In this document: in pieces, positions 1 to 36,142 of the stretch
Position numbering within the stretch: the stretch's first letter is position 1
How the letters are laid out: each line of letters starts with the position of its first letter
IMG/VR virus record: IMGVR_UViG_3300009104_000059
Location: 1 to 36,142 of that record
DNA from: a virus
Strand: one strand, 5' to 3'
Length of the DNA stretch: 36,142 bases
Notes under the pieces: generated by a model
Database searches by the model: none
What the model saw: only the letters and a program-made list of their open reading frames with translations
Told to the model about the DNA's origin: nothing
Position numbers and translations under genes: made by a program

Positions 1-269
1 TGAAAGTGTACGCTGACACATACGCGGCTGACGGAACGGCTGTATTAGTAGGATATAAAGGCTCGTCTGAAGCAGACGCGGCGGCATTCTACTGCCCATA
101 CATACCGTTAATGTCAAGTGGTGTTGTTCTTGATCCGGCAACTTTCGAACCAGTTGTGAGTTTCATGACTAGATATGGATATGTAGAGTTATCAAACACT
201 GCATCTTCACTAGGTAATGCGGCTGACTACTTAGGTGAGATCTCTGTAGCGAACGTAACTTTTGCGTAA
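1..269 (+). CDS. 23: Major capsid protein gp23, C-terminal end (partial)
   Basis: This is the last 88 or so codons of a gene that begins before the window; the reading frame is open from base 3 and ends at TAA 267-269. The GTG at base 6 is an internal valine codon, not a start. The protein carries the gp23-type pattern of an FYCPYIPL segment followed by a Phe-Glu-Pro-Val-Val segment and a TRYGYVEL segment, which in T4-like marine phages lies near the C-terminus of the major capsid protein that builds the prolate head. A strong terminator follows 22 bases after the stop, which fits a highly expressed gene closing its transcript. The base composition is less AT-rich than most downstream genes, as is common for gp23. 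The family call is from motif memory, not from a search. Confidence 0.85.
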   Translation, partial: KVYADTYAADGTAVLVGYKGSSEADAAAFYCPYIPLMSSGVVLDPATFEPVVSFMTRYGYVELSNTASSLGNAADYLGEISVANVTFA

Positions 270-290
270 GCGAGAGTAAACAGAATACGA

Positions 291-319
291 AAAGAGGCGG
301 TCTTCGGATCGCCTTTTTT
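291..319 (+). terminator. Intrinsic terminator after the capsid gene
   Basis: An 8-bp stem (295-302 with 307-314, one G-T pair) is closed by a TTCG tetraloop flanked by C and G, the especially stable cUUCGg type. It runs straight into six Ts at 314-319, and the upstream A-run can extend the stem. This is a textbook rho-independent terminator for the capsid transcript. Confidence 0.93.
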
Positions 320-375
320 CACGATTAAACTATCTTACAACCTTTAATATCTACACACATAATAAATTAAACCAT

Positions 376-399
376 TATTTTTGATGTCTGTCAAAAATA
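376..399. repeat. AT-only inverted repeat, operator-like
   Basis: Nine-base arms 376-384 (TATTTTTGA) and 391-399 (TCAAAAATA) are perfectly complementary and separated by six bases. It lies in the 222-base gap between the capsid gene and the next gene, with no other clear signal except a weak late-promoter-like CTAAATA at 429-435. It could be a protein-binding site or a weak hairpin. There is no T-run beyond the arm itself, so it is not called a terminator. Confidence 0.4.
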
Positions 400-477
400 T
401 GTAGTTTTATCTTTCAGAATACCTTTACCTAAATAAAGTCACGTTCCCAAGTTTAGAGGGAATTAATTTAAATTTGT

Positions 478-486
478 AAAGGAGGT
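478..486 (+). promoter_or_regulatory. Very strong Shine-Dalgarno
   Basis: AAAGGAGGT precedes the ATG at 492 by about six bases and matches nearly the whole anti-Shine-Dalgarno sequence. This is stronger than almost any other ribosome site in the window and predicts heavy translation of the small membrane protein. Confidence 0.75.
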
Positions 487-491
487 CCATT

Positions 492-725
492 ATGGATATT
501 TTACAAAAAGTTAAAGGATGGGCAAAAGGAATTGCTGATGTTGGTGTATCTTTCATCGCATTAGGAATCGTTTTAGAAATCCTTTTCAACGGTCAAGGTA
601 TTCCGTTCTGGCCAAATGTTTCTGTGATAGGAAACGTACAGGGCGTACTCTCTGGATTTAGTGATCAAGGATTACTAGGTTTAGTTGCGGTTTGGATACT
701 ATATCATATCTTCAACAGAAAATAA
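492..725 (+). CDS. Small two-helix membrane protein
   Basis: This 77-aa protein has a short amphipathic N-terminus (DILQKVKGWAKGIAD) and two hydrophobic stretches, about residues 17-34 and 58-73, separated by a Gly/Pro/Asn-rich loop; it ends in a basic tail (FNRK). Two closely spaced membrane helices, small size and a very strong ribosome site are compatible with a holin-like or membrane-remodelling role, but no family was recognised. The start is fixed by the strong Shine-Dalgarno. It lies between the capsid terminator and a GC-rich hairpin (752-780), so it may be its own transcript. The weak CTAAATA box at 429-435 could be its late promoter. Function is inference only. Confidence 0.7.
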   Translation: MDILQKVKGWAKGIADVGVSFIALGIVLEILFNGQGIPFWPNVSVIGNVQGVLSGFSDQGLLGLVAVWILYHIFNRK

Positions 726-751
726 TATAGATTTAGATAACTTAACCTAAA

Positions 752-780
752 CTTGGGTGGTACTTATGGTGCCACCTAAG
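752..780 (+). other. Hairpin downstream of the small membrane gene
   Basis: A 12-bp stem (752-763 with 769-780, two G-T pairs) is closed by a five-base loop. There is no T-run after it, so termination would be inefficient or factor-dependent; it could instead protect the 3' end of the upstream mRNA. Confidence 0.6.
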
Positions 781-788
781 CAATAACT

Positions 789-890
789 ATGATTACTTTA
801 TTCATTTTATCAAAACTCGGAATTCAAATATCAATAATCGTACTATTCACCAACATATTATCTAGCATATTAGGGTTTACTTTTTGGTAA
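789..890 (+). CDS. Possible 33-aa hydrophobic peptide
   Basis: An ATG at 789 opens a 33-codon frame that is almost entirely hydrophobic: it starts MITLFILSKLG, has an Ile/Leu/Val/Phe-rich middle, and ends GFTFW. It would form a single membrane helix. No convincing ribosome site precedes it, only the stem of the 752-780 hairpin, and the AT-rich base composition makes hydrophobic codons likely by chance. It lies next to another membrane protein gene and a lipoprotein gene, which is the only contextual support. It may simply be non-coding spacer. Confidence 0.25.
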   Translation: MITLFILSKLGIQISIIVLFTNILSSILGFTFW

Positions 891-893
891 ACC
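874..893. repeat. Inverted repeat just upstream of the sigma70 promoter
   Basis: GGTTTAC at 874-880 pairs with GTAAACC at 887-893 across a six-base loop. It sits directly before the -35 box of the promoter at 899-926, a typical place for a regulator site. On the minus strand it would not be followed by a T-run, so an operator is the simpler reading. Confidence 0.4.
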
Positions 894-898
894 AAAAC

Positions 899-926
899 TT
901 GACTTTCTACCAAAATACGTTATAAT
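899..926 (+). promoter_or_regulatory. Near-consensus sigma70-type promoter
   Basis: TTGACT at 899-904 and a perfect TATAAT at 921-926 are 16 bases apart. The expected start of transcription is about base 933, which is the A of the next gene's ATG, so the mRNA may have almost no leader. It differs from the ATAAATA late boxes used by the structural genes and predicts expression by unmodified host polymerase, possibly early in infection. Confidence 0.75.
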
Positions 927-932
927 GTACGT

Positions 933-1124
933 ATGAAAACAATAGCTATATTTTTTCTTTCGTTGTTTGTATTAACAGCTTGTTCAGTAAAAAATCCTGC
1001 ATTAGATTTAGGTAAAAGATGTATGCAAAAAGGTGATCAAATTGTATATTCTTACCTTTGGGTTTATGACAAAGAAGCTGGAAATAAAGCAACAAAAGAA
1101 ATGTGCGATCAAATCGCAGAATAA
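933..1124 (+). CDS. Small lipoprotein
   Basis: This 63-aa protein has a classic lipoprotein signal: MKT, a hydrophobic core, and a lipobox LTAC with Cys17 as the predicted acylated residue. The mature part is about 47 residues, hydrophilic, with two further cysteines that could pair. It would be exported and anchored in a membrane facing the periplasm. Small phage lipoproteins are often superinfection-exclusion factors or outer spanins; nothing here decides between these, and the mature part lacks an obvious long coiled coil. It is transcribed from the sigma70-type promoter just upstream, apparently without a leader, and stops 6 bases before hemB, so the two genes very likely share an mRNA. 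No known family was recognised. Confidence 0.75.
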   Translation: MKTIAIFFLSLFVLTACSVKNPALDLGKRCMQKGDQIVYSYLWVYDKEAGNKATKEMCDQIAE

Positions 1125-1130
1125 ACATAA

Positions 1131-1934
1131 ATGGACTTACTCCAGCCGATCTTTGTCAACCAATCTGGTGAAACATATGAAGCTGGATTAGGCCCAGACA
1201 ATTCAAGTTATAGTCTTAAAGACATTAACAACAGAATTCAAACAGACATAGACTCTGGTCTAGAAGATTTCCTATTATTCATAACACCTAATAAAAAAAC
1301 TTGGACACCTGATTGGAAATTCCAAGCAGAAGTTGTAAACAAAATTAAAACAAAATTCCCAAAAATACAATTAAGTGTAGATGTATGTTTATGTTCAACA
1401 CTACCAGATGGTCATTGTTGCGTATTAGATAAACCAGATACCAGTGAACAATTATTAGTAAATTTAGGAAAACAATTAGAGTCTGCTGGAGCAGATGTTT
1501 TAGCACCAAGTGATATGGGAGAAAATACAGTTAAAAATCTTAAAGCAGAAACATCTAAATTAATAATGGCATATGTAAAATGGAGAAGTGTATTTTATAG
1601 TACATTTAGAGATGTATCAGATAGTAAACCTTCTAGTGAAAGAACTTATCAATTAAATGTTAAAAATGAATGGGGTATGACATCACGATCACATCAATAT
1701 GTGGCCGATGGTGCAGATGCATTATTATTAAAACCTGCAAGTCATAGTATGGATGTATTTGGATTAGTTAAAGCAGGAACATATAAACAAGTTGGATTAT
1801 TCCAAGTATCAGATGAATATGTAGGACTACCAACTATTCAACATCAACTAGAAATTGCAACCATATACAAAAGAGCCAATGCGTCCTTTTTAGTGACATA
1901 TGGCGCTAGAAACCTGGTGAATAAGCTAGAATAA
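1131..1934 (+). CDS. hemB: Porphobilinogen synthase (5-aminolevulinate dehydratase), short form
   Basis: This 267-aa protein matches HemB, which condenses two 5-aminolevulinate molecules into porphobilinogen in tetrapyrrole synthesis. The zinc-site segment DVCLC...GHC gives Cys86, Cys88 and Cys96. The first Schiff-base lysine is Lys150 (AYVKW, before FYSTFRD) and the second is Lys201 (LLLKPA); QVSDEY at 225-230 corresponds to QVSGEY of cellular enzymes. The GADVLAPSDM segment is at 120-129. Cellular HemB is about 320-340 aa. Here the protein begins at the LLQPIFV strand, so the N-terminal arm that holds the octamer together is absent, and an in-frame TAA at 1128-1130 shows it cannot start earlier. 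Several loops are also shortened. It lies between a lipoprotein and a small helical protein, behind a sigma70-type promoter. The family is clear; activity is unproven. Confidence 0.9.
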   Translation: MDLLQPIFVNQSGETYEAGLGPDNSSYSLKDINNRIQTDIDSGLEDFLLFITPNKKTWTPDWKFQAEVVNKIKTKFPKIQLSVDVCLCSTLPDGHCCVLDKPDTSEQLLVNLGKQLESAGADVLAPSDMGENTVKNLKAETSKLIMAYVKWRSVFYSTFRDVSDSKPSSERTYQLNVKNEWGMTSRSHQYVADGADALLLKPASHSMDVFGLVKAGTYKQVGLFQVSDEYVGLPTIQHQLEIATIYKRANASFLVTYGARNLVNKLE

Positions 1935-1957
1935 TTTTATTACTTGTAAATATTTGT

Positions 1958-2239
1958 ATGATAGAAATAACTTCAAATGAACTGTATAATGAATATTTAG
2001 AATACAGAAGTAGACTAAATGTTTGGAAGAAAAATCATGGCATTTTTATCAAAGATATTCAAAAATTAGAACGAACAGTAGATGCATTATTAAATGAAAG
2101 ATTAGATGAATTAATAATGTTAAGACAAACTAAAAGACAAATTTACCAAGAACGTGCTAATTTAAAACTACAACAAGCAATCAATTCCTTAAAATATTTT
2201 AGTAAAATAGAGCTTTTGGCTTCCCTCTCAAAAGGATAA
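1958..2239 (+). CDS. Small helical protein, unknown function
   Basis: This 93-aa protein is rich in Glu, Lys, Arg, Leu and Ile with no Pro and few Gly, and most of it (about 20-85) should form long helices, probably a coiled coil or helical hairpin. No motif or family was recognised. It follows hemB by 23 bases and may belong to the same transcript; a TGTAAATA stretch in the gap is a weak late-promoter variant. Its stop codon lies inside the ATAAATA box that starts the next transcription unit. A structural, chaperone-like or regulatory role is equally possible. Confidence 0.65.
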   Translation: MIEITSNELYNEYLEYRSRLNVWKKNHGIFIKDIQKLERTVDALLNERLDELIMLRQTKRQIYQERANLKLQQAINSLKYFSKIELLASLSKG

Positions 2240-2242
2240 ATA
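2236..2242 (+). promoter_or_regulatory. T4-type late promoter box
   Basis: ATAAATA matches the late box read by the phage sigma-like gp55 in T4-like phages. It overlaps the stop of the preceding gene and is followed by a leader of about 70 bases with two hairpins before the ATG at 2319. Confidence 0.7.
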
Positions 2243-2250
2243 CAATTGAA

Positions 2251-2289
2251 CTAGACACCTGTCTAGTCTTATGCAGACAAAACTGCGTA
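2251..2289 (+). other. Two-hairpin mRNA leader
   Basis: The leader of the 2319 gene holds a perfect 6-bp stem with an ACCT loop (2251-2256 with 2261-2266). Right after it is a 7-bp stem with an ACAAAA loop (2270-2276 with 2283-2289, one G-T pair). Neither is followed by a T-run. The second hairpin resembles one in the leader before 8223 (CAG, an ACAAA loop, CTG), so a shared 5' RNA element is possible. Confidence 0.5.
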
Positions 2290-2318
2290 TAACATAGAAC
2301 GTTAAAGGGAGAAAAAAA

Positions 2319-2684
2319 ATGGGAAGACCTATCAACAAAAGAAACTTCGGTTCAGGAGCAGGCAATATTCAAGTTACATCTTGGAGAAAAGCCACTGGTG
2401 CGGAGTCACAAACAGCTGGTTCAATCGTTAGACAAAGATCAACTAGAAAATTTCTTGTTAATGCCAATGGTGCAGAAGAAGTAATGACTCTAGTTAATAA
2501 GGCACAAGGTGCTTTAGCGGCGAGTGAATTTATCATCAATGCTAAAGACGATGGTGGAACTGCTACGCAAGTTACAAAACTTCGTAACAGAACTGTTCAA
2601 ACAGAAGGAACAGCTAATTTCAAATATACGTTAAGCGACTCTAATGCGGCGAGTTCAGCAGTTAGAACTGTAGACGTAATTTAA
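2319..2684 (+). CDS. Small virion-type protein, MGRP family (copy 1)
   Basis: This 121-aa protein begins MGRPINKRNFG and is rich in Ser, Thr, Ala and Asn, as expected for a beta-structured virion protein. It is paralogous to the next gene, sharing the MGRPxNKxxFG start, a central IxRQRxxxKFxV segment, a valine-rich middle and an xxVRTV or LTAV-type end. Similar small proteins are common in T4-like marine phages near fiber genes, but I know of no assigned role. Expression should be from the late box at 2236, with a good ribosome site (AAAGGGAG, 2304-2311). A strong terminator follows at 2711-2737, making this a single-gene unit. Confidence 0.75.
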   Translation: MGRPINKRNFGSGAGNIQVTSWRKATGAESQTAGSIVRQRSTRKFLVNANGAEEVMTLVNKAQGALAASEFIINAKDDGGTATQVTKLRNRTVQTEGTANFKYTLSDSNAASSAVRTVDVI

Positions 2685-2710
2685 TAATATAAACTAGTAA
2701 CGCATTGTAA

Positions 2711-2737
2711 GGGGAAGTTTTCACGCTTCCCCTTTTT
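2711..2737 (+). terminator. Intrinsic terminator
   Basis: A perfect 7-bp GC-rich stem (GGGGAAG 2711-2717 with CTTCCCC 2726-2732) is followed by TTTTT at 2733-2737. It ends the transcript of the 2319 gene. The next late promoter box begins three bases later. Confidence 0.95.
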
Positions 2738-2739
2738 GC

Positions 2740-2746
2740 ATAAATA
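2740..2746 (+). promoter_or_regulatory. T4-type late promoter box
   Basis: ATAAATA in the context GCATAAATAAG lies directly after the terminator and 19 bases before the ATG at 2766. The mRNA leader would be only about a dozen bases and shows no clear Shine-Dalgarno. Confidence 0.75.
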
Positions 2747-2765
2747 AGTATAATATAATAAGAAT

Positions 2766-3143
2766 ATGGGTAGACCAGTTAATAAGAAGCATTTTGGGAT
2801 CGTTAGTGGTTCAGACAACAATTTTGTTGTTACTGTGAAAGTGGGTACAAACGCAGTTTCGGCAGTTGGAATCATTAAAAGACAGCGTGGATCTAATAAA
2901 TTTATGGTAGATGATGCTAATGATGATTCCGGAAATGAAGGAGTATGTAGGTTAGTTGATAAAGACATTAATAATTTAAATGATAATGAAATGTCTTTAA
3001 CAGGTTACATAGGCGGAGCTGGTGACGGAGTTAGACTTAGAAAAGTGTTTAATAAAACCGCAATTGACTTTTCTGGCGTCCGTTATAAGTGGTCAGTTAC
3101 AGACGACTCAACTTCTAGCCAAATGGTTTTAACTGCGGTATAG
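2766..3143 (+). CDS. Small virion-type protein, MGRP family (copy 2)
   Basis: This 125-aa protein begins MGRPVNKKHFG and continues with a beta-rich body containing IIKRQRGSNKFMVDD near residues 38-52, aligning with the corresponding segment of the preceding gene. It is a diverged duplicate of that gene, and more acidic. The late promoter at 2740 should start its transcript, and it likely heads a polycistronic unit with the next genes, since the 327-aa fiber gene begins 10 bases after its stop with no terminator between. Function is unknown; a head, neck or fiber accessory role is plausible. Confidence 0.75.
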   Translation: MGRPVNKKHFGIVSGSDNNFVVTVKVGTNAVSAVGIIKRQRGSNKFMVDDANDDSGNEGVCRLVDKDINNLNDNEMSLTGYIGGAGDGVRLRKVFNKTAIDFSGVRYKWSVTDDSTSSQMVLTAV

Positions 3144-3153
3144 GGATTTATAA

Positions 3154-4137
3154 ATGTCAAGATTTGTTACAGTACCAAGTGGTGATTATAAAGTAAAAGT
3201 CCAATCTGGTGGAGAGATAAAACTAGACACTGGAGTTGGTGTAGGTAATACTAGAGTAACAGGAAATTTAATCGTTGAAGGAACTCAAACTCAAGTAACA
3301 TCAAATGAACTAACTGTTAAAGATAATATTATAGAAGTTAATAGTGGTGAAAATGGTGTAGGTGTAACACTTAATCAAGCTGGAATCAGAGTAGATAGAG
3401 GAAGTTTAGTTGACGTTCAAATGTTATTTGACGAACAACTTCAATGGAATGATCCAGATTCTCAAACAACTAGAAGCGGTGCCTTTACATTTGTAGATGT
3501 AAATGGTGCATTATTAGGTTTAAGAACTAATAGTATTAGTACTGGTGGAGCACTTTATTTCCAACCAGGAGGTTCTGGTTCTTTAAGAATAATAAAATCA
3601 ACTTATGAAACTTACGTAACAGACGATAATGATATTCCAAATAAAAAATATGTTGATACAGAGATTGTAAATCAAATTAATTCATTAGCACCTGTGTTTA
3701 TTGGACATAGTGATACAGAAGTAAGAGTAGCAGATTCTACAGGTGGAGCAAATCCAGTTAGTCAAATTACAATGTCAGTAGATGGTGTAGTAAAAGCTAA
3801 AATGAATGGTAATTCATTTGAAATGTATAATACTACTGTTGATATTGGTCAAATTAGAATAGAAGATAATATCATATCAAATACTGTAAGTAATGGTGAT
3901 TTAAAACTAGAAGCACCTGGTACAGGAGCAGTAAAAGTTACTGATTCCTTTGTAATTAAGCAAACACCAGGCACTTTAGACCCTGCTACAGACCCAGCAG
4001 TTGATACAGACGGCGTTAAACTATATTCAAAAGTTCCAGCAGGAGGCGATACTGGGCTTTATTATGTAAATACAAATGATGCTTATGGAGAAATGATCAG
4101 TAAAAATAGATCAATGGTCCTAAGTATGGTGTTATAA
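3154..4137 (+). CDS. Fiber-like structural protein (327 aa)
   Basis: The protein opens with a short beta region and a segment NLIVEGTQTQVTSNELTVKD near residues 38-57, followed by IIEVNSGE, a pattern I recognise from T4-like marine phage fibers. Residues about 230-260 contain the IRIEDNIIS / DLKLEAPGTGAVKV module that recurs in the 916-aa and 1236-aa fibers. The C-terminus (LYSKVPAGGDTGLYYVN, then ISKNRSMVLSMVL) resembles the end of small cyanophage tail-fiber proteins. There are no enzyme motifs. It is probably a trimeric fiber or baseplate-attached protein, cotranscribed with its neighbours (10 bases after the previous gene, 9 before the next). Confidence 0.7.
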   Translation: MSRFVTVPSGDYKVKVQSGGEIKLDTGVGVGNTRVTGNLIVEGTQTQVTSNELTVKDNIIEVNSGENGVGVTLNQAGIRVDRGSLVDVQMLFDEQLQWNDPDSQTTRSGAFTFVDVNGALLGLRTNSISTGGALYFQPGGSGSLRIIKSTYETYVTDDNDIPNKKYVDTEIVNQINSLAPVFIGHSDTEVRVADSTGGANPVSQITMSVDGVVKAKMNGNSFEMYNTTVDIGQIRIEDNIISNTVSNGDLKLEAPGTGAVKVTDSFVIKQTPGTLDPATDPAVDTDGVKLYSKVPAGGDTGLYYVNTNDAYGEMISKNRSMVLSMVL

Positions 4138-4146
4138 GGATAAAAA

Positions 4147-4482
4147 ATGGCTATTACAAACCACGAAATTACAACAGGACAAACAGTAGATGTGTTACTT
4201 ACACCAGCAGGTAAAAATTATGCAGTAACAGGTTTATTATTGTGTAATACTGCGGCCCAAGATCCAACAGGAGCAAATGATAGTACATTTACAATATATG
4301 CTGTAGCAAATGGTGAAACACCAGGTAATAAAAATATTATAGTCAACACGGCAACACTTCCAGGTGCTGAAACCTTCACGTTAGACACTGAAAAATTAAT
4401 TTTAGCCGCAGGCGATAAAGTTAGAATTTCAATAGGTGGTGCATCTAATGTTGCTTCGGTTGTAAGCTATCTGGAGGTATAA
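4147..4482 (+). CDS. Small beta-sandwich protein (family A, copy 1)
   Basis: This 111-aa protein has alternating polar and hydrophobic strands and ends in a pattern of Leu-Ala-Ala-Gly-Asp, a short strand and VVSYLEV. The same overall arrangement is seen in the 109-aa protein at 11942 and the 105-aa protein at 26079: an N-terminal strand, a [L/I]C or LN followed by Asn, and a late [S/A]AG[D/E/Q]K[V/L] turn. I read them as three diverged copies of one small fold placed at intervals along the fiber cluster. Its stop overlaps the next start by one base (A of ATG at 4482), indicating translational coupling. Function is unknown; fiber-associated is inferred from position. Confidence 0.65.
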   Translation: MAITNHEITTGQTVDVLLTPAGKNYAVTGLLLCNTAAQDPTGANDSTFTIYAVANGETPGNKNIIVNTATLPGAETFTLDTEKLILAAGDKVRISIGGASNVASVVSYLEV

Positions 4483-5276
4483 TGAAATTTCTAAAAAGAC
4501 ACTCTTCAAACAAAAGAATGCTTACTGGTAAAGGAGTAATCTACGATCAATATGAAAATATTAATATTGAATCTGTAGGTTCTATGCAAGTTCCTAAAGG
4601 AACAACTGCACAAAGACCCGGTTTACCTGTAGTTGGTCAACTCAGATATAACACAACAACTAAAAACTTTGAAGTTTATGAAGACGTATCCGGTGGTGGT
4701 ACTATGTGGAAATCATTTAGATTAAGTGAACCATTTGCCGTAACTGTTCAATCATTAGGAAATGGAAATGATACAGAAATAAACTTTGGTGTATTAGATT
4801 CAAATGATGGTGGTATGAAACAAGAACCATCTACACCTCAAGCAGTATTAGTAATGGTTGAAAACGTTTTACAAATTCCAACAACAAATTATACACTTAT
4901 ACAAAATCCTTGTTCTATTAATAGTACGCAAGTAGCTGTAGTACAAAATTATAATGCTTCTGGTGTTGGAGCATTTGAAAGTAAAGATTTAGCTTTTGTT
5001 GATTGGGTAGATAAAGGCTATCACGTAGGTCAACAATTTGTAGTAACAGGATCAGCTAATAACAATGGAACTTATACAGTTACAGCAGTTACACAAACAT
5101 ATCTAAGTGCTAATCAATTACTTGTTAACGAAACTAACGTAGGAAATGCTCAAATTTTTGTAGATGGAAAAAGTTCAATAACATCTAATTCATATCCTGC
5201 AGGATATTATCTTGCATTTGGTACGCCTGTACCTACTGGAAAACCAGTAACAGTTATTCATAATTTAGACAAATAA
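4482..5276 (+). CDS. Fiber-like protein with GTTAQRP/RYNT module
   Basis: Residues about 34-70 carry the module VPKGTTAQRPG...GQLRYNTTTKNFEVYE, which recurs in the 916-aa and 1236-aa fibers and is typical of phage tail fibers that end with a short tryptophan motif (here TMWKSF). The rest (about 80-264) is beta-rich, including a segment on binding-like loops and an ExKDLAFVDWVDKGYHVGQQF stretch that looks like a small separate domain. The start overlaps the stop of the previous gene by one base. A late promoter for the next fiber gene begins 18 bases after its stop. Likely a structural or fiber-tip protein; no catalytic residues recognised. Confidence 0.65.
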   Translation: MKFLKRHSSNKRMLTGKGVIYDQYENINIESVGSMQVPKGTTAQRPGLPVVGQLRYNTTTKNFEVYEDVSGGGTMWKSFRLSEPFAVTVQSLGNGNDTEINFGVLDSNDGGMKQEPSTPQAVLVMVENVLQIPTTNYTLIQNPCSINSTQVAVVQNYNASGVGAFESKDLAFVDWVDKGYHVGQQFVVTGSANNNGTYTVTAVTQTYLSANQLLVNETNVGNAQIFVDGKSSITSNSYPAGYYLAFGTPVPTGKPVTVIHNLDK

Positions 5277-5294
5277 ATTATTCCCCAAAATACC

Positions 5295-5301
5295 ATAAAT
5301 A
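5295..5301 (+). promoter_or_regulatory. T4-type late promoter box
   Basis: ATAAATA in the context CCATAAATACG is 15 bases before the ATG at 5317. A good ribosome site, AAGGAG (5307-5312), lies between them. Confidence 0.7.
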
Positions 5302-5316
5302 CGTAAAAGGAGTACT

Positions 5317-8067
5317 ATGCCAACAGGTACAGCAAATTTAGGTAGAATATCAGGACCATTACTTAAAGAAAATCTGACAAGAACTAGTGATTTAGCTTTT
5401 GAAACAGATTTGCTTTATATTGGGCATACTAATAATAAAATAGGTATTAGAACAGATGCTCCTTCTAAAGAATTAACTGTAACAGGAACAACAAAAATCC
5501 CTTCAGAATTAACTGTAACAACTGGTGCTCATATTGGAAATATGCTATGGGACCAAGATGGTATTAGATCTTTAGTAGGTCCTATAACAATATCTACTGG
5601 AGCAGGCGGAGCCTTAACTTATAAAGAATTAAGAACAGAACATCTTTACTTCACAAATAGTACTATAGGTGCTTATAATACAAATTCAAACATTGACATT
5701 TATCCAGGTCCTGGTACTGGAAAATTTATAATTCCTAGTGATTTAAAATCTTACGGAAATATTCATTCCACAGCAGATATTACATTCGATGGTAGTGTTT
5801 TTATAGGTGGAGATTCAGATGAAGACACTATTAAATTTGAAGGTGACATAACTTCAAACTTAATGCCAGATCAATCAGTAACATACGACGTAGGTGCAAA
5901 TGCGAAAAGATGGGGATACTTCCACGTAAAAAGTATGCCTGATTTGAATAATATTACTATTGATAATTTTATAAGTTTAAATGGAGTTGCTGTTAACTTA
6001 GGTATAACAAATAAATGGTATGTAACTACAGATGGTACTAATGCATTATCAGGTACTCACCCTAACTTTGCATTTGGAACTATTAAACATACTTTAAGTA
6101 CTATTGAAGAAAGTACAGCTGGACCACATGAAGTTCACGTTTTTCCAGGAACATATGAAGAAATTTTTCCATTAGAAATTCCTGAAAATACTACTATCAA
6201 AGGTGTAGGTCAAGGAGCTGTTATTATAAAACCAACAGCTGGAACACAAAGTCAATTTGCATTTTTATTAAACGATAGTTGTTCTGTACAAAATGTTACT
6301 ATCACTGGAAGTTTAGGTGGTTTTAAATTTGCCAATAATGCAACTATTGTAAACAAATCGCCTTATCTAGCAGATATTAAATTAAAATTAGAAGATAGTA
6401 CTGCTTACGGTTTTTCACTTAACGGAAATGTTACCGATACAAACAGTGAAGATGGTATAATACTTAAAAATGTATCTATAAAATTAAATGATTCTAATTC
6501 AGTAGGAATTTATACTACTGGTACTGGCGTAAAATTAGAAGCAATAGAATGTATTATAGAAGGACCAGCTGATAAAGGAGTTTCTAATACAGGTGGAGAA
6601 ATAAAAATACAAGGATCTATTTTCCGTAATTTAACTACAGCAATTAATGGAAATGGAGTTTCTGTAACTAATGCAATAGGTTGTGCATTTGATAAAGTAA
6701 CTCAAAATGTAGTTGAAATTAATAATGCTAAAGTTTATACAAATTCATTTGATGAAAAAAATAATTTTGAAGTAGGTGATTTAACAGGAACAAATTATCA
6801 CTTTGGAATGAGTGATAAACAATTTGATTTTAAATCTAATTCAATAACTTTAACAGATTCACAAATTAATTTTATAGGTGGGGAACATACACATATTGAC
6901 GGTAATGAATTAACTGTAGGTGATTATACTATAACTGATAGTACATTAAAATCTCATACAGGTGATATTAATGTTAAATCTACTGGAACAATTAATTTTA
7001 ATACTGATACTAAAATTTTAAATAATAACAGTATAACAATATCAGGTGATGGAACTATAGCAGGTTCATTAATTAATCTTGGTGATCAACCTACAGACGT
7101 TGTAGACTTTAATATGGATATGACACAAGATTTATTACCATCTGACAATACAATACGAAATTTAGGTTCCGCAAGTAAGCAATGGTATAAATCTACTTTT
7201 TCTACTGTAGATTTTGGTAACCTTGTAGTTCATAATAATACTATGAGAACAACAGAATCTAATGCTGACTTAGAATTAAAAGGCAGTGGAACTGGTAATG
7301 TTGTTGCTGAAGAATTAACATTCGGTACTGGAATTTCTTCTGCAAATGATATAGTTTTTGATGCAGGAGCATCTACACTTACAATTAATAGTACAACAGC
7401 ATTAAACATTCCTGTAGGAACAACTGCACAAAGTCCTACACAAGATAGAGGAATAAGATTTGACACTACTAGTACATTATTTGAAGGATTTCATAGTGGA
7501 GCAATTCCTTTAGGTGGTGTAATAGATGCTGATTTAGATACTAAAATAGATTTAACAAGTAATCAATTTACATTTAATATTGCTGGTTCTAGTGTGGGTA
7601 CTTTAAATGCAACAGCACTAACACTTGATAGATTTGGAAGTCAAGATCAGGTTAATATAGACGGTAATACTATAACTGTACCAGACGATGCCACAAATGC
7701 TCAAGCAGGTTTAGAAGCTAATGGTACTGGTAAAGTAATATTAGACACATCTAATTTTACTATATCTGGGGGTGAACTTCTTAATAGTGAAAGTGAAAGC
7801 GACACAGTTTTTACAGGTACAGGTTTAAAAGTAGATAGATTTATTAAAATAGATGCTCCTGCTATAAAACTTCCATCAGGTTCTTCAGCAGATCAACAAA
7901 CAAAAGCCAACTTAAAACAGGGCGAATTGTTCTGGAATACCGATGTTGCTATACTTCAAGTATGGACTGGAACTGAATGGAAATCTGCTACAGGACAAGC
8001 AGAAACAAGTATAACTATTGAAGATTTGGAAGCCATTAACTTAACATATAACTTAATAATTAATTAA
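5317..8067 (+). CDS. Long tail-fiber protein (916 aa) with beta-helix segment
   Basis: The N-terminus (LGRISGPLLKENL, then LAFETDLLYI and an IGIRTDAP turn) is shared with the 1236-aa fiber and is probably the virion attachment region. Residues about 232-480 form a pectate-lyase-like parallel beta-helix: a WYVTTDGTNALSGTHP start, then VFPGTYEEIFPLEIPENTTI and repeated short strands. The C-terminal third repeats the MRTTESNADLELKGSGTGNV module and two tryptophan-tail modules (GTTAQSP... and ...ILQVWTGTEWKS). The end, ITIEDLEAINLTYNLIIN, resembles the end of the 1236-aa protein. No lyase catalytic set is evident, so this is a structural or glycan-binding fiber. Its late promoter is at 5295. Confidence 0.8.
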   Translation: MPTGTANLGRISGPLLKENLTRTSDLAFETDLLYIGHTNNKIGIRTDAPSKELTVTGTTKIPSELTVTTGAHIGNMLWDQDGIRSLVGPITISTGAGGALTYKELRTEHLYFTNSTIGAYNTNSNIDIYPGPGTGKFIIPSDLKSYGNIHSTADITFDGSVFIGGDSDEDTIKFEGDITSNLMPDQSVTYDVGANAKRWGYFHVKSMPDLNNITIDNFISLNGVAVNLGITNKWYVTTDGTNALSGTHPNFAFGTIKHTLSTIEESTAGPHEVHVFPGTYEEIFPLEIPENTTIKGVGQGAVIIKPTAGTQSQFAFLLNDSCSVQNVTITGSLGGFKFANNATIVNKSPYLADIKLKLEDSTAYGFSLNGNVTDTNSEDGIILKNVSIKLNDSNSVGIYTTGTGVKLEAIECIIEGPADKGVSNTGGEIKIQGSIFRNLTTAINGNGVSVTNAIGCAFDKVTQNVVEINNAKVYTNSFDEKNNFEVGDLTGTNYHFGMSDKQFDFKSNSITLTDSQINFIGGEHTHIDGNELTVGDYTITDSTLKSHTGDINVKSTGTINFNTDTKILNNNSITISGDGTIAGSLINLGDQPTDVVDFNMDMTQDLLPSDNTIRNLGSASKQWYKSTFSTVDFGNLVVHNNTMRTTESNADLELKGSGTGNVVAEELTFGTGISSANDIVFDAGASTLTINSTTALNIPVGTTAQSPTQDRGIRFDTTSTLFEGFHSGAIPLGGVIDADLDTKIDLTSNQFTFNIAGSSVGTLNATALTLDRFGSQDQVNIDGNTITVPDDATNAQAGLEANGTGKVILDTSNFTISGGELLNSESESDTVFTGTGLKVDRFIKIDAPAIKLPSGSSADQQTKANLKQGELFWNTDVAILQVWTGTEWKSATGQAETSITIEDLEAINLTYNLIIN

Positions 8068-8107
8068 GCTATTATTCTAGCATACTACAACATAAATCCA
8101 AAACCAG

Positions 8108-8115
8108 TATAAATA
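8108..8115 (+). promoter_or_regulatory. Perfect T4 late promoter TATAAATA
   Basis: This is the only full eight-base T4 consensus I found. It drives the 1236-aa fiber gene and is followed by an unusually long leader of about 100 bases. Confidence 0.85.
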
Positions 8116-8134
8116 CTAATAATGTTTAAATCAG

Positions 8135-8202
8135 ACCTTGTTTTAGACAGGACAAACTGTGGTTCAACCCGCAAGGTAATGTGGTTGGTGGGACAAGATC
8201 CC
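8135..8202 (+). other. Structured mRNA leader before the 1236-aa fiber
   Basis: ACCTTG (8135-8140) is complementary to CAAGGT (8172-8177), and inside this closing stem ACAG (8147-8150) pairs with CTGT (8157-8160). A separate short stem, GGGA 8190-8193 with TCCC 8199-8202, follows just before the ribosome site (AAAGGAGA, 8210-8217). CAACC 8165-8169 could also pair with GGTTG 8183-8187 as a pseudoknot. The segment is richer in G and C than the coding sequence around it. The internal hairpin resembles one in the leader at 2270-2289. No riboswitch class was recognised. Confidence 0.5.
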
Positions 8203-8222
8203 CGTGCTAAAGGAGATAGAGA

Positions 8223-11200
8223 ATGGCCGTAGGTCGAATTTCAGGACAGCTCTTAAAGTCCAACTTACTTCGTAATGGAGTAAACCTGGCCTTCGAGACT
8301 GATCTTTTATACATTGATGTTAATAATTCTCGAATAGGAGTTAACACTGCTAGTCCCCAATATCCATTAGACATTAATGGAACAGCACGTACAACAAATT
8401 TAGAAGTCACAACTCAAGCAGTTATAAACAATATTACAATTGGTGCTAATTCAATTAGTACAACTGCATCTTCTCTTAATATTACTTCACCTGATGGAAT
8501 TTTATACAATAATAAACTATTAATTGATGATATGGAAATTAGTGGAAACACTATTAAAGCCATGGATTCTAATCAAAATTTTGAAATTATAACTAGTGGT
8601 ACAGGTATTGTAGAAGTATTTGGAGACACTAGAGTTAATGGTAATATTCATGCTACAGGTAATATCAGAGCAGACGGAAATATTCAGATAGGTGACGCTG
8701 ATACAGATTCAATTTCAATTGCGGCAGATTTTACAAGTAATATTACTCCAGATGTAACTGACACATATAATATGGGTTCCGCGGCAAAAAGATGGAATGA
8801 CGTATATGCAAATAATTTAATTGTAGACAACCTTACATTGAATGGTAACATTACTGTACAAGGTCTTGACTTAACAGCTAGACCAGGAAAAATTTATTAT
8901 GTTGCAACAAATGGTGATGATGCTAAAACAGGAACTCACCAAAATGATCCTTTTGCAACAGTTTCAAAAGCATTAACAACTGCATCAGATGGAGATTTAG
9001 TTTACATATATCCAGGAACATATAATGAAGTTTTACCTTTAACTATTCCTGCTGGAGTTTCAGTAAGAGGTGACGGTATTAGAGCAGTTGTTATTAAACC
9101 TCATGGAAGTACACCAAATAAAGATGTATTCATTCTTAATGGTGAAACTACTGTTGAAGATTTAACTATTGCAGATTTTTATTATAATTCTGGTGCAACA
9201 GAAGGACACGCATTTAGATTAGCCACTGGCGCAGATAGTACATATTTCCAACTTACAAGTGATATACCTTTAATTAAAAATGTTTCTGTAATTACAAAAG
9301 GTTCAGTAACTTCTGGTGCAGACCCAAGAGGTTTTGACCAAGGAGATGCAGGTAAAGGAGCATTTCTTGATGGACAAGTAGTTGGAGGAATTACTCCAGA
9401 AGTTAGAGTTAGATTTCAAAATTGTACATTTATTACACCTGGTATGGATGCAATAACAGTAACAAATGGTGTAAGAGTAGATTTTATTAATTCATTTACA
9501 TATTTTGCAAACAAAGGTATTAATGTTACAGATGGATCATATGGTCAAGGTGGTGACGGAAAAACAAGAGTAAACATAACAGGATTATCAGGATCTTTTC
9601 CAGCACCTAGTGAAACTGTAACTTATTATGATAAAGATGGAGCAACAAAATTAGCTGAAGGAACAATTGAAACTGTAGATGCTGGTAATAATTTAATTGT
9701 ATTAGATGGCAAAATAGGTGCGTTTGCTTTACCAACAACAAGACCTACTAAAAAAGTTACAGCAACAGGAACTACAATAGATGGAACAACTAAAAAATAT
9801 GGAAGTGGAAGTTTCAAACAAACAGCTTCTAGTCATAATTTAAAAGTTGCAGGACATACTGACTTTGGATTTGGAACTGGAAATTTCCAAATAGAAGGTT
9901 GGTTATATCCAACATCAGTACAAAGTAAAACTTTATTTAAAATAGGAAGTTTAGAAATTGATATTCTTAATAATGTTCCTAGAGTTAAATTAGATGGAAA
10001 TGTAATTGCAACGGAAGCCACAGGTTTTAATATTAGTGTTTGGACTCACTTTGCTGTAGGAAGACAAAACAATACGTTAAAAATGTTTATTGGTGGAGTT
10101 AACAATAATGCTGTAGATGTTTCAGGTTGGACTGCAGATTTAAAAGATTCAAATGATGTTTATATAGGAAATAGTAATTCACTTAATAATGCCTTTGAAG
10201 GTTTTATGGATGATATTAGAATAATCAAAGGTGATATGACATATTCAGCAAACTTTACACCTGCTTCAGCAGAAATAACAAATACAAATAATAATAATGG
10301 TATTACAGCATTAATGTTAAATGCTAATGACTTTTTAGATAATCCTAAATTAGGTCAAGATATTAGATTCTCAGGTGGTTCAACAACTAATGAAATTACT
10401 TTAGCTGATTATTCAGACTTTGGATCAGATTTTAGAAGTGTATCAAGTGCAAACGTTTATGGAACTTACGGTGTTGTTGCAGATGGTATTGGTGCAAATG
10501 TAAATTTAGTTAATCATAATTTTAATTACGTAGGTTCAGGAAAAAGTTTTGCAAATGATGTAAATGAAGTTGTTCAAGCAAATGAAGTTGTTGCTTCAAC
10601 TAATGCAAAAATAAATTATAATTCAGTTGATCAAAGTGGTGGATTTAGACTTGGTGATCAATTTGCAGTAAATCAAAATACTGGATTAATAGAATTTAAA
10701 TCTTCTGAATTAAGAATAGACACAACTTCTCAAATGTCAATTACTAATGGATCTAATACTACTGTTTTAGATGGTACAAAAGTAGAAACACCTAAATTAA
10801 GAATGAGTGGAACTACTATAGAAAGTTTATCAGGAAATCTTGATTTTAATTCAAGTACAAATGTAATTAATTTATTAAACAATGTTAATGTTACAGGAAA
10901 TTTAGATGTAACAGGAAATATAACAATTGGTGGTAACATAACAATTGGTGATGAAGCTACTGATACAGTTACTATTACAGCTGGAATAGGAAGTGATTTA
11001 ATTCCTGCAACAGATAATACTTACAATCTAGGTAATGATACTAGTAGATGGAATACATTATTTGCAAATGAAATACAAGTAGATAGTATTAATCTTACAA
11101 ATAATGTAATTAAAACAACTGACAGTAATGCTGATTTAGAATTAATGGCAAATGGGACTGGCGGGATTAGATTAGAATCATTTAGATTTAATCAAAATAC

Positions 11201-11933
11201 TATTACTAATGATTCAGGAGATATGACAATTACTCCTGCGACAGGTGTAGCAAGAGTTGACGGTACAGGAAGTATTAGAATACCAACAGGAACAACTGCT
11301 CAAAGACCTGGAAGTCCTGCAAATGGTATGATTCGTTATAATACAGATACAAGTTTATTTGAAGGATATGAAGGATCAAATTGGGTAGCATTAACAGGTG
11401 TATATGATTTAGATAGAGACACTTATATTACAGCAGAAGCTTCTCCAGGAACAGATGATGATACTATTAGATTTTATGCTGGTGGAGTTTTGGTAGCAAA
11501 TGTTAATTCTACTAGATTTGATATAACAAAATTAATAGTAGATGACATAGAAATTAGTGGAAATACCATAAAAACTACGGGTGTAAACCAGGATTTAATA
11601 TTAAATGCTAATGGTAATGGTAGCATTAGAATTGAAGACTTTAAATTCGAAGGAAATACGATAACTAATACTATATCGGCTCCAATCGTACTAAAAACGA
11701 GCGGAAACGGTTATGTTGATGTTTCAGATGCTGGTGGATTTGTACTTCCTTCCGGTACTGCAATAGATAGACCTGCTGTAGGTCAATTGGGTATGACAAG
11801 ATATAATACTCAAGACAGCAGGGTAGAACTTTATGATGGAAGTAATTGGGGTTCAATTGCAGGTTCATCAGGAGCGATAAGCGTACTTGATGCAACTGAA
11901 ATTTCAATAACATACGCAATTGCGTTAGGATAA
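8223..11933 (+). CDS. Long tail-fiber protein (1236 aa) with LamG-like lectin domain
   Basis: The N-terminal GRISGQLLKSNL...LAFETDLLYID region matches that of the 916-aa fiber. A beta-helix starts near residue 223 (KIYYVATNGDDAKTGTHQ, then IYPGTYNEVLPLTIPAGV). Residues about 525-685 form a LamG/concanavalin-like lectin domain: FGTGNFQIEGWLYPT, then VWTHFAVGRQ, LKMFIGG, VYIGNS and FEGFMDDIRIIKG. The C-terminal third repeats the DLELMANGTGGIRLE and DLILNANGNGSIRIE modules and two tryptophan-tail modules (GTTAQRP...RYNT...SNW). This is probably a trimeric host-binding fiber, with the lectin domain as a candidate glycan-recognition part. It is expressed from the perfect late promoter at 8108 through a long structured leader. 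Confidence 0.82.
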   Translation: MAVGRISGQLLKSNLLRNGVNLAFETDLLYIDVNNSRIGVNTASPQYPLDINGTARTTNLEVTTQAVINNITIGANSISTTASSLNITSPDGILYNNKLLIDDMEISGNTIKAMDSNQNFEIITSGTGIVEVFGDTRVNGNIHATGNIRADGNIQIGDADTDSISIAADFTSNITPDVTDTYNMGSAAKRWNDVYANNLIVDNLTLNGNITVQGLDLTARPGKIYYVATNGDDAKTGTHQNDPFATVSKALTTASDGDLVYIYPGTYNEVLPLTIPAGVSVRGDGIRAVVIKPHGSTPNKDVFILNGETTVEDLTIADFYYNSGATEGHAFRLATGADSTYFQLTSDIPLIKNVSVITKGSVTSGADPRGFDQGDAGKGAFLDGQVVGGITPEVRVRFQNCTFITPGMDAITVTNGVRVDFINSFTYFANKGINVTDGSYGQGGDGKTRVNITGLSGSFPAPSETVTYYDKDGATKLAEGTIETVDAGNNLIVLDGKIGAFALPTTRPTKKVTATGTTIDGTTKKYGSGSFKQTASSHNLKVAGHTDFGFGTGNFQIEGWLYPTSVQSKTLFKIGSLEIDILNNVPRVKLDGNVIATEATGFNISVWTHFAVGRQNNTLKMFIGGVNNNAVDVSGWTADLKDSNDVYIGNSNSLNNAFEGFMDDIRIIKGDMTYSANFTPASAEITNTNNNNGITALMLNANDFLDNPKLGQDIRFSGGSTTNEITLADYSDFGSDFRSVSSANVYGTYGVVADGIGANVNLVNHNFNYVGSGKSFANDVNEVVQANEVVASTNAKINYNSVDQSGGFRLGDQFAVNQNTGLIEFKSSELRIDTTSQMSITNGSNTTVLDGTKVETPKLRMSGTTIESLSGNLDFNSSTNVINLLNNVNVTGNLDVTGNITIGGNITIGDEATDTVTITAGIGSDLIPATDNTYNLGNDTSRWNTLFANEIQVDSINLTNNVIKTTDSNADLELMANGTGGIRLESFRFNQNTITNDSGDMTITPATGVARVDGTGSIRIPTGTTAQRPGSPANGMIRYNTDTSLFEGYEGSNWVALTGVYDLDRDTYITAEASPGTDDDTIRFYAGGVLVANVNSTRFDITKLIVDDIEISGNTIKTTGVNQDLILNANGNGSIRIEDFKFEGNTITNTISAPIVLKTSGNGYVDVSDAGGFVLPSGTAIDRPAVGQLGMTRYNTQDSRVELYDGSNWGSIAGSSGAISVLDATEISITYAIALG

Positions 11934-11941
11934 AAATTTAA

Positions 11942-12271
11942 ATGGCAACATATTTTAAAAATGCAATAATAAAAGACGTTGGAACAGTTCCAATAACGGT
12001 ATATTCACCGCCAATAGGAACGAATACAATTGTTTTAGGACTTAATCTTGCAAACTTAATTGATAGTGTTGTAAAAGTTACTGTAACGTTACAAGATACA
12101 ACTAGTGTTTCAGGTTATATTGTTAAAGATGTAATGATTGCGCCAAATTCTAGTTTAAGAATTTTAAGTGCAGGTGAAAAATTAATTGTTGCCTCACAAA
12201 GTACACTACAAGTGAATGCAGATATTGCCGATTCAATAGATGTTGTAATGAGTTACGTGGAGTTAACATAA
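11942..12271 (+). CDS. Small beta-sandwich protein (family A, copy 2)
   Basis: This 109-aa protein shares a layout with those at 4147 and 26079: VPITVYSPP, then a TIVLGLNLAN strand, a valine-rich core, a LSAGEKLIV turn near residues 78-86, and a VVMSYVEL end. It begins 8 bases after the 1236-aa fiber gene and ends 1 base before the next start, so it is tightly coupled. Its repeated placement right after or before long fibers suggests a fiber cap, connector or spacer subunit, but this is inferred from position only. Confidence 0.65.
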   Translation: MATYFKNAIIKDVGTVPITVYSPPIGTNTIVLGLNLANLIDSVVKVTVTLQDTTSVSGYIVKDVMIAPNSSLRILSAGEKLIVASQSTLQVNADIADSIDVVMSYVELT

Positions 12272-12272
12272 G

Positions 12273-12731
12273 ATGAGTAATATTGGTCAAAATTTAACGA
12301 CATATTTGTCAGCAGGAATTAAAGATAGATATTTCTATGGTTTAAGAAGAACTGTTGAAGGTGAATTGTATATGCACAAAATTGACCAAATGAAAGCCGG
12401 TGAATCAGTTTCAATAAATGTTCCAGGTAATCCTGAGAAAAATTTTACTGATTTTGATCAAGGCGTAGATTTTTATGAAGGTAGAGGACCTAATCATTCT
12501 TTAGTTTATGAAAATTTAAAATACGAACAATTTAGATGGGACGATGTTAATCTAAATTATTATGTAAATGATGCTGGAGAGTTAGTAGTAAGAATTAATG
12601 CTACAAAAGATCAGGGCACTGTCACTTATCCAGAAACTTTAGAAACAGCTGGTGTCCAACCTAAAGAATTTACATTTGATAGAGATGTATATTCATTTGA
12701 TAGTAATGAATCAACTTGGGATAGAACTTAA
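12273..12731 (+). CDS. Fiber-accessory protein, YFYGLRRT family (copy 1)
   Basis: This 152-aa protein contains DRYFYGLRRTVEGELYMHKID (about 18-38), then a NFTDFDQGVDFYEGR segment and LKYEQFRWDDVNLNYYVND followed by GELVVRIN. All these are also in the 118-aa protein at 14687. In both cases the gene lies directly upstream of a fiber gene. Proteins of this kind are familiar from T4-like marine phage fiber clusters, but without an assigned role. Many aromatic residues and acidic turns suggest a folded beta-rich virion protein. Compared with copy 2 it has an extra C-terminal tail of about 35 residues. Confidence 0.7.
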   Translation: MSNIGQNLTTYLSAGIKDRYFYGLRRTVEGELYMHKIDQMKAGESVSINVPGNPEKNFTDFDQGVDFYEGRGPNHSLVYENLKYEQFRWDDVNLNYYVNDAGELVVRINATKDQGTVTYPETLETAGVQPKEFTFDRDVYSFDSNESTWDRT

Positions 12732-12751
12732 AAATACGTGGGAGTATAAAA

Positions 12752-14680
12752 ATGGCAAAAGAAATAATAAATGATGGTGTTATACCTAATGATGGTCAAG
12801 GTGACAATCTTAGGTTAGGTGCACAAAAAATAAATTCAAATTTTGATGAATTATATAACGCATTAGGAAATGGAGAAACTTTATCTACTATTTCTTCTAA
12901 TACAGTTACGGCAACAGGAGGTAATAAAATTACTTTCTATTTTCCAACTGAAGGAGATTTACCTAACGCAACAACTTATGACGGAATGTTCGCCCACGTA
13001 CACGCCGACAATACAAGTAGAGTTGCTCATTCAGGAACTTGGATTAAATTAATTCAAGAAACTTCTTCTATCGATATGTTATCAGATGTTGAGACTTCAA
13101 GTCCAGCACCAACTGAAGGACAAGCATTGGTTTGGAGTACTTCAAACAGCAGATGGCAGGCAGGAACAATTGATTCAGGCGCAGGATCTTTTGTATCTTT
13201 AGCTGACACTCCAGGTAGTTTTGCTTCACATAATAATAAATTTGTATCCGTAAATTCCACTGCAAATGCTATAGAATTTAGTACACCTAGCGTTGATAGA
13301 CTATCAGATGTTGATGTAACTACTACACCTCCAACAGCAGGACAAGTATTAAAATGGAATGGTACAAATTGGATTCCAGGTGTTGATGCAACATCAGGTG
13401 GAGCAGGATCAGATGCAGATACATTAGATGGTTTAGATAGTACATATTTTTTAAATTACAATAATCTTACTAACAAACCAACTGTAGCAACTACTTTAGT
13501 AGGATTAACTGATACTCCTGCAAATTATACAGGAGCGGCAAATAGATTTGTTAAAGTTAATAACGCAGGAGATGGAATAGTATTTTCCGTTGCAAGTACT
13601 GACGAAGGTAATTTATCAGAACTTTCTGATGTAACAACAATAGGAGATTATTACAATGTATCAAATGCAGTATACACACCTGCATCAGGAGTACTTGTAT
13701 TAACTATTGGATTACATAATTTACAAGTTGGTCACAATATAAAAATTGCTTCAAACAGCATAGTCTTTACTTGTGCTCAAGACAGTCATGCAACAGAACA
13801 TAGTTATCCAAGAGGAAGTGGATCAAATTACGCAGGTGGAAAAGATCCTGCATATACTTCTACATCCGCAATTACGGCAGTAGGTACAGATTCGATTACT
13901 GTAAATGTTGGTATATCAAGTAATACAACAGCACACACTTTTATAAGAGCTACTGATAATTGTATATCAGTTACTGAAAAATCTTATAGTACATCAGCGG
14001 CATCATATACACCAGCAACTGGAGTACTTGTATTAACTATTGGAGCACATAGTATTAAAACAGGTCATTCTGTTTCGATTGTTACAAATAGTTTGACGTT
14101 TACGTGTGCTATGGATAGTCATGCAACAAACCATACATATCCAAGAGCATCTGGTTCGAACGCACCAGGTGGAGCTGATTATGTATACAATAAACCTGCT
14201 TTAGTTACAGAAACATCATCTACAACAATTACTGTAAATGTTGGTATATCTAGTAACCAAACAGCACATATTTTTGTAAGTGCTACTGCAAATAATATAA
14301 GAGTTGCACCATCACATGGTGATTCATTATATTTCAATGGAGTATCTTGGGTAAAACAAAACGGACCAATATCAAGATATGAAATTACAAATGATGGAAA
14401 TAACAATTATGTTTGGGAAGGTCCTGGTTTCTTAACTGCAACTAATGATCCAGTAATGTATATGAACAGAGGCCATACATATGTTTTAAACAATAGTTCA
14501 GGTGGTAGTCATCCATTTGAAATAAGAGTTAGTAATGGTGGATCAGCATATACAAGTGGAGTAACAGGTGATCAAAAAAATACACAGGTATTTAAAGTAC
14601 CTATGGATGCACCTAGTACATTGTATTATCAATGTACATCTCATACAGCAATGGGTAACACAATTAACATAGTGAGTTAA
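12752..14680 (+). CDS. Fiber protein (642 aa) with duplicated C/H domain and C-terminal cupredoxin-like domain
   Basis: The N-terminus (IINDGVIPNDGQGDNLRLGA, then KINSNFDELYNAL) is a familiar phage fiber start. Modules of the LSDV...PTxGQxLxW type follow at about 110-140 and 183-210. Two tandem copies of a roughly 110-aa domain occupy about 305-410 and 417-525, each with FTCAxDSHATxHxYPR and NVGISSN. The last 100 residues look like a cupredoxin: a MYMNRGHTYVL strand, His587 in SHPFEI, and YYQCTSHTAMG with Cys628, His631 and Met634. The spacing C-x2-H-x2-M is that of amicyanin-type copper sites. This may be a real or relict type-1 copper centre in a virion fiber. The ribosome site is GGGAG at 12740-12744. 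Confidence 0.75.
   Translation: MAKEIINDGVIPNDGQGDNLRLGAQKINSNFDELYNALGNGETLSTISSNTVTATGGNKITFYFPTEGDLPNATTYDGMFAHVHADNTSRVAHSGTWIKLIQETSSIDMLSDVETSSPAPTEGQALVWSTSNSRWQAGTIDSGAGSFVSLADTPGSFASHNNKFVSVNSTANAIEFSTPSVDRLSDVDVTTTPPTAGQVLKWNGTNWIPGVDATSGGAGSDADTLDGLDSTYFLNYNNLTNKPTVATTLVGLTDTPANYTGAANRFVKVNNAGDGIVFSVASTDEGNLSELSDVTTIGDYYNVSNAVYTPASGVLVLTIGLHNLQVGHNIKIASNSIVFTCAQDSHATEHSYPRGSGSNYAGGKDPAYTSTSAITAVGTDSITVNVGISSNTTAHTFIRATDNCISVTEKSYSTSAASYTPATGVLVLTIGAHSIKTGHSVSIVTNSLTFTCAMDSHATNHTYPRASGSNAPGGADYVYNKPALVTETSSTTITVNVGISSNQTAHIFVSATANNIRVAPSHGDSLYFNGVSWVKQNGPISRYEITNDGNNNYVWEGPGFLTATNDPVMYMNRGHTYVLNNSSGGSHPFEIRVSNGGSAYTSGVTGDQKNTQVFKVPMDAPSTLYYQCTSHTAMGNTINIVS
13666..14305 (+). repeat. 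Tandem domain duplication inside the 642-aa fiber gene
   Basis: Two in-frame copies, about 13666-13970 and 14000-14305, encode the same domain. Stretches of DNA are still identical, for example a 24-base run around GTACTTGTATTAACTATTGG and a near-identical run around ACTGTAAATGTTGGTATATC. The preserved third-codon positions indicate a recent duplication or ongoing gene conversion. Confidence 0.75.
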
Positions 14681-14686
14681 TAAATT

Positions 14687-15043
14687 ATGAGTCAAAACGA
14701 ACTTGGAATAGGTATAGAAGAATTAACAAAAACACTTGGAGACTCTAGGTATTTTTATGGACTTAGAAGAACTAGTACAGGTGAAGTATATCTTTCTAAA
14801 GTAGATTTATTAGAATTAAATGACGGTGTTCAAGTTAATAGACCCGGTGCTATGGCAGGAAATTATAAAGACTTTACAAGAGGTGAAGACTTTTATGATG
14901 GTAGAGACATACAACATAAAAAAACTTATGAAAATTTAGTATACGAACAATATAAATGGGATGGAAGAAATATTAATTATTATATTAACAATGAAGGTGA
15001 ATTAGTATTAAGAGTTAATGAACAATATACATACGATGTATAA
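14687..15043 (+). CDS. Fiber-accessory protein, YFYGLRRT family (copy 2)
   Basis: This 118-aa protein aligns with the 152-aa protein at 12273 over almost its whole length: DSRYFYGLRRTSTGEVYLSK, then NYKDFTRGEDFYDGR, then LVYEQYKWDGRNINYYINN and GELVLRVN. It lacks the longer C-terminal tail of copy 1. It starts 6 bases after the 642-aa fiber gene and is followed, across a late promoter, by the first giant fiber. The pairing of each copy with a different fiber suggests that each serves its own fiber, for instance as a connector or assembly factor; this is inference. Confidence 0.7.
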   Translation: MSQNELGIGIEELTKTLGDSRYFYGLRRTSTGEVYLSKVDLLELNDGVQVNRPGAMAGNYKDFTRGEDFYDGRDIQHKKTYENLVYEQYKWDGRNINYYINNEGELVLRVNEQYTYDV

Positions 15044-15044
15044 A

Positions 15045-15051
15045 ATAAATA
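15045..15051 (+). promoter_or_regulatory. T4-type late promoter box
   Basis: ATAAATA begins 2 bases after the stop of the preceding gene and 16 bases before the ATG at 15068. Only a weak ribosome site (AGGA, 15060-15063) lies between. Confidence 0.65.
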
Positions 15052-15067
15052 CTAGTAATTAGGACTT

Positions 15068-18000
15068 ATGGCAGATTTTAAAATAGATAGAATACGTTTT
15101 AAATGGAAAGGTGACTGGTTAGCAGGAACTCAGTACGTTAAAGATGATATTGTAAGATATGGTGCAAAAGTTTATACTTGTATCGAAGTTCACATTGCTG
15201 ATTCCAATTTTTATAACGACTTAGATAATGCTACACCAAAATGGTCTCTGACTATGTCAGGTCAGTCTTGGACAGGAAACTGGCAACCTAATAAATTTTA
15301 TAAAATAGGTGAAGTAGCAAAAGTTGGAGCAACACTTTACCAAGTTACTCAAGGTCACTTATCAAATGCAGATGCAAATAATGGAATATTAGGTGATGAA
15401 AGTAAATGGGAATACTTTGCAAGAGGAGAAAAATGGACATCTACATGGTTACCTAATACACTTTATAGTGTAGGTGAAACAGTTGTTTATGGTGGATCAG
15501 TTTGGAAGTGTGTAACAGCACATACATCATCTACAGCGGTAGCTGGATTAGAATCTCATCAAGCTAAATGGACACAATATCATAGATCAGACAATTACAG
15601 AGGTTATTGGACACCTAACACAAGATATTATCCAGATGATATTACAAGATATGGTGGAACAGTTTATAGAGCTGTAGCAGGACACACTTCTGCTCCTACA
15701 GATTATTGGAATGGATTTACATCAGCAGATTATTCAACAAATTCTTCAAACGGTGTAGGTGCAATTTTCAATATTTTTAAAATTGGTACAAGTTTTTATG
15801 CAAAATTTACAAACACAGGAACAAACTTTGCGGCGGCAAATACAATTACTGTAGTAGGTAGTAAAGTAGGTGGAGTCGACGGTGTAAATGATGTAGTAAT
15901 AACAATTAGTTCAGTAGATGGCGGTGGAGCAATTTCTACTTTTACTGTAAATGGTACAGCGGTTTCTGGAAATAATGGTTTAGAAGCCAATCAAGCGGCA
16001 TGGGAAATAGTTATTGAAGGTATAGATTATATAGGTCATTGGGCAGAAGGAACAAAATATAATAAAGGTTCATTAGTATCTTGGAGTCCGGGAATTTGGA
16101 AAGTAACAACTGATCACTGGTCAATAACACCACACATGAATGAAACTAATTTTTCATTGTGGGTACCAGGTGCAGAATATGAAGGTTCTTGGGACGCAAA
16201 CAAATATTATCAAAAAGGTGATGTTGTACAATTTGGTGGATACAGTTATTCTGCTTTAGTAAGCAATACAAATATTGCACCAGGTGTAACAGATAGTACA
16301 AATACTTGGGAATTATTACAAACAGGTTATAACCATCGAGGTGAATGGGATAGTACAACTGCATACAGAACAGGAGATGTAGTTAGAGCAGGTGGTAATT
16401 TATTCATAGCAGTACAAGCCAACACAAATGATGATCCAGTTACAACTTTTGTTTATGATCCAGGTAGTGATGCTCCTGATCCTTGGCAATTATTAGTAAC
16501 AGGTGTAGCATTTAAAGGTCCTTGGAAAGAAAGCGATGCCAATGGAGCAATTACTTACTATGTAGGTGATGTAGTTACAGAAAAAGCAGATTTATATCGT
16601 TGTATAACAACTCACGTTGCAACTTCTTCAGATGCTAAACCAACTTTAGATGAAGAAAGTGAAAATGTTGGACCACTTTGGGTTAGATTGGCACAAGGGG
16701 CTACAGGTAACATATTAGAAATAGATGGAGATTTAAAATCTCATTCAGGGTCTGAAGATACTAGAATTGCAATTGGATCCTTTGGACAATTATTCAAAGT
16801 TAATGACGCTAATGATTATGGAGTTTGGGGAGACCATGATGTAGTAGCTAAAGTATTTTATGTTTCACCTTATGGAGAAGATAAATTAACAAGTGGTAAA
16901 AGTGTTGCAGGTCCATTTAAAACAATCAAATATGCTTGTGACTTTGTTGCACAAGACTTGGCAAGTAGAACTCCAGCAACTATAATTGTTAAAACAGGAG
17001 TTTACGAAGAAATTTTACCTATAAAAGTTCCAGCGAAAGTTCATATTTGGGGAGACTTTACAAGACGTGGTGCAAACGTTAGACCTAAATCAGGTTACGA
17101 AGGAACAGATATGTGGTATCTACATGATGCAACAGGAATTGCAAATGTAACAATGCAAGGATTAACTGGTGGATTAGGTTCTGCAAATGAATATGGAACT
17201 AAACGTCCATCTGGTGCGGCTTATGTTTCTTTAGATCCAGGAAGTGGACCTAGTGATGGAACAGTTCATATTACAACAAAATCACCTTATATTAAAAATT
17301 GTTCAATATTTGGAACAGGGTGTACTGGATTAAAAGTAGATGGTGACTTACACAATGGCGGATTTAAATCATTTGTTGCAAATGATTGTACACACTTTAT
17401 TGAAAATGGTGTTGCTTGTTGGGTTAATGGAGATGCTAGAGTAGAATTTGTATCAGTATTTTCTTATTATTCACACATAGGATATTTGGCAACAAACGGT
17501 GGAAAATTTAGAGCAACAAACGGTAACTGTTCATATGGAGATTTTGGTGCTGTTGCAGAAGGACTTTTAGCAAGTGAAACACCTATATCAGGAAAAATTA
17601 ATAACCAATCACAAGAAGCACATATAGACAAAGTATATAATGATGAAAATGAAATTTTTGCTTTTGCTTATGATCACGCTGGACAAGATTATACTTCAGC
17701 AAGTATAACAATTCAAGGATCAGGAGAAGGTGCGGCAGGAGCCATACGTTGGCCACAAATAAGACATGGTGCAGTAAACAAAATTAGAGTTTTAGGATTA
17801 GATGATTCTTCAAATCCAGGTGGTACAGGATATACAAGTGAATTAGGAAATGCTCAATCTGGTACAAATAAAGAAATTAAATTAAGACCTCAATATGAAG
17901 GAACAGTAAATGAAACTGTTGGACAAAGAATTTATATTTGGGAAGGTGCAGGAAGAGGACAATACGGATATATTTCTGGTTATAATGCAACAACAAAAGT

Positions 18001-20221
18001 TGCAACTGTTAAAAAAGAATTTGATGATACAGATGGTTGGCAACACTTCATGGGTGGTTACCCAATTGAACCATTACTAGATGCATCTACAAAATATTCA
18101 ATAGAACCTAGAATAACTTTTACTCCTAACGCTGGAAGTAGAAGTAATATTAGTTACGGTTCAACAGGAGAAATGTTATTAGGCGCTTCAGGAAAAATTG
18201 GAGCATCAGATATTACAGCTCTAATAGGAAATGGTGTAGGTAATAGAACTTCTGATGGTACAAATTGGCTTGCGGCTGGTGGAATTCCTGCAAAAGATTG
18301 GAATAGTATTACTAAAACAACAAATTATTTTGTAGCAACCGCGGCTGATGGAACATTAATTAGATCGGCTGATGGAACAAGTTGGACAGATATAAGTGCA
18401 AATATTCCTTCAGATGTATTAAGAGCATCTGCTTATGACGTTACTGAAAACGTTTTAATAATTGCTTCAGAAACAGGAATGATATACAGATCAACAGATG
18501 AAGGTGCTACATTTAGTTCAATTCAAGTTGAACTATATGATGGATCAACACCAGTGTTTACACAAATGGCTTGTGGTAATGGATTATTCATAGGTGCAAA
18601 CACTACTGGACAAACTTGGGAAAGTATGGGCGGTGGTACAACTTGGACTAAAGCCGCTAATATGGGTGACTTTTTAATGGACACTAATTCAGGATTACAA
18701 GTTGTTCATAGATATAATTTGAAAAAATTAACATTTGGTGGTGGTAAATTTGTTGCATCAGTACAAGATGCACCTGGTGATGAAAGTACAGTTGCTAATA
18801 AATTTTTAATATCAAATGCTAACGCGGCACAATCACAAACATCATCTTCTTACAGTTGGACAGAAAGTGATACGCCTCCACACGCAGGACCATATACAGA
18901 TGTTGCATATTCTCAAGGAGTTTATATTGCAATTACTGACGGTGGGGATCATGCATATAGTTTTGATGCATATTCTTGGAAACAATTAGATTCAGCATTG
19001 GCAGGAACTTACAATGGTATAGTAGGTGGAAGAAATACTGCAGGTGGATACTTTATTCCATTACGAACTGGTTCTCAATCTGGGGCAGAAAAAATTCTAA
19101 AAGGTGCAACACCTTTAGCTAGAGCAATTACAAGTTCTTCAGCAATTACAAATATACAAATTTTAGATCCAGGTAGTGGATATTCAACAGAACCTACAGT
19201 TACTATCACTGATAACAAAAATACTGCAGAAGCATCATTAAAATCATTTGTACAAAATGGAGTACTTTCACAACCAGAATTTACAAACAGAGGTACAGGA
19301 TTTATAAATGTAACTGCAACTTTAAGTGGAGATGGTTTTGCAGATGAATATCAAGTTGGACCTTATATTGAAGTTAAAGATTTATCTAGAAAACCTGGAC
19401 CAGGTGCAATTTTATATGTAACTGGAATTGATGATCAAGTTTATAGAATTACTCAAATTAATAAAGTTGTTGGTGCAGAACCTAGCATTTCTGCTCAATT
19501 CAGAATAACACCAACAATGAAAGCAAATGAATCACCTGCTCATGATGTTGCATTAACAATAAGAGAAAAATATTCTCAAGTTAGATTAACAGGTCACGAT
19601 TTCTTAGACATTGGAACAGGTAATAAATCTACAACTAATTATCCAGGTTTATATACTACTGGTTATACAGAAGGTTATGAACTTAAACAACAAAATGAAA
19701 CTGTATCAAATGGAGGAGGTAGAGTATTTTATACTTCTACTGACCAAGATGGAAATTACAGAGTTGGTGAATTATTTGAAGTAGAACAGGCAACAGGAAT
19801 AGTAACTCTAAATGCTGATTTATTTGACTTGTCAGGTTTAACTGAATTAAGTTTAGGTGGTATTGTAATAGGTGGAACTGAAGTTAAAATTGAAGAATTT
19901 AGTACTGATGGTACAATGGCGGCTAATAGTGATAACGTTATACCAACACAAAGAGCAATTGCATCATATATAGGTTCAAAAGTTTCTGGTGGTGGAGCAA
20001 ATCTTACAACAAATGAAGTAAGAGCAGGACAAATTAAATTAAGAAATAATGAAATGTTTAATGAAGCATTTCCCACAAATGGTCAAATTGAATTCTCTGG
20101 AGCAGTATCAATAGCGGCTGTAAGTGGTAGTATTATAGCAACTTCATACTTTTTAGGGGCAGGACCGGCTGAATTTTTAAATGAGGGTGGCCCTGAAAGA
20201 GACGCATTATATGGTGAATAA
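15068..20221 (+). CDS. Giant tail-fiber protein (1717 aa)
   Basis: Residues about 12-540 hold eight modules of the pattern W-x-Y-x-x-G-D-x-V-x-Y-G-G-x-x-Y, each ending in a Trp strand. They resemble small carbohydrate-binding modules (CBM5/12-like). A beta-helix segment follows at about 595-830 (KVFYVSPYGED, then VKTGVYEEILPIKVP and strand repeats). Residues about 1085-1200 contain YCF48/BNR-like beta-propeller strands (DGTLIRSADGTSWTDIS, MIYRSTDEGATF, GQTWESMG). The C-terminal part (SQVRLTGHDFLDIGTGN, then GGGRVFYTSTDQDGNYRVGE, then STDGTMAANSDNVIPTQRAI) is shared with the 1923-aa paralog. This type occurs as long tail fibers in T4-like marine phages. It is probably a receptor-binding or distal fiber polypeptide, expressed from the late box at 15045. 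Confidence 0.82.
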   Translation: MADFKIDRIRFKWKGDWLAGTQYVKDDIVRYGAKVYTCIEVHIADSNFYNDLDNATPKWSLTMSGQSWTGNWQPNKFYKIGEVAKVGATLYQVTQGHLSNADANNGILGDESKWEYFARGEKWTSTWLPNTLYSVGETVVYGGSVWKCVTAHTSSTAVAGLESHQAKWTQYHRSDNYRGYWTPNTRYYPDDITRYGGTVYRAVAGHTSAPTDYWNGFTSADYSTNSSNGVGAIFNIFKIGTSFYAKFTNTGTNFAAANTITVVGSKVGGVDGVNDVVITISSVDGGGAISTFTVNGTAVSGNNGLEANQAAWEIVIEGIDYIGHWAEGTKYNKGSLVSWSPGIWKVTTDHWSITPHMNETNFSLWVPGAEYEGSWDANKYYQKGDVVQFGGYSYSALVSNTNIAPGVTDSTNTWELLQTGYNHRGEWDSTTAYRTGDVVRAGGNLFIAVQANTNDDPVTTFVYDPGSDAPDPWQLLVTGVAFKGPWKESDANGAITYYVGDVVTEKADLYRCITTHVATSSDAKPTLDEESENVGPLWVRLAQGATGNILEIDGDLKSHSGSEDTRIAIGSFGQLFKVNDANDYGVWGDHDVVAKVFYVSPYGEDKLTSGKSVAGPFKTIKYACDFVAQDLASRTPATIIVKTGVYEEILPIKVPAKVHIWGDFTRRGANVRPKSGYEGTDMWYLHDATGIANVTMQGLTGGLGSANEYGTKRPSGAAYVSLDPGSGPSDGTVHITTKSPYIKNCSIFGTGCTGLKVDGDLHNGGFKSFVANDCTHFIENGVACWVNGDARVEFVSVFSYYSHIGYLATNGGKFRATNGNCSYGDFGAVAEGLLASETPISGKINNQSQEAHIDKVYNDENEIFAFAYDHAGQDYTSASITIQGSGEGAAGAIRWPQIRHGAVNKIRVLGLDDSSNPGGTGYTSELGNAQSGTNKEIKLRPQYEGTVNETVGQRIYIWEGAGRGQYGYISGYNATTKVATVKKEFDDTDGWQHFMGGYPIEPLLDASTKYSIEPRITFTPNAGSRSNISYGSTGEMLLGASGKIGASDITALIGNGVGNRTSDGTNWLAAGGIPAKDWNSITKTTNYFVATAADGTLIRSADGTSWTDISANIPSDVLRASAYDVTENVLIIASETGMIYRSTDEGATFSSIQVELYDGSTPVFTQMACGNGLFIGANTTGQTWESMGGGTTWTKAANMGDFLMDTNSGLQVVHRYNLKKLTFGGGKFVASVQDAPGDESTVANKFLISNANAAQSQTSSSYSWTESDTPPHAGPYTDVAYSQGVYIAITDGGDHAYSFDAYSWKQLDSALAGTYNGIVGGRNTAGGYFIPLRTGSQSGAEKILKGATPLARAITSSSAITNIQILDPGSGYSTEPTVTITDNKNTAEASLKSFVQNGVLSQPEFTNRGTGFINVTATLSGDGFADEYQVGPYIEVKDLSRKPGPGAILYVTGIDDQVYRITQINKVVGAEPSISAQFRITPTMKANESPAHDVALTIREKYSQVRLTGHDFLDIGTGNKSTTNYPGLYTTGYTEGYELKQQNETVSNGGGRVFYTSTDQDGNYRVGELFEVEQATGIVTLNADLFDLSGLTELSLGGIVIGGTEVKIEEFSTDGTMAANSDNVIPTQRAIASYIGSKVSGGGANLTTNEVRAGQIKLRNNEMFNEAFPTNGQIEFSGAVSIAAVSGSIIATSYFLGAGPAEFLNEGGPERDALYGE
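15101..16690 (+). repeat. Eight coding repeats, Trp/Tyr module (fiber 1)
   Basis: Eight units of about 50-60 codons, each with W-x3-Y, G-D-x-V and Y-G-G-x-x-Y positions and a closing Trp. Unit 4 carries an inserted beta segment of about 70 residues, and units 7 and 8 have longer tails. The homologous array in the next gene also has eight units. Confidence 0.75.
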
Positions 20222-20265
20222 GGATTTAACAGTAATGATAAATAAAAGATATAAAAGGATTTAAC
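20221..20265 (+). repeat. Direct repeat around the giant-fiber-2 start region
   Basis: AGGATTTAAC occurs at 20221-20230 and 20256-20265, each followed within five bases by an ATG (20235 and 20270). The first ATG opens a nine-codon frame that stops inside the second copy. It looks like a duplicated translation-initiation region. The downstream ATG starts the large gene. Confidence 0.55.
20238..20244 (+). promoter_or_regulatory. T4-type late promoter box
   Basis: ATAAATA (context TGATAAATAAA) is 25 bases before the ATG at 20270, with AAAAGGA as ribosome site between them. Confidence 0.68.
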
Positions 20266-20269
20266 GAAA

Positions 20270-23200
20270 ATGGCTGAGTTTAAACTAGGTAGAATTAAGT
20301 TTGTTTGGAAAGGTTCTTGGGCAACTACTACAACTTATTATGTTGATGACGTAATAAGATATGGTGGAAGAACTTACAATTGCGTAACTAATCACACATC
20401 TGGTACATTTCAAACTGATTTAGGTGCTGTAAAATGGCAACTAATGTCAGATGGTATAGAGTGGAAAAGTGATTGGGTTGCAAATACAACTTATAAACCA
20501 AATGATGTAGTAAAATACGGTGGTTACATTTATCTTGCTAACACTGGTCATACCTCAGCGGCAACAGTTGCTTTAGGATTAGAAGCCGATCAAGCTAAAT
20601 GGGATTTATTCATAGAAGGTTTTGATTGGAAATCTGATTGGACAATTTCTACAAGATATAAGAAAAACGATTTAGTAAAATATGGTGGTTCAGTTTATCT
20701 TTGTATAACAGAACACGAATCAGATAACACAACAGCAGTTGGTCTAGAAGGTCAACAAGCTAAATGGGAAATTTTTGGAAAAGGTTTTGTTTGGTCAGGT
20801 GACTGGGCAATCAATACTAGATATAAAGTTAATGACACCGTTAGATATGGTGGACAAATTTACGTTGCTATAACTGGACATACTTCAGCGGCAACTGAAG
20901 CAGATGGTTTAGAAGCCAACCAAGGACAATGGCAAGCCTTACACAAAGGAATTGAATTCAAAGGTGACCACGCAACAGCAACAAGATATAAAGTAAATGA
21001 TGTTGTAAAATATGGTGCAAACATTTGGATTTGTACAACACAACATACATCAACAGGAATTTTATCTGCCGATGAAGCTAATTGGTCAATTTTAATTCCA
21101 GGTATTGAATTTGAAGATACTTGGAGCAACTCTACAAATTATCAACCAGGTGACTTTGTTACTTACGGTGGATATAGTTATGTTGCAGATAGAAATAATA
21201 TTAATAAACTTCCACCTGATAACTCAAGTGATTGGACTTTATTCGTAACAGGATTTAATTTAAGAGGTGACTATAATGCCGCAACTGCATACAAACAAGG
21301 TGACGTTGTTAGAGTAGGCGGTTTCACTTATCTTGCAATTGCAGATGGAACAGGTAATAGACCACCAAATGTAACTAAATGGGATAAACTTAACGAAGGA
21401 TTATATTGGAAAGGTGCTTGGACAAATGCAACTTACTATGACAAAGGAGATATAGTAAGAGGTACAACAAACACTACTACAAGTTATCTTTGTATAACAG
21501 AACACACATCAAATAACGTTGGTCCATCAACAATTAATCAACCAGACTATCCACCAGGAGCAGGTGTTGATACTAGTGCATGGCAATTATTGGCGGGTGG
21601 TGCAGAATCTTCTGTATTAACAACGAAAGGTGATCTTTTAATTTATGGTCAATCAGGACCAGCAAGATTACCAATTGGTAAAGCAGGACAAACTTTAGTT
21701 GTAAATAATGCAGGTGACTTACCTGAATGGGGATACTTTGGTGCAATAGATCAAGTTTATTACACAGGTCCAGCAGGACAAGACAAACCTTCTCCAGATG
21801 CAGGAACAACACTTGACAAACCTTGGAAATCTTTAAGATATGCTTTATGGCAAATTGAACAAGGACCAAGAAATCCTCAAGGAACTTATTTGTTAGAAAG
21901 AAACAAAGCATTCATTCAAGAAGAAACTTTAGCTTGGATTAATGCACAAATTTCAGGAAACACTGCACCATTTACAAATGCTTACACATACGACGCTGTT
22001 AAATGTAGAAGAGATGCAGGATTTATGATAGATGCACTTTTATATGATTTAAGACATGGCGGAAATGAAAAATCAAGATATGCAACACTTAGAATTTCAA
22101 CACAAACAGAATTTGTAAATCATAAAGATGAATTAACAGCTTATCTTAATAGATTAGTTTATATTTCTCAACAATGTGTAGCCAATAATGCAGGTTATTC
22201 TGCTTTACAAGGTACAGTTAATCAACTTATTGATAATAATTACGTAACTGAATCTGCAGTATCAGGAGAAATTGCAAGTTATATAAAAATTGCAACAGAT
22301 TGTCTTGCGGCAGGAAATACAACTGGAATTCCAGCAGAAGAAGTTCCACAAACTACATTATTTGCTAAGAGCGGAACATATGAAGAAGTGTTACCTCTTT
22401 CAGTTAAAAAAGGATTAGCAATAGTAGGAGATGAATTAAGATCAACAATTGTTAAACCAGCAGGTCAAATTGTTGGTACAAGTGACACACAATATACATT
22501 ACAAGGTCTTGGTAGACTACAGGCAATTATATCTGATATAGTTACAAATAGTGCTGTAACACCAACACCAGTAGGCGGAGTTATAACTTTTACAACACCA
22601 GGTGCAGACTTAGGTTTTGTTAATGGAACTTATAATAACGTTGCAGTAACAGGTGGTTCTGGATCAGGATGTACAATGGATGTAACTGTATTATCATACA
22701 CAATTACTAGTCTTACTGTAAATCAACCAGGACAAAATTATGCAATTTCTGATTCATTAACAATTCCAGGAGCAACAATTGGATCTGATGGAGTATTCAC
22801 AGTTAATAGTGTTACAACAGGAAATAATTTAACACAAAATACAGATGCACCAGCAGGTTCAGGAGCGGCAGGAACAGCGGCGGCGGCAATTGCACAAAAT
22901 ATTTACGACCATATAGATTTCAAAGTTAATGCTAATGGATCTGATCCAGCATTGACAGGAACAAATACTGCTCAAGCAGATGCAGGTTATTCAGATGCAA
23001 GATTAAGATTGTTAGCAAATATGGATTTTGTTGCTTTAGAAGTTGCAGAATTTGTACAAAGAGCAAATCCATCTCATAGTAATTTTAAAGATAAATGTTT
23101 AGCAGATGTCAAATATTATCTACGAGCAATAATGGATGATATGCAATATACTGGAAATTACAAATCATTAAAAGCATCTGATTCATATATTAATTCTAGA

Positions 23201-26041
23201 CTTACTACAGGTTCAGCTACAAGCGATATGTTCTATGTAAGAAATGCAACAGGAATTAGAAATATGACAGTTCAAGGATTAAATGGAACATTAGGTTCTG
23301 CAAACGCTTATGGAACAAAACGTCCAACAGCAGGAGCATATGTATCATTAGATCCAGGCTGGGGAACAACACACGAAGAAGTATGGATTACTTCTAAATC
23401 ACCTTATATACAAAACGTAACAACATTTGGAACAGGATGTACTGGATTAAAAGTAGATGGTGCATTACACGATGGCGGTTTTGATTCTGTTGTTGCAAAT
23501 GACTTTACGCAATTATGTGATGATGGTATAGGTGCATGGATTACAAATTTAGGTAGAGTAGAACTTGTATCAGTATTTTCTTATTACGCACACATCGGTT
23601 ATCTATCAGAAAATGGTGGAAAACTTCGTGCTACAAACGGTAACTCATCTTATGGTGACTATGGTTGCGTTGCAGAAGGAGTTGATTCTTCTGAAACTGC
23701 TATAACAGGAACAGTTGATAATCATAGTGAAGACGCAGATGTTGCCAATGTAATGACAGATGGTAATAAAATTTTAGCATTCGAATATAATAATGCTGGA
23801 AGACAATATTCTGGTGCTACACTTACAATATCAGGAGATGGTTATGGAATTACAGGTGAAACTGCAACTTATAATACTGGTGGTGTTTACAAAATTAGAT
23901 TATTAGAAACTAATACAGTAACAAGTAACCTTGGTGGTGCGACATATATGTCTGCTACTAACAATGCACAAACAGGTACAGCTACACAAATTACAATAGC
24001 TAACGCAGATAGTAACGCCAGTGGTGCATACACAGGTATGGCAATATGGATTACAAAAGGTAAAGGTGTAGGTCAATATGCATACATCGACGCTTACAAT
24101 TCTGCAAGTAAAGTTGCAACTGTTAAAAAATATTCAGACGACGCGGCAGGATGGGAAAGATATGGCGGAGACGCAGTTGAAACTCTTTTAGATGCTACAA
24201 CAGAATATACAATAGAACCTAGAGTAGTTATTGGTGCTCCAAATAATGATGGTAGTACAGCAGTTAGACAAGCAGTTGCAAGAGCAATTGTAACTTCTGA
24301 AAAGATTTCTTCAGTAAGAATTATAGATTGTGGTGCAAGTTATACTTCAGCACCAGCAGTAACATTTACTGATCCTAATAATACTACAGATGCTCCAGTA
24401 CAATCATACATAGATGATGGTGTACTAGGTCAACCAACTTTCACTGCAGGTGGAACAGCTTATAATACTGCAAGTGTAACAATTACAGAAGAACCTACAG
24501 CTAAAAACATAACAGCTATTTCACAAGCCACTGTAGCTGTTGTTACATCAGCAGGACATAATCTAGTTGACGGAACTAAAGTAACATTTGCAAGTGTTGG
24601 TGGAATGTCAGAATTAAACACAGGTGTATGGTATTACATTAAAACATTAACAGTAGATACATTTGGATTATATACTAACGATGATTTAACTGCTGGATTA
24701 GATTCTACAAACTTTACAACATACACTTCAGGTGGAACTGCAACACCATTTGGTGGACACAGAGATGAATTCCAAAACGGAAGATATATTCAAGTAGAAG
24801 GTTTATCAAAAGTTCCACAAACAGGATCAAATCTAGAATTTGATGGAATTTCAACTGAAACATTTCCTTATGCATATACTCTTATAACTGCAAACAAGGC
24901 TTATATAGAAGATGAAGTAATAGCATGGTTTAATACAACTTATCCAGGAATACACAATGCTGGACAAAATACAAAATGCGAAAGAGATGTTGGATATGAA
25001 ATTGATGCAATGGCATATGATATAAAATACGGTGGTAATACAGAAACTATTAGAGTTGCTAAAGCATACTGGCAAGGTGTTACTTCTCAATTAGCGGCAG
25101 GTGAACAAGCATACGCAGTTGCAGTTAATAACAAAGTAAAAGAAATGCTTAACGATTATATTTTAGATAACGTAGCTTGGACAACAACACAAAGTCCAGT
25201 TGTTACATCACAAACAACTAATTCTAATAATGGTGAGTTAGGTGTAAAAGACAAAGTTACAAGTTTAATTAAAACTTTAAATGATGTAATTGAAAATGGT
25301 TTAACTTCTGTACCAACTACACAAGGATTAAACAATCCATACTTTAAATTAGTAAGTGTACAAAAATTACGTGGTACTCAAGCTCCATATTCAGCATTAT
25401 TACAAATTAGTCCACAAATGACAGCCGCTCAAGCTCCAGCACATGGAACTGGTTTATCTGTTAGACTTAGATATTCACAAGTTAGATTAACTGGTCACGA
25501 TTTCCTAGGAGTAGGAACTGGTAACCAAGCATCTACAAATTATCCTGGAACGCCAAATAGAACTAACGACCAAGAAAGAGAAACTGTTGAAAGAGGTGGT
25601 GGTAGAGTATTCTTTACTGCAACTGACCAAGACGGTAACTTTAGAGTTGGTGACTTGTTCTCAGTACAACAGGCGACTGGTATTGCATCATTAAATGCAG
25701 ATGCATTTAACATTTCAGGATTACAAGAACTTCAGTTAGGAGATTTAACACTAGGCGGAACATCTGCTTCTGTTAATGAATTCTCTACTGACGGTACATT
25801 TGCGGCAAATAGCGACAAAATTGTACCAACACAAAGAGCGATAAGAACATATGTTTCATCACAAATTGGTGGTGGTGCAAGTGCTATTAACGTAAATACT
25901 ATTACTGCTGGTCAAATTGTGATCACTAGTAATACAATAAGTACAACAACAGGAGCAAGTATCCAAATTAACGCTGGTGTTAACTTCAAAAAAGGAGTTG
26001 CAGGAGCGCCATTGGCAATGAATTACTTGATCCATAGTTAA
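20270..26041 (+). CDS. Giant tail-fiber protein (1923 aa), paralog of the 1717-aa fiber
   Basis: Residues about 11-443 hold eight Trp/Tyr modules as in the paralog. The beta-helix region begins near 496 (QVYYTGPAGQDKPSPDAG) and is interrupted by a helical module (about 545-690) with NKAFIQEETLAWIN, AVKCRRDAGFMIDALLYDLRHGGN. Related helical modules recur at about 874-982 and 1541-1687 (NKAYIEDEVIAWFN, TKCERDVGYEIDAMAYDIKYGGN). Strands such as MFYVRNATGIRNMTVQG, GCTGLKVDGALHDGGF and VSVFSYYAHIGYL match the 1717-aa fiber closely. The C-terminus (SQVRLTGHDFLGVGTGN to TIKITAGQ-like end) also matches. It lacks the YCF48-like segment of its paralog. A receptor-binding fiber role is inferred. The helical modules are also familiar from cyanophage fibers. 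Confidence 0.82.
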   Translation: MAEFKLGRIKFVWKGSWATTTTYYVDDVIRYGGRTYNCVTNHTSGTFQTDLGAVKWQLMSDGIEWKSDWVANTTYKPNDVVKYGGYIYLANTGHTSAATVALGLEADQAKWDLFIEGFDWKSDWTISTRYKKNDLVKYGGSVYLCITEHESDNTTAVGLEGQQAKWEIFGKGFVWSGDWAINTRYKVNDTVRYGGQIYVAITGHTSAATEADGLEANQGQWQALHKGIEFKGDHATATRYKVNDVVKYGANIWICTTQHTSTGILSADEANWSILIPGIEFEDTWSNSTNYQPGDFVTYGGYSYVADRNNINKLPPDNSSDWTLFVTGFNLRGDYNAATAYKQGDVVRVGGFTYLAIADGTGNRPPNVTKWDKLNEGLYWKGAWTNATYYDKGDIVRGTTNTTTSYLCITEHTSNNVGPSTINQPDYPPGAGVDTSAWQLLAGGAESSVLTTKGDLLIYGQSGPARLPIGKAGQTLVVNNAGDLPEWGYFGAIDQVYYTGPAGQDKPSPDAGTTLDKPWKSLRYALWQIEQGPRNPQGTYLLERNKAFIQEETLAWINAQISGNTAPFTNAYTYDAVKCRRDAGFMIDALLYDLRHGGNEKSRYATLRISTQTEFVNHKDELTAYLNRLVYISQQCVANNAGYSALQGTVNQLIDNNYVTESAVSGEIASYIKIATDCLAAGNTTGIPAEEVPQTTLFAKSGTYEEVLPLSVKKGLAIVGDELRSTIVKPAGQIVGTSDTQYTLQGLGRLQAIISDIVTNSAVTPTPVGGVITFTTPGADLGFVNGTYNNVAVTGGSGSGCTMDVTVLSYTITSLTVNQPGQNYAISDSLTIPGATIGSDGVFTVNSVTTGNNLTQNTDAPAGSGAAGTAAAAIAQNIYDHIDFKVNANGSDPALTGTNTAQADAGYSDARLRLLANMDFVALEVAEFVQRANPSHSNFKDKCLADVKYYLRAIMDDMQYTGNYKSLKASDSYINSRLTTGSATSDMFYVRNATGIRNMTVQGLNGTLGSANAYGTKRPTAGAYVSLDPGWGTTHEEVWITSKSPYIQNVTTFGTGCTGLKVDGALHDGGFDSVVANDFTQLCDDGIGAWITNLGRVELVSVFSYYAHIGYLSENGGKLRATNGNSSYGDYGCVAEGVDSSETAITGTVDNHSEDADVANVMTDGNKILAFEYNNAGRQYSGATLTISGDGYGITGETATYNTGGVYKIRLLETNTVTSNLGGATYMSATNNAQTGTATQITIANADSNASGAYTGMAIWITKGKGVGQYAYIDAYNSASKVATVKKYSDDAAGWERYGGDAVETLLDATTEYTIEPRVVIGAPNNDGSTAVRQAVARAIVTSEKISSVRIIDCGASYTSAPAVTFTDPNNTTDAPVQSYIDDGVLGQPTFTAGGTAYNTASVTITEEPTAKNITAISQATVAVVTSAGHNLVDGTKVTFASVGGMSELNTGVWYYIKTLTVDTFGLYTNDDLTAGLDSTNFTTYTSGGTATPFGGHRDEFQNGRYIQVEGLSKVPQTGSNLEFDGISTETFPYAYTLITANKAYIEDEVIAWFNTTYPGIHNAGQNTKCERDVGYEIDAMAYDIKYGGNTETIRVAKAYWQGVTSQLAAGEQAYAVAVNNKVKEMLNDYILDNVAWTTTQSPVVTSQTTNSNNGELGVKDKVTSLIKTLNDVIENGLTSVPTTQGLNNPYFKLVSVQKLRGTQAPYSALLQISPQMTAAQAPAHGTGLSVRLRYSQVRLTGHDFLGVGTGNQASTNYPGTPNRTNDQERETVERGGGRVFFTATDQDGNFRVGDLFSVQQATGIASLNADAFNISGLQELQLGDLTLGGTSASVNEFSTDGTFAANSDKIVPTQRAIRTYVSSQIGGGASAINVNTITAGQIVITSNTISTTTGASIQINAGVNFKKGVAGAPLAMNYLIHS
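20300..21600 (+). repeat. Eight coding repeats, Trp/Tyr module (fiber 2)
   Basis: Eight units of about 48-60 codons with W-x-Y, N/G-D-x-V and Y-G-G-x-x-Y positions. Units 2-4 are the most alike (WKSDW, then TYKPNDVVKYGG or RYKKNDLVKYGG), suggesting internal duplication after the split from fiber 1. Unit 8 has a longer loop before its final Trp. Confidence 0.75.
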
Positions 26042-26047
26042 TAAATA
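26041..26047 (+). promoter_or_regulatory. T4-type late promoter box
   Basis: ATAAATA overlaps the last base of the giant fiber stop codon and drives the 105-aa gene at 26079. A strong ribosome site, AAGGAG (26064-26069), follows. Confidence 0.7.
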
Positions 26048-26078
26048 GTTAAAACATTTAAACAAGGAGATAAAACAC

Positions 26079-26396
26079 ATGGCTTCAGGAAGATTAGGCA
26101 AAGCAGACTTGGTGGCCAGTACCGATACCGTAGTTTACACGGTACCTGCGGATACTTTTACCGTAGCTACTGTGTCTATCTGTAATAGAGGTAACCAAGT
26201 TGTCACTATCAAAATGGCAGTGGCAGATGCGGCAACCCCAGACGCTTCAGAATACGTTGAACACAACGTTGAAATTCTGTCAGCAGGGGTTTTAGAACGT
26301 TCAGGTTTAGTGATGTCAGCTGGTCAAAAGCTAGTTGTATGGTCATCAGGCGCTAACGTAGCCGCAGTAGCAATGGGCATTGAAACTGGATTATAA
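26079..26396 (+). CDS. Small beta-sandwich protein (family A, copy 3)
   Basis: This 105-aa protein has the layout of the proteins at 4147 and 11942: DTVVYTVPADTFTVATVSICN, a valine-rich middle, VEILSAGVLERSGLVMSAGQKLVVW, and an AVAMGIETGL end. It is GC-richer than the fibers around it and has a strong ribosome site, which hints at high expression. It forms its own late transcription unit, ending near a palindrome at 26397-26415. Similar small proteins are common in marine T4-like phages, where I know of no assigned function. Confidence 0.68.
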   Translation: MASGRLGKADLVASTDTVVYTVPADTFTVATVSICNRGNQVVTIKMAVADAATPDASEYVEHNVEILSAGVLERSGLVMSAGQKLVVWSSGANVAAVAMGIETGL

Positions 26397-26415
26397 TATT
26401 ATACTATGTATAATA
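26397..26415 (+). other. AT-rich palindrome after the 105-aa gene
   Basis: TATTATAC (26397-26404) pairs with GTATAATA (26408-26415) across three bases, directly after the stop codon. There is no T-run. It may be a weak 3' hairpin; the internal TATAAT is probably incidental. Confidence 0.4.
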
Positions 26416-26435
26416 CTTAAATCAGTCTAAAATGC

Positions 26436-26442
26436 ATAAATA
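26436..26442 (+). promoter_or_regulatory. T4-type late promoter box
   Basis: ATAAATA in the context GCATAAATAATT, the same flank as the box at 2740, lies 28 bases before the ATG at 26471; AAGGA lies between. Confidence 0.7.
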
Positions 26443-26470
26443 ATTAAAATAAGGAAAAAAGGACGCAAAA

Positions 26471-26803
26471 ATGGGAAGATATATTTCAACAACTGGAACT
26501 GCTGGAGTAGTAACCAAAGAGGTTAATACTACTTACAGTGCCTCTGTTAATGATAGAATTCTTGCTGATTCAACAGGTGGAGCATTTACAATTACTCTAC
26601 CAGTTAGTACAGGTTTGTTAGTTAATGATACAATACAAATTATTGACGCAACAGCTCAAGCAGGAACTAATAACATAACAGTTGGAAGAAATGGTGCTCT
26701 TATCCAAGGTTCAGCAGAAGATTTAACAGTCGATTTAGCAGGTGCTATTATGACTTTAATCTATACTGGTGCAACTTATGGATGGATAGTAGGTGCTGTA
26801 TAA
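26471..26803 (+). CDS. Small fiber-domain protein (110 aa)
   Basis: The sequence MGRYISTTGTAG, then SVNDRILADSTGGAFTITLP, then TIQIIDATAQAGTNNITVGRNG and TLIYTGATYGWIV matches a small beta-domain that I know as a free protein and as a C-terminal domain of fibers in T4-like marine phages. The pattern (D-R-I-x-A-D-x-x-G-G-A-F-T-I-T-L-P, then N-x-x-T-V-x-R-N-G) fits a compact beta-prism-like fold. It may cap or decorate a fiber. It has its own late box at 26436 and is followed by a 60-base gap before the cysteine-rich gene trio. Confidence 0.72.
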   Translation: MGRYISTTGTAGVVTKEVNTTYSASVNDRILADSTGGAFTITLPVSTGLLVNDTIQIIDATAQAGTNNITVGRNGALIQGSAEDLTVDLAGAIMTLIYTGATYGWIVGAV

Positions 26804-26863
26804 TATTTTTATTATATAACATTAACCATTAAAATATTGTAAGGAGTTTTAAAAAAGGTAGAT

Positions 26864-27844
26864 ATGCCAGCAACAAGTCTTAGAGGATTATTAGGAACTA
26901 AACAAGATACTTTCGTAGCATTTGGCGAAGAAAATCTTGAGAAGGGTAGAATATATGTCTACACTCAAGGTGCCAACTATTCGAGATTATGGTGCGGATT
27001 TTGTTTTCACCCAGGTGAAGCAGGAACGGCTACAATAGAAGTTTGGGGAGCTGGTGGTAGTGGTGCAGAAATGTGCTGTTGCGGATTTGGCTTACCTGGT
27101 AATTCAGCGGCATACGTAAAAAGAACTATCTCATTAGCGGCTAATGGTTATATTTGCGGATGTACTGGTCAATCCTGTGGTAATGGAGATACATTATGTC
27201 ACAGAGGTTGCTCTGAACCAACTTTCATGAATATTTCCAAAGATGGCACAGCAGGTGGATGTACTTGTATTTGTGCTCAAGGTGGAGCAGGTGGCGTTTC
27301 TTACTGTTCTTCAAACGAATCATTTTATTGTTGTTATAAAGCAAACGGTTTTTGTGTTACAAAAACTGAAAACGATCACTGCGGTATTGTATGTAATATG
27401 TGCGATGGAAAACATATCGCTCAAGGATATTGCGGAAATATAATGTGTCCAGGAAGAACTTCTTGTGTATCAGCATTTGGCTGTCACCCAAGTTGTCCTT
27501 GTCAATTCCACTGGCACAATCCGACACCGGCAGGAATGTTCAGTGAAAACGGAGCATATATCACTTACAATACAGAAAATAATAATGGATTTTCACAATG
27601 GTCAGGTCACGGAGGTCACCAATTGGAAGCATCACTAGGTGCTGGAAGATTCCCAACTGGTGGAATACCTTGGGCAACTTGCTGGGGAGCAAGTAAGGCT
27701 TGTAACTGTTATGAAGCAGATCCATGTATACCACACGTTCCAGTAGGAATGGGAGGTCACGGACCAATGCCTTGCGATGGAGTAAGAGATCACGCAAACA
27801 GAGGTGGCCATGGTGGAGTTAGAATTAAATGGATTACAGGATAG
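26864..27844 (+). CDS. Cysteine- and glycine-rich adhesin candidate (copy 1)
   Basis: This 326-aa protein has about 31 cysteines (near 10 percent), spread over residues 44-308. The N-terminal third carries EVWGAGGSGAEMCCCGFGLPGN, in which the V-W-G-A-G-G-S-G part resembles glycine-rich receptor-binding tips of T-even phages. Motifs CTGQSCGN, GGCTCICAQGG and FYCCYKANGFC follow. The C-terminus (PCDGVRDHANRGGHGGVRIKW) is shared with the next two genes. Cysteines are at matching places in all three, so they are structural, as disulfides or metal ligands. A tail-tip adhesin is the likeliest role. AAGGAG lies 18 bases before the ATG, farther than usual; an in-frame TAA at 26840 rules out an earlier start. 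Confidence 0.72.
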   Translation: MPATSLRGLLGTKQDTFVAFGEENLEKGRIYVYTQGANYSRLWCGFCFHPGEAGTATIEVWGAGGSGAEMCCCGFGLPGNSAAYVKRTISLAANGYICGCTGQSCGNGDTLCHRGCSEPTFMNISKDGTAGGCTCICAQGGAGGVSYCSSNESFYCCYKANGFCVTKTENDHCGIVCNMCDGKHIAQGYCGNIMCPGRTSCVSAFGCHPSCPCQFHWHNPTPAGMFSENGAYITYNTENNNGFSQWSGHGGHQLEASLGAGRFPTGGIPWATCWGASKACNCYEADPCIPHVPVGMGGHGPMPCDGVRDHANRGGHGGVRIKWITG

Positions 27845-27853
27845 GATAAAATT

Positions 27854-28861
27854 ATGGCATCATTAACGACATTATTGCAAACAAAATATGATGGGATAGC
27901 GGCTGGAGAAACTAACCTGGAAAAAGGTACAATTTATACTTTTTATCCTTCCAACGATTATAACACAAACTTCCAATGTCACGTATGTTGGAAACCACCT
28001 GCAAACGGTACAGCACTTTTAGAAGTTTGGGGAGCGGCTGGATCAGGTGCAGAAATGTGTTGTTGCGGTGGAGGAATACCAGGTAACCCAGGTGGTTATG
28101 CTAAAAAACAACTAGCGGCTTTTGGTGCAAGTTGGTCAGATTGTTTTGTTTGTTCAGTTATTGGTTTATCATGCGGTAACTCAGATACTTTAAGTCACAG
28201 AGGACGTTCAGAACCAACTCAAGTTTGTTGGTTTGCCGGCGGAGCAGATGGATGTATTTGTTCTGAAGGTGGTCAAGGAGGATGTTCTATTTGTTCTACT
28301 GGTAATGCATTATATTGTTGTTTTGTAGCACAAAATTATTGTCATACACAAGGTGGAAGCACTTATTGTGGAATAATTTGTAATTATAGAGATGATGGTG
28401 GAAACAGTTATGACGGTGCAGATTATTGTGCATTTGCTTATGGCGGAGATGTAAACTGTTATGGTGGATTTAGTTGTTATTACTTTAGAGGATGTCAACC
28501 AAACTGTAACTGTAGATATATTGCAGTAATTAAAGTTCCACCTGGAATGGTTTCAGAGTGCGGTGGAGAAGTTCAATACGCACACGATGAAGATAGTGAA
28601 AAAGTTTATCACTCAGGTTCAGGCGGAATTATGGGAGTTATGGAACCTCTTAATTTAATGACAAGAAGTCCTACACAAGGTTCACCTTACAACGCTTGTT
28701 GGACAGGTAATGACTCTTGCGGTTGTTATCAAGATCAAGGATGTATTCACTTCTTTCCAGGAGGAATACCAGGACAAGGACCAACACCGTGCGATGGATA
28801 TAGAGATCACGCATGGAGAGGTGGAAACGGAATATTAAGAATTAAGTTTATAGCTTCGTAA
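27854..28861 (+). CDS. Cysteine- and glycine-rich adhesin candidate (copy 2)
   Basis: This 335-aa paralog of the gene before it has about 30 cysteines. It keeps LEVWGAAGSGAEMCCCGGGIPGN, DGCICSEGGQGGCSICS, LYCCFVAQNYC, RGCQPNCNC and the ending TPCDGYRDHAWRGGNG. The N-terminal MASLTTLLQTKYDGIAAGETNLEKGTIY part aligns with copies 1 and 3 (NLEKGRIYVY, NLEKGYIYAY). Middle regions between the conserved cysteines differ most, as expected for variable binding loops on a fixed scaffold. It starts 9 bases after copy 1 without a terminator between, so the genes are cotranscribed. Confidence 0.72.
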   Translation: MASLTTLLQTKYDGIAAGETNLEKGTIYTFYPSNDYNTNFQCHVCWKPPANGTALLEVWGAAGSGAEMCCCGGGIPGNPGGYAKKQLAAFGASWSDCFVCSVIGLSCGNSDTLSHRGRSEPTQVCWFAGGADGCICSEGGQGGCSICSTGNALYCCFVAQNYCHTQGGSTYCGIICNYRDDGGNSYDGADYCAFAYGGDVNCYGGFSCYYFRGCQPNCNCRYIAVIKVPPGMVSECGGEVQYAHDEDSEKVYHSGSGGIMGVMEPLNLMTRSPTQGSPYNACWTGNDSCGCYQDQGCIHFFPGGIPGQGPTPCDGYRDHAWRGGNGILRIKFIAS

Positions 28862-28867
28862 AAAGGA

Positions 28868-28874
28868 ATAAATA
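28868..28874 (+). promoter_or_regulatory. Possible T4-type late promoter box
   Basis: ATAAATA is only 5 bases before the ATG at 28880. If used, transcription would start at about the start codon, so this match may be chance or serve as an extra promoter within the cysteine-rich trio. Confidence 0.35.
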
Positions 28875-28879
28875 TTATT

Positions 28880-29851
28880 ATGGCAACATTAAAAAACATA
28901 TTAACAACAAGACAACCGGCAAGTATGTCAGAAAATAACCTAGAAAAAGGTTACATTTATGCATATTCTCCGGGTACTCAATTTGCTAATTTTTGTAATG
29001 GTGTTTGTTGGACAGCTATAGCAGATGGAAAAGCTATTGTAGAAATTTGGGGAGCTGGTGGATCTGGTTCTCGTATGTGTTGTTGCGGAGATGGATTACC
29101 AGGTAATGCAGGAGCATATTCTAAAAAAACAATTCAAGTAAATCAAGGTGATACAATTACAGCTACTTTAGGAATGGCTTGTAGAGCTCACCCACTTTGT
29201 CACTCAGGATGTAGTGATTCAACTCAATTATGTTACATAACAACTACTGGAAGTGCAGATGGTTGTATGTGTGCAAGAGGTGGATATGGTGGAAAATCTA
29301 TGCGTACAACTGGTACATCTTTCTATTGTTGTTACAGTGCAGAAGGTTTCTGTACTAATAGATGTAACAATGACAATTGTGGAATGACTTGTAACTGGTG
29401 TAATGGTGCATGGGAAGCCTTAGCATATGGTGGAGATATAAATTGTTGTGGACAAATAGGCTGTACTAGTTGGTTCGGCTGTTGCCCTCACTGTAAATGT
29501 TTCTTCCAAAGACACGCTCCTATACCTTCAGGACTTTTTGCGGAAAATGGAGCATTAATTACGTTCCAAACAGAATCAGATGGAACACCTATGTCTAACT
29601 GGTCAGGTAACCAATTATTCCAATATTATGCGGCTCTTAATTTGGCTACTAAATCACCAAGACAAGGAAATCCAAGAGCTTATTGTTGGAGATCAGACAG
29701 ATCTTGCGGTTGTTATGAATCACAAGGATGTGCTAATTTCTTACCAACAGGAGCAGGTGGACTACCGCCAATGGCTTGTCCAGACGTTAGAGACCACGGA
29801 ATACGTGGAGGACACGGAGGAGTTAGAATCAAGTTTATAGCTTCGGCATAA
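28880..29851 (+). CDS. Cysteine- and glycine-rich adhesin candidate (copy 3)
   Basis: This 323-aa third paralog has about 30 cysteines: NGVCW, RMCCCGDGLPGN, DGCMCARGG, FYCCYSAEGFC, NDNCGMTCNWCN, FGCCPHCKC, RSCGCYESQGC and the end DHGIRGGHGGVRIKF. It is closer to copy 1 in the middle part (YCCYxAxGFC and NDxCGxxCNxC) than to copy 2. EIWGAGGSGSRMCCC contains the glycine-rich strand. The three genes in a row, with conserved cysteines and variable loops, look like an expanded adhesin set. A fold with metal or disulfide crosslinks is inferred; no zinc-finger family is recognised. Confidence 0.72.
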   Translation: MATLKNILTTRQPASMSENNLEKGYIYAYSPGTQFANFCNGVCWTAIADGKAIVEIWGAGGSGSRMCCCGDGLPGNAGAYSKKTIQVNQGDTITATLGMACRAHPLCHSGCSDSTQLCYITTTGSADGCMCARGGYGGKSMRTTGTSFYCCYSAEGFCTNRCNNDNCGMTCNWCNGAWEALAYGGDINCCGQIGCTSWFGCCPHCKCFFQRHAPIPSGLFAENGALITFQTESDGTPMSNWSGNQLFQYYAALNLATKSPRQGNPRAYCWRSDRSCGCYESQGCANFLPTGAGGLPPMACPDVRDHGIRGGHGGVRIKFIASA

Positions 29852-29867
29852 TAATTGCAGGAGTAGG

Positions 29868-29874
29868 ATAAATA
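29868..29874 (+). promoter_or_regulatory. T4-type late promoter box
   Basis: ATAAATA in the context GGATAAATAGTTAAAAC, nearly the same flank as the box at 26041, lies 23 bases before the ATG at 29898, with AAAGGAAC as ribosome site. Confidence 0.7.
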
Positions 29875-29897
29875 GTTAAAACAAAGGAACAAAAATT

Positions 29898-30551
29898 ATG
29901 ATAACAAAAGCGTTTAACATTGAGATGCCAAATAAACCATACGTGGACAACTTTTCAGATAATACTGTCCATGCTTCAGAATATGTTGGATTTAAATACG
30001 TTAAAGTAATAGTAGATGCAAATGATTGGGTAGTAAATGTAACTTCTGAAGCTGATTCAATGGCCGAATTAAACGAACAAGCATCTCCAGTTCCAGCAGG
30101 TTGCAGTGCAGTTGTAATTGACGCTACAGCAAATCCTTTTGAAGCGGCTTTTATTACAGGAGATTATACAACTGGTGCAGTTGCGGCTTATGAAGAATCA
30201 TTAGGAACAAATGATGATGACGGAAATCCAGAAACTTGGTCATATACTTGGCAAGAAAATAGCCTTTTAGCTCAAATTTACTTACACGGTACAATGAAAT
30301 ATACAGCTGGTTCTTTTGTTAAACCTCAAATGAGAACACACGCATTAACTAGACAAATGTTCTTAGATTCTTTAGGACCATTAGCTGATGGTTTACAAGC
30401 TAATCTTGATGCAGATACGGCAGATCCTAAATATACAGCGGCACAAAGACAAGCAGTTGTAGATCACAAAGCATACGTAGATAATATTCCTACAAAATAC
30501 GCGGCAGTTGACCATTGGAAGATTCCTTTCAAACCAATGCCTCAAGTGTAA
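29898..30551 (+). CDS. Unknown protein (217 aa), possible fiber-assembly factor
   Basis: The N-terminal half is beta-rich (FKYVKVIVDANDWVVNVTS near residues 33-51) and has acidic loops; the C-terminal half is helical and ends AVVDHKAYVDNIPTKYAAVDHWKIPFKPMPQ. The helix-then-W-x-x-P end loosely resembles phage tail-fiber assembly proteins, which also have a C-terminal helix with a Trp-rich tail, but the match is weak. It comes directly after the cysteine-rich trio with its own late promoter, and before an inverted repeat that separates it from the glycan cassette. Alternatives are a structural protein or adhesin chaperone. Confidence 0.6.
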   Translation: MITKAFNIEMPNKPYVDNFSDNTVHASEYVGFKYVKVIVDANDWVVNVTSEADSMAELNEQASPVPAGCSAVVIDATANPFEAAFITGDYTTGAVAAYEESLGTNDDDGNPETWSYTWQENSLLAQIYLHGTMKYTAGSFVKPQMRTHALTRQMFLDSLGPLADGLQANLDADTADPKYTAAQRQAVVDHKAYVDNIPTKYAAVDHWKIPFKPMPQV

Positions 30552-30586
30552 TAATTTAATACTTCTAATCACATTTCAAGAATTTT

Positions 30587-30627
30587 AGGTTACACTATTC
30601 GTACCTAATAAGTAATAGTGTTAATCT
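30587..30627 (+). other. Long imperfect hairpin between fiber block and glycan cassette
   Basis: Arms 30587-30599 (AGGTTACACTATT) and 30614-30627 pair over 13 positions with one bulged T (30622) and one G-T pair; the loop is 14 bases. The last arm ends just before the ATG at 30632, so it could hide the start or bind a regulator. There is no T-run, and no late promoter box was found in this gap. Confidence 0.5.
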
Positions 30628-30631
30628 AATT

Positions 30632-31609
30632 ATGACTGAAAATAATCCAATATCTAGACCAAAAGCATTTTTTTTAAATGGGGGAATGGGCAGAATAATT
30701 TGTGCCATCCCTGCCCTTGAAAAATACTATAATGAATCTAACGATAAAGATTTTATTATAGTAATAGAAGGTATCCAAAATATCTTAGATGGTCATCCAA
30801 CATTAGATTCTAAAACATTTGACTATGGTCATAAAAATTTATTCCACACTAAACTTGTAAAAATGGATGTGATAAGTTTAGAGCCATATAGAGTATGGGA
30901 ATACTATAATCAAAAATGTAATATAACTCAAGCATTTGATATTTTAATTAATAACAAAGGCGTTAGAGAATTATCAGCACCTACAATTAATCTAAGTCAA
31001 GAAGAATTACTTGCAGGGAAAAAAGCAGTTAAAGAAATTAAAGATAAACTTAAAAAAGAAAAAGTAATTGTTTTACAACCTTTTGGACGAGGCATTCAAC
31101 AAATAGATAATAGTTTTGTAGATAAAACTTGTCGAAGTATGGAATTTAAAAATCTAAAAAGTATAATAAGAAAATTACAAGCACAAGATTATGCAATTAT
31201 ATTAATGGCAGAATTTGGAATTGAATTAAAAGGTGAGAAATATCCAGATGAAGTAGCAATGCCTGAAGGAATTGATTTAAGAAAATGGTTAGCAATTATA
31301 AAAAATTGTGATCATTTTTTAGGTTGTGATAGTGTAGGTCAACATTTAGCCTATATAGGTGGAACAGAAGCAACAGTAATAATTGGTGCAACGTTCCCAG
31401 TTAATACATCATATCCTAAAACAAAAGGAATTAATATTATAGATATGGGACAAATAGATAGAGAATATGATCCAATAAGAATAACAAACGATGAACAAGT
31501 TAGTAGACATAATGAAAAATTAATGTGGATGTCTGATGAAGTAGAAGATTATGTTGTAAATGTAATATTAGGAAAACAAAAAACTGACGAGGAAGAACTA
31601 AATGAATAA
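30632..31609 (+). CDS. GT9-like glycosyltransferase (copy 1)
   Basis: This 325-aa protein has a GT-B layout like heptosyltransferases. The N-terminal strand-loop is FFLNGGMGRIICAIPALE (13-30), VIVLQPFGRG (about 145-155) begins the second Rossmann half, and CDHFLGCDSVGQHLAYIGG follows, with D233-S-V-G-Q-H238 where GT9 enzymes have D-T/S-G-P-x-H. GATFPVNTSYP closes the site. GT9 enzymes transfer heptose or related sugars from nucleotide donors to lipopolysaccharide. The Pro of the usual GPxH is replaced by Gly, so it is a divergent member. It has a close paralog at 33400 with the same EPYRVWEYY motif and overlaps the carbamoyltransferase by 8 bases. Substrate unknown. Confidence 0.7.
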   Translation: MTENNPISRPKAFFLNGGMGRIICAIPALEKYYNESNDKDFIIVIEGIQNILDGHPTLDSKTFDYGHKNLFHTKLVKMDVISLEPYRVWEYYNQKCNITQAFDILINNKGVRELSAPTINLSQEELLAGKKAVKEIKDKLKKEKVIVLQPFGRGIQQIDNSFVDKTCRSMEFKNLKSIIRKLQAQDYAIILMAEFGIELKGEKYPDEVAMPEGIDLRKWLAIIKNCDHFLGCDSVGQHLAYIGGTEATVIIGATFPVNTSYPKTKGINIIDMGQIDREYDPIRITNDEQVSRHNEKLMWMSDEVEDYVVNVILGKQKTDEEELNE

Positions 31610-33413
31610 ATCAGGTTATATTGCGGCAATAGCCAGAGGACATAATGCAGGAATATGTTTATTAAAAGATGGAGAAATTGTTTTTGCAATAGAAGAAGAA
31701 AGATTATCTAGACACAAATACGATGGTGGTCCTTATCGTTCAATGATGGAAGTATTAAAATATACTGACAAAATAGATTATTTAATTGTAGCTCATACAC
31801 AACCATTAGATGATCCTACTACTGGTAAAGTAGATTATACTCATGATGATGTATATACAGGAATAGCAAGAAAATTAGGTTTAATAGATAGAAAAGCAAA
31901 TTTAAAACAACACCCACAAGTAATTGACCTAAGTCATATTCATCATAAGTTACACGCCGGTTGTGCTTTTTATAGATCAGGATTTGATAAAGCCTGTTCG
32001 GTTATTGTTGATGGAGCAGGAACTTTTATGCCTGTTAATAATCAACTTACAGGAGATTTATGGATGTTTGAAATAGAATCTATTTTTGATTGTTCATATC
32101 CTAATAATATAACAACTGTATGGAAACACTACGGTACTGGTTCTGCGTCTCCTGGAGCACATATGACAAAAATGGATTCATCTAAAATGGGAGAACCTGG
32201 TAAAACTCATGAATGTTTATTTTCAGATGTAGCAGGAATTGTTAAAGTTTATGAAGCAGTTACTCAATACTGTGGATTCTCAGCCATTGAAGCAGGAAAA
32301 ACAATGGGATTATTTCCTTATGGAAAACCTAATGATAGAATTCCTCCATTATTTCATAATGAAATAAAATATATGTCTTTATCTAATAGACATTTAATAA
32401 TTCCTACATATCCTAATGCGGCAATAGTAAATGAAGGCATTTATGATTATTTAGATGAAACACCTACAGACAATCCTGATGTTACTAAACTACCTAATAG
32501 AAGAGATTTAGCCTATGCTTGTCAAACAGAAACTCAAGCAGAAGTTTTAAAATTAATTTATAAAGCTGTAGAAATGACAGGTCAAAAAAATGTTGTATTA
32601 TCTGGTGGATATGGATTAAATTGTGTAGCAAATTATTGGTATCTTGAGTCTTTAAGAAAAGATGGAATTAATTTATTTGTTGAACCAGTATCAAATGACG
32701 CCGGAACAGCCATTGGAGCGGCTCTTTTATTTTATTATGGTATGTCAGAAGATATGACAAAAAGACCACTTACTACATTATGTCAAGGTCCAGAAAGAAA
32801 ATATACATTAGAAGAAATAGAAAAATTAGCAAATAAACCTGGTGTTGAATTGATGGACGCAAACGATAAAGATGTAGTTAAATTAATGATAGAAAAAAAT
32901 ATTGTTTCAATGTTTCAAGGAAAATCAGAAAGTGGTCCAAGAGCATTAGGTAACAGAAGTATTTTATTTGATCCTTCATTTAAAGATGGTAAAGATTTTG
33001 TTAATATAGTTAAACGAAGAGAATATTTTAGACCATTTGCAGGATCTATATTACATGAACACGTACACGAATGGTTTGATTTAAGAGGAATGGAAGAAAG
33101 TCCTTATATGATGTATGCTGTAAATTGTCAAGAAGGAATAGCAGAAAAAATTCCTAGTATTATACACGTAGATGGTACTTGTAGAATACAAACAGTTAAA
33201 GAAGAACAAAATCCATTGTATTATAAATTAATTAAAGAGTTTTATAATCAAACAAAAATACCAATTGTGTTTAATACGTCATTTAATTTAGCTGGAGAAC
33301 CACTTGTAGAAACATTAGAAGACGCTATATGGACTCTTGAACAATCTCTTTTAGAATATTTGTATCTTCCAGAATATGGAAAAATGATAAAGGTAAAAAA
33401 TGTTAAGAAATAG
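31602..33413 (+). CDS. Carbamoyltransferase, NodU/CmcH/TobZ family
   Basis: This 603-aa protein matches O-carbamoyltransferases, which move a carbamoyl group from carbamoyl phosphate to a sugar or other hydroxyl through a carbamoyladenylate. The N-terminal Kae1-like domain begins with GHNAGICLLKDG (13-24) and EEERLSRHK (31-39). The histidine cluster H112-I-H-H-K-L-H118 fits the metal-binding site, and IVDGAGTFM follows. VVLSGGYGLNCVANY lies near 325-340. The C-terminal domain shows ESGPRALGNRSILFDP (G445-P-R-A-L-G-N-R-S453), YFRPFAGSIL and IVFNTSFNLAGEPLV. Length is normal for the family. It overlaps both GT9-like neighbours (8 and 14 bases), so the trio is translationally coupled; a carbamoylated surface sugar is the likely product. 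Confidence 0.88.
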   Translation: MNKSGYIAAIARGHNAGICLLKDGEIVFAIEEERLSRHKYDGGPYRSMMEVLKYTDKIDYLIVAHTQPLDDPTTGKVDYTHDDVYTGIARKLGLIDRKANLKQHPQVIDLSHIHHKLHAGCAFYRSGFDKACSVIVDGAGTFMPVNNQLTGDLWMFEIESIFDCSYPNNITTVWKHYGTGSASPGAHMTKMDSSKMGEPGKTHECLFSDVAGIVKVYEAVTQYCGFSAIEAGKTMGLFPYGKPNDRIPPLFHNEIKYMSLSNRHLIIPTYPNAAIVNEGIYDYLDETPTDNPDVTKLPNRRDLAYACQTETQAEVLKLIYKAVEMTGQKNVVLSGGYGLNCVANYWYLESLRKDGINLFVEPVSNDAGTAIGAALLFYYGMSEDMTKRPLTTLCQGPERKYTLEEIEKLANKPGVELMDANDKDVVKLMIEKNIVSMFQGKSESGPRALGNRSILFDPSFKDGKDFVNIVKRREYFRPFAGSILHEHVHEWFDLRGMEESPYMMYAVNCQEGIAEKIPSIIHVDGTCRIQTVKEEQNPLYYKLIKEFYNQTKIPIVFNTSFNLAGEPLVETLEDAIWTLEQSLLEYLYLPEYGKMIKVKNVKK

Positions 33414-34347
33414 TGCTATCTTTTTAAATGGCGGTGCTGGAAGAATGATTAGTTCCATACCTGCATTAGAAAATTTTGAAAAAGAAAATCCTAATGATGA
33501 TTTTGTAATAATTTGTGAAGGTGGAACTGATGTTTTAAAAGGTCATCCAACATTATATTATAAAACATATGACAATTGGCATAAAGGACTTTTTAAAGAA
33601 TTAATAAAAGATAGAAATTGTATTAATCCTGAACCATATAGAGTATGGGAATACTATACTCAAAAATGTAGTCTTGCTCAAGCATATGATATTGCAATTA
33701 ATAATAAAGGTATAAGAGAATTACAAAAACCTACAATAAGATTAAGCAAAGATGAACTATTATATGCTCGAAAAATGTTAACTGAAGTAAAAGAAAAATG
33801 CAAAAAAGATAAAATAATTGTTATTCAACCCTTTGGAAGAGGTGTTAGAAAAGAAGATAAAGATGTAGTTGACATTACCGGCAGAAGTATGGAAACTAAA
33901 AATCTTTATAATATAGTAAGAAAGTTATCTAAAAAATATGCTGTAATGATTATGACAGAAACACCATTAGAATTTAATAAGCATATGTCATCACCTGTAG
34001 CTACACCACAAAACGTACATATTAGAATATGGATGGCTGTAATTAGACAATGTGATCACTTTGTAGGATGTGACAGTGTAGGTGCACATATGGCTTATAC
34101 TTTTGACACAACTACAACATCTATTATAGGATCTACATTTCCTATTAATACATCATTTCCAGATTATGAAAAATTTGATGTCATTGATTTGGGCAAAGAA
34201 GACCGTGTTTATAGCCCTATAAGAATTACTGTAGATGAATTTTCAGACCGTATAAACGAGGGTATTATGGAGATGAATGACCAACAAGAGCAACAAGTTA
34301 TTGCATCTGTCAATAGAATGATAAAACACGGTAAAAATACCCGTTAA
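33400..34347 (+). CDS. GT9-like glycosyltransferase (copy 2)
   Basis: This 315-aa protein is a paralog of the 325-aa protein on the other side of the carbamoyltransferase. Shared segments are FLNGGAGRMISSIPALE, EPYRVWEYYTQKCSLAQAYDI, NNKGIRELQKPTI, IVIQPFGRG and CDHFVGCDSVGAHMAY (D225-S-V-G-A-H230), then GSTFPINTSFP. It begins inside the end of the carbamoyltransferase (14-base overlap). Parts of the DNA are nearly identical to copy 1 (around GAACCATATAGAGTATGGGA), so the duplication is not ancient or is maintained. The two copies may add successive sugars, or the same sugar at two places, with carbamoylation between. Substrate unknown. Confidence 0.7.
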   Translation: MLRNSAIFLNGGAGRMISSIPALENFEKENPNDDFVIICEGGTDVLKGHPTLYYKTYDNWHKGLFKELIKDRNCINPEPYRVWEYYTQKCSLAQAYDIAINNKGIRELQKPTIRLSKDELLYARKMLTEVKEKCKKDKIIVIQPFGRGVRKEDKDVVDITGRSMETKNLYNIVRKLSKKYAVMIMTETPLEFNKHMSSPVATPQNVHIRIWMAVIRQCDHFVGCDSVGAHMAYTFDTTTTSIIGSTFPINTSFPDYEKFDVIDLGKEDRVYSPIRITVDEFSDRINEGIMEMNDQQEQQVIASVNRMIKHGKNTR

Positions 34348-34384
34348 GCCCAATATCTACTTAAACTTTATCCTAATAAAATTG

Positions 34385-34391
34385 GTAAATA
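34385..34391 (+). promoter_or_regulatory. Late-promoter-like box, one mismatch
   Basis: GTAAATA differs from ATAAATA at the first base. It is 22 bases before the ATG at 34414, a spacing like the other late boxes, with AAGAAGGAA as ribosome site. Confidence 0.4.
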
Positions 34392-34413
34392 CACTTAAAG
34401 AAGGAATCTTCAT

Positions 34414-34836
34414 ATGTTTGATGTGTCAAAACTATTTGGAAAAGGCGATAAAAATACGCTATTAATGAAAAATGGGTTAAATTTTTCATATAATGGTCCG
34501 TATGCTACAGTTGTAGAAGGATTAATTTTAGACAGATTTCATGTTGGAACTTTTTGTTCTGCAGAATATACAATATCTATAGACTATGATACTAATAATA
34601 AAGAAATTATTAGAGCACTAGTAGTAGGTAGCCCATCAAATAGTTCTGTAACAATTTACGGAAGATCAAATTTAGGAAATGATTTAGTAAAATTAACTAG
34701 TACAGTTACTAATTCTTATGTAGAATTAAAACTAGATCCTGAACAAAAAACATCAACAACAAAATATGACGGTTCAAAAGCTATTTTCAAAGCAACATAT
34801 TATCAAACAATGAATGCTTTGGTAGGTGGTGCATAA
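34414..34836 (+). CDS. Small structural-type protein (140 aa)
   Basis: The N-terminus is MFDVSKLFGKGDKNTLLM. The rest is beta-rich, with a repeated pattern of short strands (TVVEGLILDRFHVGTFCSAEY, IIRALVVGSPSNSSVTIYGRS, YVELKLDP). No known domain is identified with confidence, but free proteins of this size and start are familiar beside fiber genes in T4-like marine phages. It restarts the structural block after the glycan cassette. A decoration or fiber-base role is inferred from context only. Confidence 0.6.
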   Translation: MFDVSKLFGKGDKNTLLMKNGLNFSYNGPYATVVEGLILDRFHVGTFCSAEYTISIDYDTNNKEIIRALVVGSPSNSSVTIYGRSNLGNDLVKLTSTVTNSYVELKLDPEQKTSTTKYDGSKAIFKATYYQTMNALVGGA

Positions 34837-34855
34837 TATATGAAGTTATATTTTG

Positions 34856-34862
34856 ATAAATA
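34856..34862 (+). promoter_or_regulatory. T4-type late promoter box
   Basis: ATAAATA in the context TTGATAAATATAG is 15 bases before the ATG at 34878. The ribosome site is weak. Confidence 0.65.
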
Positions 34863-34877
34863 TAGAGTATAAAGACT

Positions 34878-36142
34878 ATGGCAGTAAATTATAAACAGTT
34901 TGAAGCAAACTATGGATTTAAGAGTCCAGGATTTACGGTTGACAATCTTGGTAATGTAATAGTAAGAACAATTACTAATACATATACTCCAACTGCGACT
35001 GACTCTATAGATTATACAGTTACAGAATCTACAAATAATTTTAGTATTACAGATAAAGAAAGCAATAATTTAGGATCAAATCCTGTTCTTGATTTAAAAA
35101 GAGGTACAACTTACGTTTTTAGCCTTGATACTACATCTGTTACATTTAATATTTTTGCACCTGATACAAATAATAATTCAGTACCTGGTGAGCTTTATAA
35201 TACTGGGTTATCACATACTACAAGTATTAATGGACAAAATCTTTCAACTGATACATGGACAGTTCAACAAACTTGGCAACAAGAAACAACAGCATATAGT
35301 AGACCTGTAACTGTTGTTGTACCTAATACTGTTGGAACATCCTTAGAAGGTAAACAAATTCCTGTAATTATATCTTTACACAATGCAAATCAATCATCTG
35401 GAAATGCTATTACACATTTAAATTATCTAACAGATAAAATTATAGTTGCTCCTCAAGGTTATAGTAAAGAATGGAATGTTGGATATTCATCTAGTAAAGC
35501 AGATGATATAGCATATCTTGATGCAATAATAGATAAGTTAGCAACTTTTGATAACGTAGATATAAGAGAAATTTCAATTCATGGACAAGGACTTGGTGGT
35601 CAAATGGCACACCAATATGCTTTACAAACAACAAAAACAAATATTAAAAATGTAATTATTGAATCAGCATTATTTAATGAAGATCAATATAGAGAAAATA
35701 CAAACATTTTCTACAAAATGGCTTTATCTAATCTAGGAGATTCAACAGCAGTTTCTTGGACACCTGTAACACCTTTAACTAAATCAAAAGTTGTAATGTT
35801 TCATGGTGAAGAAGATTTAGCGTATCCATTTAATGGAGGAGTTGTAGCAGGCGAAACTATTTTAACAGCGGCAACTACAATATATGGATGGGCAAAAGCC
35901 GTTGGTACTAGTCAAAGTAAATTAACATCTGGAACACTACAAAGTGATGGAGCAAGTTTATATTCTTATAATTCAGGTGCAGTAGCATTATATGGCTATC
36001 CTAATGTAGCACAATCTTGGGAAGGAGCTGTAAAAACAAGCATTCAAACAAAAGTAAATGAAACAGCAACACCTAGTTCATTTTTAGATATTCCTACAGC
36101 TTCAACTGTATCAGGAGCAAGTGCTCAAGCAAAAACTAAAGG
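34878..36142 (+). CDS. Fiber-like protein with degenerate alpha/beta-hydrolase domain (partial, 3' end beyond window)
   Basis: The frame is open from ATG 34878 to the window edge (421 codons). Residues about 45-130 resemble a cupredoxin-like beta domain (NPVLDLKRGTTYVFSLD) without copper ligands. Residues about 158-395 match the LpqC/PHB-depolymerase-type esterase fold: IPVIISLHN, IIVAPQGYSKEWNVG, ISIHGQGLGGQMA, VVMFHGEEDLAYPFNGG and ALYGYPNVAQSWEG. In active members the second to last three read GxSxGG, HGxxDxxxPYxGG and GGGHxWPG. Here the nucleophile Ser is Gly238, Asp313 is kept, and the His position is Gln379, so classical esterase activity is not expected. The domain may now serve as a binding module on a fiber. 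Its late promoter is at 34856. Confidence 0.72.
   Translation, partial: MAVNYKQFEANYGFKSPGFTVDNLGNVIVRTITNTYTPTATDSIDYTVTESTNNFSITDKESNNLGSNPVLDLKRGTTYVFSLDTTSVTFNIFAPDTNNNSVPGELYNTGLSHTTSINGQNLSTDTWTVQQTWQQETTAYSRPVTVVVPNTVGTSLEGKQIPVIISLHNANQSSGNAITHLNYLTDKIIVAPQGYSKEWNVGYSSSKADDIAYLDAIIDKLATFDNVDIREISIHGQGLGGQMAHQYALQTTKTNIKNVIIESALFNEDQYRENTNIFYKMALSNLGDSTAVSWTPVTPLTKSKVVMFHGEEDLAYPFNGGVVAGETILTAATTIYGWAKAVGTSQSKLTSGTLQSDGASLYSYNSGAVALYGYPNVAQSWEGAVKTSIQTKVNETATPSSFLDIPTASTVSGASAQAKTK

Follow-up and report, generated by a model that had tools for sequence, protein, structure and literature searches.

Absence of GCWGC from a 36-kb virus fragment and from many of its relatives

GCWGC and alanine spelling in the window

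Why should 36,142 nt of virus DNA hold not one GCAGC or GCTGC? Throughout this stretch, referred to here as the window, both pentamers number 0 on the plus strand, so that GCWGC is missing from both strands over positions 1..36142, as a preliminary description had reported. The 29 ORFs chosen for analysis all lie on the plus strand and cover 96% of the window. When their synonymous codons were shuffled 500 times, preserving each protein and its codon usage, 43.0 ± 2.8 GCWGC were expected and never fewer than 33 arose (z -15), and a maximal-order Markov model likewise gave about 43. The codon-preserving null that had been set as a test is thus rejected and the earlier guess of 15-20 expected sites was too low; the avoidance is confirmed as real and is stronger than had been supposed. 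With expectations summed over frames, GCAGC stands at 0 versus 27.8 and GCTGC at 0 versus 15.2. An effect on both strands fits a palindromic target, and selection at the mRNA level was rejected as an explanation.

The avoidance is specific to W, as previously claimed: GCGGC is common (46 in the window, next to 5 GCCGC) and GCSGC exceeds the codon null (51 versus 10.1). It also concerns the exact motif, as GCSGC, CCWGC/GCWGG, ACWGC/GCWGT, GTWGC/GCWAC and GAWGC/GCWTC are all undepleted in the window.

Alanine codons carry the same mark. Those preceding GC (n=51) comprise 46 GCG and 5 GCC, with 0 GCA and 0 GCT, whereas alanine before anything else is written mainly GCA (505) or GCT (261), with 52 GCC and 28 GCG. 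The four-alanine run GCG GCG GCG GCA, formerly placed near 22875, is located at 22877..22888 on the plus strand and has the GCWGC-avoiding spelling. At three sites of the Nol-like carbamoyltransferase gene (603 aa; 31602..33413, plus strand) the same amino acids are encoded with GCWGC in site-bearing relatives, with GCGGC in the window and with GCCGC in one relative (L056). The site was lost by point changes, retained Ala-Ala pairs being respelled GCGGC or GCCGC.

The phage and the extent of the purge

Protein comparisons point to the window being part of a large marine phage of the T4 superfamily, related to PA5oct/Rak2-like jumbo myoviruses and belonging to a group most of whose members are uncultured. 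Its terminase matches PA5oct-like phages at 53% (best 12 of 2507 matches) and its RecA-like protein matches phages that we take to form the Rak2-like group at 62-67% (best 8 of 2410 matches). Among the matches listed, the closest isolates are PA5oct, Atu_ph07, Phosso and Vibrio 2.275.O (terminase 47-53%, RecA-like protein 62-67%), whose pieces, unlike the window, do not avoid GCWGC (observed/expected 43/45, 46/50, 81/92 and 60/53, respectively). The window and the contigs nearest to it are fragmentary (36-89 kb), and relatives reach 268 kb and 335 kb. Membership in the Kyanoviridae was rejected, the terminase being only 31% to Mosig and the common genes seen being the carbamoyltransferase and tail fibres. 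The SAR11 setting implied earlier is not supported either: the SAR11 phages HTVC010P (51/46) and HTVC008M (62/68) lack the avoidance, and terminase and RecA lie closest, among the matches listed, to PA5oct/Rak2-like jumbo phages. GCWGC avoidance was also absent from nine pieces of cyano-, pelagi- or methylophages or single-cell viruses.

Continuation of the purge beyond the window had been set as a test, and it does continue: an 89-kb contig near-identical to the window (G001, with 91% of the window's 31-mers in common) holds 0 GCWGC versus 85 expected. Ten contigs of several divergent lineages, picked for being site-free and not near-duplicates, hold 0 versus 905.5 expected over 866 kb, and the 186-kb G044 holds 0 versus 212 (GCAGC 0, GCTGC 0, GCGGC 204, GCCGC 117). 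When 46-48 Type II-like sites are ranked by depletion, GCWGC comes first, or second behind AGCT, in each of 11 sets free of it (z -12 to -29); it also leads the ranking in five partly purged sets.

The terminase relatives (best 80 of 597) comprise 66 loci with zero, 5 with low and 9 with normal GCWGC, and the GIY-YIG relatives (best 80 of 597) 54 zero, 1 low, 17 normal and 8 too short to tell, both fractions covering near relatives only; one GCWGC count of relatives excluded loci shorter than 8 kb (L041). A tree was built from the 64 distinct proteins encoded by 99 terminase-bearing loci. On it, 6 changes account for the zero label, versus 14.5 after shuffling, and a clade with the site sits inside clades that lack it; where a contig had been cut, the 20-kb piece determined the label, so that G012 and G051 stand as zero while their whole contigs have 7/87 and 3/55. 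Relatives were also collected with the carbamoyltransferase and with the C-terminal part of a tail-fibre-like protein (1923 aa; 20270..26041, plus strand) as probes. Because most of them are not purged (site-free loci 10/58 and 7/78, respectively), the purge is not universal among phages sharing these two genes.

Other sites in the window were also counted. CATG (37 versus 74 expected) and GCGC (7 versus 15 expected) show a weaker depletion, and GATATC is missing (0, 4.5 expected) yet present elsewhere in the genome (13 versus 26 in G001).

Explanations for the loss of GCWGC

The preliminary description had suggested selection against a restriction or nuclease site of the host, or another sequence-specific DNA process. 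Selection against a site of DNA cleavage is well supported, because the avoidance is W-specific, both strands are empty, Ala-Ala pairs are respelled and divergent relatives behave alike while comparison phages do not; ownership of the cutter by the host is likely rather than proven. We consider it probable that cleavage at unmodified GCWGC has been lethal to this phage lineage over a long time and that the cutter is a host Type II restriction enzyme. Such cleavage would have eliminated the site across the lineage by point changes, and the putative GCWGC-specific enzyme would reside in hosts that are possibly marine Alphaproteobacteria. Subclades also devoid of AGCT, CTAG or GTAC may have encountered a second enzyme, and those with normal GCWGC may infect hosts without the first. 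Other sites are fully purged in relatives (CATG 0/249 in G027, GCGC 0/73 in G021, AGCT 0/310 in G046; CCWGG 0/27 in Atu_ph07), which is the effect that changing restriction enzymes would cause. Absence of the site is apparently what protects the phage genomes, since the phage records searched, mostly fragments, contain no DNA methyltransferase of three families (PF00145 0/44, PF01555 0/37, PF02086 0/23); two MAGs do have PF00145 matches, but off the phage contigs C57 and C2. Among the points against host restriction is constancy: the purge persists even where terminase identity has fallen to 55% (L331), whereas restriction systems are often patchy, as illustrated by a C5 methyltransferase of MAG MED657 that was matched in 9 of 32 genomes of its family.

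It is possible, if doubtful, that one constant nuclease keeps a marine jumbo-phage clade GCWGC-free, through either near-universal host restriction or an endonuclease of the phages' own. The host would then perhaps be an abundant marine lineage, alphaproteobacterial and thought to be poor in restriction systems; alternatively, the phages would use the endonuclease against host DNA, with self-purging replacing DNA modification. Were this true, the complete palindrome purges of SAR11 phages (TCGA 0/74 in HTVC008M, CTNAG 0/54 in HTVC010P) would be the same phenomenon. SAR11 genomes are said, in the available text of PMC9516812, to lack reported restriction-modification systems, and purges in their phages despite this make the question "who cuts?" a general and testable one.

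We regard it as unlikely that the phages themselves encode a GCWGC endonuclease destroying host DNA, and that purging rather than DNA modification spares their own genomes, enzymes of other specificity being carried by other subclades. Such an enzyme would agree with a purge that holds across divergent lineages and with the finding that many phages examined, SAR11 phages included, have some fully purged palindrome, and HNH-type matches to the REase_II model occur in 4/37 records or genomes. However, a cluster of genes present in every site-free lineage and absent elsewhere was not found, with three exceptions: tail fibres, a protein with a carbamoyltransferase-N match, and a 427-aa protein that evolves fast and adjoins UvsW, its place in the GCWGC-bearing G027 being held by a 391-aa protein. 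A conserved SegE-like GIY-YIG nuclease (11/37 records) reaches 89% identity between phages with and without the site, and none of its alignment columns tells the two apart, the labels of G037 and G038 having been assigned from their earlier site counts. Neither comparative gene tables nor the Pfam and PHROG matches of ten proteins from G001 revealed a discriminating gene, and a scan of 139 of the 322 ORFs of the 335-kb relative yielded no discriminating family among the best 25 of 74 Pfam and the best 25 of 142 PHROG families.

Modification-dependent (Type IV, BisI-like) restriction, by which hosts would cut modified GCNGC in phages with modified cytosines, is very improbable. Although BisI-family enzymes cut modified GCNGC and some prefer GCWGC to GCSGC, according to the available part of PMC4926085, the excess of GCSGC (51 versus 10.1) speaks against them. 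Still less credible is mutational loss, in which a GCWGC cytosine methyltransferase would produce m5C that then deaminates; this too would be motif-specific, but it predicts an excess of GTWGC/GCWAC, of which there is no clear sign (174 versus 168.2, z 1.25), and the respelled Ala-Ala pairs are altered at the W position. Composition, codon-pair bias or a sequencing artefact, for which no supporting point was found, can practically be dismissed, given the rejected codon-preserving null and the occurrence of both kinds of locus under the same IMG sample number (0/17.6 in L425 versus 10/13.7 in L421; 0/23.7 in L426 versus 18/22.7 in L427).

Candidate hosts and known systems

Under a host Type II enzyme, the reading we favour, a fully purged site would be the fossil of an enzyme and predicts that GCWGC is cut or modified in the hosts of these phages, which could be measured in single-cell genomes or methylomes and would help to identify those hosts. 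In its size and in its spread over divergent phages, the effect exceeds what is expected from one restriction system in one host. The analysis turned up no GCWGC-specific enzyme. MED657 has a predicted Type II system: of its two C5 methyltransferases, the second has its nearest sequence match in M.HhaI, and two neighbouring ORFs, each covering another part of a single REase_II model, resemble a split gene. Searching genome contigs with a single terminase sequence returned no relative, and a terminase alignment returned seven loci (3 zero, 2 low, 1 normal, 1 too short). Links through MAGs contradict one another (Neomarinimicrobiota, Euryarchaeota, Betaproteobacteria, Pelagibacter, Rickettsiales) and could reflect faulty binning. 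An alphaproteobacterial tmRNA (RF01849, E 2.1e-41), found in 1 of 78 pieces scanned, lies in the 335-kb relative, which still keeps 35 of 413 expected GCWGC. Compared with 385 genomes from the class of MED657, this tmRNA has no close match (at best 70-83%, over part of it), and its similarity singles out no host; the match in MED657 itself has E 4e-6.

BbvI, TseI and ApeKI are Type II enzymes that cut exactly the avoided site and spare GCSGC, their link to the window being specificity alone. For TseI and ApeKI, cutting of GCWGC is given in the available part of PMC4926085. Elimination of Type II restriction sites is a known phenomenon, and what is new is the motif in this phage group and the breadth of its loss. 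The preliminary description's remark that it knew of no account for such phages therefore applies to this phage group alone; no account in marine or jumbo phages was recognised in the literature. Phages eliminate Type II sites in 7.5% of cases, GCWGC being among the sites examined, according to the available text of PMC6286503; both cases involve the loss of a short palindrome from the genomes of dsDNA phages, whereas here the elimination is common to many divergent relatives and host and enzyme are inferred only. The available parts of two papers on marine or aquatic jumbo phages (PMC9123017, PMC12619734) contain nothing on restriction sites, and a Sargasso Sea paper (PMC11094077) was set aside, GCWGC occurring there only within a 16S primer.

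A prophage GCDGC methyltransferase (PMC8936443) is mentioned without a link to the window. M.AbaBS3I, an m4C methyltransferase of lake Chloroflexi, provides an example of GCWGC methylation among uncultured aquatic bacteria, but these are freshwater organisms and the enzyme is listed without a restriction system (PMC6329791, in its available part). In the accessible text of PMC9516812, pelagiphage clades differ in the density of GANTC, likewise a case of marine phages and a host methylation motif, although motif and phages are others and SAR11 methylates GANTC in connection with its cell cycle.

Absence of GCWGC in the window and its relatives

The preliminary description reported that GCAGC and GCTGC are missing from the window, that GCGGC is common and that alanine codons ahead of GC are chosen to match, and all of this was borne out. 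Both words count 0, against 43.0 ± 2.8 expected (range 33-53) when synonymous codons are shuffled within genes (500 shuffles, 29 ORFs, 96% of the window). GCGGC occurs 46 times vs 7.2 in this codon null, and alanine ahead of GC is written GCG (46) or GCC (5), never GCA or GCT, the remaining alanines being chiefly GCA (505) and GCT (261). GTWGC/GCWAC, ACWGC/GCWGT and GAWGC/GCWTC are close to their codon-null counts, CCWGC/GCWGG is a little over (148 vs 137), and CATG (37 vs 74) and GCGC (7 vs 15) show a moderate deficit.

The avoidance holds beyond the window: the nearly identical contig G001, with 91% of window 31-mers in common, has 0 sites for 85 expected in 89 kb (0/85), and G002, whose carbamoyltransferase is 95% identical, has 0/94 in 88 kb. 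Distant contigs are also site-free, namely G044 (0/207, 186 kb), G046 (0/131, 113 kb), G047, G048, G049, G010, G057 and G072:C2, a phage contig of MED657, a MAG titled Rickettsiales. Ten contigs picked for being site-free, near-duplicates left out, total 866 kb with 0 GCWGC vs 905.5 expected. Other relatives are partially purged (G012 7/87, G051 3/55, the 335-kb G068:C57 35/413, G018 130/316, G019 73/204) or unpurged (G061 51/51, G062 69/62 and, by the codon null, G027 294/290 and G021 116/112).

In the carbamoyltransferase alignment, 19 positions show GCWGC in one or more of the normal relatives. The window retains the amino acids at 5 of them, 3 spelled GCGGC, and differs at the other 14, as expected because the proteins share 55-70% identity. 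The L056 homolog carries GCCGC at three of the GCWGC positions; the two lineages thus arrived at different silent spellings. Two mutually similar proteins of 325 and 315 aa flank this Nol-like carbamoyltransferase (window 30632-34347).

Distribution of the avoidance and of other purged words

Among the best 80 of 597 relatives, terminase loci (71-100% identity) have zero GCWGC in 66 cases, few in 5 and normal counts in 9, and GIY-YIG loci zero in 54, few in 1 and normal counts in 17, 8 being too short to judge. The carbamoyltransferase and tail-fibre probes retrieved site-free loci in only 10/58 and 7/78 cases, most others containing GCWGC; avoidance therefore tracks the core-gene clade, not these two genes. 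A maximum-likelihood tree built from 64 distinct terminases accounts for the zero label with 6 changes, a number that none of 500 shuffles reached (mean 14.5). Five normal rows (L230, L231, L234, L235, G061) form a clade sister to 31 zero rows, the enclosing group being supported at 100/99. The terminase of L331, from a MAG titled Rickettsiales, is only 55% identical, yet the locus has GCWGC 0/18 and AGCT 0/37.

The codon null was run on 26 sets, scoring as many as 48 Type II-like sites per set. GCWGC ranked first in 13/16 avoiding sets and second in 3/16, after AGCT, which outranks it in G046 (0/310), G047 (0/226) and G072:C2 (0/124). By this null, avoidance was not found in the jumbo isolates Vibrio 2.275.O (60/53), Atu_ph07 (46/50), Phosso (81/92) and PA5oct (43/45) or in the T4-likes Mosig (39/47) and P-SSM2 (51/53). 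Nor was it found in HTVC010P (51/46), HTVC008M (62/68), Melnitz (61/68) and S-SSM7 (46/55), or in three AG-345 viruses; HMO-2011 is slightly depleted (98/151).

In relatives and other marine phages, other short palindromes are completely purged. This holds for CATG in G027 (0/249), GCGC in G021 (0/73), CTAG in six loci (e.g., L413, 0/39), GTAC in L429, L447 and L461, and ACGT in the GCWGC-bearing L434 and L440. P-SSM2 and AG-345 viruses lack CCGG and GCGC, HTVC010P (L470) and AG-345-P14 lack CTNAG, HTVC008M (L471) lacks TCGA, and HMO-2011 (L469) lacks GATC, CCWGG and CGWCG. Mosig (L177) has fully lost ACGT; HTVC010P, HTVC008M, HMO-2011 and Mosig are marine alphaproteobacterial phages with complete purges. 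Subclades among L396-L468 and L196-L260 show extra loss of AGCT, CTAG or GTAC.

Candidates for the cutting enzyme

GCWGC has almost certainly been purged by selection from cleavage, and a changing set of lost Type II-like sites is the kind of trace that restriction leaves. A host Type II enzyme is the simplest reading and agrees with Type II restriction-site elimination, a known phenomenon in phages (PMC6286503). In MED657, the locus L333 (on G072:C15) encodes a Type II system of unassigned specificity, in which two C5 methyltransferase genes adjoin each other and the restriction gene seems to be broken into two parts. Among 32 genomes of the family, 9 show any match, and in one besides MED657 the system is nearly identical (methyltransferase 98%).

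The surprising part is the constancy of the purge across such divergent phages, which keeps alive a phage-encoded nuclease as the cutter, although we consider this unlikely. A SegE-like GIY-YIG nuclease (L270:2968-3390 in G044, adjoining gp46/47-like genes), present as a single conserved copy in 11/37 records searched and not obviously a homing enzyme, does not track avoidance, being conserved in site-free and site-bearing phages alike. HNH genes are scattered and sporadic, no other gene convincingly tracked avoidance in the contigs compared, and methyltransferases of three families were not found in phage records (PF00145 0/44, PF01555 0/37, PF02086 0/23).

Phage relationships and tmRNA

Against isolates, the G001 terminase reaches at most 53% identity, with PA5oct-like phages best (best 12 of 2507 matches), and Phosso, Atu_ph07, Vibrio 2.275.O, XbC2, CBB and GAP32 match its RecA-like protein at 62-67% identity (best 8 of 2410 matches). 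Relatives extend up to 268 and 335 kb. The latter, alone among 78 pieces scanned, encodes a permuted tmRNA of alphaproteobacterial type (L357:2056-2400, tag ANDNYAPEMAMAA), besides tRNAs. Its match to RF01849 alpha_tmRNA (145 bits, E 2.1e-41) hints at an alphaproteobacterial host for this lineage; no close counterpart was found in 385 genomes of MED657's class. In the window, 26864-29851 holds a tandem trio of paralogues (323-335 aa) rich in cysteine and glycine, with the motif CCCG.
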